Positions 1-64,000 of a stretch of DNA of 64,000 nt are shown in pieces. Positions within the stretch are counted from its first letter, which is position 1. Every line of letters begins with the position of its first letter. This stretch comes from Vitis vinifera (Eukaryota > Streptophyta > Magnoliopsida > Vitales > Vitaceae): positions 1,563,001 to 1,627,000 of the forward strand of contig NC_081818.1 in assembly GCF_030704535.1 (NCBI RefSeq). Reading direction: 5' to 3'. Below the pieces are notes generated by a model. The model saw only the letters and a list, made by a program, of their open reading frames with translations, did not search any database and was not told where the DNA came from. A program made the translations under genes and the position numbers.

Positions 1-680
1 AATGGAATAAAATTACTAATCCTAAACTACATAGCGTAATAAACCAACATTCATCATTGCTATCATTATTTTTATTTTTATTTTTATTACTTTTCTAAAA
101 TCTAAAAGCCAAATATTCAATGATAGCTATATGGGCTATGCCACTAGCATTTACATGCAATGACATAATGAAAACATTCAATTGATACTATATCTGAAAC
201 TTGAAATTCAACTCGAATTCAAGATAACATGACAAGGAAGAAAATGTACCACAACTTGTGGTTTCATTTTTATAGCATGGATTTTACATGCATTAAAACC
301 CCTATAAAATAATACACTTGATATCAAAAGAATTTATTATCTTAATGAAGTTATAATTTATTAGTAAATGAATATTTATTAATTTAAAGAGAGTATTATG
401 CTTTTATTGTATAGTACTTGTATGTGTACAACTTACAAAGAAAAATACAATTAATCAAGGTGGTCAAAAGTTAATACATATACAAGTTTAAGAGACTAAA
501 AAAATAAGGGATATTGATTGTTAATTGTAAAATATAGAAATACCATATTAATTATTAATTGTAAAAGATAGAAATATCCCTAAAAGAAGGTGATGTGGTG
601 TTAAAATTTAATGACGTCCTGGTTTCAAGAAAGAGAAGTTGATATTTACGTCCACTTAATGTGTATCATTGTTTTAATCG
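1..680. other. AT-rich intergenic DNA
   Basis: No gene, RNA or element could be supported here. The stretch is AT-rich with stops in all frames. Confidence 0.5.
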
Positions 681-1003
681 CAACAATGAAGCATCAAATC
701 GCTTTTTAGGAGATGCAATGAAGAGAAATAATACCTAGGAAATGAGCCAAATACCCAAAGTATCTTCAAGCAAATGCCCAAAGCACCTTCACACACAAAC
801 TCTAGTACATCCATAAGTAAATTTCTATGCATCAATATATGAATAATGAGAATTACATTTGCTGAAAATCCCACATTCGAAATCGGTATCTTAAATGACA
901 GTGATAACGAATTGACGATAAATATATAAATGATAATTTACATAATTGCATTATGCACCTTACCCCTATTCTTGATGGTGGTCGAAGGAATAAGGTAATA
1001 TAT
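681..1003 (-). pseudogene. SWEET remnant downstream of DUF538 copy 1
   Basis: Minus-strand translation around 780-875 gives pieces resembling SWEET exon 4 (VGFSANVILIIHI, then LMDVLEFVCEGAL), matching [13 protein letters not shown] and [13 protein letters not shown] of the intact gene at 24341-26369. At 957-1003 the bases match the 3' end of SWEET exon 3 (the YAPxRxR region plus splice donor). About 690-780 resembles SWEET intron 5 near 29930. Order and strand are those of a SWEET gene, but exons 1, 2 and most of 3 are replaced by the DUF538 gene upstream. Seen directly: the similarity; inferred: common origin. Confidence 0.6.
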
Positions 1004-1175
1004 GACTTTCCTTTTCTTAATTTTTCCATCATCAATGGGAATACACATTTGTACATGCATCCCAAAGATCAATTAAAAACAACAATAATTCATCATAATA
1101 AGCACAACCCACATCAATCAATCCAACAAACAACTCAAAGGAATTCAAACAAGCCACTTATCTCAATTCAATCCC

Positions 1176-1676
1176 CTACCAAGACAAAGCAAAAGGGTTT
1201 ATTCCAAGCTTCCTTGCTTGCCTACGACCGCAGTTCAGGCCACACCCACATTGAGGAGAGTCCTCAAAGTAGTCAACAGGAAACCCCGTCTTCCCAACCC
1301 CCACAGAGAAATCAAGATTATCGCCGCTCCTGATGATCTCTTTTATGTCCATCCACATGAAAACCACCTTTACACTGATACCTTCCAAACTAGATAGCTT
1401 GCCATTTGATATGTAACCTTTGATAGCGGGCTTGTACTTCAATTGGTATGAGGCTTGACGGAAGCTGCAGCTATCATTGAAGTAGGCTGAGAATTGACCT
1501 GTGGTGGCGTTGAGATCATAGCTTCTGACCCCTTTGGGAAGAAGGCCAACTGGGAAGTCGTAGCCTTCAAGAACCTCATATGCTGTTGGGGAGGAGTTGC
1601 CTGGAATTGCCTTGATCAGAATTAGGCAGAAAGTTGCTGCTAGAGAAATCAGTCTTTGGGCTGTGGCTGAACCCAT
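1176..1676 (-). CDS. DUF538 family secreted protein, copy 1
   Basis: Single-exon gene for a 166-residue protein. Residues 1 to about 28 form a signal peptide (hydrophobic core ISLAATFCLILI); the DUF538 domain fills the rest, with the landmarks TAYEVL, YDFPVGLLPKGV, TTGQFSAYF, YISNGKLSSLEGISVK and a Cys-rich end CGCGLNCGRRQARKL. The start fits the other four copies, which begin MGSA/MDSA followed by a TQRL-like stretch. The family is plant-specific; its chemistry is not settled (a BPI-like lipid-binding fold has been proposed, and Arabidopsis SVB affects trichomes). A probable apoplastic or endomembrane protein. First and most divergent of a minus-strand array of five; a conserved TATA-like CTATAAAA lies about 95 bp upstream. 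Confidence 0.9.
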   Translation of the reverse strand: MGSATAQRLISLAATFCLILIKAIPGNSSPTAYEVLEGYDFPVGLLPKGVRSYDLNATTGQFSAYFNDSCSFRQASYQLKYKPAIKGYISNGKLSSLEGISVKVVFMWMDIKEIIRSGDNLDFSVGVGKTGFPVDYFEDSPQCGCGLNCGRRQARKLGINPFALSW

Positions 1677-1767
1677 CTCTCTCTAGATCTGTCTCTTCTT
1701 TCTTTTTGTTTTATCTAACTGCCCAATTGAAAGGTAGTTGATGAAGCCAGAAGTTTCGGCTGGTTCT

Positions 1768-1775
1768 TTTATAGT
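1768..1775 (-). promoter_or_regulatory. Conserved TATA-like box of the DUF538 array
   Basis: CTATAAAA on the minus strand, inside a block (TAATCAAGAAACTATAAAAG) kept in all copies; the counterparts near 10682-10689, 14155-14162, 19647-19654 and 22550-22557 read CTATAAGA. It lies 70-100 bp upstream of each ATG, a plausible core-promoter distance. Function inferred from position and conservation. Confidence 0.55.
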
Positions 1776-1789
1776 TTCTTGATTAAGGG

Positions 1790-4040
1790 CTGAAGGGGAA
1801 GCCAAACCAATCATTTCAAAAATCAATCTTGAGGTCATGAGAGTTTAGTTGAACGTGTGTAATAACTTTCTGCATAAGTTAAAGCACAAAAAAAGGTTTA
1901 CGGAAGGGAAGGGGTTTATGTAAGAAGCAACACTGTCTTCAATATTAAGCTTTTTCGTACTTTAGAAACTTATGAAAAAAAATCATTCAAATGCATCCAA
2001 ATTTTTTTATTAAGCTTAAAACAAACTTTTCAATCCTAAGCTGCTTACAAAGGTATCTGGAATTGAGGTGGGATGAATGAGTGAGCTAGGGTAAGGGTGA
2101 CAAAGTTCAATAGAATTCACAAACAAAACTCAAATCTAACGTGTCTTTAGTAGGTTTTGGTTAAATATAATCGGGTTTGATACAAATTTATGTCGACTTG
2201 CATAATTCGTTTAATAAATATGTAGTCCTAATTTAAGCTATTTGACTCATTTTAAATTTGTTTTTTTTCTTTTTAAGTAAATAGGTCAATTAAGCCACAA
2301 ATATATTTAGTTGAGATATTAATCATATAAACTTATATAAAACCTAATTCAATCTGATTATTAAATGAATTAAATAGATTACATAACATTTTATATGTTT
2401 AATAATTAGATAGTATTTTGATTTATATTTTTTTACACTATTGTTATCCATATCGGGTTTGAATTGTTTTATATACTAGAATACTTAGACTTTAACATAA
2501 TATGAACAAGACTCATCAACATAAATAGCCATTCAAGACTAAGATTAGGATTTATCTAGTTTATCTCTAGATAAAATTTCTAGTGTAATTCAACAACAAT
2601 AATAACTTACATTAAAAACACTGTAAATGATATTGACCTCCTACATTAATGATTCATTAATTTATCATCATCATTATTATTGTTATTATTATTATTATTA
2701 TTATTATTAAAAAATATGTTTCTAAATAATTTAAATTATATATCATATTTGATTTGATCATGGATTACACCTGTCAACAATCAAAATAACAAAACTAAAT
2801 TAAATCAGCAAACTTATAAAAATTAAATTAATAGACATTATGAATAATCTTTTGTAAGTTTCATTCCTTTTTTTTCCCCTCATACGAGACACATGTGTTG
2901 CTATCCATTATAAGTCCTCTGAAATATTTTGGGATGATCTAGATTTGAATTTGATTGTTGATGCATGTAATCCATGTTGGTTTGAAGACATGTTGGTTTT
3001 TATCTTTATGTTCATGCTTGAAGTATTAAAAATATTTATTTCATTTATTAAAAAAAATCTAAAAAGTAATAATGAGATGGTCTTTGCGCTGATAAAAAAG
3101 AATTATTATTATATTTATTTTATTACACCTAAAAAATAAGGCATTTAAAAAACTAATAATTTTACAAAATACAATAATTTAATATATTTTTGAATGTCTC
3201 ACAATACCAAAATTTATTATAACAATAAAAAGTCTAAAAATTAGTGATGTATTACAAAAAATAATGATTATATTTGTTTTTATTTTATAAGATATTTAAA
3301 ACTAATATCTTGATAGAACCTAAAACAAGTTGAAAGATATATAACTATAAAAAATTTATTACATGCTTCTCAATATCTAAAAATATCACGTTTTTAATTT
3401 GAATGACAAAATTAATTAGAAGCATTGAATGAAACTCTGAAAATGATATTTTTAATTCAAAGGTTTTTTTCATTTAAACTAAATTATCTTAAAAAGTGAC
3501 ATAAATTAAAACATAAGTATCACATTGGGAAAAGCTTAAAGTTTGAAATAATATTACTTAATAAAACAAACAAAAGCCTTGGATAAATTATTTATGTGCT
3601 TATATGGCACGACTAATATTCATTGTGCAATGAGGTTCATTTTTTTGTTGGAATATAATCCATAGACACATATGGGTATGGTCCAACACTACTCAATAAT
3701 CCATCATGACACTTTTCATTAATTATGAAAGAAGTGAAAACAAAATGTAATAAGAATTCTTAAATTCGATACTCCTAATAATTATTAAAATGAATTCTAC
3801 CAAATGATAATTTTGATGTTCTGCAGATAGAATTAGTGATGTTTTTATACATATATTGATATTAGAGGGCTCACTAAAACATCTCAAGTTTCATATGATT
3901 GATGTTACTAGACTTTTTGTTCATATCCCTTGGTGATTTTTGCTCACATCTCTTTAAGGCTATAGACAAGAGTCTATGTGCAAGGTGGGGCTTTGTATAT
4001 ATTAAATGGAATAGTGTGCTGGATTGAGTACTCCGAAATG
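1790..4040. other. Upstream flank of DUF538 copy 1, AT-rich
   Basis: No gene seen. Bases 1790-2000 match the single-copy ancestor of the repeat amplified at 22591-23760 (caatcatttcaaaaatcaat, then gtaagaagcaacactgtctt). Bases 3130-3800 are a diverged copy of 10861-11450. The rest is AT-rich and unassigned. Confidence 0.5.
2671..2709. repeat. (ATT)n microsatellite
   Basis: About a dozen ATT units with one interruption. A long AAT-type tract at 10809-10860 sits at a roughly similar place upstream of DUF538 copy 2. Confidence 0.85.
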
Positions 4041-7000
4041 GTTTACAATTACATCTTACCTGTAATGCATGGTTAGTTCCATGGAAATGTCTTCCACGTC
4101 CACCATGGGAGACATCTCAAGAACCACCAGTTTTGTTCTTGCCTCCTTTCCCACCCAATCTCATCCAAATTGGACGATAACAATTTTCTGGTTTAGAGAA
4201 AATATACAGATATTGACAAAGTTAAGAGGACACAAGCTGCAGCGTTTTCTCTTCGATTCCTCAGTCTTGGCCTTAAAATTTATTTCGCAAGATGATGAAA
4301 CCTAACATCGGATAAACCCTATGTTTCAAAACTGGGAACAACAAGATCAACTCATCATGTCTTGGATTCTTGCATCCATATTTGATGCTCTTCTTACACG
4401 CATGGTGAACTGTGATACTTTGGCCCAAGTGTGGAAGACTCTTTATCTGTATTTTGCTATCCAAGTATAAGCCAAAGTAACCCAATTCAAGAGTCAACTG
4501 CAAAACACTAGGAAATGAGACCTACCTATAAATTACTACCTCCTCAAGATCAGAAATATTGTTGATCTTCTTGCCCTAATTGGCCATAACCTTTCTATCA
4601 AAGACCATATAGATGCAATCTTTGAAGGCCTTCCTCAAGAATATGAAACTTTTATCATCCTCTATAAGCCCAAGGATTGATCCGTATACCATTGAAGAAA
4701 TTGAAGCACTCCTTGCTCAAGAAAGTCGTATTAAGAAAAGCATCAAGAGCTCAAAATTTTCCAACCCTAGCTTAGTTAACTTAGCCACAACCAATGGTTC
4801 TTCACACTTTAACAAAAGATTTGGAAACAGTAACTCAAGTATGAATTAGCCTGGTCATTTTAGAGAAAATCAGAATGCATTTTAGTACTCAACAAGATCT
4901 CACAAATTATCTGGATATGGAAAGCAAAACTTTCGTGGAAACTTCTCTCAACGAGGAAAAGGATGACATTGCAGTTCTTTGGGAGGAAACAACAAACATC
5001 GGTCAACTTTGTAGGGGAATGGGTCATGTGGTCATGCAGTGCTGCTACTCATTTGATTAATCCTTCACTAGACCCTCACAACTTTAAGGGTATCGTCCTC
5101 AAGGGAACATAGCTCACCTTCCACGACAGTTCCCTAAACAATTCTCCCCAAGAATCTCTTCTACATTCGCACAGCCTGCAACACTAGAAATCTCACAAGA
5201 CACTAACTGGTACCCAGACTCCGGAGCAATGAATCACCTTACGTCTGACCTTAATAATCTCATGACCAAAACACAATTCTTTGCATCAGATCAAGTCTTC
5301 GTGGGAAATGGTCAGGGTCTCTCTATTCACTACATTGGACATGTATCATTTTCATCTCCATTTGTTCCTTCCAAGTCACTTGCCTTAAAACAACTTCTAC
5401 ATATTCCATAAATCACCAAATAAAACCTTCTTAGTGTTTCAAAATTCGCTAATGATAATCATGTGTTTTTTGAATTTCATCCCACCTCTTTTTTTTGTCA
5501 AGGATCTTGCCACCAAAGCAGTCCTCTTGTAAGGCCAACTTAAAGAAGGGTTATATGTATTTGATAATACACAAACAAACCTCACTTCAAACCTCAATCC
5601 ATCTTGGAGTCAACTCCCTCCAAACTTTAAGGCTCAGAGAATTCCAGCCTAACATGTTTCACATATGCACCTACCTCCTCCAAGACGTTCACTGCAACTG
5701 CTACATAACCATCTTGTTCATCTTTTGATCTGTGGCATAATAGACTTGGTCACCCATCTGCACAAATAGTATCTCTTATACTAAAAAAATGTAACCTTGC
5801 TCATCTTAATAAAAAGTCTTATACTGTTTGTTTTGCCTACTGCATGGGTAAAATTCAAAAGTTTCCATTTAATTCCCCTTTCAACCTCTTCATACATAAA
5901 ACCCTTAGAGTTGATACATTCAGATTTATGGATATCGGTATTATATTCATTTTGTTGATGCCTACTCTTGATTTACCTAGATTTACATGCTTAAACAAAA
6001 ATCTGAAGCATTTCAAGCCTTTCTTAACTTCAAATCACAAGCGAAACTTCAACTAGATCATAGAATCAAAGTTGTGCAAATTGATTGGGGCAGCGAGCAT
6101 TGTACCTTGACCCATTATGTCCTCTCCAATGGTAGTATACATAGAACCTCATGTCCCTACATTCATGAACAAAACGAAATAGTTGAGCATAAACACATAC
6201 GCATCGTTGAACATGGCCTTACCCTTCTAGCTCAAGCCTCTTTACCTCTCAAGTACTAAAATGAAGCCTTTCGCACCTATGCATTTCTCACCAATAAATT
6301 GCCCACCCCAATTCTAAAAAATAAATCCCCAATAGTGATATTCTTCCACACCGCACCATCTTGCTCTCAGCTCAAGGTGTTTGGCTGTACTTGTTGGCAT
6401 CTTAGATCTAAGCAACAAAAGTAATAACATTTTTTTTAAAAAAAAAAATTTGATCTTTTAGGGTTAAATAACTAACCTTTAAGTTTGAATGTTCTCAAAC
6501 CTTAAAATCCAAATGTTGAAGACGACCTTGAAGTTGTTGGAAGTCTCGTAAACCCACGATCTTTGGCTCAATGACTCAACTTTGTTCTTGGAACACTTCC
6601 AATGGGGAGGAAAAGATGGTGAAAACTATAACTCTCTTTCTCTTTGGATGGTGGAAGAACAAAAGTTATGGAAACCCTAGCCCCTATGAGGTATTTATAT
6701 AAGTGACTTGAAGCCACATGGACTTGCGTCACTTAATTTAACCCAAAATGAGGTCTAATTGATTAATTAACCCAATATAGCTTACTAATTAATCAATTAG
6801 CCCAATCCAGATACTTTGTTCACTTACCCCTATGCAACCTTATGTAATTACCAAAATACCCTTATGCACAAAAGTGAACCTAGAGCTAATCTGACCCTCA
6901 TAATCCATGTCATGAACAAGATATATGAGTTCAAAGTAGGGACCACTAGGACCCATAGGAGTATTGGCTTCCTTAGAATCTAATTCTAAAGTTGATTCAA

Positions 7001-9260
7001 TATCCCACTATAGAGAATCAACTGAACTCCAATCCTATGTAAATAACAACAAGATACTAAGTGCTCGGATCTATGACCTGCTATACATTGTGTTCAGTCT
7101 CCCCATGAACTGATGTCCATAATCTAATAAGGTGAAAGTTATCAATCTTTCAAGACTACCTCTACTATCCTTGAGTTACAAATCCTCCTATTGTATATTT
7201 AATTGACATGTCTTAACTCTCAAAGAGTTTATGCCAAGTTTCATATAAGGAACTACTATGACCATAGTTTCCATGAACACTTCTCTTTAAGATCACCCAA
7301 GAGGACACACTGTCTCAATCCCATGAGATATCATAGTGCCTCTATTGAGAATACCTATTGCTACCGATTTCCATTAATAGTGACTCAATCCATAAGGAAT
7401 ATATGATAAGCTTACAATTTCACCCGTAGGTTAAAGTCACTACTAACTTTAGCACAAACTCAATATTCTCTCAAGGTTGAGAGATAACACAATGAAGTAG
7501 CTTGGTGAGGTCATGACTACTTGATAGCTTTAAGTCATGACTCACCGTAAGTTATGTCTAATGTGTAACCATACACACTAGTGCACTCGCCATGGAAAAC
7601 TCATCCCATTAACCAAGACAAACCATCCCTCCAATTAGGAGGTGATGTACTACAACCTCTAATAGGTTGCCTAGACCCATGAACTGATTGTGAACAAGTC
7701 ATCTATTTGCAAGGAATGCATGACTTAGATCTTCTATGCAACTCCTAATGCACCTAAGTCACGTACAATGCAAAAAATGCAAACAAGAATGCTAATAAAG
7801 TATAATACATGGAATAAGGATAGATAAAAATGAAATTAGAACATCATTAAATGAATAATGAATTCTAAATTTATTACATCATGTTATGTTTTTAAGGGTT
7901 TTTCTTAACAGTACCTACTACCCTAATCTCAGGCCTTATAACAAGAACAAACTTTAATACCACTTCATCCCTTGCACATTTCTTAGCTATAGTCTCAACC
8001 ACAAAGGTTACAAATGTCTTAGCCCTGATGGTTGTACCTCAACAAATATAAAGTTCAGTTGATTGAAAGCCCATTGACTACAAATGGGTGTTCAAGGACA
8101 AGGAAAATCTTGATGACACCTTTAGTTTTGTTGTAAAAGCAACTACAATACAAATTGTTCTCACCATTACCTTATGTAAGGATCAAAAGATTCGACAACT
8201 TGATGTCAATAATGGTTTTCTCAATGGAAACCTTCAAGAAGAAGTTTTCATGGATCAACCAAATGGATTTGTTGATCCTCTAGCCCCAGATTTTGTGTGC
8301 AAACTGAACAAGTCCCTTTATGGTCTCAAACAAACCCCTAGATCTTCGTTTGAGAAGCTCCGCCAAGTCATTGTTGATCTTGGTTTTACGTCAACCAAAT
8401 CTTATCAATCACTCTTTGTTAATGTTACTCCACAATGCTCTACCTAAATCCTAGTTTATGTGAATGACATTTTACTAATAGGTAGTAGTGAGAACCTCAT
8501 CCAACAAGTGGTCACTTAACTTAATCACAAATTTGCTCTCAAGGATTTTGGAGTTGTTGATTACTTTCTTAGCATCCAAGCAAAGTCTACCTTTGTAAGG
8601 TTACACTGATCTCAGACTAAGTACACAGTTGACCTTCTTCACATGACCAATATGCTTCATGCCAAACCTATTCCCACACTAATGGTTTCCAACCAACAAT
8701 TAATTGCCTCTGGTAGTGATCCCATCTGCAACACTCAACTCTACAGAAGTACTATTAGAGACCTCTAATATGTCACAATTACACGTCCAAAGATTACCTA
8801 TATAGTGTGAACCGTGTGTGCTAATTTATGCAAGCCCCTCTTGTTGTTCATTGGAAGGCTGTTAAGAGAATCCTTTGCTACTTAGCCTGCACTTTCCACC
8901 ATGGACTCTATCTCAAACGCAGCTCCACCTCACATCTCAATTTAATAAGATTTTGTGATGCTGATTAGACATCTAACATGGATGATTAACACTCCACCTC
9001 TAACTATCGTTTCTTTCCTTAGCCCCAACCTTGTTTCTTGGCAATCCTGCAAAATAGCATACCATCTCCAAGTGGTCCACCGAAGCTAAGTATCCTTGCA
9101 GATACTCCAAGTGGTGAATATGTTTCAATATATCCTTGCAGACGTATTCACCAAAGCTATTCCCAGCTCTCAGTTCGTTATCAAGTGAGACAAACTCAAT
9201 GTAGCACAAGCACAGTATATATTTTTCACCATTACTATTATCTGCCTAATAAATTGTATT
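4041..9260 (+). mobile_element. Copia-type LTR retrotransposon, broken fossil
   Basis: Plus-strand Copia remnants in canonical order: gag about 4069-4850; an aspartic-protease motif region (DSGAMNHL) near 5220; gag-pre-integrase (LGHPS) near 5745; integrase core end (SCPYIHEQNEIVEH) near 6150-6260; reverse transcriptase (LDVNNGFLNGNLQEEVF, KSLYGLKQ) 8190-8345; RNase H region about 8900-9010. A solo LTR of another family interrupts it at 6392-7910. Coding parts are heavily degraded, with more than ten breaks, so it is old and inactive. No LTR pair or target-site duplication of its own was recognised, so both outer limits are approximate. Confidence 0.85.
6392..7910 (-). mobile_element. Nested solo LTR (about 1.52 kb)
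   Basis: A non-coding block splitting the Copia integrase from its reverse transcriptase. It begins TGTTGG and ends CTTAACA on the plus strand, so the termini are TGTT...AACA as in LTRs. Flanking pentamers gtact (6387-6391) and gtacc (7911-7915) agree at four of five bases, a decayed target-site duplication. On the minus strand a TATA-like CTTATATAAATACC lies near 6693-6708. No internal coding region accompanies it, so it is most simply a solo LTR left by recombination; family not identified. It is younger than its Copia host. Confidence 0.75.
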
Positions 9261-9339
9261 AATCACAACGTGGGCAATTTCTAGCCTAAAAAAGGTTAAT
9301 TATACGAAGCATGAAAGTGCTTTCTATGAGGTGCCATGA

Positions 9340-9908
9340 AGAAAAATAATGCCTATGAAAGGAGCCCAAGGCCCAAATCATCTTCAAGCAGTTAACCTTA
9401 ATAATGAATTCAATATTTTTCAATCAGAAAAAAGAAAAATAAACTTGGAGTTGGAGACTGCAGGTTAAGCATCAAGCACACTTCGAATACAAGATATAGA
9501 GAAAGAAAGGCCTCAAGATATTCGTAGCAAGATAAGCCAATATTCTCTAGGCTATATATGAGAGTTGTTTTTCAATTTTCACTCAAAACCATCCATATAG
9601 AGAACTATTTTCTTATGTTGAAATTTTATATAAGAGAGGTTCTTAGTTGCCATGGCCACAAGACCAGAGTGAACCGTATTTGTGTAGAGGTCTGCATGCA
9701 CAAACCCTAGTACATGATCCATATGTAAACTTCAATGATTCATCAAACGGCTAATGAGAAATACTGTTGATGGAATCCCACATTCGAAATCGATATCATA
9801 GATGACAATGACAATGAATCGATGAAAAATGTATGTGATATATACATATATAATTACATAACTTACATTCTGTACCTTATATATATGAGGAATAAGGTAA
9901 CATATAAC
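9340..9908 (-). pseudogene. SWEET remnant downstream of DUF538 copy 2
   Basis: Bases 9650-9800 match SWEET exon 4 and its donor side (gttgccatggccacaag; gcacaaaccctagtacat; ggaatcccacattcgaaatc). Bases 9866-9908 match the exon 3 end (atatgaggaataaggtaaca). The part 9340-9480 resembles SWEET intron 5 around 29925-30030. The frame is lost. Collinear with, and downstream of, the DUF538 gene at 10104-10595. Confidence 0.6.
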
Positions 9909-10103
9909 TTTCCCCTTCTTTTCACATTTATCAATAGGAATACTGCTTTATTTTGCCGGGCATCCCAAGATCAACTATAAACAACAATAATTCATCATAA
10001 TAAGCACAACCCACATAAATTAATCCAGCAAAAAACTCAAAGAAATTCAGGTACGGCACTTGACTCAATTGAATTCCCCTAATAAGAGGATGAAACAAAA
10101 GGG

Positions 10104-10595
10104 TTAATTTGCTCTAAGCTTCCTTACTTGCCTAGGACTGCAATTTATGCCACACCCACATTGAGGAGGCTCCTCAAAGTAGTCAACAGGAAACCTGGTG
10201 GACAGAATCCACACATAGAAATCAAGACCATCTCCATTCCTGATGATCTCTGATATGTCTATCCACAAAAAGAACAACTTCACACTGACGCCTTCCAGGC
10301 TAGATAGCATGCCATTTGATAAGTAACCTTTGATGGTGGGCTCGTACTTCAATTGGTAGAAGCCTCCAGAGAAGCTGCAACTATGACTGAAATAGGCTGA
10401 AAATTGACCTGTTGTGTCGTTGAAATCATAGCCTCTGACCCCATAGGGAAGAAGGCCAATTGGGAAGTTGTAGGCCTCAAGAACGTCATATGCTGATGGG
10501 GTGTTATTGAAGGAGTTGGCTGGAGGTGTATGTATGAGGATTAGGCAGAAAGTTGCTGCTAGAGAAATCAATCTTTGGGTTGCAGCTGAATCCAT
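10104..10595 (-). CDS. DUF538 family secreted protein, copy 2
   Basis: Single exon, 163 residues from the Met of MDSAATQRL. An in-frame Met 22 codons upstream (10661) was rejected because it precedes a charged KQKRRRRN stretch that would spoil the signal peptide and because all paralogues start at the MDSA/MGSA Met. Signal peptide about 1-28; DUF538 landmarks SAYDVL, YNFPIGLLPYGV, TTGQFSAYF, YLSNGMLSSLEGVSVK; end CGCGINCSPRQVRKL. Residues FYVWILSTRFPVDYF replace the SVGVGKxxFPxxYF of copies 1 and 3, a local divergence with no visible break. The upstream TATA-like box CTATAAGA is conserved. Confidence 0.88.
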   Translation of the reverse strand: MDSAATQRLISLAATFCLILIHTPPANSFNNTPSAYDVLEAYNFPIGLLPYGVRGYDFNDTTGQFSAYFSHSCSFSGGFYQLKYEPTIKGYLSNGMLSSLEGVSVKLFFLWIDISEIIRNGDGLDFYVWILSTRFPVDYFEEPPQCGCGINCSPRQVRKLRAN

Positions 10596-10807
10596 CTCTG
10601 TGTTTCTTCTTCTCCTTTTTTGTTTGATCGAAGAAGTACCGCTGATTGAGAGGTAGTTCAAACCAGAAGCCTGGCTGGTTCTCTTATAGTTTCTTGATTA
10701 AGGCTGAAGCAGAAGCTGAAGCAAATAATTTCGAAGAGCGTTCTTCAGGTGATGGAAGCTTGTTATTGGATGTGAAGTAACTTTCGCATAAGTTAAAAAG
10801 AATGTGA

Positions 10808-10808
<1 letters not shown>

Positions 10809-10845
<37 letters not shown>

Positions 10846-10860
10846 GAATAATAATAATAT
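10809..10860. repeat. (AAT)n microsatellite
   Basis: About 16 AAT/AAG-type units upstream of DUF538 copy 2. Confidence 0.85.
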
Positions 10861-11450
10861 ATCAAGATATCAAAATTTATGATAATAATAATAATTTAAC
10901 ATTATTGCATTGACAAAAAATAATTATTACATTTTTCTTATTTTATAAGATACTTGAAAAGTAATAATTTGACAAAATCTAGATAAAGTTAAAGAAAATT
11001 GTAACAATCTATTACATTTTTTTTAAGATTAAAAAATGTCAACCTTTCATCATAAGGGTAGAAAATGACAAAATTAATTAAATGCTTGAAAAAAGAATCT
11101 CAAAAAGTGACATTTTTAATTAAAAAAATGTGAGCAATTAAAAAACAAACACATTAAAAAAGGCTGAAAATTTGAAAGAAAATTACCTTAAGACTTAAGT
11201 TAATAAAACAAACTTTTTTAGATAAACTATTTGTGTGCTTATATTGTATGGCTAGCATTCATTATGCAATTAAGTTGATAATTTTTTTTTTTACATTAGA
11301 TTATTCATAGAGACACGTAGGCATGGTCCTGCACTCCCACAATACTCTATGATGTCACTATTTGTTTAATTATGAAAGAATTGAAAACAAAAAGAATATT
11401 CTTAAATCTGTACTCATCTTCTACAACTATTTAATTTTATTGGCTTTTAT
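10861..11450. repeat. Duplicated upstream flank
   Basis: Diverged copy of 3130-3800. Shared landmarks include ttatgtgcttatatggcacg versus ttgtgtgcttatattgtatg, the tract with acacgtaggcatggtcc, and aattatgaaagaa followed by gaaaacaaaa. It shows that the duplicated unit reaches about 2 kb upstream of the DUF538 gene. Confidence 0.65.
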
Positions 11451-13090
11451 AACACACATTCTATTCTACTTAAATGGGAACTATTAAGTTGTAAACTTTG
11501 ATATGTTGACGACATGATAATTGTCTGGATTTGATTGTACAAAAAGGGGGTGGGGGGAATGAGTTACATTCTTATAGGCACTCGAATTGAGCACCTTCTG
11601 TATACATTTATTGACTATTGGGATTTGGGACTTGACAACTAGTAAGTTCCACATGAGCAACATGCTGAAATGAGAAAAAGAAATTAGCAAAAAGACCACA
11701 ACTTATTGCCACCAGATTATAGATCTATTGTACATTTGGACTCTCCAAATTTTCTGATTAAGCTGCAATTACAATGATCTCAATAAGGACAATCTCAAAT
11801 ATCACCAACAAATCTCTCATCTTTTGCCCAGAAACTGACAAAGAAACACCCAAAACCAAACAAATCAACATTCGAAAAAAATGCCTAAAACGATTCCTAT
11901 GGAGAAAATAGTAATAGCGTAAATTGATGAGACTGCTAGTAGTTGTGAATATGAGATTAACAAGGATAAATCAAGAGGAGATGGAGGAAATGAAATTATT
12001 GAATGAATTTTCGGATGGATTATTTGATGGATTTCTACATTGAGTGGGAGGAACAACAACCCTGGTGATAGGGAGGAACGAGAACCCTAAAACGAGAGAG
12101 GAAGACCGGAAATGATCAAAGGAAGCAAATCTTTATAGGTGGGGGATAAACTTGTAATTTCATATTCGGGTCGAGGTGAGGCATATTATTACTAAACTCG
12201 ATCCTGCCCCAAACCCGATTCAGGTTTAAAAAAAAAAAAAACCGAACCCGTCCCATCCCTGATTTCTATACTCCCATACCCATTCTAATATGGGAGGGTG
12301 ATTTGAAAAACCCGCAAAATTGTCATTCCTAGATAAGATGATCACAAAATTATTTAGAACAACAATCTCACTTTAGTCTAATTAAAGGAGGTCAAATGCT
12401 TACCCTTTGGATTTTGGTACTTCTCCAGAAGCCCTATCTCTCTCTTTATGGCTTTGGCAATGAGGATTTGGTAGGTTGTCCTACCATAAGGAGCACTATA
12501 AGTTTTTGTGTTTTTATTGAAGCCAATTGCATTTATGGTATTCAAAGAAAGAACCAATAGTTGTTTGTTCTAATTCTAAAGACACTCTATAGCCTTCACT
12601 AGAGCTAGGATCACTAGACTAATGTTTCTATATATGTAGGGACATTGGGTTATCTCTTCTAAAACCACCATAATTATTTTGTGACAATATGAATAATTTA
12701 CATATATCAATTCATCCAATGTTTCATGCTCACTTGAAACATATGGAGCTCAATTACCTCCTTTTTCATGAAAAAGTTGCTATGCCAATTAGCTAATATT
12801 TTTATAAACCTCTTGTTGAAAACTATTTTTATATTATTTCAAGACAAGTTGGACATTCATTTTCATTCCTACCCGAGCTTTAGGGTGAACCTGAAATTGA
12901 TTGCAGGCTCTGGAGAATCTTGTGGGCTCTTTCTTGCAAGGCATCTCGAATGTGCGAGATAGATTAGCACTGATTTTATGTTTCTTGTGTACCTCCATGA
13001 GAATGGGCTTCATATGAATGAGATCATGCATGACAATCACTTAGTCATGTCCTTAATTAATCAGTAACATCAAAACATGTGAATATAGTA
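11451..13090. other. Unassigned spacer private to one copy
   Basis: This 1.6 kb has no counterpart in the other array units. Around 12170-12340 it carries GGGTCGAGG / ACCCGATTC / CCCGTCCC words such as occur in plant non-autonomous DNA elements, but no terminal repeats or target duplication could be fixed. Short open frames exist; none resembles a known protein. Confidence 0.4.
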
Positions 13091-13094
13091 CTGC

Positions 13095-13403
13095 TATATT
13101 AAACTTTTGTCATTACTTGAGCCGCACATGTTAAGAATTAATACAGAAGCTACCATAACCACAAGAAGTGATGAAGCATATTTGACTAAACTTAGGCCTG
13201 CACACACAAACCCTAGCTCATATATACGAAAATCTTCATGCATAATCAAACCAATAATGAGAAACACTGTTAATTGCTGGAAATCCCACATTATCATTAA
13301 TGACAATGATAATGAATTGATGAAAAATATGTGATATATACACTGTTACATTCTGCACCCTTATTCTTGAAGGTGCATATATGGGGAATAAGGTAATGTA
13401 TAA
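13095..13403 (-). pseudogene. SWEET remnant downstream of DUF538 copy 3
   Basis: The clearest remnant. The minus strand at 13130-13300 reads with the SWEET exon 4 register (LGFVCAGLSLVKYASSLLVV, compare LGFVCAGLSIVMYGSPLVVV in the gene at 32957-34584). Bases 13356-13403 match the exon 3 3' end (cccttattcttgaaggtgca). Exons 5 and 6 were not found below it. Confidence 0.75.
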
Positions 13404-13548
13404 CTTTGGCTTTCCTTTTTCATCACCAACCGTAAATTAGAAATAATAATCATCAAAATAACCACAACCCACATCGATCAATCCAGAAAACAACTCAAAG
13501 AAATTCAAGGACACCACTCATCTCAATTCAATTCCCGGCCCCTACTAA

Positions 13549-14058
13549 TTAAGGAGAAACAGAAGGATTTGTAAGGAGCTTCCTTGCTTGCCTACGACCG
13601 CAGTTCATGCCACACCCACATTGAGGAGACTCCTCAAAGTACTCAATAGGGAACCAGGCTTTGCCAACCCCCACAGAGAAATCAATATCGTTGCCCCGCC
13701 GGAGGATCTCTACAATGTTCATCCACACATGGAAGAACTTCACACTGACACCTTCCAAGCTATCTAGCTTGCCGTTTGATATGTTACCTTTGATAGTGGA
13801 CAGGTATTTCAATTGGTATGCGCCTTCAGAGAAGCTGCAGGTATCATTGAGATAGGCTACGAATTTTCCCGTGGTGGAGTTGAGTTCATAACCTAGGACC
13901 CCTTCTGGAAGTAGGCCTACTGGGAAGTTGTAGTCCTGAAGAACCTCGTATGCAGTAGGGTTTTCATTGGCGGAGGTGACTGGAGGTGAATGTATCAAGA
14001 TTAGGCAGAGGGTTGCTGCTAGAGAAATCAATAATCTTTGGGTTGTGGCTGAATCCAT
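13549..14058 (-). CDS. DUF538 family secreted protein, copy 3
   Basis: Single exon, 169 residues, intact. Signal peptide about 1-29 (LLISLAATLCLILIHSPP); domain landmarks TAYEVL, YNFPVGLLPEGV, STTGKFVAYL, NISNGKLDSLEGVSVK, then SVGVGKAWFPIEYFE and CGCGMNCGRRQARKL. Best match in the array to the presumed ancestral form, since it keeps both the SVGVG block and the full Cys/Arg tail. Possible N-glycosylation sites are NSTT and NDTC. The TATA-like box lies near 14155-14162. Expected to be secreted; molecular role unknown. Confidence 0.9.
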   Translation of the reverse strand: MDSATTQRLLISLAATLCLILIHSPPVTSANENPTAYEVLQDYNFPVGLLPEGVLGYELNSTTGKFVAYLNDTCSFSEGAYQLKYLSTIKGNISNGKLDSLEGVSVKFFHVWMNIVEILRRGNDIDFSVGVGKAWFPIEYFEESPQCGCGMNCGRRQARKLLTNPSVSP

Positions 14059-14179
14059 TGATCTCTCTTTCTTTCTGTTTTTTCTTCTTCTTTGTTTTAT
14101 CTAACTGCTGCCAATGGAAATGAAGATGGTTCAAACCAGAAGCTTGGCTGGTCCTCTTATAGCTTTTCGATTAAGGCTG

Positions 14180-15850
14180 AAGTGGAAGCCGAAACAATAA
14201 TTTCAAAGAGCAATCCTAGGTAATGAGAAATAAATTTTATAATAAATTAAAAAAGGACTTAAATAAGAAGCGATATTATCCTATCTTCTATATACGTTAA
14301 ATATTTTTCTTAAATTAGAAACTCTTCTACGAAAAGTACTCGAACACATCCAAAATGATTCATTAAACTTAAAATGATAACATTTTGGCTCAACCTTGCA
14401 TAGACTAGTTCATCATTGAGGTGGTTGCCTAAGGCCCCTCTAAGTTCTTTGAGCTTGGATTAGTAAGGAATAGAGACAATATTACATTACAAAAAAAAAA
14501 AAAAAAAAAAGGGCCAAAACAAGCCAAGAGTTGACATCCCACTGTTGTATGTATATGGTTAAAATTATGTGGGCTTTCGATTAATGTGATTATAATGAAG
14601 TTCTCGAAAATACATTTTTCCTAATGCGTATATGATCTTACAATAGTAGAGTATGATTTTAATCAATTCATCGATTGAAAGAGGTATACATGAAAGTATT
14701 TGTCTCATGAAGGAACCCTAGTGACTTGTTAATTAATTTTTTTTCATTATCATCATTACATTTTCTCAATTTTAAAGCTAGTTTTTCATTTAGAAATTAA
14801 GTTCTCATCTTAATCTAATATTTGAAATGATAATTTATCCAATTGTAATTGGAATTATATGTAGGTATCATCCATCTTCAAGTAGACTCAATTATTAATA
14901 AACATTATTGGAATGAAGACCTCTGTTAATCTCTAAGTATGGTTTGATCATTTAGACATTATTTTCTCATGCAGGGTCTGTTATTGTATGTTTTTGATCA
15001 AATTTCAGACCTTTAATGAAGTTCTTATCTCAATAGCTTAGTTCTCTCTTACACACTATATATATTCAATGCATCAATGAGTGAGGTCTTCATCAACTCA
15101 AAGTCTTGTTTGTATTTCTTCAACTGGCCATTATGGAAAATGATTTTAATTCTGAAATTTTCTCTACTAAATTCAATGTAAGTACTCACCATTATCAATT
15201 CTATATTTTGTAATTCCTCCTTCACATGGCATGACGATGGATTACAAATATCAACAATCAAACAAAACCAAATGATCATAATATATGCTCAACACATTGT
15301 TTCAATCACAATTCACTTTGAGATCACTCTTGAGTGACCCATCTAGCTAGCACAAAGGCCTTTTAAAACTATATTGTTCTTTCTTTTGGATTACTCCACC
15401 TATATGATCACCATTGAAATAATTTTCATTAAAAAAAACTTAGAAGAAAAGAAAGGACTCATATATGAAAATATTGTTAATTTATGTGATACTCAATTTT
15501 TAGTTTTATTTATTTGGGAGCGAAGCTGAGAGGGTTAGAATCACTTCCCGACATTTAGACAATTACAAAAATTAGGTGTTTAACAAAATTTCAAAAATCA
15601 CTTTTAAAGTTTTAAAGAATCATTCAAGTGAATCTTGAACTAGTATTTGATAAATAAATGTTTGCTCTAAAAATCACCTAATTGTTATGGGGAGGGGCAT
15701 ATTGGGCTTTGCAGGGATGGATCTGCCTGAGGAGGTATGAAGTAGTCTGGGATTTGTCTAGTTTCGGATGGGCTCACAATGGGCTTTGAGCAATAGTTTT
15801 GGGCTTGGAGTTGGTTGCCTGAGCCCATAAGTACTTATTTTGCATTCTTC
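14180..15850. other. Flank shared by DUF538 copy 3 and SWEET 3' ends
   Basis: No gene. Bases 14200-14350 are the single-copy form of the repeat amplified at 22591-23760. Bases 14389-14570 match 23884-24060 (ctcaaccttgcatagactag), and 15690-15845 match 24080-24200, so this spacer is duplicated between the end of one SWEET copy and the next DUF538 promoter. It contains a poly-A run near 14490. Confidence 0.55.
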
Positions 15851-15851
15851 T

Positions 15852-18170
15852 TCATTCAATGTTAAACCTATATTCTTCACTGTTTTCATGGATCAGAAGC
15901 TTGTGCTGCCATTCATCTGCCAACTCATCTGAAAGATTTTGGGATGCCTTGGATTTCCAGTATATAGCATAGAGCACAATCTGAGCTATTCCAAGAATGA
16001 ATCCAATCCCATTTGGTACCTATAATTTAGAACACCATGCCCAAAAAAATTGTTTCAATCATAACTATATTGTGTGCTTCATTAAAATTCTTTCTAGGAA
16101 GTGAAATCAAGACCAAAGGACAAGGAAGGGATGTTGATCCATCATCCTTTATGTATGTTTAACCTTATTAGCAAATTGAAGTACTTTCAATTAATAACTT
16201 TCAAAAAAATCTTAAACCTTGCTTGGAAATTGTTCTTAAAAACAGTTTTTTATTTAAAAAGCAGAAAACGGTTTTCAAACTTACAAAACAAGTCTAATAT
16301 TTTTTTTATAGAAACCAATTCTTTAAGAATTTGTTACGAAAATATGTTAATTTTAAAATAAATTTGAGATGTTTTTAGTTTTTTTTTTGTAGCATTTTAA
16401 GTAATAACTAAAAATCAATGTTTTTAATTAGAAGCGAAGGGGTCATTGAACCGAAAAATTAAATTATTGGTTTAAGGTTCATCGATCAGACAGATTATTA
16501 AACTGCAATTAAACTAATGATGTCATAAATATATAATTTATATATTATTAAAATTAAAAATAAAAATAATAAATTCTACAGATTGATAACTTCTTTTTTA
16601 TTTGTTGAGCTTTTTCACAAATTTTTTTATCTGTAAAAGTCACCGTATGTCATAAAATTATTTGAAAATCAAAAAATTATTTTTAAACCAGAAAATCACT
16701 TTCAAATATGAAATTTAGATTAATTAAAATCAGAATTTTAATTTAAAATTAGAAAATTTAAAATTTATTTTTAAATTATAAACTTATTTTAAAATCATGA
16801 ACTTACACAATGTTTTCATAAATTTATTTAAAATCACAATGTTTTCACTTTTCAAAAGTATGATTCATCAATTTAAATTAAAATCACAAATTTTAAAAAT
16901 CAAAAAGTTAAAACAAATAGAAATGTAAAATAAATTATAATGGAAATAAAGTAGATAAATTACAAAGAAAATGGGAGGGGAGACTTACAGTTACAACCGG
17001 GAATGAGACTACTAATGGCATCCGCGGTGTCCCCATCAGCCAGCGACGTCGATGCCGATGTGCTCTAGAGCTTGAAGGAGGCGCATTGGACTAGAGCACG
17101 AAAGGCGCTGGGCGGCTAGGGGAGGGCAATGGCGCATAAGGGTTGGAGTGGGAAGGGGGGAAGGAGATAAGGTAAAACGTCATTTGTTTTGAATCTATTC
17201 GATTCATGAAGAACCATTTGATTTAGCCAATTCATCAATCCGATTGCCAGCTCCAGTGCTTCACGGTTGGCTCAAAGGGTGACCAGTTCAAAAGGTCAAA
17301 TCGAATCGGAATGGTGATCAGCCAATAATCAAACCGATCAAAAACAGTTCAATCCGATTTGGTTTTCAAAACACAGCTAAAAATATGAAGAATGTTTTGG
17401 GAATTCTTACATTATATATAAATATATAATAATTTCATAGAAAATGAATTGAGAAAAATATTTTCATATTAAAGTTTTCAAATAGAATTTTGCTCTTAAA
17501 ATAAACAAAAATTATGTTTAAGAATTGTTCACAATTTTTTTTTTATTTCAAAATTGTTTTTAAAAACTTTCCTAAACATGTCCATTTAATTACTCCTGAT
17601 CAACCCTAGGCAGATAAAATTAATTAGGGTTTCGAGCAATAGATTAGCTAGTGGTACCATTTGTAGAACATGGAAGGGTTGAATTAAAAAAAAAAAAAAA
17701 AAGACCCTTAAAAATGTCATTTTCACGATATTAAACAATAGATTATATAGTAGTACCATTGTAGCATATGGAAGGGTTAAATGCCAAAGACCCTTAAAAC
17801 ATGTCATTTTCACAACAACTTTACATGGGTTTTTTCCCTTTAATGGACGAGGGTGAGAGCTTACTCCAACGAAGAAGTCTTTCACAAGGATAGCTCTCAC
17901 TAAAGGAGTCTTTCACAAGGATGACATAAAAAGTCTAAATTATTCCATTTAACGGAAGGGAAAATAACATAAGCAAAGACATATACTTTATGCTTTTTGT
18001 CATCACCACCTTTTTCTACAAATTGACATTTTGATGCCATTTTTAAGTTTTGATATTAAATACATCTACTTTTCAATAAGAGAAAGAGAGAGTTCAACCT
18101 TAAAAATAAAAAATAAAACTTCTAGTTAACATTTTTGCAAAGGGTGAAGCATACATTAATATATTTAGGA
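15852..18170 (-). pseudogene. SWEET pseudogene, exons 6, 5 and part of 4
   Basis: Exon 6 at 15852-16019 is open ([16 protein letters not shown], then AIYWKSKASQNLSDEL) but the stop used by the paralogue at 24341 (GAAGAGTAG) here reads GAATATAGG, extending the tail to the next TGA. Exon 5 at about 17866-18010 is disrupted: a tctttcacaaggat segment occurs twice, separated by an inserted stretch. Only a piece of exon 4 survives at 18130-18170 (aagcatacattaatatattt). Exons 1-3 are absent apart from the exon 3 tail near 18721-18763; DUF538 copy 4 occupies their place. Intron 5 carries a hAT-like insertion. Not expected to make a transporter. Confidence 0.85.
16416..17376. mobile_element. Non-autonomous hAT-like DNA transposon
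   Basis: A 961-bp insertion in the intron of the SWEET pseudogene, flanked by a perfect 8-bp target duplication CTAAAAAT (16408-16415 and 17377-17384). The homologous intron of the intact SWEET gene carries the uninterrupted single site (caactaaaaatttgaaggat near 24815). Ends CAATGTTTTTAA and, inverted, CTGTGTTTTGAA form an imperfect terminal repeat. Near the ends are GAACCGAAAAATT and ATCAAACCGATC words common in plant hAT MITEs. A GC-rich core (about 16980-17170) contrasts with AT-rich arms. No transposase frame. Confidence 0.8.
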
Positions 18171-18268
18171 TTGCATACAATCCCAAACACATGAATTTGA
18201 ATTAGATTATATGATAAACTTGTTATTTTAATTTTAGTTAGTAGAGGCTTATCCCCTCAAACATCATG

Positions 18269-18530
18269 GCTATATTTGGTTCTCAAAAGATTTGAGGGAA
18301 AATACTGAGGAAAAATAATAGAACAGAAAAGTAGGAAGAAATAAAATATGAAATAAAATTAAAAAAAAAAGATTAAAGTCTATAAATTATTTTTATCTAC
18401 TTAGTTAAACTCATTTATAATATTTTAACTAATTTTAATTATATTTTTTTATAGTGAAACCAAACATGAGAAAATCACTTTTTTATTATTTTTTTCTTTC
18501 ATTAATATTTTCCAAGAATCAAACATAGTC
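18269..18530. mobile_element. MITE-like fold-back element
   Basis: Begins gctatatttggttctcaaaa and ends tccaagaatcaaacatagtc, inverted versions of one another; the interior is AT-rich. The same family recurs at 29084-29381 and 32384-32688, and a copy near 21178-21430 belongs to the segmental duplication. Superfamily not determined because no clean target duplication was found. Confidence 0.55.
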
Positions 18531-19086
18531 TATTTATATTACCTTCCACTGCCTTAGACTACTAAAATACTTGTTGTTGAAAGTATATATAGTGAAACCA
18601 AACATGAAAAAGTCACTTTCTTTATTATTTTTTTATTTTCTTAGTATTTTTCAAAAACCAAACATAGCCTATTTGTATCACCTTCCATTGACTCTTTTTT
18701 TTTTGGACTACTGAAATACTTGTTCTTGAATGTACATATATGAGGAAGAAAGTAATGTAAAACATCGATTTAAAGCCCATTTGACTGTGAATTTTAGGAA
18801 ACGCTTTTAACATTTTTAACACTTGAAAAATTTTATCATTTAAGTGTTAGAAAGATTCGAAACGTTTCTTAGAATCAATGGCAAAAGCACTCTTAATTTC
18901 TTTTTTCATCATCAATGGGAAAGATCAACTGTAAATTAAAAACAGTAATTCATTAAAATAAGCACAACCCACATAAATCAATCCAGAAAACGAGTCAGAA
19001 ATTAAAGTACACAACTAAATTCAATAGTCTACTAGTTAAGGAGAAACAGAAGGATTTATCGTGTTCCTGCTTGCTTGCTTGCTTGC

Positions 19087-19563
19087 CTAGGAAGTAGGAA
19101 AGCAGTTCATGCCACACACACATTGAGGAGATTCCTCAAAGTCCTTAATATGGAACCTGTCTCTTGCCACCCCCGCAGAGAAATGAATATGATTGTCACG
19201 CCGGAGGATCTCAACAATTTTTCTCCACTTATGAAAGAACATCACACTAACACCTTCCAAGCTAGATATCTTGCCGTTTGATATGTAACCTTTGATAGTG
19301 GGCTCGTATTTCAAACGGTATCCTCCTTCATAGACGCTGCAGCTATCATTGAGATAGGCTGAGAATTCACCTGTTCTGTGGTTGAGCTTGTAGCCTGTCA
19401 CCACCTCTTCTGGAAGAAGGCCAACTGGGAAGTTGTAGTCCTCAAGAACCTCGTATGCTGTTGGGATTTCAGTGAAAGAGTTGACTAGAGTCAAATGTAT
19501 CAGGATTAGGGAGAGGGTTGCTGCTAGAGAAATCGATAATCTTTGGCTTGTGGCTGAATCCAT
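19087..19563 (-). CDS. DUF538 family secreted protein, copy 4
   Basis: Single exon, 158 residues. Signal peptide about 1-30 (LSISLAATLSLILIHLTL). DUF538 landmarks TAYEVL, YNFPVGLLPEEV, HRTGEFSAYL, YISNGKISSLEGVSVM. The C-terminus ends QCVCGMNCFPTS: one Cys of the CGCG motif is Val and the GRRQARKL tail of copies 1 and 3 is replaced by FPTS and a stop, shortening the protein by about ten residues. HSAGVARDRF replaces DFSVGVGKxxF. It may be a functional variant or an early pseudogene; the frame is open throughout. The upstream region is cut at TGTC (19711) and joined to SWEET exon 5 repeats, so only about 150 bp of native promoter remains. Confidence 0.85.
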   Translation of the reverse strand: MDSATSQRLSISLAATLSLILIHLTLVNSFTEIPTAYEVLEDYNFPVGLLPEEVVTGYKLNHRTGEFSAYLNDSCSVYEGGYRLKYEPTIKGYISNGKISSLEGVSVMFFHKWRKIVEILRRDNHIHFSAGVARDRFHIKDFEESPQCVCGMNCFPTS

Positions 19564-19579
19564 CGATCTCCCTTTCGGT

Positions 19580-19587
19580 TTCTTCTT

Positions 19588-19617
<30 letters not shown>
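19580..19617. repeat. (TTC)n microsatellite in the 5' leader of DUF538 copy 4
   Basis: About 12-13 TTC units just upstream of the ATG. The same site in copy 5 (about 22499-22520) has about seven units: the most obvious length difference between the two recent duplicates. Confidence 0.85.
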
Positions 19618-19618
<1 letters not shown>

Positions 19619-19710
19619 TTTGAAATTAACCAAGTTTGGGGGGTTCTCTTATAGCTTTTCGATTAAGGCTGAAGTGGAAGCCGAAACAATAAATTCAAAG
19701 AGCAATCTAC

Positions 19711-21060
19711 TGTCATCACCACCTTCTTGACATTTTGATGCCATATTTAAGCTTTGATATTAAATACATCTACTTTTCAATAAGAGAAAGATAGAGCTCA
19801 ACCTTAAAAACTAAAATTAAAAATAAATATATAAATAAAAACTTCTAATTAATATTTTTGCAAAGGATGAAGCATACATTAATATATTTAGGATTGCATA
19901 AGGATTCAATGCCAAAGACCCTTAAAACATGTCATTTTCACAACAACTTTACATAGGTTTTTTTTCCTTTAATGGACGAGGGTGAGAGCTTACTCCAACG
20001 AAGAAGTCTTTCACAAGGATGACATAAAAAGTCCAAATCGCTCCATTTAAGGGAAGGGAAAATAACATAAGCAAATGCATATACTTCATGCTTTTTGTCA
20101 TCACCACCTTCTTCTGCAAATTGACATTTTGATGCCATATTTAAGCTTTGATATTAAATACATCTACTTTTCAATAAGAGAAATATAGAGCTCAACCTTA
20201 AAAAATAAAAATAAAAATAAATAAATAAATAAATAAAAACTTCTAATTGACATTTTTGCAAAGGGTGAAGCATACATTAATATATTTAGGATTGCATAAG
20301 GGTTCAATGCTAAAGACCCTTAAAACATGTCATTTTCACAACAACTTTACATGGGTTTTTTTTCCTTTAATGGACGAGGGTGAGAGCTTACTCCAACGAA
20401 GAAGTCTTTCACAAGGATGGCATAAAAAGTCCAAATCGCTCCATTTAAGGGAAGGGAAAATAACATAAGCAAATGCATATACTTCATGCTTTTTGTCATC
20501 ACCACCTTCTTCTGCAAATTGACATTTTGATGCCATATTTAAGCTTTGATATTAAATACATCTACTTTTCAATAAGAGAAAGATAGAGCTCAACCTTAAA
20601 AAATAAAAATAAAAATAAATAAATAAATAAAAACTTCTAATTAACATTTTTGCAAAGGGTGAAGCATACATTAATATATTTAGGATTGCATAAGGGTTCA
20701 ATGCCAAAGACCCTTAAAACATGTCATTTTCACAACAACTTTACATGGGTTTTTTTCCTTTAATGGACGAGGGTGAGAGCTTACTCCACCGAAGAAGTCT
20801 TTCACAAGGATGGCATAAAAAGTCCAAATCGCTCCATTTAAGGGAAGGGAAAATAACATAAGCAAATGCATATACTTCATGCTTTTTGTCATCACCACCT
20901 TCTTCTGCAAATTGACATTTTGATGCCATATTTAAGCTTTGATATTAAATACATCTACTTTTCAATAAGAGAAAGATAGAGCTCAACCTTAAAAAATAAA
21001 AATAAAAATAAATAAATAAATAAAAACTTCTAATTAACATTTTTGCAAAGGGTGAAGCAT
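19711..21060 (-). repeat. Tandem array of orphan SWEET exon 5 units
   Basis: Three consecutive units of about 390-400 bp plus a partial fourth. Unit starts (tgtcatcaccacctt) are at 19711, 20096, about 20494 and 20887. Each unit contains a whole 120-bp SWEET exon 5 on the minus strand ([13 protein letters not shown], then [19 protein letters not shown]), with the splice acceptor ..TTTGCAG and donor GTAAGC, and a 40-bp scrap of exon 4 (gaagcatacattaatatatt). The third unit has FFGG where the others have FFVG. No partner exons lie between units, so they cannot encode a transporter alone. The units descend from the pseudogene at 15852-18170. Confidence 0.85.
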
Positions 21061-22617
21061 ACTTTAATATATTTAGGATTCCATACAATCCCTAACACAT
21101 TAATTTGAATTAGATTATATAATAAACTTGTTATTTTAATTTTAGTTAGTAGAGGTTTATCTCCTCAAACATCATGGCTATATTTGGTTCCTGAAATATT
21201 TGAGGGAAAATGCAAAGGAAAAAAGTGGAACAAAAAAGTATGAAGAAATAAAATATGAAATAAAATAAAAAATAGATTAAAGTGTATAAATTATTTTTAT
21301 CTGCTTATTTAAACTCATTTATCATCTTCTAACTAATTCTAACTATATTTTTCATAGTGAAACCAAACATAAGAAAATCATTTTTCTTATTATTATTTTT
21401 TTTTTAATATTTTCCAAGAATCAAACACAGTCTATTTATATTACCTTTCACTACCTTTTTTTTTTAACGAGACTACTGAAATACTTGTTGTTGAAGGTGT
21501 ATATAGTGAAACCAAGCATGAAAAAGTCACTTTCCTTATTTATTTTTTCTTTCCTTAGTATTTTTCGAGAACCAAATATAATCTATTTGTATCACTTTCC
21601 TTTGACTTTTTTTTTTTAGACCACTGAAATACTTGTTCTTGAATGTACATATATGAGGAAGAAAGTAATGTAAAACATCAGTGTAAAGCCCATTTGACAG
21701 TGATTTTTAGGAAACGTTTTTAACATTTTTAACACTTGAAAAATTTTATCATTTAAGTGTTAAAAAGATTTGAAACGTTTTTTTAGAATCAATGGCAAAA
21801 GCACTCTTAATTTCTTTTTTTCATCATCAATGGGAAAGATCAAGTACTGTAAATTAAAAACAGTAATTCATTAAAATAAGCACAACCCACATAAATCAAT
21901 CCAGAAAACGAGTCAGAAATTAAAGTACACGACTAAATTCAATAGTCTACTAGTTAAGGAGAAACAGAAGGATTTATCGTGATCCTGCTTGCTTGCTTGC
22001 TTGCCTAGGAAGTAGGAAAGCAGTTCATGGAACACACACATTGAGGAGATTCCTCAAAGTCCTTAATATGGAACCTGTCTCTTGCCACCCCCGCGGAGAA
22101 ATGAATATGATTGTCACGCCGGAGGATCTCAACAATTTTTCTCCACTTATGAAAGAACATCACACTAACACCTTCCAAGCTAGATATCTTGCCGTTTGAT
22201 ATGTAACCTTTGATAGTGGGCTCGTATTTCAAACGGTATCCTCCTTCATAGACGCTGCAACTATCATTGAGATAGGCTGAGAATTCACCTGTTCTGTGGT
22301 TGAGCTTGTAGCCTGTCACCACCTCTTCTGGAAGAAGGCCAACTGGGAAGTTGTAGTCCTCAAGAACCTCGTATGCTGTTGGGATTTCAGTGAAAGAGTT
22401 GACTAGAGTCAAATGTATCAGGATTAGGGAGAGGGTTGCTGCTAGAGAAATCGATAATCTTTGGCTTGTGGCTGAATCCATCGATCTCCCTTTCAGTTTC
22501 TTCTTCTTCTTCTTCTTCTTATTTGAAATTAACCAAGTTTGGGGGGTTCTCTTATAGCTTTTCGATTAAGGCTGAAGTGGAAGCCGAAACAATAAATTCA
22601 AAGAGCAATCTACTGTC
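20680..22617. repeat. Segmental duplication, copy B
   Basis: Partner of 17745-19714. It carries DUF538 copy 5 and at its upstream end continues past TGTC (22614-22617) into the native flank TAATTGAATG, which copy A has lost. Copy B is therefore the more complete at this end. Confidence 0.85.
22005..22481 (-). CDS. DUF538 family secreted protein, copy 5
   Basis: Single exon, 158 residues, identical to copy 4 except for one residue near the C-terminus (CVCSMNC here, CVCGMNC there). The same signal peptide, domain landmarks and short FPTS tail apply. The (TTC)n tract in the leader is shorter, and the upstream flank is the native one, greatly lengthened by a tandem repeat (22591-23760). Its SWEET exon 3 tail remnant lies at 21634-21676. 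Because the two coding regions are nearly identical, expression of each would need copy-specific UTR reads. Confidence 0.85.
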   Translation of the reverse strand: MDSATSQRLSISLAATLSLILIHLTLVNSFTEIPTAYEVLEDYNFPVGLLPEEVVTGYKLNHRTGEFSAYLNDSCSVYEGGYRLKYEPTIKGYISNGKISSLEGVSVMFFHKWRKIVEILRRDNHIHFSAGVARDRFHIKDFEESPQCVCSMNCFPTS

Positions 22618-23760
22618 TAATTGAATGTGAAATAATTTTATAATAAGTTTAAAAAAGGGGTTTAAGTAAGAAACAATATTCTCCTATCCTCTATCTTAAA
22701 TTTTTAAGTCAACAATAATTTCAAAGAGCAAATCTTTGGGTAACCACAATTTAATTGAATGTAAAATAACTTTTATAATAAACTAAAAAATGGGGATTAA
22801 GTAAGAAGCAATATTGTCCTATCTTCTATGTTTAATTTTTAAGCGGAAACAATGATTTCAAAAAAAAAAAAAAACTCTTTAGGTCATGACATTTTAATTG
22901 AATGTGAAATAACTTTTATAATAAGCTAAAAAAAAGCTTAAGTAAGAAACAATATTATCGTATCTTCTATGTTAAAATTTTTTTAATTGAAACAATAATT
23001 TCAAAGAGAAATGGTTAGGTAATGATAGTTTAATTGAATGTAAAAAAAAAAAAAAAAAGGAGGGGGGGGTGGTTTAAGTAAGAAGCAATATTGCCCTATC
23101 TTCTATGTTAAATTTTTAAGCTGAAACAATAATTTCATAGAGTAATTTAATGACAATTTAGTTGAAAATGAAATAACTTTTATAATAAGTTTAAAAAAAA
23201 GTACAAGGACTTAGGTGAGAAGCAATATTGTCCTATATATCTTATATGTTAAATTTTGAAATTGAAACAATAATTTCAAATAGCAATCTTCAAATAATGA
23301 AAGTTTAATTGAAAATGAAATAACTTTTATAATAAGTTAAAAAAAAAGTACAAGGACTTATGCGAGAAGCAATATTGTACTAAATATCTTCTATGTTAAA
23401 TTTTGAAATCGAAACAATAATTTCAAATAGCAATCTTCAAGTAATGAAAGTTTAATTGAATATAAAATAACTTTTATAATAAGTTAAAAAAACAAGGGTA
23501 CGGAGACTTATGTGAGAAGCAATATTGTCTTATCTTTTATGTTAAATTTTTAATCCCAAACAATAATTTTAAATCACAGTCTTCGGGTAATGACGATTTA
23601 ATTGAATTTGAAATAACTTTTATAATAAGATTAAAATAAAAATGATAATAAGACTAATGTAAGAAGCAATATTATTCTATCTACTATGTTAAATTTTTTT
23701 CTTAAATTAAAAACTCTTCCTAAAAGAAAAAAAAAATACTCGAATGCATCCAAAATGATT
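22591..23760. repeat. Eight-unit tandem repeat upstream of DUF538 copy 5
   Basis: About eight diverged units of 130-150 bp. Each has caataatttcaaa..gcaat, then taattgaatgtgaaataact, tttataataagtt, an A-run, and aagcaatattgtcctatctt with ctatgttaaattttt. The last-named word recurs near 22680, 22810, 22950, 23090, 23225, 23370, 23520 and 23670. A single unit is present upstream of copies 1 (1790-2000) and 3 (14200-14350), so a piece of ancestral DUF538 upstream sequence was amplified here. Whether it has regulatory effect is unknown. Confidence 0.85.
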
Positions 23761-24340
23761 TATTAATTTGGCCTATTATGGGGGTATCTCGACCTAGGAC
23801 TAAATGGAAAGAGGTTGAGTGGGCTAGGGTTTGTCTAGTTGGGGACCTTAGGTTGGCCTCATAGTATGCTCTGAATGATGGTTTTGGCTCAACCTTGCAC
23901 AGACTAGTTCATCATTAAGGTTGTTGCCTAAGGCCCCCTCTAAAAAAGAGCCTTTGTATAGCTCTTGGGCTTGGATTATTAAGGAATAGAGACAATATTA
24001 CAAATAAAAACCAAGAGTTGGCATATCCCATTGTTGTATGTATATGGTTCAAATTATCTAGCCTTTCAATTAAGCTTTTACTAAGGGCACATTGGGCTTG
24101 GCATGCGGGGTTTGTCTTGTTTCGGATGTGCTCATATTGGGCTTTGAGTAATGGATTTGGGCTTGGAGTCGGTTGTCTGGGCCCACAAGTACTTATTTTG
24201 CATTTTAATTTTATAAATAGATTAATTACTTGGATAGGCCAAAGCACTTATAAATAAATCACAAAAATTAAAAATAAGTTACACGTATGAATTGAAAAAA
24301 AAAAAGCACTTTGGATTCATCTTCATTCAATGTTGAGCCT
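23761..24340. other. Spacer between the DUF538 array and the intact SWEET gene
   Basis: No gene. Bases 23884-24060 and 24080-24200 match 14389-14570 and 15690-15845, so this is the 3' flank of a SWEET copy abutting the upstream flank of a DUF538 copy, as in the composite unit. Confidence 0.55.
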
Positions 24341-26369
24341 CTACTCTTCACTGTTTTCATGGATCAGAAGCTTGTGCTGCCATTCATCTTCCAAGACATC
24401 TGAAAGATTTTGAGATGTCTTAGATTTCCAATACATGGCATAGAGCACAATCTGAGCGGCTCCAAGAATGAATCCAATCCCATTTGGTACCTGTAATTTA
24501 GTGTTAACACCATGCCCAAAAAATTGTTTCATTCATAAGATATGTAGTGTGCATCATTAAAATTCTTTCTAGGAGAAGAAATGAAGACAAAAGGAGAAGG
24601 AAGAGATATTGGCCCGTGTTGAACCTTACTAATGAATTGAGGTACTTCGCAATGAATGTAACCTCTAAGAAAAATCTTAGAACTTGTTTGAAAATTATTC
24701 TCGAAAATAATTGTGTAAGTTTCTTATAGAAAAAAAAAGTTTTAGAGAATTGTTGATAAAAATATTATTTTTAAAAACAAATTTGAGACAGCTATTTTTT
24801 TATGGTGTACTCAGCAACAACTAAAAATTTGAAGGATATTTTGGGAACTTTCACATCATACATTATAGAAAATAAGTCAAAAAAATTATTTTTCATATTT
24901 AAAATTTCAAATAAATTTTGTTATTGAAAATAAATGAGAATTATTTTTAAGAATTGTTCTTAAAATTTCTATTTTTCAAGAATTATTTTGTAAAACGTTC
25001 TAAAATAGATCCTTCATTTCTCAACCCTTCAAAATTAATTAGAGTTTTTGAGCAATAGGTTAGCTAGGAGTACCATTCCAAGGACATGGAAGGGTTGAAT
25101 TCAAAAGAAAACCCTTAGAAATGTCATTTTTCATGGCTTTCGAGCAATAGATTAGCCAATAGCACCAATTGTAGCATATAGAAAGGTTGAATTCAAAATA
25201 AAATGTCATTTTATAGCAATTGTAGATTATTTTTTTTCCCATTTTTTCTTTCTTTCTACTTTAATGAACAATGATAAGAGCTTACTCCAACGAAAAAGTC
25301 TTTCACAAGGATGGCATAGAAAGTCCAAATCGCTCCATTCAAGAGAAGGAAAAAAGATAGAAGAAAAGGCATGTATTCCACACTCTTTGTCATCACCACC
25401 TTTTTCTGCAAATTGACATTTTAATACAATATTTATGCCTTGATATTAAATACATCTCCTAGTCAATAAGAGGAAGATAGAGCTCAAACCCAAATAAAAA
25501 GCCACTCATTTTAATCAACATTTTTTCATCAAAAAATTGATCAACTTTCATGTAGATCAATCAAATATATACCTCTAGATTCTTACCATGGCTGTAAAGG
25601 GTGAACCATACATTAATATATTTAGGACTGCACAAACAATCCCTAATACATCGAGCCGTAAATCTCCATCCATGACGATAAGAGTAATCAGAACCACACC
25701 TGCTGGAAATCCCACATTCAAAGTCACAACAAGTATGGCAGTCTTGGCCTGAAACAGATACAGTATATGACAAAGATCATGAATGGATGAAAAATATGCA
25801 TATGCACATATGATCATAGTCATATATGGGGATATATAGTTGTAATATGACTGTATACAACTTTACCCTCATTCTTGTAGGTGCAAATATGAGGAATAAG
25901 ATTACATAAACGAGCTCGATGATTATGCCAAAACCATTGACAGTGGCTATCAGGAGGCCTCCAGACTTCATGAGTCCATAGAAAACCCACAAGGATGAAG
26001 TTGCTAATGAGCTAACATAAGGGAGGCTCTCAAACTCCTCGGTCGATCGATGTTTTACTATTCGCGAGAACGTCGGCCTGCAAATTGCATTTCAAGTTTT
26101 TCGCCAATTGTAAGCAATATTAGAAACTAAGTACTTCAGGACTCTTGAAGATACATATACTAATATCACTACTCACACAGGAGAAAGCATGTACAGTACA
26201 GAAATGATGTTCCCTGAAAAGCAAATTAAGCCAAAAGATCAACCATGATTCTCCCATTGGATATGGCCTAAAACCCTGCACATATATATCCCAAAAAGAG
26301 ATAATATTCTCTAGAGAATTGAATTGGGGTCTTACCTATTACTCCAGAAATGAAGCTTAGGGTTGCCAT
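24341..26369 (-). CDS. SWEET17-like: SWEET sugar transporter, clade IV (SWEET16/17-like), gene B
   Basis: Complete six-exon gene: exon 1 26336-26369, exon 2 26177-26213, exon 3 25867-26077, exon 4 25587-25748, exon 5 25286-25405, exon 6 24341-24490. Lengths 34/37/211/162/120/150 are typical of the family; all introns are GT-AG and the frame closes to 237 residues. The protein has two MtN3/saliva three-helix repeats (about 6-95 and 130-215) with a linker helix: [12 protein letters not shown] at the N-terminus, SPVPTF after helix 1, [43 protein letters not shown]. Family members are uniporters; clade IV in Arabidopsis moves fructose/glucose across the tonoplast, so a vacuolar role is inferred. 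A TATATAG lies about 65 bp upstream of the ATG. The closest cluster copies are the pseudogene at 15852 and the exon 5 array. Confidence 0.93.
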
Positions 26370-27769
26370 GTTGATCAGGAAAACCTTGAATTGGGAAAAG
26401 AGAGGAGATTGAAGAGAAAGGGCTGCAGCTTCCTATATAGCTCTTTTGTGCTTGGTTTGAAGGGAGAATCCTTGAATCACCTATCTAGGAACCAAGGTTC
26501 ACCTAATGTCAACATTAAAATTTTCATTTGAGAAAGAAAATGAAAGAAAATTAGCAGCCATGCTTGAAATCTTTAATTCATTTAGGCCTGTGAGACTTCA
26601 CCTAATCTTTATTTTTAATATTATTAATTCAAACCAAAATTAACCATGCAAGTGTATGTATTTTTTATGGATGATGATAACAAAGTCCATGGAAATGCTC
26701 TATTGAACTTATTCTTCATGTCATTTTCCCCATTTTTGTTCTCACAAAAATAATTTTTTTTTTTTTGGCTAAACCATACATTAATTAGTTAATTTTAGAG
26801 AAGAATTCTTAAAAAATATTCCACTATTACTCTATATATTAATCAAAAAATTTTAAAATAATCTTGGATATTAAGTTAAACAATTTGCTAGTCAAGTGGG
26901 TTGCACCAAAGATTATGATTTTGATGTTAAATTTATTTTTATGTGTATTATAACAATAAAGATAGTATGTACGTTTCATCTTCGTATATTAAACCCTTCT
27001 TGTAAAGAAAGGTGATCAAATCCTTAATCCAACGGGTTTAATTTAAAAACTTACACGTCCAAGTGGAATTTTTTTATTGAATTCTAATCCATAGACGCCA
27101 ACTCGTATGCCTAAGGGGAATCCTTTTTATCAAATTCTAATTTTTAGATTCAAACCCTATGCCTATAAATTATGTTATGGACTCCAATCACCACAAGATT
27201 CCTTAGTAATTTTTAAATGAAAATAAGAGAGAGGCAAGTTAAGGTTCAGTTAGATAAATTTCTTGTTTTTTATTTTTTTAAATAGAAAATTATAGTAGTT
27301 CATATATAAAGTACAAAAATTCTTTAAGACTCATCTTGTGGGAGTTCATTAGTCTGGGGACCCAAGAACTATGGTTATATATAGCTCTTTTGGAAGTGAA
27401 TGAGTGGGAAGAATCGATCAAAGGTTGTAATTACTAACACCAAAATATTTACTATGTAAAAGGCCACTCGATTAGCCAGGTAAAAGTCCTTTGCAAAGCA
27501 TAAAAATGAAATATTATGTAAGGAGATTACTTGCTAAAAGATTATACAAGTCGTGGCTAAAGTTGCAAAAATAAGGGCTTGAATACCACTTGTAAATTTT
27601 ATGAATCTAACTCTAAAAAAATTGTTTAAAATTTAAAAATATTTTTAAAAAAATCTTTAAAAAATGTATTAAAAAAAATTACTATCTCAAATCTTAAAAA
27701 TTTTATAAATAATTTTTACAGACATAAGATGAGTTTATATTTTTGTAAAACAATTATTATATTTTATGG
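26370..27769. other. Upstream flank of SWEET gene B, AT-rich
   Basis: No gene. The part near 26890-26970 (gtcaagtgggttgcaccaaa) matches 40365-40450 upstream of another SWEET copy, so promoter-distal flank was duplicated with the genes. Confidence 0.5.
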
Positions 27770-28215
27770 TGGATTGTGAAACCTAAATCAGTTTTGTTAC
27801 ATTTCACTTGAGATGTCGAGGATCAAGCTGTCCGATTAGCTTGCGAGGGGCAAGCTCCCTATAGATCTCTCGAGGATCGAGTCGCCCAATTAGCTTGCAG
27901 GGATTGAAAGGGGTAGCACCTCTTGGAGAAATTTTTTTATGAGATGAATGACGAGTTTGCCCTTATTATATATTTAACTCTTTTATATTTTAGGGTTTTG
28001 TTTTTGAGAGAGTGCAGCCATAATTGAGAGGTGTTTTCTATAGCTTTACTGTTGTAACTCTACTTGTTCTTTTATATTTATAGATTGTTGAATGTTGATG
28101 CACCTTGTGGACATAGGGATCACATTGATCGTCACACCACATTAAAAATCTTGAGTTATTTTTATTTTCTATTTATGTGTACGTGTGATTTGGTTAACAT
28201 TTTACTATAAGGTAC
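27770..28215 (+). mobile_element. LTR remnant of a Copia-type element
   Basis: The 3' part reads ccttgtggacatagggatca followed by a tract ending in an accacattaaaaatcttgag word and ggttaacattttac. That is a layout I recognise from the end of plant Copia (Tork/Tnt1-like) LTRs. No coding part accompanies it. Limits are approximate; old, non-coding fossil. Confidence 0.5.
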
Positions 28216-29083
28216 ATTATTTTCTATTTTTAAAAATGAAAAATAAATTTTATCTAATAGAGCATATAATACTTTATCTTGCTTCTTCTTGTAAGTTAGA
28301 TTTGATATGACATCGTTTTCTTCTTACTTTGAAGTGTTTTTCACATAATATGGATGTCCCTGTATTTGGTTGTTTTTCATAATCTTTCATATATTGCCTT
28401 TCACTCTTTTTATAGACATTTGGGTGTATATATGATATTTGAAGTGTATTTGCATGCACTTTGGATATATGATATTTTCTTTAATCCATAAGTAGATTTT
28501 GTTTAGGTTATAGATTGTCTTGCGTAGATTCAAATGGAAGGTAAAATTGTTGTGGATAAGTTTATCTAGCCCATGAAAAGTTTCCTAAATTCATGTATTG
28601 AGCTATTTTATTTAGGTATTCTCTTATCTCAAATGTAAATAACATTAGGGCCTTGGGATGTTGGTGAAAAATGGTTGAGAAAAAAGTTTTTTTAAGGTTC
28701 AAGGGTGAAGATACAAGTTTTTTTATCAACCTTTTGGGGAAGCTTCTATGCTATGATTTCTCTTTCTATTCATTGTTTTTTGGGTGATGGATTCCACATC
28801 CAGCATTGATATATGTTTCCATTGGTTTTTAAGGTGAAAAAACTAATAAGGATTTATTTGTATCAATAATTTTATTAAAATTGAAGAAATTCTCTCTGTA
28901 GTTTTTTATCGGTTATTCATATTATTTTTTGTGTCATTTTGGTTGGATGTTCTTATATTATTATTGTTGTTATGTTATTATTACAAGAGATTATTATCAT
29001 TGTGGAGGAATCTTTTAACTTGTAAAGGTGAATACTCTATAATTACATTTAAATTTCCAACATAAGCAAGTAGGATGATTAAG

Positions 29084-29381
29084 GTTATATTTGGTTCTCG
29101 CAGAACAGTAAGGAAAGGAAAAAAATATAAAGAAAATGGTTTTCTCATATATGAATGTCTTATAAAAAATACAAAAAATAAATAAATAAAATTAAAATTA
29201 GTTATAAACTTATACATTTTAAATTATTTAATATATATACCAAAGATTTAAAATAAGTTAAATGAATTTGAAGTAAGATATAAAAATAAATTATCGACTT
29301 TAAGTTAATCTATTTTTTATTTTTCTTTACTTTTTCTTTCTCTTGTATTTTCTCTAATATTTTCCTGTAACCAAACATAAC
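29084..29381. mobile_element. MITE-like fold-back element in duplication copy 1
   Basis: Terminal gttatatttggttctcg and taaccaaacataac are inverted repeats around an AT-rich interior. Same family as 18269-18530. Its twin is at 32384-32688. Confidence 0.6.
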
Positions 29382-29653
29382 TTGAGGATTTGGTTCGTGA
29401 CCTGCCCTAACGGAGAGCAACATACATTTCAGACCTGCACTACTCTTAACTCCAACAACATACTTCAGTGGATGTAAGCATCAATTTTCAAATGTGAATG
29501 AAGTAGCCTTTGTGACAAATAAGAGATCGATCCCGGATCTTGGAGCCCTTACAATTGAAAGACCTTCAATTCTTTATGACATTCTTTCAATATTCTTGAG
29601 CCTCCATGTTTGCACAGTTCTTTTCTTTTCTTTCTTCCATGAATGTTAAACAT

Positions 29654-30372
29654 CTAGTCTTCAGAACTGTTTTCGGGTATGAGATGCTTGTGTTGCCATC
29701 CATCCTCCAACTCTGAAATATTTTGGGATGGCTTAGATTTCCAGTATATGGCATAGAGCACCATCTGAGCTGTTCCAAGAAGAAATCCAATCCCATTTGG
29801 CACCTATGATTTAGAGTTAAACCATTAATATTATATGCCTAATACCTTGTTTAAGTCACAACATACATGCAATCTCAGCCTACACACATTTCATTATATT
29901 AAGAGAAGTAATACTTAGGAGAGGAGCCAAAGGCCCAATGCATCTTTAATTAAGCACTAAGCACCGCATTAATCGAACAAGTACTTTTAAAGAATCCGAA
30001 AAATGGAAATCGGAGACTTCAGGATAAGGAAGATGCTAGCACATCATTTTTCTTTCCTAGCCTTCACCTAAAATTGAGGATAAATCAAAATTAACCTTTG
30101 TACTCCTAAACGCTAGGCTGATAAATTTAATTTGGGACCCAAGCAAGAGCTTAGTACTTAGTTTAGTTCTAGCACATGGATAGTTGAATCCTAAGAGAAT
30201 ATTAAAAATTTGTCATTTTCATGACAATCAATATATGTAGATGAGAGCTTACTCCAAGGAAGAAGTCTTTCACAAGGATGGCATAGACGGTCCAAATCCC
30301 TCCATTTAAGAAAAAGAAAAACGATAGAAGGAAAGGCATGTACTCCACACTCTTTGTAGTCAACACCCTTTT
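29654..30372 (-). pseudogene. SWEET 3' fragment C (exons 5 and 6 only)
   Basis: Exon 6 at 29654-29803 and exon 5 at 30253-30372 are both open and nearly identical to those of the intact gene at 32957-34584; exon 6 has lost one in-frame codon (SEELED to SELED). Exons 1-4 are absent: past 30527 the sequence is unrelated, leading into the 59-bp tandem array. A truncated by-product of the 2.25-kb duplication rather than a gene. Confidence 0.88.
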
Positions 30373-30854
30373 CTGCACATTAACATGTTGATACAATTAA
30401 ACTTTGGTACATATATAAATCTACTGGTCAATAAGAGGAAAACGGCTCAACCCGAAAAGGGAACACTTCACTGTAATTAACAATTTTGCATCAAAATTAA
30501 TCAACCTTGATGTAGACATTGTAGCATCAAAATTAATCAACATGTAACTAAGAATTAAAAATCCAAAATATGCAATTTTAAACGAAATTAAAAATATAGA
30601 TCACATGCAAAACTAAAATGAATTATCAACTCAAGCAACTTTCTATCAAAATAAATTAATAAATAGATAAATAAAACAAAATGAATATGATTATTAAGCT
30701 CATGAAATTTCCTATAAATAAATAAATAAATGAATAAAACTAATAGATAGAGAAAGATAAAAACAAAAACAAAAAAAAAACAAAATCAAGCACATGCAAG
30801 CCATACGAGCTATGCAACCATACAAGTCATGCAAACCATGCATCCATGCATAAA

Positions 30855-31390
30855 ATGATCTAAATTGGCCTAAGGTGCCTAATGGGCCAAGTTTGCCTAA
30901 TGGGTCAAGTGTATTTAAATGGGCTTGGGGTGCCTAAGTGGGCCTAAGATGGTACCTAAGTGGGCCTAAGATGGTGCCTAATGGGCCAAGTATATCTAAA
31001 TAGGCTTAGGGTGCCTAAGTGGGCTTAGGGTGATGCCTAATGGGTAAGGTGTATCTAAATATGCCTCAGGTGCCTAAGTGGGCCTAGGTGGTGCCAAATG
31101 GGTCATGTGTATTTAAATGGGCCTAAGGTGCCTAAGTGGGCCTAAAGCGGTGCCTAACGGGCCAAGTGTACCTAAATGGGTCTAGGGTGCCTAAGTGGAC
31201 CTAAAGTGGTGCCTAATGGGCCAAGTGTACCTAAATGGGCCTAAAATGCCTAAGTAGGCCTAAAGTGGTGCTTAATGGGTCAAGTATATCTAAATGGGCC
31301 TAGGGTACCTAAATAGGCCTAAAGTGGTGCCTAATGGGCCAAGTGTATCTAAATGGGTCTAGAGTGCCTAAGTGAACCTAAGTCTAAATT
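30855..31390. repeat. 59-bp tandem array rich in TGGGCC/CCTAAGTGG
   Basis: About eight units built on gtgcctaatgggccaagtgt, acctaaatgggcctaggg and tgcctaagtgggcctaaag. It lies between the two copies of the 2.25-kb duplication. GC content is well above the surroundings. The array and the unique tail to 31560 may be the inner part of a mobile element, but no family was recognised. Not CRISPR: the units are contiguous with no spacers. Confidence 0.85.
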
Positions 31391-31561
31391 AGGGTTGCCA
31401 AGAATCACAACGGGGTTAGATAAATCCCTCAACCAAAATCCCCAAGGTGGCTTAGAAAATATAGGCTACACGAGTAGTAATGGACCACCAAAGAATTGAT
31501 GTAAAGTACAGGACAAATACTTAATAGGATATGTGCTAGGAGGACAAAATGGAGGGCCTAC

Positions 31562-33833
31562 ACTTGCTTCTTCTTGTAAGTTGGATTTGGTATGTCATTT
31601 TTTCCTTACTTTGAAGTGTTTTTCACATAATATGGATGTCCCTGTATTTGGTTGTTTTTCAGAATCTTTCGTATATTGCCTTTCACTCCTTTTATACACA
31701 TTTGGGTGTTATTGCATGCACTTTGGATATATGATATTTTCTTTAATCCATAAGTAGATTTTGTTTCGGTTATAGATTGTCTTGTGTAGATTCAAATGAA
31801 AGGTAAAATTGTTGGGGCTAAGTTTATCTAGCCCATGAAAAGTTTCCTAAATTCATGTATTGAGCTATTTTTATTTAGGTATTCTCTTACCTCAAATGTA
31901 AATAACATTAGGGCTTTGGGATGTTGGTGAAAAATGGTTGAGAAAAAATGAAAGAAAATTAGGTTGTTTTCCAGATACTATTCTAAGGTTCAAGGGTGAA
32001 GATACAAGTCCTTTGATCAACCTTTTATGGAAGTTTCTATGATATGATTTCTCTTTCTATTCATTGTTTTTTGGGTGATGGATTCCCACATCCAATATTG
32101 ATATATGTTTCCATTAGTTTTTAAGGTGAAAAAACTAGTGAGGATTTATTTGTACCAATAATTTTATTGAAATGGAAGAAATTCTCTCTATGGTTTTTTA
32201 TCGTTTATTTATATTATTTTTTGTGTCATTTTGGTTGGATGTTATTATATTATTATTGTCCTTTCTCATTATGTTGTGATTATTACGGGAGATTATTATC
32301 ATTGTGGAGGAATTTTAACTTGTAAAGGTGAATAGTCTATAATTACATTTAACTTCCCAACATAAGTAAGTAGGATGATTAAAGCTATATTTGGTTCTCA
32401 CAAAACAATAAGGAAAAGAAAAAAAAAATAAAGAAAATGGTTTTCTCATATTTGGTTGTCTTATAAAAAATACAAAAGAAAAAAAAAATGGATATAATTA
32501 AAATTAGTTATAAACTTATAAATTTTAAATTATTTAATATTTATACCAAAGATTTAAAATAAGTTAAATGAATTTAAAGGAAGATATAAAAACAAATTAT
32601 TGACTTTAAATTAATCTATTTTTTATTCTCCTTACCTTTTTCTTTCTCTTCTATTTTCTCTCGTATTTTCCTGTAACCAAACATAGCCGGAGGATTTGGT
32701 TCGTGACCTGCCCTAACGGAGAACAACATACATTTCAGACCTGCACTACTCTTAACTCCGACAGACTTCAGTGGATGTAAGCATCAATTTTCAAATGTGA
32801 ATGAAGTAGCCTTTGTGTCAAATAAGAGATCGATCCCGGATCTTGGAGCCCTTACAATTGAAAGACCTTCAATTCTTTATGACATTCTTTCAGTATTCTT
32901 GAGCCTCCATGTTTGCACAGTTCTTTTCTTTTCTTTCTTCCATGAATGTTAAACATCTAGTCTTCGGAACTGTTTTCGGATATGAAATGCTTGTGTTGCC
33001 ATCCATCCTCCAACTCCTCTGAAATATTTTGGGATGACTTAGATTTCCAGTACATGGCATAGAGCACCATCTGAGCTGTTCCAAGAAGAAATCCAATCCC
33101 ATTTGGTACCTATGATTTAGAGTTAAACCATTAATATTATATGCCAAATACCTTATTTAAATCACAACATACATGCAATCTCAGCCTACACACAATTCAT
33201 TATATTAAGAGAAATAATACTTAGGAGAGGAGCCAAAGGCCCAATGCATCTTTAATTAAGCACTAAGCACCGCATTAATCGAACAAGTACTTTTAAAGAA
33301 TCCGAAAAATGGAAATCGGAGACTTCAGGATAAGGAAGATGCTAGCACATCATTTTTCTTTCCTAGCCTTCACCTAAAATTGAGGATAAATCAAAATTAA
33401 CCTTTGTACTCCTAAACGCTAGGCTGATAAATTTAATTTGGGACCCAAGCAAGAGCTTAGTACTTAGTTTAGTTCTAGCACATGGATAGTTGAATCCTAA
33501 GAGAATATTAAAAATTTGTCATTTTCATGACAATCAATATATGTAGATGAGAGCTTACTCCAAGGAAGAAGTCTTTCACAAGGATGGCATAGACGGTCCA
33601 AATCCCTCCATTTAAGAAAAAGAAAAACGATAGAAGGAAAGGCATGTACTCCACACTCTTTGTAGTCAACACCCTTTTCTGCACATTAACATGTTGATAC
33701 AATTAAACTTTGGTACATATATAAATCTACTGGTCAATAAGAGGAAAACGGCTCAACCCGAAAAGGGAACACTTCACTGTAATTAACAATTTTGCATCAA
33801 AATTAATCAACCTTGATGTAGACATTGTAGCAT
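31562..33833. repeat. 2.25-kb duplication, copy 2
   Basis: Partner of 28278-30527. It includes the last two exons of the intact SWEET gene D and its 3' flank. Confidence 0.85.
32384..32688. mobile_element. MITE-like fold-back element in duplication copy 2
   Basis: Twin of 29084-29381: gctatatttggttctcac at one end, gtaaccaaacatagc at the other. Confidence 0.6.
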
Positions 33834-34584
33834 TTTGAAGTAATTAAGGTTCTTACCACAACAACAAGAGGCGAACCGTACATGACTATACTTAGGCCTG
33901 CACACACAAACCCTAGCACATCGATGCGCAAGTCTCCATGCATTGTGAAAAGAGTAATGAGAATTACTATTGCTGGAACTGCTACATTCAAAATCCCAAG
34001 ATATATGGCAGTCTTGGCCTGAATAAATATCAAGATAAAAGACAATGATCATGCATTAATGAAAAATATATATATGATCATGATGTTACAACTAGTCTGC
34101 AACTTACCCTTACTCTTAGAGGTGCATAAATGATGAATAATGTAACATAAACAAGCTCGATGATGATACCCAGACCATTAGTAGTCGCTAGGATGAAGCC
34201 CCCTGGCTTTATGACTCCATAGTAACACCACAAGGATGTGCCCAATAATGCAATTACATAAGGAAAGCTCTCAAAATCCTCGGTTGATCTATGCTTTACT
34301 ATTCGCAAGAACGTTTTTCTGCAAATCGCATTTCAAATTTATAGTAAGTTGTATTGATCATAAATTAAGATTCTAGGTTCTTGAAAGATATATGCTACTT
34401 ACATGGGAGAGAGAACCACAGTCACTGAAATGATGTTCCCTGAAAAACAAAGTGAAAAACATTATATACGGCTCTCTTAAGCATGGTCCAAAACCCTAAA
34501 AAAGAAACAAGAATAAAGCATTGTATAGAGAGAATCAAACTGGGTTTTACCTATCACTCCAACAAAGAAGCTCAGGCCCTCCAT
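32957..34584 (-). CDS. SWEET17-like: SWEET sugar transporter, clade IV, gene D
   Basis: Complete six-exon model: exon 1 34551-34584, exon 2 34403-34439, exon 3 34108-34318, exon 4 33857-34018, exon 5 33559-33678, exon 6 32957-33109. Lengths 34/37/211/162/120/153 give 238 residues; all introns are GT-AG. N-terminus MEGLSFFVGVIG; then [55 protein letters not shown] and VPNGIGFLLGTAQ. Two MtN3 repeats and seven predicted helices, the expected size for the family. The short hydrophilic tail ends ISENSSED. Predicted tonoplast hexose uniporter by clade. Its 3' third is duplicated at 29654-30372 and a 5' fragment of a close copy lies at 36541-36692. Confidence 0.93.
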
Positions 34585-35829
34585 GTTGAGGAAGAAAAAG
34601 GGCTGCAGCTAGCTAGTCCTTTTGTTGTTTTGGAAGTATAGCATTATGGACTTTAGGGCTTTATATTGAAGTGCTTTCCCATGTCTGCACTAAAAGCGCT
34701 CACATCTTAACAGGGTCAATTTTACGGGACTCCATGTACCTAATCCTTGGTGTTATCTTACTGAGATCAACTCTCTTGTCCTAACCCTAAGACCAGCACC
34801 CATGAAATTGTAGTCATCCTATGTGCTGAATTTATTAATGGTTCATGGAAAATGGTAAATAAATTGCTTGAAATGCGTGCTTTATATATTAAGTGCTCAG
34901 ATCATACAATAACATATATAAGCTCTTATGGAAGCACGTTGGTGTATTGTGTTTATCTGCAAAAGTAGGTTAGCCATATTTTATCTCATTAATATATACC
35001 AATTTTTATCTCACGAGAATTATTTTTAGTAACAAAAGAATGAATTAAGACATTATTTAATCCCATGATTTAATTTTCTTTGCAAATTATTTTTAGTGCA
35101 TAATCCTTAAGAAGAGTTGGGACAACTCAAATCACCAGGATCTTTGATGGAAAATCTAGCTGCCAAATTGTTCAAGAAGAGTTGGATTACCTTCAATTCC
35201 TATAATGTCATTGACATAATGCAACCACATACAAAATAATTTGAAGAGAAAATAATTTTGTCTGAACTGAAGGAGAAAGTGCCTTAATTAGCTCTTGGTA
35301 CCATGCTCATGGTGCTTGTCTTAGGCCGGAGATGGCTTTTTTTAATTTGTACACATCAAAAGTTGGGTCATATATACATCATCGGACAAAGTAATGTGTA
35401 AGAAAGTATTATTTAATTTTAGTATTGTGTAAGAAAGCATTATTTACTTTTAGTTAACCTAAACACCTTTTATATTTTCTTTTGGTTGGCTTAAACACTT
35501 GTGAGAGGGGGATTCGAAATCCCACTCAAATGGACCTAGCTAAACCCGAAATCCTAAACAAATGAGCTTAGCCCCCTATGCGTGTAAATCTCTCACTTTG
35601 TTGATCATAAGCCCATGAGACTAAGGAAATAGGAGACAATGTAAGCCCAAAAAAGGTTCCAACCCCTTAGCTTTTTCACTCAAAAACACATACACACTAT
35701 TCTAAATTTCTAACATATATGCTATTGGTAGATGGGCCAGGCACAAGTATGGACTTTCCTTTTGTGAATAGCTTTAGAAAGGCACAAGGTTTGGATTAAT
35801 TTGGACCAAGCTTGTGGTGGAATAATTTT
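34585..35829. other. Upstream flank of SWEET gene D
   Basis: Bases 34640-34800 match 36770-36960 and 37600-37740 (taatccttggtgttatctta; gatcaactctcttgtcc). The remainder is AT-rich and unassigned. No gene. Confidence 0.5.
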
Positions 35830-36480
35830 ACTCGTAGTTGGGAAGAATGGAGAATCACTTCTTAGAGAGGAATTGAAGATTCTTCATAGGTATAGGCAAA
35901 TGGTTTATAAGGTAGATAGATTGTAATGTGAGGAAGACGTAGGACCAATAGCAAGAAGAAGTGGAGGCATCTTGATGTAACAATGCGAGACCGGTTTCTA
36001 CCATGTGAGAGTGACAACGCTCAACAATAGCATTATGTTGATAAGTATCGGGCGAGGACTTTCGGTGTTGGATGTGAAGGGATGAAAGAAATTATTGAAG
36101 GGGGTTGTACTCATTAAAGCACAATCAAAGTAGACACCATCAATAATTCGAGTGTTACAGAATTAATTTTCAACAAAATTAACTTTAGATTTGACAAATG
36201 CGATAGATATATCATATTTATGACAAATTAGATATAGGAATTTACTTCATGAAGTGGTCCATAAAGAACGCATGTATGATATCAAAATCCAACCATTGAA
36301 GTAATTGGAACAGGACCCTAATATCGGCTTGTATTAATTCCAAAGAGGAGAAAAAGATGATGGCATAATTAAGGAGATTGTAGGAGAAAATTAGACGGTG
36401 TAAAATCTTGCAAAGAAGGATGGCCTAGTTGTCAATGCCAGTTTCCAAAATGGGATTTGACACCAACCCATGCTTGAGTT
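35830..36480 (-). mobile_element. Copia integrase-region fragment, fossil
   Basis: Minus-strand translation shows a gag-pre-integrase-like LGHPS word and an integrase-core end (AIVERCHSHMVETGLALLHQ) similar to the corresponding part of the element at 4041-9260. Only this part of the element is recognisable, no LTRs were found, and it is broken. It sits between SWEET gene D and the next SWEET fragment. Confidence 0.7.
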
Positions 36481-36540
36481 GATTGAGAGGGCCACCCTAC
36501 TCCACCCCTTGACTAGAGAGATATATGCTACTTGATATAT

Positions 36541-36692
36541 GATGTTACCTGAAATGATGTTCCCTGAAAAGCAAAGTGAAAAACATGATATATGGCTCTC
36601 TTAAGAATGCTCCAAAACCCTAAAAAAGAATAAGGCATGGTATAGAGAGAATCCAATTGGCTTTTTACCCATCACTCCAACAAGCCTACCAT
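36541..36692 (-). pseudogene. SWEET 5' fragment (exon 1 and part of exon 2)
   Basis: Matches the start of gene D: gaaatgatgttccctgaaaa is the 5' part of exon 2 with its acceptor, and 36665-36692 corresponds to exon 1 with an internal deletion (ATGGTAGGC followed by TTGTTGGAGTGA in place of the MEGLSFFVGVIG coding bases). The flank ggctgcagctagctag is also shared. Exons 3-6 are absent. Dead copy. Confidence 0.8.
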
Positions 36693-36809
36693 GTTGAGGT
36701 AGAAAAAGGGCTGCAGCTAGCTAGCCCTTTTGTTGGTTTGAAAGTATAGCCTTATGGAATTCAGCTTTGAAACCATGCACTTGATTAGCAGCGTGATTTA
36801 GGGCTTTAT

Positions 36810-38200
36810 AGTAAAGTGGCGTTATATTAAAGTTCTTTCTTTTGGCTTGTTCCACCTTGTCTGTACTAAGAGCACTCACATGGTCAATTTGTGGGGCTCC
36901 ACCTAATCCTTGGTGTTATCTTATTGTGATCAACTCTCTTGTCCCCAACCCTAGATCCAATTACAACTTGAAATATGGAATTTGAAGACAAAAACCATGA
37001 CTCTAATAGTCTAATTCAATCATTTTCTCAAGTTATTTGAGTAAATATAATTGTAAGTCACTCTTATCAATCATTATTCCATACAATAAATCTAGTCACA
37101 TTCCTTAACTTCGATGCAACATCAATCTTGTTTGGTATTAGAGTGATCAGGATAATTATGACATATGTCTTTAGAAATTCTAAATAAATAAAAATTTGTC
37201 TTTTTAAGGAAAAATATGGATCTAAGATCTATCAGATTGGAAAGTATGAAGGCCATGGTTGAAAATTATAGAAAATTATATCCAAATATTCTTTAAAAAA
37301 ATATTGTATTTTTGACCTTTTAACGCCATTTTTAGAATTTGTGGGCTACTATTAAATTGTGGATTCCAAATATTAATTAATAATTCAGTCATACTTACAG
37401 ACAAAAATTAAACAAACTAATGAAGATAGAAACCTCCATTAGCATTAAACATCTTGATTGTATATATATATTCCACTTAATCCTTATTTCATGGCCAACA
37501 TACCGGCTAAGGAATGGGAAATATTTCTCTTATTATATATATGAATTCAATTTTCATTTCATCATGGAAAAAACCATCTTAAATAGTAAAGTGGCTTTAT
37601 ATTAAAGTGCCTTCTTTTGGCTTGTTCCACCATGTCTGTACTAAGAGCACTCACATGGTCAATTTGTGGGTCTCCACCTAATCCTTGGTGTTATCTTATT
37701 GTGATCAGCTCTCTTTTCCCCAACCCTAGATCCAATTACAACTTGAAATATAGAATTTGAAGACAAAAACCATGACTCTAATAGTCTAATTCAATCATTT
37801 TCTCAAGTTATTTGAGTAAATGCAATTGTAAGTCACTCTTATCAATCATCATTCCATACAATAAATCTAGTCACATTCCTTAACTTCGATGCAACATCAA
37901 TCTTGTTTGGTATTAGAGTGATCAGGATAATTATGACATAGGTCTTTAAAAATTCTAAACAAATAAAATTTTGTCTTTTAAGGAAAAAGATGGATCTAAG
38001 ATCTATCAAATTAGAAAGTATGAAGGCCATGGTTGAAAATTATATGCAAATATTCTTTTTAAAAAATTGTATTTTTGACGTTCTAAAGCTATTTTTAGAA
38101 TTTGTGGGGATTCCAAATATTAATTAATAATTCAGCCATACTTACAAAAAAATTAAACAAACTAATGAAGATAGAGACCTCCATTAGCATTAAGCATCTT
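36810..38200. repeat. Direct duplication of about 0.62-0.65 kb
   Basis: 36810-37465 is repeated at 37585-38200 (starts aaagtggcgttatattaaag and aaagtggctttatattaaag; both run through taattcaatcattttctcaa and cctccattagcattaa). The shared material is SWEET upstream flank (compare 34640-34800), so it probably arose with the cluster. About 120 bp of unique DNA separates the copies. No gene. Confidence 0.85.
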
Positions 38201-38679
38201 GATTGTGTTGTGTTGCAGATGTAGGAAGGTTCTAGGGTGTAAATTTCAAAGAGCAACAACTATCAGGTAAATCCGTGTACCTCTTCTTAATATTTAGTGG
38301 ATTATAACTTTACCGTCTTTGAACCCATGCTTTTTATATCCATAAAGCCTTTGAAAGATCATGTGGGTGATTTTCCAAGTAAATCGATGTCAACTCATTG
38401 TGCAATTAAATTTCTCTACTTCATCTCTAATGCTTAAAGACAAAATTTAAAAATAAAAAAATCGGGTTAAAAAAAATAAGAATTGCCTATTCACCCTTCT
38501 AGATATTCCATAAGCAAGATCTACAAACATTCGGTATTCAATAGATCAACCAAAGAAATCAATTGGAGACTGAGCAAGATGGTAGAGTCTGCGTAGTAAT
38601 TTTAGCTAGGAATTGATGTTTGTTGAATCCTTGAGAAATCCTTGAAAATATGTCACCCCCGTTAACTATGAGAACTTAT

Positions 38680-39606
38680 TGCAATGGAGTAGTCTTTCAC
38701 AAGGATGGCATAGCAAGTCCAAATTAGAACACTCGAGGAAAGGGAAAATGATAGAAGAAAAGGCATGTACTCTACACTCTTTGTCATCACCACCCTTTTC
38801 TGCATATTGACATATCGATACCTTAAGCTTTGGTATGAATACACCCCATAATCACAACTAAGAAGAATAGGGTTAGAACCCTCGTGTATATTTAAGCTAG
38901 GCATGCATGAAGAAAGAATTTAGGCCTTTAAGATAGGAACACAAGCCAATACCCTCTATTTCATATGAACTGGCCTTTTCACTATCAAAGGTGCCATTAT
39001 GTGTGCGTGTGAAATTTGATAAAAGAGAGTTTCTTAACATAGCCACAAAAGGTGAAGCATACATGGCTATAGTTATGCCTGCACGAATAAACCCTACTAC
39101 ACCGATCCGTAAATCTCCATGCATTGTGTATTGAGTGACGAGAAATACTGCTGCTAGAAACCCCACATCCAAAACCCCAACAAGTATAGCGGTCTTGGCC
39201 TGTAATTATTACATATCATGAATGATAATGTCATATGAATTGATGAATATATATAGTTATAATTTGCAGCTTACCCTTATTTTTGGAGGTGCATATATGA
39301 GGAACAAGACAACATAAACAAGCTGGATGAGTGCCCCAAGGCCATTGATAGTGGCTAGCAGGTACATTCCGGGCTTTGTGACTCCATAGTAGATCCCCAC
39401 GGACGAAGACAATAATGTGCTAACATAAGGAAGGCTCTCAAACTCCTCAGTTGATCTATGTTTCACTATATGTGAAAATGTCTTTCTGCAAATTGTATTT
39501 CAAATTTTCTGTTAAATTAATGTTTCCAAAAAGGTTCTAGATTTAGAAGATATTTATAGTACTACTCACATGGGAGAAAGATAGAGGAAGATTGTAAAGA
39601 TGCTCG
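38680..39606 (-). pseudogene. SWEET pseudogene E (exons 2-5)
   Basis: Exon 2 39570-39606, exon 3 39275-39485, exon 4 39038-39199 and exon 5 38680-38799 keep the family lengths 37/211/162/120 and an open frame ([43 protein letters not shown]). The donor after exon 4 reads TTAAG instead of GTAAG, and that after exon 5 ATAAG instead of GTAAG. Exon 5 is altered at its end (DYSIA for DFFVG). No exon 1 was found in the next 1 kb and no exon 6 below 38680. Selection on the frame may have lasted until recently; function as a transporter is unlikely. Confidence 0.85.
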
Positions 39607-40704
39607 CTGAAAAGACCAGAAAAACAAAAAATAAAAAACAAGGTGAAGATTCTTTAATGTGATAGTTGTTGGATGGGGAAAAAAATTAATTTTTCTTACA
39701 TAAGTGTGTGCGTGTGTGTTTGGATATCCCTTAAGCATGTAGACATAGTCATGTTTTAAAATCGCGAGTGTCCTTTGAGTTTAAAGTAGACAATATATAT
39801 ACAATTAAAAGTGAGTCGTCACAACTAATATCAGAATTGATCTCCAACCCTGATGTAAGAGTTTGTTTAACCCCAAAACAAATATTTATCTATTTGAACT
39901 CGTAATCTCGTGGGATATATACACCGAGGCTATGTGTTTTCATGAAAGGTGATTGGGATATCCTACTTCGGATGGAGAAAAAAGTTTTTAATACTATATA
40001 CATATAAATTCATCTTAATCATGTAAACGTGTTTTAAAGTTGTAAGGACTCTTTCGATTTAGAATAGACAATATATCTACACAATTGAAAATGAACGGTT
40101 ACATTTAGTTCATATATTTTTGTGGTCTATAATCCCAAATATATACACATATGTCAAAGAATTAGGATTTAGATTAATGGCCCATTTGATTTTATTCGCA
40201 TAACTAATCAAAGTGGTCAATGTATCATTATATATTTATATATATATCAAATGAGGACCAAGTATCTTGATATGCAATGAGGACCAAGTATTTTGATCAG
40301 GAATTTATTTGTCATATTGTTTGAGATTTAGTTTGACATATATTGTTTAACAACTGATTTCATGTCAAGTGGATTGCACCAAAACAAGACTATGATTTTG
40401 CATTATATATATGGATTCACATGTGATATGCATGGACAATGAAGCTTTTATTTGTATTATGATAAACCCTTGATCTTATGAAAGCCGATGGAAGCTTAAT
40501 TTAAATTGAAGATCAGACAATCACAACTCATCTTTCTATGTTAGTTAACATGTTTATGTGCTTATGTATCGTATGATATTAAATAAAACTCATCAAATGA
40601 CAAACCTTAGCCAATGAAAAACATGGTAAAATTTATATCTTCAAATTAATATAGCAGCATTGACACCATACATTAGAGTGAATTTTGGCAGCACTTCCTA
40701 TGTT
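39607..40704. other. Spacer between SWEET copies E and F
   Basis: AT-rich, no gene. 39735-39835 and 40010-40105 are diverged copies of each other (gtgttttaaag..., agacaatatatctac). 40365-40450 matches 26890-26970. Confidence 0.45.
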
Positions 40705-41408
40705 CTAGTGAAGGGTTATGTGTTCATAGTCTTCATTCTCAGCATCCTTCTCTTGTTGCCAACTTGACTGGAGTTCATATGAGCCCAAAGATAGTGTTTT
40801 CATGATCTTCTATAAGCTGTATTGTCTAGCTATGGAGGGATTGGGGAGGCTTCTTCCCTTGATGAATCTGTGATTCTTCACTCTTGCCTTGCCACCATCA
40901 TCATAGACTCCCATCTCAACCTCCCTTTTCACCAGTTGGGCTGAGTAATCTTCATTCTTTTTTTCTCTCTTCTGATTTTGCTGGCACTGACTTTTTTCTG
41001 TAGATCGTGTTAAGGATCAGCTGGGCTGACCCCAGTATGAATCCTATAGCATTTGGCACCTGAAATAGTACTCAACAATATTCCCAAAAGAAATCAGAAT
41101 TGTCAATAATTCAAATCAATATGCCCAGAACAATTTTTAACATTTCAGATCAGTGATATATAATTTTAGTATGAAACACAAACAGCTTATATAATTCTAG
41201 GCAAGAGGTACAGCTATAGCATAGTTTATCTTACATGGGAGCAAGATAAACTAGTAGAGAGGCCATATTTCCTGCAAAGCAAACAGGGAAAAAGAAAATC
41301 AGCATAAAAACAAAACCCCAAGAAGCATATATCGAGAAAAGGGAGAAAAAAAAATATTCAAGAAAGAAGCAAACCTATAATACCAACAATGAAGCTTGGA
41401 TTAGCCAT
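40705..41408 (-). pseudogene. SWEET pseudogene F (exons 1, 2 and 6 only)
   Basis: Exon 1 41375-41408 (MANPSFIVGIIG), exon 2 41235-41271 and exon 6 about 40705-41059 are clear relatives of gene G, including its long tail (GRSLPNPSIARQYSLQKIMK). Exons 3-5 are missing: only about 175 bp lies between exons 6 and 2, an internal deletion from intron 2 to intron 5. In exon 6 a seven-A run (AGAGAAAAAAAGAATGA) puts the frame out and yields an early stop before the tail. Dead copy. Confidence 0.87.
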
Positions 41409-41983
41409 GGAAGCAGCTGAGATTGAATTGCAGTTGAAATGGTATAAGAAGAAGAGGTGTGTGCTGATGCATGTGAAGAAGGAAAAACAGAATGATACGT
41501 GTACCGTCTCTTTTTCTAACACGATGATCTGCCTTTCCCTGCATTTATCATTTCCAGACTGTCTTTTGTCCTTGGCTAGGCTAAATTAATTTCAAATCTT
41601 CATACCTCTTTCCAATGAAGTTTGGGAAGTCTTTTTCTTCATAAAAAATGATCAAATTTTCAGACTCTTCTCCAACAAATGATGAGTTATATAACACTCT
41701 GTATGTCTCAATGATCAAATTTGAGTTTGAAGAAGAATCTTAGAGAGAGTTTTCAATCTATTAATCTCACTTAAGAGGAAGTGGCTATGAACTGCAAATG
41801 AGTACTGCCAACTTCTAAGTATACAACTCACATGCCCTTCTTTACAAAAGGGTACTGTTATGTTTTATGCTGTCATTTTAAAGGATTCGATTTTCCCGGT
41901 AACTATAGCTTCATATTACAAGAACTGCACAGGAGAGTGATTCTGTGCTGCATTAATTCTTGATGTTCTAATGAAGGTTGTGA

Positions 41984-44117
41984 TCATATGTCACCCTTCT
42001 CAATGTCCTTATCTTGCTGCCGATCCTGCAGCTCACATGGACTCCAGGAAAGAGTTCTCATGATCTTCTGTAAGCTGTATTGTCGAGATATGAAGGGCAT
42101 GGGGAGGCTTCTTCCCTTGCTGAGGCTATGATTTTTTGGACTGGCCTTGCCATCATCCTTAGAGACTTGCATCTCAACCGCTCTTTTCACCGTGTGGGCC
42201 GAGCCTTCCTCCTCCACTCTCTCCTCTGATGTTGCTGAAGGCCTTGACTTGTTTCTGTAGACTGCGTAGAGGATCAGCTGGGCTGACCCCAACACAAATC
42301 CTACGGCATTTGGAACCTGAAATCATACCAGGCCATCACTCTTAACCATATGCCAAAAAAACCAGCATGATCATATGAAGTATTCATAGAGGAGAATGGT
42401 GTGTGATGGTTGCAGTACTCTTTCTCAGGTTGTGAATCATTCAAATGAGTCGGAAAATTGGAACCCTTTTGCAGAACTCATTGCAGAAATATCAGCAAAG
42501 AGCTTCACAAATCACCAATGGAAAGTCTTCATAATATGGGAAAAGGGTGGAAAGAATTGAGAGAACTCACTCCAATAAAGAAATCCGTGACAAGCACTGC
42601 ATAAACAGACCAAACACCTCCATTGAGGAATAGGAAAAATGAGAGAAAAAACGGCATGAACTCCACAGACTTCGTCTTTATCACCATCCTCTGTCGCGCA
42701 CAAAATTGAAACAGAATTATATTAGTACTCACCACTGCCATTGCAGATCTCATGTTTCCGGGTTCTTGCTATAGCAATTGGCATCAAACACCTTATAATC
42801 AGCATTAAAACCACCCCTTTTCTCGCCTAATGTGGATAGCCATCATTCAAAAGGTTACCAAGCAAAGTAAGAAGCCTTACCATGGCTGAAAGAGGAGATG
42901 CATACATGACTATAGTCAATCCTGCACAAAAAATTCCCACACAGATAAGCCGAGAACTTCCATGGAAGGCTAGGAGAGTTAGTGCAATCACTGCTCCAAG
43001 AAAGCCAACATCCAATACGGCTGCCACTTTCATGGACTTGATCTGAAAAAATCAGAGGAGAAACACAAAGGGTCATTGATACAATATACTAATTTCACTC
43101 CATGCATGACAAATATGCAATTCCATGACTTAGATATCAAAAAATCTATTAATATCTCACCTTTACATCCCTGGGAGCATAGATCAGAAACAGAGTGACA
43201 TAGATGAACTGCATAATGGCACCAGCACCATTCACAGTAAGGACAAGTAAGCCGCCAGGCTTGAGAATTCCATAGAAAGACCACAAACTTGTGCTTAACA
43301 GAGTAGTTATGTATGGAATTCCTTTGTAATTCTCTGTTGATTTCTTCTTCACTACTCTACGAAAAGTCCCTCTGAAAACCCCAATTTCAATAACAAATTA
43401 TTGGTTTTTATTTCCAAATTGGGTATTCTTAGAATTACATATCTTGATCTGACCATAAAAGTACTGTACTAAAAATTGACACCAGAAGAAAAGTTCTAAG
43501 TAAAATGAAAAAGAATTCACCAGCTCACACACATGCCTCTGAAAATTATTGGTTTTTATTTCCAAATTGGGTATTTTTAGAGCTACATATCTTGATCTGA
43601 TCATAAAAGTTCTGTACTAAAAACTGACAGTAAGAATTGATCAGCTTTCATACATATCATACAATATGAAACTGATGAATTTACGGTGTAGTGGTACATG
43701 TAGAGCATCAAATTCATCATATTCTGCAATTATCAGAAAAACCCAAAAAAAAAATAAAAGTAAAAAATTGAACTGGGCCAAAACCCCCTGGACCCTAGCT
43801 TGAAAAGGTATCATTGAATTGGATCTAGTTGGAAAATATAAGCCTACAAGAGACTTAACAAATACACCAGTTGCCATGCAAAAACATGGAAGTGCTTATA
43901 GCTCTAGCAACTTCATATTTTTAACAAACGGTTAAGTGCTTACATGGGGGAGGCAAAAACCAGTATAGAGATCACATTTCCTGCAAACCAAACAGCAGAA
44001 GGAAAACATCACCATACACAACAAAGAAAACCCACCAAGGAAAAAACTCAGAAAATTTAAGTTCAACAAACAATCAACTAAACCTATGATGCCAATGATG
44101 AAGCTCAAGCTAGCCAT
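41984..44117 (-). CDS. SWEET17-like: SWEET sugar transporter, clade IV with long tail, gene G
   Basis: Complete six-exon model: exon 1 44084-44117, exon 2 43944-43980, exon 3 43161-43371, exon 4 42881-43042, exon 5 42571-42690, exon 6 41984-42316. Lengths 34/37/211/162/120/333 give 298 residues; introns GT-AG. N-terminus MASLSFIIGIIG, then VVKKKSTENYKGIPYI, KPGGLLVLTVNGAG, YAPRDVK, RMVIKTKSVEFMPF, VPNAVGFVLGSAQLIL. Seven helices in two MtN3 repeats. The cytosolic tail after helix 7 is about 85 residues, twice that of genes B and D, with Ser- and charge-rich stretches and the block SRQYSLQKIMRTLSWSP that copy F also keeps. Probably a vacuolar hexose carrier; the tail may carry phosphorylation or sorting signals (inference). 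Confidence 0.93.
43404..43630. repeat. 80-bp direct repeat in intron 2 of SWEET gene G
   Basis: ggtttttatttccaaattgg with its continuation at 43404-43485 recurs at 43551-43630, offset about 147 bp, with few differences. Confidence 0.8.
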
Positions 44118-46734
44118 GGAGCAAAGGAGGTGGAGGTGGAGGTTGGTGACACTCAATTAATGAATGAATAGATGTAGGAAAGAATGATTGTAGGGGTGTC
44201 TGTGATGCATGTGACAGTAGGACAGAGGGGCAATTGTGACTGACTATGGGATAAAGATGACTTGCAATTCTTTTAAAGGAGTGATTCTCGATGAAGATTG
44301 AAGTCTAGATGTGTGACACGCTCGGGTATGGGGATTTGTGACGGTTCCAATTAGGGCACGTGGACCACATCCTGTTTGGACACCATGATTTTGCTTCTGT
44401 TTTTGGGGATATTGAAGAAAAGTGGGAGTTCGGAGGACTTCTAGATGATGTGTTTTTACCTTGGTCCTTGAATAAATTTGGAATCTTGAGGAGTACGGGT
44501 AAAATGATGCTTTCCCTTAGTGGGTACGTAGTTGAATTCCCTTTCGTTAGGTTGTTGATTGGTATTTCTATTTATAGAGAACTTGTCACTTCTTGGGGTT
44601 GGTAGTAGTACTTTTCATTTAACAAATGAAGGTTTCGTAAAAGGCCAACATGTTCCAAACCATTTCGTATCCAATTATTTACCTATTTTAATCTTATTCA
44701 AGATTAAATAATTTTTTTATAAGTTAAAAAAAATGCTTTTCATGATGATATTATTTTACAATTTTTTTGGTCAAAAATTATTTGGGTGATATTTTAAAAT
44801 AGATTATTCTTTTGTTAGGTTAAGTGGTTTATGTGAATATTTAATAATTAGTATAATATGATATTAAGTCATTTTAGATTATTAAAAACCAAATACTAAA
44901 TTTTATTAAATATTAAAATTATGCTTGGTTCTCAAGAAAGCTAAAGGGAAAATAAAAAAATAAAAGGAAAGAGAAAGTAAAAAATAAATAAAATAAAAAG
45001 TAAATTTAAAGGCAATAAATTATTTTATATGTATTCATGACAAGTCATTTTCCAAATGCTTCTTCAAATCTTCGTGTTAAGGCGTCTTATGGTTCTAAGA
45101 CTGTTTTTCTAAAATAAAATCAAAGGTTTTTGTAAAAGGTATCAGTCACATCTGTAAACTAAATTTAAAGTTAATAAATTATTTTATATGTTCTTTAAAC
45201 TTATTTTACTTATTTTAACATTTCAATATAAAAATTAAATAATTTAAAAATACATAAATTTCTAATTAATTTTAATTATATTTTATTTTCCTTCTATATT
45301 TTTCATATTATAACAAATACAAAAAAATAATTTTTTTTAACAATTTCTTTTCTTTCTTTAATATTTTATAGGAACTTTCACAGGAATAATTTAAATCAAA
45401 TATAAATATTTTGATAATACTATTCTCGTACTAATTCTAACTTTCTGGTTTATATTTATATAATACCATGTTTAAAAATTTATTAGGTTAGAGATTTGTT
45501 ACCTTACTATAAAATACATTTATTATTATTTTTAATATGTTATTTAGAAAAGCTATTTTTGAGGACTTTTCGATAATCTCTTCTTATCCTAACTTATTAT
45601 CTTCTATACTAAAAAGTGTTTGTAAACCACAATACTTTTCTACTTGGACAAACACAAACTCTATATACATATAAAAAAAAATGAGAAGTTTTTCTTATTT
45701 TGCTTTATTTACCATATGATCTCAATTAAAATAAGTGGGTAGAAAAAAAAAGAATAATTTAGGGATTTGATTCATATGGATGATTCTTTTTAAAAAGGGA
45801 AGTGTTTTTTTTTTACTTGTTCAATGTATCTTAATAGCTTTCCAATTAAATAATATTATTTCTCAATTTGATGTTAAAGCAAAGGTTGTTAGATATCACA
45901 TCACAATTTAATAAAATTGATCTCAAGATTAAAGTGAAGATATTATAGATACGATAGTCTATCATTGGCGAAAATTAGCATGTCGGGCTAAGGATAAGGA
46001 TTTTGTCTTTAACTTTTTGATACATGCGGTCATCATTTGCAAAAATTAGCATGTCGGTTAAGGATAAAGATTTTGTCTTTTAACTTTTTGATACATGTGG
46101 TATGAGAGGTAAATAACTTTTACGCTATATTTGACTTTCGATCGAGAAAGAAAATAGAGAAAAAAATATAGAAAATAGATTTAAAATTAATAAATTATTT
46201 TTCTTTGTTTCTATAAATTCATTTAATTTATTTTTCTTTATTATATAAAGACTTAATAATTTTAAAATGTATATATTTTTAATTAATTTTAATTAAATTT
46301 TATTTTCTTTACTATTTTTCATAATAAAATCGAATATAAGAAAATAATTTTCTCTCATTATATCGATTTTTATTTAATTAATTTTTTTTAAAATTTCAAA
46401 ATAATTCTAATTCTTAAGAAAAATAGAATTGAGAAGTGAGAACCTTCAAGCCGAGGTGAAGTTGGGTTAATCTCGAAAGGGATCTAATCTTATTCCTGAA
46501 CCGACTTGATCCACACCGTTACCCAAACAGAGGCAAAAAGAATCGCTTGAGAACAAGTGAACAACGAGGGCTCCATTCTAAGCTGCGCTAGTGAGCTCAC
46601 CGTCACCCCCACTTTCCTGTTCCTCATTCGAGGTTTTAAATTCACCAACCCTGTAAAACCCTAGAAGAAAAGGGGTTTTTTTTTCGTCCGAATTCTTGAA
46701 GATACTCACATTTTCTCTCCATTCACCTCTCAAA
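44118..46734. other. Intergenic region between SWEET gene G and MCTS1
   Basis: AT-rich; no supported gene. A 45-kb segment starting tatgcttggttctcaagaaa (44928) and one at 46125 resemble the MITE-like family but their ends were not resolved. The stretch 46440-46734 becomes less AT-rich and contains aaaccctag near 46653, consistent with the MCTS1 promoter and leader. Confidence 0.5.
45961..46098. repeat. Two-copy tandem repeat of about 68 bp
   Basis: aaaattagcatgtcgg..taaggata and ttttgtctttaactttttga occur at 45969-46030 and again at 46038-46100. Confidence 0.8.
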
Positions 46735-46981
46735 ATGTTCAAAAAGTAAGCGCGCTCTCTCTCTTTTTCTCTCTCTCTCTCTCTATATATATATAAATTT
46801 TATTTTTGAATTGTAGTTTTTGTTTATGATTGATTGTAGATTGATTCGTAAATTGGGATTCACTTGATGCGTTGAATTTATTGTTATTGTGTGTATTGTG
46901 AATTGATGTGGTTTGGTTCCCGGGAAAATCAGAGATGGAAAGGGTAAAGAGAGAGTTATTGAAGGTGGGTTCTTTTCTTGA

Positions 46982-47013
<32 letters not shown>

Positions 47014-50000
47014 AGGCGTTTTCCTCTGAGAATCAAACAGAATTTGGAGCATTTGAGACAACCCATGGCATTTGTTTGAATTGAAACCGTTGGAATCACT
47101 CAGATGCATTGACAGCTAATACTTGGTGAGATTTGTATATTGAGTCACACTTCAATTCTAGCCCCAAAGAAGAGAAGAGGGTTTAAAGAGGGAAAAACCT
47201 TGGCTACAAATTACGTTCCCTTGTGAGTCCATTTGTCGAAGCCATAAACACATTGTTTATAGATCATGAATCTCAAATGATCGATCATTAGGTCCTTGTG
47301 TCACAGAACTTCGATAAGCCCTTGTACTTGAGAGGAGCATTGCTGCGAGTTATTCAGCTTCATGGAGTTCATTAGTATCTAAATTTTATTGACATGGGAA
47401 ATTTTAGTTCGTTTGTTTGGAATTGCAATGTCACATGGTTTGTACATGAAAGCAATGCTGTCAACTTTTCTACCTGAGGGTTTTGTTTATGTAGAGCCTA
47501 TACACTAGCTGTTTCCTGAGGAACCCTCCAAACACAGTTTCTGTTGTCATGATTTTGCTTTTATTAATTCTATAAGATGAATAGCATTTACTACCTCCAA
47601 GCACACTTTTTGAATTATTATAATTTTGGTCTTCTCATAATTAGATAAGATGGATAGCATTTAGTTCCATTGAAACTTGGGATGAACTCTATCTTCTAAT
47701 ATGGTGTTCTAATGGAGTTGATGTGGTGGAACTTGGAACTTGAGTGCCTTGCAAATTGGCTTGCTTTTTCTTTATATCCCTGTTAATTTGATGCTGTTGA
47801 CTGCAGCATGCTAAAAACCCTTACAAATTGACAGCATTAAGCTTTCTAACTAGAAGGTTTAGGATTGTTTAGATTAAGATCTATCCTAATGGCGCTGTAG
47901 CTATGTACTGTAAGGGATTGGAGGATAAATGAGCCTTGTATCCTGTGAGTTTCTATGGAAGGTGTATGAAGTTGCAATCCTAGTCTTTTCTGCTGTGCAT
48001 CATTTGGAGCTTCCTCACCTCATTCAAGGTTCCTTCCATATATGCAATGTTTGTTGGGATTCCTGATGACAGATCATTTAGTTTCCTGGAATCCAGTTAT
48101 ACCTTATTTGCACATGGAGTGCACCACCTCATCCCACATAACAAATTTTCTCTTCTACCATAATAATGACTTCTAGTTAGTTTGCACTTTTTGTGCAATA
48201 CCTTAAGTGGGCGATTGAGCATACTTATGCTATGGAGGTCAATGTTGGGCTACTGCTAGAGGATTGAACAGTTCTGTGTTGCTTTGGAAAAAGTGGAACC
48301 ATCATCTCCTACAACAAGGATTCTCTTGTAGACAAATTTCAATTTAGAGTCTGGGTGCTTTGTTGGTTTTATTTTTAATGGCATTTTAAGGCTGGCCCTT
48401 CTTGGATTTTTCTGACATTTGCAGCAGCATGGTCTTTTGTAGAAGTCTGGTCGTCTTCTTTCTGTTTAAACTTGCTGTGTACCTTCTATCATGTCACTAT
48501 GATTGTTCCTGTTTGTATATTGCAAAATTTGATGTGCATTCTCTTGTATTACTATAATTGTGCCTATTTATGTATGCCAAAATTTCTCTATAAACTTTTG
48601 ATATTTCTTTTCTTGTATTCTATAGGTTCTCATCTGAAGATGTATCCTCACAAAATCAAGTTAAGGCATCGGTGCAACGCAAAATTCGGCAAAGCATTGC
48701 AGATGAGGTTTTAACTCTTTAGAGGCATTCTTGTTTTTTATTGTACCAATGAATGACGACTGATTCACTTATTTAAAAAAATGATAATTGTCTTCTAAAA
48801 TGACTTTGTCTATGTCTTTTATAGCCTTTCATTTTAATGGCAGTACCCAGGACTCGAACCAGTTTTGGATGATTTGCTTCCGAAGAAGTCCCCTCTCATT
48901 GTTGCTAAATGGTTCTCACTGTCTTATTAGTTTTGTTGTTTCCTTTGATGTTCTTGTTAGTTTGTTGCTGTTGAGTTTTGGTTCTTCATGATAATTACTC
49001 TATCCAACATATAAGAGATTTGTTCTGACAAACCCTTTTTTCTTCTATTAGTCAAAACCATCTGAATCTGGTGTTGGTCAACAATGTGCCACTGTTTTTC
49101 AATGTTCGGGATGGACCTTACATGCCTACATTACGACTTCTTCACCAATGTAAAGTATTTCTTTAATTGTCTATTATATCTTATGTTATTACAAATTGCA
49201 ATTTTTGTTAAATAATTTATTGTCGTGGATTTTCTGCTCTTGCATGCTGCTTTTCTTTAGGATGGTCTAGCTTCATGTGTTTGGATGAAAATGAGAGTCA
49301 ATAGTAGGAGAGAAACTTGCACCTGATTCTCTAGTGTGTGGCTAATATCATTTACTTTGGACTTTGGTGAAGCTGCTAGAAAGAACCCGTGCAGTGAATA
49401 TCTATAATAGTATGGAGCTTTTGAACTCATGGTGCCCATAGTTTTATATGTAATTCATCTTTTATTTCTTGTTTAGTAAGAAACTAGGTCGTAACATGCA
49501 CACACTTGGTGCTTCCCACTTAAACTCATCTCATATGCCCAAAGTATTTACTGTTGGCTGAGATAGGAAGTGTCGGGCATGCTTTGTATTTCATTTAGTT
49601 TTCATTCTTTCTACACATTTTTAGAATATTTACAGTGTCATTTTGTTTAGATTTTGATTAAAACTAGCATTCCTGGCCCTGAGCCTTCCTGAACTTATCC
49701 TCTGTAAACTATTTTAAGCTTTTATGGTAAGAGAAGAAGATTCAGAATTGTGCCCCAGATTGTTCTCAAAGCGAGACTCTTCTTTTTTATTCTCAAACCT
49801 CACTAGATGTCTTTTAAAATGGGCTTCCAGGGTCCTAATCGAAATTCAAGAATCCTGTAGGGGAGATCCTATGAATTTTTCCCTGATTGGGGATTGCATA
49901 AAGGCTTCATTCTTCTTCTTCTTTTTCTTTTGTGTCTATCATTTTCCTTTTATTCTTTTTCAACACTTTACCCTGATCTTTGCTGATTTCTTATCTTACT

Positions 50001-51182
50001 CTGCTTTGCAGACCCCAATATAATGAAAAAACTGCAAGTGGACAGGGGTGCAATTAAGTTTGTCCTTGCTGGAGCAAATATAATGTGTCCTGGCCTCACA
50101 TCTCCTGGTGGTGTTTTGGACGATGATGTGGCTGAAGAAAGTCCAGTGGTACGAATACTCTATTATCCTCCTTAATATCATGCTGTGCTTGGAGTATTTG
50201 TGCATTGTCAACTGTATCTGTATGCTATAGCTTGTCTCGGGATGTCAGTTCCTGTTACTATTCTGATCTACTTTTGATTAGTTTTCCTGTTTTCCTTTTT
50301 GCAAAGGCATGAAATAAAATAGTTGAGGTTTCCCTTTTTAATATTTTCCTAATTTATTGAATTGAATAATGCCAGGCCATAATGGCTGAAGGAAAGCAAC
50401 ATGCTCTTGCTATTGGGTTCACAAAAATGTCAGCAAAAGACATGTAAGTTAAACTACATTATCATGCTTTCTTGTACAGAAGTCAGGCATTTGTATTTGT
50501 ATGTTTTTGTTAATATTTACAAAGAGGGAAAGCATAATACAACTCAAATAAGAAATAATGATGTGAAAAAGAATGGATAGGAGACTTGTTACCATAAGAT
50601 GTATTTTGGAATTTGTTAATTCATGGAAGCATAGCTAGTAGAGTCTACTTCTATTATACCCACTTGTTCATAGAAAATATTGTAAAGAAAAGGAAAAAAA
50701 AAAAAAAAAAAAAACTGTACTTGGATTATGCCTACTTCATTTTCCTCTATGTTGGCATATGTAAGAAGTTAAACGAGTTGCTTGCGACTGCAGTAGAGCA
50801 ATCAACAAAGGAATTGGCGTGGATAACATGCATTACCTCAATGACGGGCTGTGGAAGGTACTACTTTATACTTAAACCTTCATCTCTTTCTTCCTCCATA
50901 TGCATTCAATGGCTCATTTTATTCTTTGGAAGGTTCTCATTGTTAAATCTCAGACTTCTTCATTTCTCCCTCGGCTTTCTATTCATTTTCCTTCATATTC
51001 CTCAGTAAGAAATTGTCAGAGAACTCCAAAACCATCTTGTGAACTAACGTATAATGCATGGATCTGTCGCATATAGATCTGGGCTCAAACCTTTATTTCT
51101 GGAAATGCGTTCCCAAGACAAACGGTTAGAAGTTGATATGTTATACTTCTGGTTATATTTGCAGATGGAGCGCCTGGATTGA
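46735..51182 (+). CDS. MCTS1: MCTS1/Tma20-type translation factor with PUA domain
   Basis: Eight coding exons: 46735-46745, 48626-48707, 48844-48911, 49052-49149, 50012-50148, 50376-50443, 50794-50857, 51165-51182. They sum to 546 bp, 181 residues, the same length as human MCTS1. All introns GT-AG. N-terminus [20 protein letters not shown]; then [30 protein letters not shown]; the PUA domain from about residue 93 with [35 protein letters not shown] and the end [14 protein letters not shown]. Known role: with DENR it acts on the 40S subunit in recycling and re-initiation; cytosolic. The first coding exon has only 11 bases and is followed by a 1.9-kb intron carrying a long poly-T. Confidence 0.95.
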
Positions 51183-52265
51183 AGCTGCTGTGGCTGGAGG
51201 GACTGCATTCATCGATGATCTGCAGTTTTCACCGTATCTTTAACCAAACCTTGCCTCATGTTATCCTTTTATTTTTGTTCCATATATAAATGCATATTTG
51301 CTGCATAGATGGGTTGCTTTGAATGGGCCTATGCAAATTCCAAGTATGTTTTTCTGTCTTTTTTTTAGTGAATTCATTTTGAATTGTGGGGGAAATCAAA
51401 CAGGTACTGGAGCTAGATTCCCAGTTATTCATGGAAGATTCACATGAGCCACATGAAAATGAAATGATTTTTTGTATGGATGTTGTTTGCATTTTAGACT
51501 GATAGGGTAAGTAAAGACCATGTTCTTCAGTAGAAGCTATAGGAAGCAAGGGAAATGATTTCATTTAGCTGAAGTTCTTGATGATGGTCATACAGGTAGT
51601 TTTGTGTTTTAAAAAAACATAAAACAGTTTTTAAAATTAAAATTTTGATTTATTGTAAAAGAATATAATATTTTTTATTTTTGTAAATTGCTTTGTCAAC
51701 TAAGAAAGAATGGCATTATCACTTTTACGGCAATAGAGCGAGTTTAGGATGGGTTGCCTTCATCCCACATTTATTCATAATAATTTTTATATCTTTTTCG
51801 TTTAAAAACCATTTTTAAAAATTGAGGTAGTAAAATTTTTTTATTGACTCAAATATATTAAATTTTAAAAATATAAGATAAGTTTGGACCTTTTATATAA
51901 AAGTTATTATATTTTATATAGAAATTGTAATTATTTTTTATTTTGAAAAATAGAAAATATAAACTATGTATAAATAAAAATTTAGCCTTTTATTAACAAT
52001 TTATTTATTTTCAACTTAAATATGTTGTTAAACTTCAAAAGTTAAAGGAAGATTATATCAATTAAAAAATGTTTTTCAAAGTAGAATATTTAAAATTTTA
52101 TTTTTGAGAAGTTAAACACACACAAAAAAAAAATAATAATAATGTTAAATCAGATAAGATAGATTAATACCTTTCTAGTTTCTTCTTTTATTATTATTAT
52201 TATTATTTAATTAGAGATTCTTTTAATCAAATAGAAAATTCTGCAGAAGAAATGGTGATTGTTAA
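51183..52265. other. Intergenic, downstream of MCTS1
   Basis: AT-rich; expected MCTS1 3' UTR at the left end. No other gene recognised. Confidence 0.5.
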
Positions 52266-52299
52266 GGGATTTGGACTGAATAATATGAGGCCACACAGT

Positions 52300-54958
<2,659 letters not shown>

Positions 54959-56173
54959 GTTAATTATAATACTTAGTTGTGAGGTTGTTTGTCATTTCTT
55001 ACTATGGCAATTCAAATTTTGCTAGACTTCTAGGAATCTATTGAAGTCATTTGTGGTATTTTTATGTTCTTATGGGTTTTCATTTTTTATTTGGACAACC
55101 GAACACCTGCTTAAGACTTAAATATCATTTCCCTACTTTGCAACTGATTTGTGGAATTAAAAGAAACTATGCTCAGATGGTAGTTGACTATCAAAACTTT
55201 CAATAAAAAAGTGTTAAATGACATGATCAGATGCTGATAAATTTGATTACAGAGGCAAATGATGCTCCTGATTGATTGAGCATTCTACTCAACTGAATGG
55301 TTGGATGTTGTTGGTTAAGATTTGTATTGACTGGATCTGATTGGTGGAAAAGGATGTCCTAGCAGGATTCTCTATATTGAATCAGGCTTGCAATTAATCA
55401 TCATAACTCTCTGGGTATTCAAAGCTAATGCCAACCTAATAAGTCATATGCCTAGTACCTTATTCCTTCGAATTGTGTGGTATCATGCGGTGTTATGCAG
55501 TGGGGATGTGGTATCTCCAACTTGGTAACTGAGGCAGCTAGGGGTTCAAACAGGGGATTGAAATTGTCCAAAACTAAAGGCAGATGGTTTGTGATCGAGT
55601 CTTTAATCACCAGAAGGCTCGGTTCTGTGCTGAGATTTGATCAAGGTTGCCCTGAAATCGATTATTTTGGCCTACCAATCCTCCACTTAAGAGATATAAT
55701 CTTCATGTGATTTCTTGGGACTTTAGAGTACGGTAATAAAAAAATAAGCTGGAATGCCTGCACCAATCCATATCTAACAAAGCCCAAAAAAAGGCAGAAG
55801 TTCTAACCAGAGAAGAACAAAACCCGGTAATGTATCTGAAGATTAGGTAATTACCCAGTTGATATAACTCAAAAATGGCAATATCCAAAATCATTTGATG
55901 AAATGATGATTTGGATATGCAGAAAAAATGGCTTCTGGGCTTCCAAGTCATATAGAAATACAATATCTGTACACTTCTTTGATCATCAATATGGTGAAAA
56001 GCAATTGCGGAGAGCAGAAAGGAAAGCAACAAGAAAGAACTCCATACTTTTCTTGGACACTGAGGATACAGATATAACAAGCGAATTTCCTACTATATAG
56101 TGGTACCAACTTGAGCTAAAGATGATAACATGAAATCCAATGCTCACAAGAAACACGACTCAAAAACAGCAGA
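54959..56173. other. Intergenic between RPL18 and the epoxide hydrolase
   Basis: RPL18 3' UTR at the left, hydrolase 3' UTR at the right. Small open frames (for example 55477-55710) resemble nothing known. No gene called. Confidence 0.5.
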
Positions 56174-57760
56174 TTAGAACTTCCTGATGAAATCCACAAT
56201 GTAATTGTTGATTTCCTCTGCTTTTTCCTGGTTGATGAAGTGACCGGCTCCTTCAATTATAACAATATCCTCCAAACATGGCACATCTTTCTTGAAGGCA
56301 CCAGAGTCTACATATTCCTTCACCCCTGGAGTAGTATAGACCATGTCCAGATCGCCTACGACAAATTTAACCGGAACTCTCACTTGCTCCCCTGTCCATG
56401 GTGCCGTGAGCTCCCAATTTCTGCAACAAGGACAGAAAGCATTACATCTGAATACAATAGGCCAAAATTGGAACTGCCCTGAAATGAGAAGAGGCAGGCC
56501 TAAGAAACATACAAATCCAAAGCTCTGTAGTAGTTCAACCCTCCAGTGAAGCCTTTCTCATCATATTTTCTGGCATAGTAGTTAAGGTCTTCTTCTGAAA
56601 ACCAAGAGGGCAAGGGACTGGGAGGAATGGCTTTGATTCCAAATGGATTTTCTTTAGGCAAGCAGGGAGGACCCGGTTTGCGATCTGTTAGAATTCTCTT
56701 GAGTACTTCTTTGCTACCGAGACGGGCAATCTCAGCTTCAATCTCCCCAGGCTTCTACAGGACAAACAGCAAAAACCAATGTAAGAGAAACAAAGGGCAG
56801 TATACATATAATGCATCAGAGCCAAAATCCTGAAAAGGCAAATGAATACACAATCTTCTGATATTTGCAAGGACTGTAAAAATCCTGAAAACCCAATTAT
56901 TCTCTCATTAATCTGTGGATGTTACACTCATTTATCAAAGATTTAGACTACATATGCTTCATTATTAAGACTCATTCCTCCTTGCATGTAAAGAAAAACA
57001 AAACCACCCCTTGATCAGAATCACAAATGGAGCAGACTGCAACTTTTTTTTTTTTTCATTTCAAATTCAAGTAGGAATTAATGATTTGTGTGCTTAGGCA
57101 GGTGTGTCATAATTATCTGAAAGAGGGCTCACAGGATCAGGACATGAGAATGACCTCTAGGAATCGTTTCTCAAAATGGAAAAAAGCCTTTTATCATGAC
57201 TGTTAGATTGTGCTTCTAGAGAAAGAATTCAAAAAAAAAAAAAAAAGAAACCCCACAAGCTAAATCTACCAAAAGGGTGGAGAAGATAGAGAAACCTGAA
57301 ATCTGCACATGTAGTAGTCATCTCCAAAGAAAGCTCTCATCCCTTCAATTGGCCTAATCTTGGGGTTCCTGGGCCTGAAGGGGACAGTAAGGGACACATA
57401 TGCCTTCACTCTATCAGGCCTAAAGAGGCACATATACCACCCTATCTGAGCACCCCAGTCATGTCCCACAAGGAACACCTTATCAGCTCCAAGACAGTCT
57501 ATAAGAGCAATAAGATCACCAACAACATGAAGGCAAGTGTAGCTGGTGAATGAAGCTGGAGCTTCGGAATCACTGTAGCCCCTCAGATCAGGAGCCACAG
57601 CATGGTATCCATGTGAAGCCATGGCAATGATCTGATGCCTCCATGTATACCAAAGCTCAGGGAAGCCATGTAGGAACAGCACAACTGGGCCTTGTCCTTT
57701 CTCTGCTACATGCATTTTTATGCCATTAACACTCACCATTCTATGCTCTATTCCCTCCAT
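56174..57760 (-). CDS. Soluble epoxide hydrolase (alpha/beta-hydrolase fold)
   Basis: Three exons: 57296-57760, 56513-56754, 56174-56420; 954 bp, 317 residues, the normal plant sEH size. Introns GT-AG. Motifs in order: oxyanion-hole HGFPE (about 31-35) with LWYTWRHQI; APDLRGYSDS; nucleophile Asp in GHDWGAQIGW (about 101-110); cap-domain Tyr candidates in YYMCRF and LNYYRAL; acid Asp in VVGDLDMVY; catalytic His in EGAGHFINQEKAEEI near the C-terminus. The catalytic set is complete. The enzyme opens epoxides of fatty acids (cutin monomers, oxylipins) to diols; cytosolic or peroxisomal. No obvious PTS1 (ends FIRKF), so cytosolic is favoured. The 5' leader carries a long GA-type microsatellite. 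Confidence 0.95.
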
Positions 57761-57771
57761 CTCCCTCTCTC

Positions 57772-57785
57772 ACTCTTGTCTCCTG

Positions 57786-57821
<36 letters not shown>

Positions 57822-57861
57822 TCCCTCTCCCTCTCCCTCTCCCTCTCCCTCTCCCTCTCCT
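57772..57861. repeat. (CT)n(CTCCCT)n microsatellite in the hydrolase 5' leader
   Basis: About 15 CT units followed by about seven CTCCCT units, immediately upstream of the minus-strand ATG, so GA/AGGGAG in the mRNA sense. Likely length-polymorphic. Confidence 0.9.
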
Positions 57862-58176
57862 TCCTCTCTAGCTGTGATTCATGTGGGGAGAAACTTGGGT
57901 TTCAGGGTTTTAAAGTAGAGAGGAGAGTAGGGGAGAGTAAATGCACTTCATTCAGAGTAGAGTGTGCCATTAGTACTTGGATAGAGGTTAGGAAAAAGCC
58001 GGTGTTTTTTTCCTTTTCTTTGGAGACACCAATAGTATAAAACCCTAGCTATAAATGCCAGAGAGAGAGACAGTCCACCGAATGGAGTTGTTTCAATTAC
58101 GATATGGACTACAATTTGCCATGCTCCGACGATCACTTATTTGGATTAGACTTGGATGACTATTTCGGTCCCAAAA

Positions 58177-58615
58177 ACCAACTCACCCAAGTTGAAGTCA
58201 AGGTAAGGGTAACATAGTAATCAAACCCACAAAATTTCAAGCCCGGGTGCAACCCTAAACCAACTCGCAACCCCAAACCAACTCACCCAAGTTGTAGTCA
58301 AGGTAAGGGTAACATAATAATCAAACCCACAAAATTTCAAACCCGGGTGCAACCCCAAACCAACTCACCCAAGTTGATGTCAAGGTAAGGGTAACATAAT
58401 AATCAAACCCACAAAATTTCAAACCCGGGTGCAACTCCAAACCAACTCACCCAAGTTGAAGTCAAGGTGAGGGTGACAAAATAATCAGACCCACATAAAG
58501 TTTAAAACAAAATTTCAAACGCTCATAGAATCCCAAACCAACTAACCTAAGTTGAAGTCAAGGTGACGGTGATATGATAATCAAACCCCATCAAATTTAA
58601 AACAAAATCTCAAAC
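58177..58615. repeat. Five-unit minisatellite of about 82-97 bp
   Basis: Units begin accaactcacccaagttga and continue gtcaaggtaagggtaacata, atcaaacccacaaaatttca, aacccgggtgcaa. Three near-identical units are followed by two diverged, longer ones. Located about 420 bp upstream of the hydrolase ATG. Confidence 0.88.
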
Positions 58616-60479
58616 CCATTTTAACTTTGATCAAGTCCTCCCTACACTAGTCCCAATATTGGGAGTATTTGTCCTATTATCATATCTCAATATACCAAAT
58701 ATTTTTTACTTTTTCATCTAGATTTAAACCTTTTATATCTATTTTTATTAATATTTAAAAGAGAGTTTATAAACCCCTCTAAATGAGGTGAGTGTGTGTG
58801 TGTATATACACTAATTTTGTACTTAATTTGTGCTTGATTGGTTGTTATAACATATAGCAAATTTAGTTTGTGGTAATATGACATCAAATTTATCACATTT
58901 TTCCATATACCTTTCATTATTAAAAAGAGAGTAGTTGGCGTAAAGTAGTCAAGTCTATTCACAATAATTCTCTCAAAAGAGGGTTAGAACATGTGATGCA
59001 TGCCCATATACGTGTGTGCAGGCTCTGCCCATACTTCAATCCATGTCCTTGGAGTTCTTGTGAATGCATGATGGTTAATTATGACCCTATTCCACAACTC
59101 TTAACTAATCTCCTTTAAGTAGAAGGGTGGAATATGGACATTTTTCTAAGGGTACAAACGTTTCATAAGGAAAAACTTTCAATAATTTAGGGGTCACCCC
59201 TCATTAATACCACATGGGAGCATTAAATTGTCAAATTCTTTTAATTGGATTATAAGATACAAATCATTATTCATAGTCTTGTAGGTAGAGAGATATAAAT
59301 AACATTCATTAATTTGAGTTTGACATATTCTTATTTTGTGTGTGATGAATTTATATATATATATATAGTATCAAAAAATTTCATTTCTATTTCTAATACT
59401 TGTCCTAATTCCAATGATTGTCTAACCCTATCATAAAAGCAAGAGTTTGCATAATAGACATGTCAAATACCCTCAGTCAAACTAACCTCAACCTCAATAT
59501 ATTTTATGGTTTCATCTATTTCTTAGTAAAACTTTGCTTTTAGGGTTGGTGCTTTTTTTTATTATTGTCAACAAATGATAAAATGCTCTTAAAACTTTAA
59601 ATTATTTTGATAATAAATGTACCCTCTTCAAAAAAATACTAAATCTTAAAGCCACTAGGACAGTTCTTGATAACCTAATTAAGCATTTTTGTATGATTTC
59701 AATGCCTTTCACCCACTATTTTTTAGTTTTTTACAAATAAGAAATTTAACAAAATCTCAATAACAAATAATCTAACTAAAATTCAACTCTACTCTTTAAT
59801 GCTCGCACTCGCATGAAATATAAAATATATTTTCTTAACACATATTTCTCACAAAATCCTGGTATTTTGTTTTCTTAGTACTTCCTTAACACGAACTTTA
59901 TCGAATCTCGAATAATTTTATTATTGTAAACATGATTTTACAGAAATATTAATATATATATATAGTGTTAATTACTTAACATGATTTTATTGAAACCCCA
60001 ATATTTTGTTCTCGTTAACACCTCCTTGATAGGACTTTATTGAAATTCTAATATTTTATTTTTCTAATGATTATTTAATATGACTTTATTGAAACCTTAA
60101 TATTTTTATCCTTGTAACATTTACCTAACATGCATGGCCTTCATCAAAACCCTAATATTTTGTTTTCCTAATTCATACTTGGCATGACTTTACCCAAACC
60201 CTAAGCACTCGCTTGGCCTAGAATGCTTGTCCACAAGTGCTAGAATAGAGCTAAATGGAGCTTGTAAATTGGGTGGCCAAACACAAAACTCTAAAATGAA
60301 ATGGTCAACCAAGCAATTACACCCCTTCTTCAAAACCAACACGTGATTAAAGACATCCTTCACATGCCCTACTTGTTTGATGTTTTTCCCTTCAAGTTCT
60401 TAGCCCAATACCCACCACCCCCAACAAGAAAATCTCCCAAAATTCCCACCAACCAAACAAGAAAACCAGCTACAAAGAC
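58616..60479. other. Intergenic upstream of the PMEI-like gene
   Basis: AT-rich. At 59860-60210 a loose repeat of about 60-70 bp appears (aacatgactttat..gaaaccctaatattttgttt). No gene or known element recognised. Confidence 0.5.
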
Positions 60480-61061
60480 ATGAACACAATCTCTGGTGTC
60501 TTCTTCATCCTAATTCTTGCCTTCTGGCCACATCAAATCTTGGCCCAAGAGGACCAGGACTTAGGATTAATCATACCAAATCAGAAATCATCATTAGGGG
60601 AGGAGCTGATCGCCCAAGTTTGTGATCATGCAATCTACAAGGATCTGTGCATAAGTTCCCTACAATCAGTCCCAGAAAGCAAGGATGCAGACCTCTTTGA
60701 GCTTACCACAATTGCACTAAAACTTGCTGCAACAAATGCTACTGAAATCAAAAAATATGTTCAGAAGTTGCTTAACAAGTCTCATTCAGACCGCTATACA
60801 CACCAATGCCTAGCTGATTGTTCCGAAAACTATGAAGATGCGCTGGATCGGATTGAGGACTCATTGAAAGCTCTGGAATCCAAGGGATACAATGATGTTA
60901 ACACATGGGTGACCGCTGCCATGGCGGATGCCGAGTCATGTGAGGAGGGGTTCCTTGATCGTCCAGGCCATAAGTCTCCATTGACTGGTAGAAGCACAAT
61001 ATTTAACCAGCTATGCAGTATTGCTTTAACCATTACCAACTTCTTATCTGGTAGTGTTTGA
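60480..61061 (+). CDS. Invertase / pectin methylesterase inhibitor family protein
   Basis: Single exon, 193 residues. Signal peptide about 1-22 (SGVFFILILAFWPHQILA), so apoplastic. The PMEI/invertase-inhibitor four-helix domain spans about 42-187. Cys48 and Cys57 in the VCDHAIYKDLC hairpin form the usual first disulfide; Cys110 and Cys154 (SCEEGF) the usual second; Cys114 and a Cys near 179 are extra. Other landmarks: LKLAATNAT, CLADCSENYEDALDRIEDSL and NTWVTAAMADAESCEEGF. The family inhibits either pectin methylesterase (cell-wall stiffness) or vacuolar/cell-wall invertase; the sequence alone does not decide which. NATE and NKSH are possible glycosylation sites. Confidence 0.93.
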   Translation: MNTISGVFFILILAFWPHQILAQEDQDLGLIIPNQKSSLGEELIAQVCDHAIYKDLCISSLQSVPESKDADLFELTTIALKLAATNATEIKKYVQKLLNKSHSDRYTHQCLADCSENYEDALDRIEDSLKALESKGYNDVNTWVTAAMADAESCEEGFLDRPGHKSPLTGRSTIFNQLCSIALTITNFLSGSV

Positions 61062-62230
61062 TCTTTTGGCTTTTTAAGTACTATTCTCTAGCCATGGTTG
61101 TTGGTCCCATTTCATCTATATTGATTGATTTTCAGGCTCTACTTTCTTAGCTTTCTTTCTGTATTTCATGCCAAGTTCTGTGGCAAAAGGGTTGATGAAA
61201 TTAATCTTCAATCTATAATGCCAGAATGCATTTAATTCAAACCCCTTTTAAATCTACAGTCTTTAACAGACTTTAGTATGCATAATGAATGATATTTATG
61301 TTTTACCAACTGGAATCCATGCCATCCTTTTGGGATTTTTCATGATTATGTGGCTAGGGAGCAACTGACCAAATGGGGGGACCCAAGAAATTAAGTACAT
61401 GAGCATATATGCAATGGGGCAACAGAAGCGAGGCTTCCTTAATTGAAACAGTTTCATCAAATTGGTGAAGTGGTGCAAGCCATGTTAGGTGACCATGTTA
61501 GAGTCACTATCGATGATTGATCGATCCATCGATCTCATGAACTCGATTTGGTGATGAACAATGACCCTCTGGAAGTAAAAGGCCAACAAGCATGCATGGA
61601 CACAAAGCTTAGTAGTAAATGATTTCCAAAGCATAGCTAGAGGTCCCTTGTGGACCAAGCTGTGCCTGGCCATATTTGTACATATCTCAAAAGGAATAGC
61701 CAACAGTTTTCCATCTAAAAACTTTTGTATTCTTTCACCAACTCTGTCACTTTCCATTGTGCCAAACACTTGGGTTGAAGATGGACCATTAGTATAAGGC
61801 GGTTTAAGTTTCCAACTTCTGAAATAAAATGGAAATCTTGAATTGATCATTCAGCAGCCTGCAACATATGGCAATAAATACCCTCCTTCAATGGAGAACT
61901 GCAACACTGAAACAACTCCTGAAAGTGATGCATGGATGACTCCTGATTTTATTTGCATACATTAATGGCCTCACCAACTTGTACTTCAACTTCTTCATGG
62001 CCAATACTTTGACTGTTGATGTGCAACATTATTAGATCTTTTCATCATTTTTTCCTGATGTTAATTAGATTAAGCTAACAAGTGATTAATCACATTAATG
62101 GCGGCATAACAGATTTCGGTTTATAGTTTCTGGTTAGCACCTTGGCCAAGTTACAGATTGGAAATTCAAGGCGAATGAAAGCCACAAAAGTATGGTTTTT
62201 AATCAAAATGTCATCAAGAAAGGGATTGTC
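61062..62230. other. Downstream of the PMEI-like gene
   Basis: 3' UTR expected at the left. A 121-codon open frame on the minus strand (61485-61850) contains no domain I recognise and is listed among the rejected items. Nothing else seen. Confidence 0.45.
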
Positions 62231-62234
62231 CCAA

Positions 62235-63120
62235 AAGGATTAACGCCTTGTTTAGTAATTGTTTTTAAAAAAATAGTTTTTAACAATAGTTTTAGAAAAA
62301 TATTCTGTGATATTTTGTAAAATAAAAGTCTATTTAGGAATTTAAAATGTTTTTAACCTCTTTTTAATATTTTTAAAATAATTTTTATGTTCACAACTTT
62401 ATTTTTAATAATTATATATATGTTAGTATAATTATTTTTTAAAATAGCTCTCAAAAAACAACCGAAAATAACTAAAATATATTCTTTGAAAACACCATGT
62501 TATTTTCTGATAACAAAAAACAATTTGTGGTTGTCTACCATATTTTTCAGTTTTTTTATATTCTAGAAAATAGAAAATTGTTCTTGAAAATAGTTTTTAA
62601 AAATATGTTTTAAAAATAATTTTTATGTCTAGTGTTTTATTTTTTAATCATTCTATATATTTATATAATCATTTTTTTAAATAGCTTTAAAAAATAAGTA
62701 AAAATAATATAAAACAATTAAAAATAGAAAACAAAAAACAATTTTTTATTACCAAATGTGTTTTCCTAATTTTTTATTTTGGAAATAAAAAACTGTTCTT
62801 GTAGTTATCAAACATACCTTAAGATTTTGTTTTGTAACTCATTTTTAAAAAACAGTTTTTGAAAATTATTTTAAAAATTTTCTCATAAAAATATTTAAAA
62901 AATTAAAATATTTTTAATATGTTTTCATATTTTTAAAATAAATTTTATATATAGTATTTTATTCTTAGCCATTTTCTATATTTATACCGTTAGTTTTTAA
63001 AACAGCTTTTAAAAAATAAATGAAAACAATTAAAACAAAACACTTTTAGTTTGTAACAAACATGTTTTCCTTTTTTTTTTATTTAAAAAATAAAAACTAT
63101 TCTCGAAAACAATAAACCCA
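62235..63120. repeat. AT-rich repeat block, about three diverged units
   Basis: Units of about 250-300 bp share taatatttttaaaataattt, tttatgt..ta.tgttttattttt, an tatatatttatata word and aaatagcttt.aaaaaata. The block ends in ggcgccgtttggttgttact, a word typical of termini of plant MITEs. Family not resolved. Confidence 0.5.
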
Positions 63121-63299
63121 CGAGCCCTAAGGCGCCGTTTGGTTGTTACTCAACCATTTTGAGTAAGTTAGAAGTCTTTCAAGTTTGAAAGAATCTACAA
63201 ATTTGACGGGTGAAGTGAAGTTCAAAGGGGCTTTGACTGAGATGCTTGCAGAAGGGTAAAAGAGATGTGTAGAATGGTGCATAAATTCATCTATGGTAA

Positions 63300-64000
63300 G
63301 TGTCACACCCCTGAATCTCACTCTAAATTTTTCACGAGTGTGAGGTGCTAAGTGATAAGGATATACAATCAAGTTGAGAAAGTCAAGGGAGAAAATCAAG
63401 GGATTTCCACGTTTGAATATCTGTAGTTATACCATTTATTTGTATTATTAGATAGTTACTCAATTTGTTTTGTTTCCTATTTCTTTGTAATCAGTTTCAT
63501 ATTTTCGTGCTCATGCAATCTGTATATATGCTAACCACATCAATGAGAATTGGTAGGCTATAATTCTTCAATTTCTCTCTTCCAAAAATCCTTTATGGTA
63601 TCAGAGCAAAGGTTTGCTCTTTAATTTTTTATTTTTTTTTTATTTTTTTCCCAGCCACATCCTTCAATCTTCAGCAAGCCTTTCATCCTCCTCATTCCAA
63701 TGGCTACTGAGAATACTCAAATCATCATCTCTAATGCCCAGGAACCCACAAAACCACTAACCATGATTACTATCCATAACTCCATTAAACTCACACCCAC
63801 CAACTATCTTTCTTGGAAAACCCAAATGGAAGCCATTCTCATCGGCTATGATCTACAAAAATTCATTGATGGATCCCACCCTGCTCCTCCAACCACCATC
63901 ACCACCAATAATGTTGTCTCTACTAACCCTGCATACCAAACATGGCTACGTCAAGTCAAACTATTATTTGGCGCCCTTGTCGGCACTCTCTCACCTACTC
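63300..64000 (+). mobile_element. 5' end of a Copia-type LTR retrotransposon, cut by the window edge
   Basis: The primer-binding site tggtatcagagc (about 63597-63608, complementary to initiator tRNA-Met as is usual for plant Copia) follows an LTR that must end just before it; its start, perhaps near 63300, is uncertain. A gag frame opens at 63701 (MATENTQIIISNAQ, then IKLTPTNYLSWKTQME) and stays open to the window end, about 100 codons, with the Retrofit/Ale-like YLSWKxQ motif. The visible part looks whole and is younger than the element at 4041-9260; the remainder lies outside the window. Confidence 0.85.

Follow-up and report, generated by a model that had tools for sequence, protein, structure and literature searches.

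A junction inside SWEET exon 3 as the probable scar of a tandem duplication in a grapevine DUF538 array

On contig C14 of Vitis vinifera, the 3' part of a SWEET gene repeatedly stands behind DUF538 genes. The junction between the two, inside SWEET exon 3, occurs in eight places, five in the window (the whole stretch of 64,000 nucleotides analysed here) and three below it, and is borderline in three of the eight (U4, U5 and J9). Judged from the arrangement of the sequence, this junction is very probably a scar, later recopied, that was left when a SWEET gene and its DUF538 neighbour were duplicated in tandem. The window covers only the upper end of a larger tandem array, in which 13 DUF538 loci occupy about 73 kb (C14:1585481-1512296) as head-to-tail copies, all on the minus strand. 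D1 to D5 (named U5 to U1 below) lie inside the window and the remaining loci below it. A preliminary description of this DNA counted five copies of a composite unit, because the window edge cut the array; the totals are 13 DUF538 loci and eight exon-3 junctions.

The five DUF538 genes in the window (Table 1) match PF04398 across the whole domain (E 1.2e-34 to 7.4e-30), all above the curated cut-off. Each is a single open frame, and frames are open in 12 of the 13 array loci. By eye, the window proteins have a hydrophobic stretch at their start. Among U1 to U5, dN/dS is 0.48-0.76 (NG86) or 0.53-0.78 (YN00) in the nine pairs other than U4-U5; for that pair, which has very few changes, NG86 gave 0.28 and YN00 gave no value. 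These ratios are consistent with weak purifying selection, of which they are not a strong test.

A full-length SWEET gene, SWEET A, is located upstream of the array, at its proximal end. It has two PF03083 (MtN3_slv) stretches (E 2.6e-48), as a SWEET transporter gene should. Its frame is closed by a stop codon of its own, and the DUF538 start lies a further 1.86 kb on. Behind every one of the window's five DUF538 genes, and on the strand of that gene, come SWEET remnants with the exons in the correct order, as had been described; the exon 4/5 pieces of R5 are also tandemly repeated. SWEET sequence begins, in the sense orientation, 145-331 nt after the stop in the five open DUF538 genes. At the level of the DNA, a SWEET-DUF538 fusion protein was considered and set aside; the DUF538 frames close ahead of the SWEET pieces, and stop codons separate the two, though a read-through transcript over both is conceivable. 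In R2, a gap of about 6.3 kb, in which ORF fragments look retrotransposon-like by eye, splits the exon 6 piece from the first part; the stretch of this appearance, at about 4.0-8.8 kb, showed no flanking LTRs when 2900-9330 was compared with itself.

Table 1. Features of the window that carry DUF538 or SWEET sequence (all positions are those of the window).
Feature	Position	Strand	Description
DUF538 U5 (D1)	22005..22481	minus	158 aa, open frame
DUF538 U4 (D2)	19087..19563	minus	158 aa; CDS 99.2% identical to U5
DUF538 U3 (D3)	13549..14058	minus	169 aa, open frame
DUF538 U2 (D4)	10104..10595	minus	163 aa, open frame
DUF538 U1 (D5)	1176..1676	minus	166 aa, open frame
Class I (exon-3) junction in U1	1003..1020	minus	D13-flank similarity ends at 1021; SWEET exon 3 similarity starts at 1002 (nt 170)
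SWEET A	24341..26369	minus	intact 6-exon gene, 237 aa, GT/AG splice sites
SWEET A exons	26369-26336, 26213-26177, 26077-25867, 25748-25587, 25405-25286, 24490-24341	minus	
SWEET remnant R5	19711..21676	minus	exon 3 tail ~21674-21632 (borderline), exon 4 piece 21107-21045
R5 exon 5, three copies	20904-20785, 20511-20392, 20113-19994	minus	~398-bp tandem repeats
SWEET remnant R4	15749..18763	minus	exon 3 tail 18761-18719 (borderline), exon 4 18198-18137, exon 5 18015-17898, intron 5, exon 6 16019-15871, SWEET 3' flank 15846-15749
SWEET remnant R3	13159..13404	minus	exon 3 tail, intron 3, exon 4
SWEET remnant R2, first part	9224..9908	minus	exon 3 tail, exon 4 9799-9652, intron 5 9435-9224
R2 exon 6 piece	2881..2946	minus	blastn E 2.6e-11, SWEET B only
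SWEET remnant R1	668..1002	minus	exon 3 tail, intron 3, exon 4 892-784, intron 5 791-668
Spacer upstream of U3	14383..14584	minus	71% homologous to SWEET A-U5 spacer 23882-24073

The exon-3 tails were examined by aligning each DUF538 3' flank locally to exon 3 (211 nt) and intron 3 of the SWEET genes A, B and C. The alignments fall where the preliminary description had placed the tails. Against A, B and C in turn, they start at exon-3 nt 170, 170 and 170 for U1, 209, 167 and 167 for U2, 167 in all three for U3, 123, 158 and 168 for U4, and 123, 168 and 133 for U5. Among 400 dinucleotide shuffles, the numbers that did as well or better (same order) were 2, 0 and 0 for U1, none for U2 and U3, 0, 1 and 2 for U4, and 0, 3 and 0 for U5. 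Taken alone, the U4 and U5 tails are borderline, but in both remnants pieces of exons 4 and 5 come next. Past the breakpoint, the eight junction loci resemble SWEET (only 0-8 of 300 random stretches are as good) and not the flank that the distal loci D11 and D13 have in common (39-192 of 300). The earlier proposal of one breakpoint in exon 3 thus stands clearly for U1 to U3 (nt ~167-170) and for the three copies below the window, and is borderline for U4 and U5. The multiplication of the chimeric block is supported as well, and a genome-wide query with the junction returned six matches, all inside the DUF538 array.

A second common junction, from DUF538 into SWEET exon 6, marks D6 to D10. These loci score 42-91 against exon 6 and the 3' UTR, and 0-4 of 300 random stretches score as well. 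Two kinds of junction are what one would expect if the DUF538 3' flank had been joined to SWEET several times independently, at separate breakpoints. In addition, the exon-3 piece of U4 and U5 may be longer than that of U1 to U3 by about 35-45 nt: against SWEET A, 7 of 4000 random 41-mers match as well as the extra piece of U5 and 82 of 4000 as well as that of U4, and against SWEET C the counts are 45 and 355 of 4000. Against SWEET B the extra piece has no support (2388 of 4000). However, U1 to U3 and the three copies below the window agree on both sides of the exon-3 break within a few nucleotides of the alignment, and D6 to D9 have the exon-6 break in common, and we consider separate joins improbable.

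What stands upstream of the DUF538 genes is informative as well. SWEET exon 6 precedes three of the five window genes: that of SWEET A lies before U5, that of R4 before U3 and the R2 piece before U1. Exon 5/4 repeats of SWEET are located upstream of U4, and no SWEET exon was found upstream of U2. The region upstream of U3 is collinear with the SWEET A-U5 interval (15749-15846 with 24107-24204, 88%; 15839-16242 with 24310-24707, 81%). The repeat unit therefore looks like a SWEET 3' part, a spacer and a DUF538 gene. A search of the array for SWEET exon 1, exon 2 and the 5' part of exon 3 gave only two chance-level matches, of 21 nt (E 0.04) and 27 nt (E 0.07).

At the distal end of the array, the pattern is reversed. 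D11 and D13 have open frames with no SWEET sequence behind them, and they resemble each other over about 400 bp, through and beyond the position of the exon-3 breakpoint; the part beyond the breakpoint alone scores 118, which 2 of 1000 random stretches (these may include the two loci themselves) reached. D12, between them, has neither this flank nor SWEET behind it; it fits neither pattern, and the distal end of the array thus does not reduce to one clean copy. The sequence upstream of D11 yielded no SWEET piece. At C14:1514445-1514744, upstream of D12, there are pieces resembling SWEET intron 5, which may be a dispersed repeat or the remains of a SWEET gene and are left out of the argument; beyond these, the interval between D11 and D12 gave a single weak match, to intron 5 (1528660-1528592, E 0.003). 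The nearest DUF538 relative outside the array is located at C7:3707110-3707616. In a tree that includes it, D13 is the first to branch (92/96), with the first fork below the program's 'starred' level and the C7 gene on a long branch. A tblastn search with SWEET A around the C7 gene (C7:3683001-3731000) gave nothing at E 1 or better. The same stretch has no informative match to the D11/D13 flank (best E 0.005, away from the gene), so that C7 cannot serve as an outgroup for the flank.

The distal loci also bear on whether the downstream SWEET sequence has been kept for a use, either as 3' UTR of DUF538 transcripts or by giving rise to small RNAs that target SWEET genes. Its sense orientation shortly behind five open DUF538 genes and its recurrence in eight places would suit such a role. 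However, the decay of the pieces differs from copy to copy, and the frames of D11 and D13 are open although no SWEET piece follows them; from the sequence, we regard a retained function as quite unlikely. Still less credible is the insertion of a DUF538 gene, for example as a retrocopy, into a SWEET gene, followed by multiplication of the chimeric gene. The common exon-3 breakpoint and the single open frames of the DUF538 genes would both be expected, and the preliminary description had indeed spoken of a gene that 'landed in' a SWEET gene. That wording fails, because insertion predicts 5' SWEET exons upstream; these are missing from the array, and exon 6 is found there instead before three of the window genes. 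Furthermore, the D11/D13 flank is collinear through the breakpoint, so that DUF538 would have stood in the array outside a SWEET gene. The alternative wording, 'recombined with', is compatible with a tandem-duplication junction. Equally hard to credit is an assembly that has placed haplotype copies in tandem, inflating the U4/U5 pair or the whole array: the near-identical coding sequences of U4 and U5, with about 91% identity over 2 kb, might suggest it, but the other copies diverge by roughly 10-30%, more than expected for two haplotypes of one locus.

A SWEET gene upstream, exon 6 before three of five DUF538 genes, the missing 5' exons and the D11/D13 flank together make a tandem-duplication junction the best reading. 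The starting point would have been a SWEET gene and a DUF538 gene placed head to tail on one strand, with the flank of D11 and D13 presumably the original one behind DUF538. A tandem duplication would then have had one end in exon 3 of SWEET, near nt 167 of its 211, and the other about 150-200 nt past the DUF538 stop, perhaps with microhomology at this first break, and would have left a full SWEET gene and DUF538, then a SWEET 3' part, DUF538 and the native DUF538 flank. Further unequal recombination inside the repeated block would have copied the unit and its scar to the eight places seen today, and a second duplication would have joined the 3' end of DUF538 to SWEET exon 6 (D6 to D10). SWEET A and the remnants may later have crossed over. 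Most DUF538 frames (12 of 13) would have stayed open, and the SWEET pieces without a 5' part would have decayed.

The SWEET pieces, by their sequence affinities, carry more than one history. Intron 5 of R2 is nearer to SWEET B (p 0.001) and that of R4 nearer to SWEET A (p 4e-7); nine of the 12 affinity tests, all uncorrected, were not significant. It is conceivable, though rather doubtful, that DUF538 copies were added by repeated crossovers between SWEET A and its downstream remnants, and not by crossovers among the DUF538 genes. The mixed R4/R5, with an exon-3 scar like that of U3 and an exon 6 and intron 5 like those of SWEET A, would be a trace of such an expansion. If so, a broken SWEET neighbour would have driven the amplification of another gene family.

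In the literature, the only precedent found is a grapevine SWEET-SWEET-DUF538 gene model. In the portions available, PMC4499210 and PMC8195505 treat an 'extraSWEET' (Vv14G09070 / VvSWEET17b-c), and PMC4876132 a SWEET17c model (17d in the legend) with four MtN3 domains and a terminal DUF538; we infer that PMC4499210 and PMC4876132 describe one gene model. The main text of PMC4499210 has no mention of a DUF, and PMC8195505, in the part available, attributes the joining of 17b and 17c to an annotation error. VvSWEET17c is VIT_14s0060g01910, and the window is on contig C14. The order of the model (SWEET, SWEET, DUF538) is that of the window, a likeness judged by order and contig; however, the model is one predicted protein, whereas SWEET A of the window ends well before DUF538 starts. 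Tandem DUF538 genes are also known from Arabidopsis (ASD1/ASD2 and ASD3/ASD4; PMC10459309). As far as the available text goes, these resemble the window genes in tandem placement and in the hydrophobic protein start (seen by eye in the window), but they form pairs, compared with 13 loci here, and SWEET does not occur in the main text of that paper. In known duplication junctions, to the extent of the published text available, a segment likewise ends inside a gene and places part of that gene beside another. The array described here differs in that the joined SWEET part lies behind the DUF538 stop, with no fused open frame, and in that the scar was recopied to eight places and a second scar involves the same gene pair.

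In conclusion, the mechanism is already known and ordinary, but the case is unusually legible. It offers a simple origin for the published grapevine SWEET-SWEET-DUF538 gene model, and with an intact neighbour, an unrearranged flank and two layers of scars in one stretch of chromosome, it gives an unusually complete view of the birth and growth of a plant gene array.

All five DUF538 genes of the window (U1 to U5, see the table) lie below the intact gene SWEET A and on its strand, and other SWEET genes or gene parts occur at about 28-44 kb of the window. Each of the five is followed on its 3' side by SWEET pieces that keep the exon order, which confirms the observation of SWEET remnants in the preliminary description. 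A profile search detected exon 4 in every remnant (R1 to R5, numbered as the genes), exon 5 in two of them (R4, R5) and exon 6 likewise in two (R4, R2), always on the minus strand. The profile models were built from SWEET sequences of the window, and some had R1-R5 pieces as rows; the remnant pieces are also recovered by blastn with the SWEET genes alone. Among the SWEET genes themselves, 28278-30000 and 31563-33306 form a direct duplication (90.5% over the compared part, the query ending at 30000) that takes in exon 6 of the reference gene SWEET B; exon 5 lies beyond the duplication, and its two copies are identical across 120 nt.

Coordinates of the SWEET and DUF538 genes (window) and of additional junction copies (contig C14)
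Feature	Position	Strand	Description
SWEET A	26369-24341	minus	intact, six exons, GT/AG splice sites, 237 aa, two PF03083 stretches
U5	22481-22005	minus	DUF538 gene, PF04398
U4	19563-19087	minus	DUF538 gene, PF04398
U3	14058-13549	minus	DUF538 gene, PF04398
U2	10595-10104	minus	DUF538 gene, PF04398
U1	1676-1176	minus	DUF538 gene, PF04398
J7	near C14 1548.1 kb		exon-3 junction, then exon 4 and intron 5 pieces
J8	near C14 1541.9 kb		exon-3 junction, then exon 4, intron 5 and exon 6 pieces
J9	near C14 1536.9 kb		exon-3 junction, then exon 4, intron 5 and exon 6 pieces

Alignment of the 3' flanks with SWEET exon 3/intron 3 bore out the coordinates previously assigned to the exon-3 tails. In local alignments the tail starts at nt 167-170 of the 211 nt of exon 3 in U1, U3 and, against the reference genes B and C, U2; the alignment of U2 with A runs mostly through intron 3. 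The start depends on the reference in U4 (123, 158 and 168 against A, B and C) and U5 (123, 168 and 133), and these two possibly keep 35-45 nt extra of exon 3. As-good scores among 400 shuffles numbered 0-2 for U1 and U4, 0 for U2 and U3 and 0-3 for U5. The tail of U4/U5 is nearest to that of U3 (79% vs 70% to A, 47-48 sites). With a CDS identity of 99.2%, U4 and U5 are, judged by sequence, recent copies of each other. U4 has a MITE-like hairpin (18791-18875, 37-nt arms 76% complementary) between the DUF538 UTR and the exon-3 tail, an insertion that U5 shares by sequence. Between the two genes, 19711-21085 consists of tandem repeats of about 398 bp, each carrying exon 5 and part of exon 4 of SWEET.

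The array continues below the window. With C14:1490001-1563500 mapped in addition to the window (C14:1563001-1627000), there are 13 DUF538 loci, D1 (U5) to D13, from C14 1585481 down to 1512296, every one on the minus strand; in 12 of them the frame is open (158-205 aa), and D12 is broken. The DUF538 UTR and exon-3 junction occurs in three more places (J7-J9) with no DUF538 CDS directly before it. Across the assembly (495.6 Mb, 21 contigs), the junction query gave at least six matches, all on C14: U1, U2, J7-J9 and, via the UTR alone, D13. The array holds 13 of at least 27 genomic DUF538 matches; outside it, a lone C7 gene ranks next among the matches listed, and a search about 24 kb to either side of that gene gave no SWEET A match. 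With this C7 gene included, whose branch is long, the tree places the earliest split at D13 (92/96, a support below the starred level). U3 groups with U4/U5 (100/99) and D6-D10 with D12 (100/99); 4 of the 11 inner branches are open.

D11 and D13 are similar for about 400 bp 3' of the stop, across the point where the junction copies become SWEET (past it, 74% over 163 bp in blastn, E about 1e-22). Past the breakpoint, SWEET exon 3/intron 3 was matched equally well by 0-8 of 300 random stretches, which could include true copies, for the eight junction loci (weakest in J9, D1 and D2), and by 95 and 131 for D11 and D13, which show no such likeness. Against the D11/D13 flank, the junction loci gave 39-192/300, no likeness, and D11 and D13 against each other 2/300 each; D12 resembles neither (68/300 vs SWEET, 35/300 vs this flank). 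Letters like GTT.TAT at the seam are common to D11, U2 and SWEET and suggest a microhomology of 6-7 nt, the sequences being much decayed.

A second seam is present in D6-D10. In D6-D9, SWEET exon 6 and, in part, SWEET 3' UTR-like sequence come 26-53 nt after the DUF538 stop; D10 retains only the later part of this stretch. These five score 42-91 against exon 6 plus 3' UTR, with 0-4/300 random stretches equally good, as compared with 98-291/300 for six other copies. Joins within this SWEET-DUF538 pair therefore arose at least two times, each at its own point in SWEET. The exon-6 seams of D6-D10 lie within C14:1534150-1555600; in D7-D9 the seam leads into about 1.3-2 kb that these units have in common as a repeat, and then come J7-J9. 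SWEET intron 5 matches upstream of D12 (C14:1514445-1514744) and between D11 and D12 (C14:1528660-1528592) may be either SWEET remnant or dispersed repeat.

The preliminary description proposed that a DUF538 gene landed in, or recombined with, a SWEET gene once and that the chimeric block was then multiplied. The shared breakpoint and the multiplication hold; the order of parts opposes the landing. Counting SWEET A before U5, SWEET exon 6 is upstream of three of the five window genes. Before U3, exon 6 (16019-15871) and SWEET 3' flank (15846-15749) run into a spacer homologous to that between SWEET A and U5; an exon-6 piece (2946-2881) also stands before U1, and some 6.3 kb containing retrotransposon-like fragments separate it from the exon 4 and intron 5 that belong to it (9799-9224). 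The region before U4 is the exon 5/4 repeats, and no SWEET exon was detected upstream of U2. From C14:1490001 to SWEET A, exons 1 and 2 (queries from A) and the 5' part of exon 3 (A, B and C) are unmatched, except for 21 nt of exon 1 within U2 (E 0.04) and 27 nt near C14:1563155 (E 0.07). The upstream exon 6 and the unmatched 5' exons argue against a landing inside a SWEET gene and together give a unit of SWEET 3' part, spacer and DUF538, so that the DUF538-to-exon-3 join is a seam between two units.

Two of these regions have further features. The SWEET A-U5 spacer contains overlapping tandem repeats (22581-23700), with shorter matches upstream of U3. At about 4000-8800, retrotransposon-like ORF fragments, seen by eye in translations, interrupt a SWEET remnant, with no LTRs detectable around them; 6391-7898 (1.5 kb) recurs inverted at C14:1560872-1562396 (76%).

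Some remnants also differ in the SWEET gene that they most resemble, in keeping with several rounds of recombination. R4 is nearer to SWEET A (intron 5, 56 A-only vs 14 B-only sites; exon 6, 19 vs 7) and R2 intron 5 nearer to SWEET B (16 vs 41), whereas the other 9 of 12 comparisons, including R1, R2 and R3 over exon 3-exon 4, favour neither; these site tests are weak and uncorrected. Together with the U3-like exon-3 tail of U4/U5, the pattern would fit a crossover in which SWEET A recombined with a remnant of greater age, so that the old seam came to stand with SWEET 3' parts of later origin.

Among the listed papers that combine DUF538 and SWEET with tandem duplication or grapevine, none is, judged by title, on such an array. 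A reported grapevine SWEET17c model (17d in the legend) carries four MtN3 domains and ends in a DUF538 domain (PMC4876132), Vv14G09070 is called an extraSWEET (PMC4499210), VvSWEET17b and 17c are described as joined by mistake in the 12x annotation (PMC8195505), and VvSWEET17c is VIT_14s0060g01910 (PMC6523336). By its order and contig number, the window would fit the VvSWEET17b/17c locus. Chimeric structures from tandem duplications that cross gene boundaries are known (PMC5460883). The mechanism is ordinary, and the case is unusually legible.
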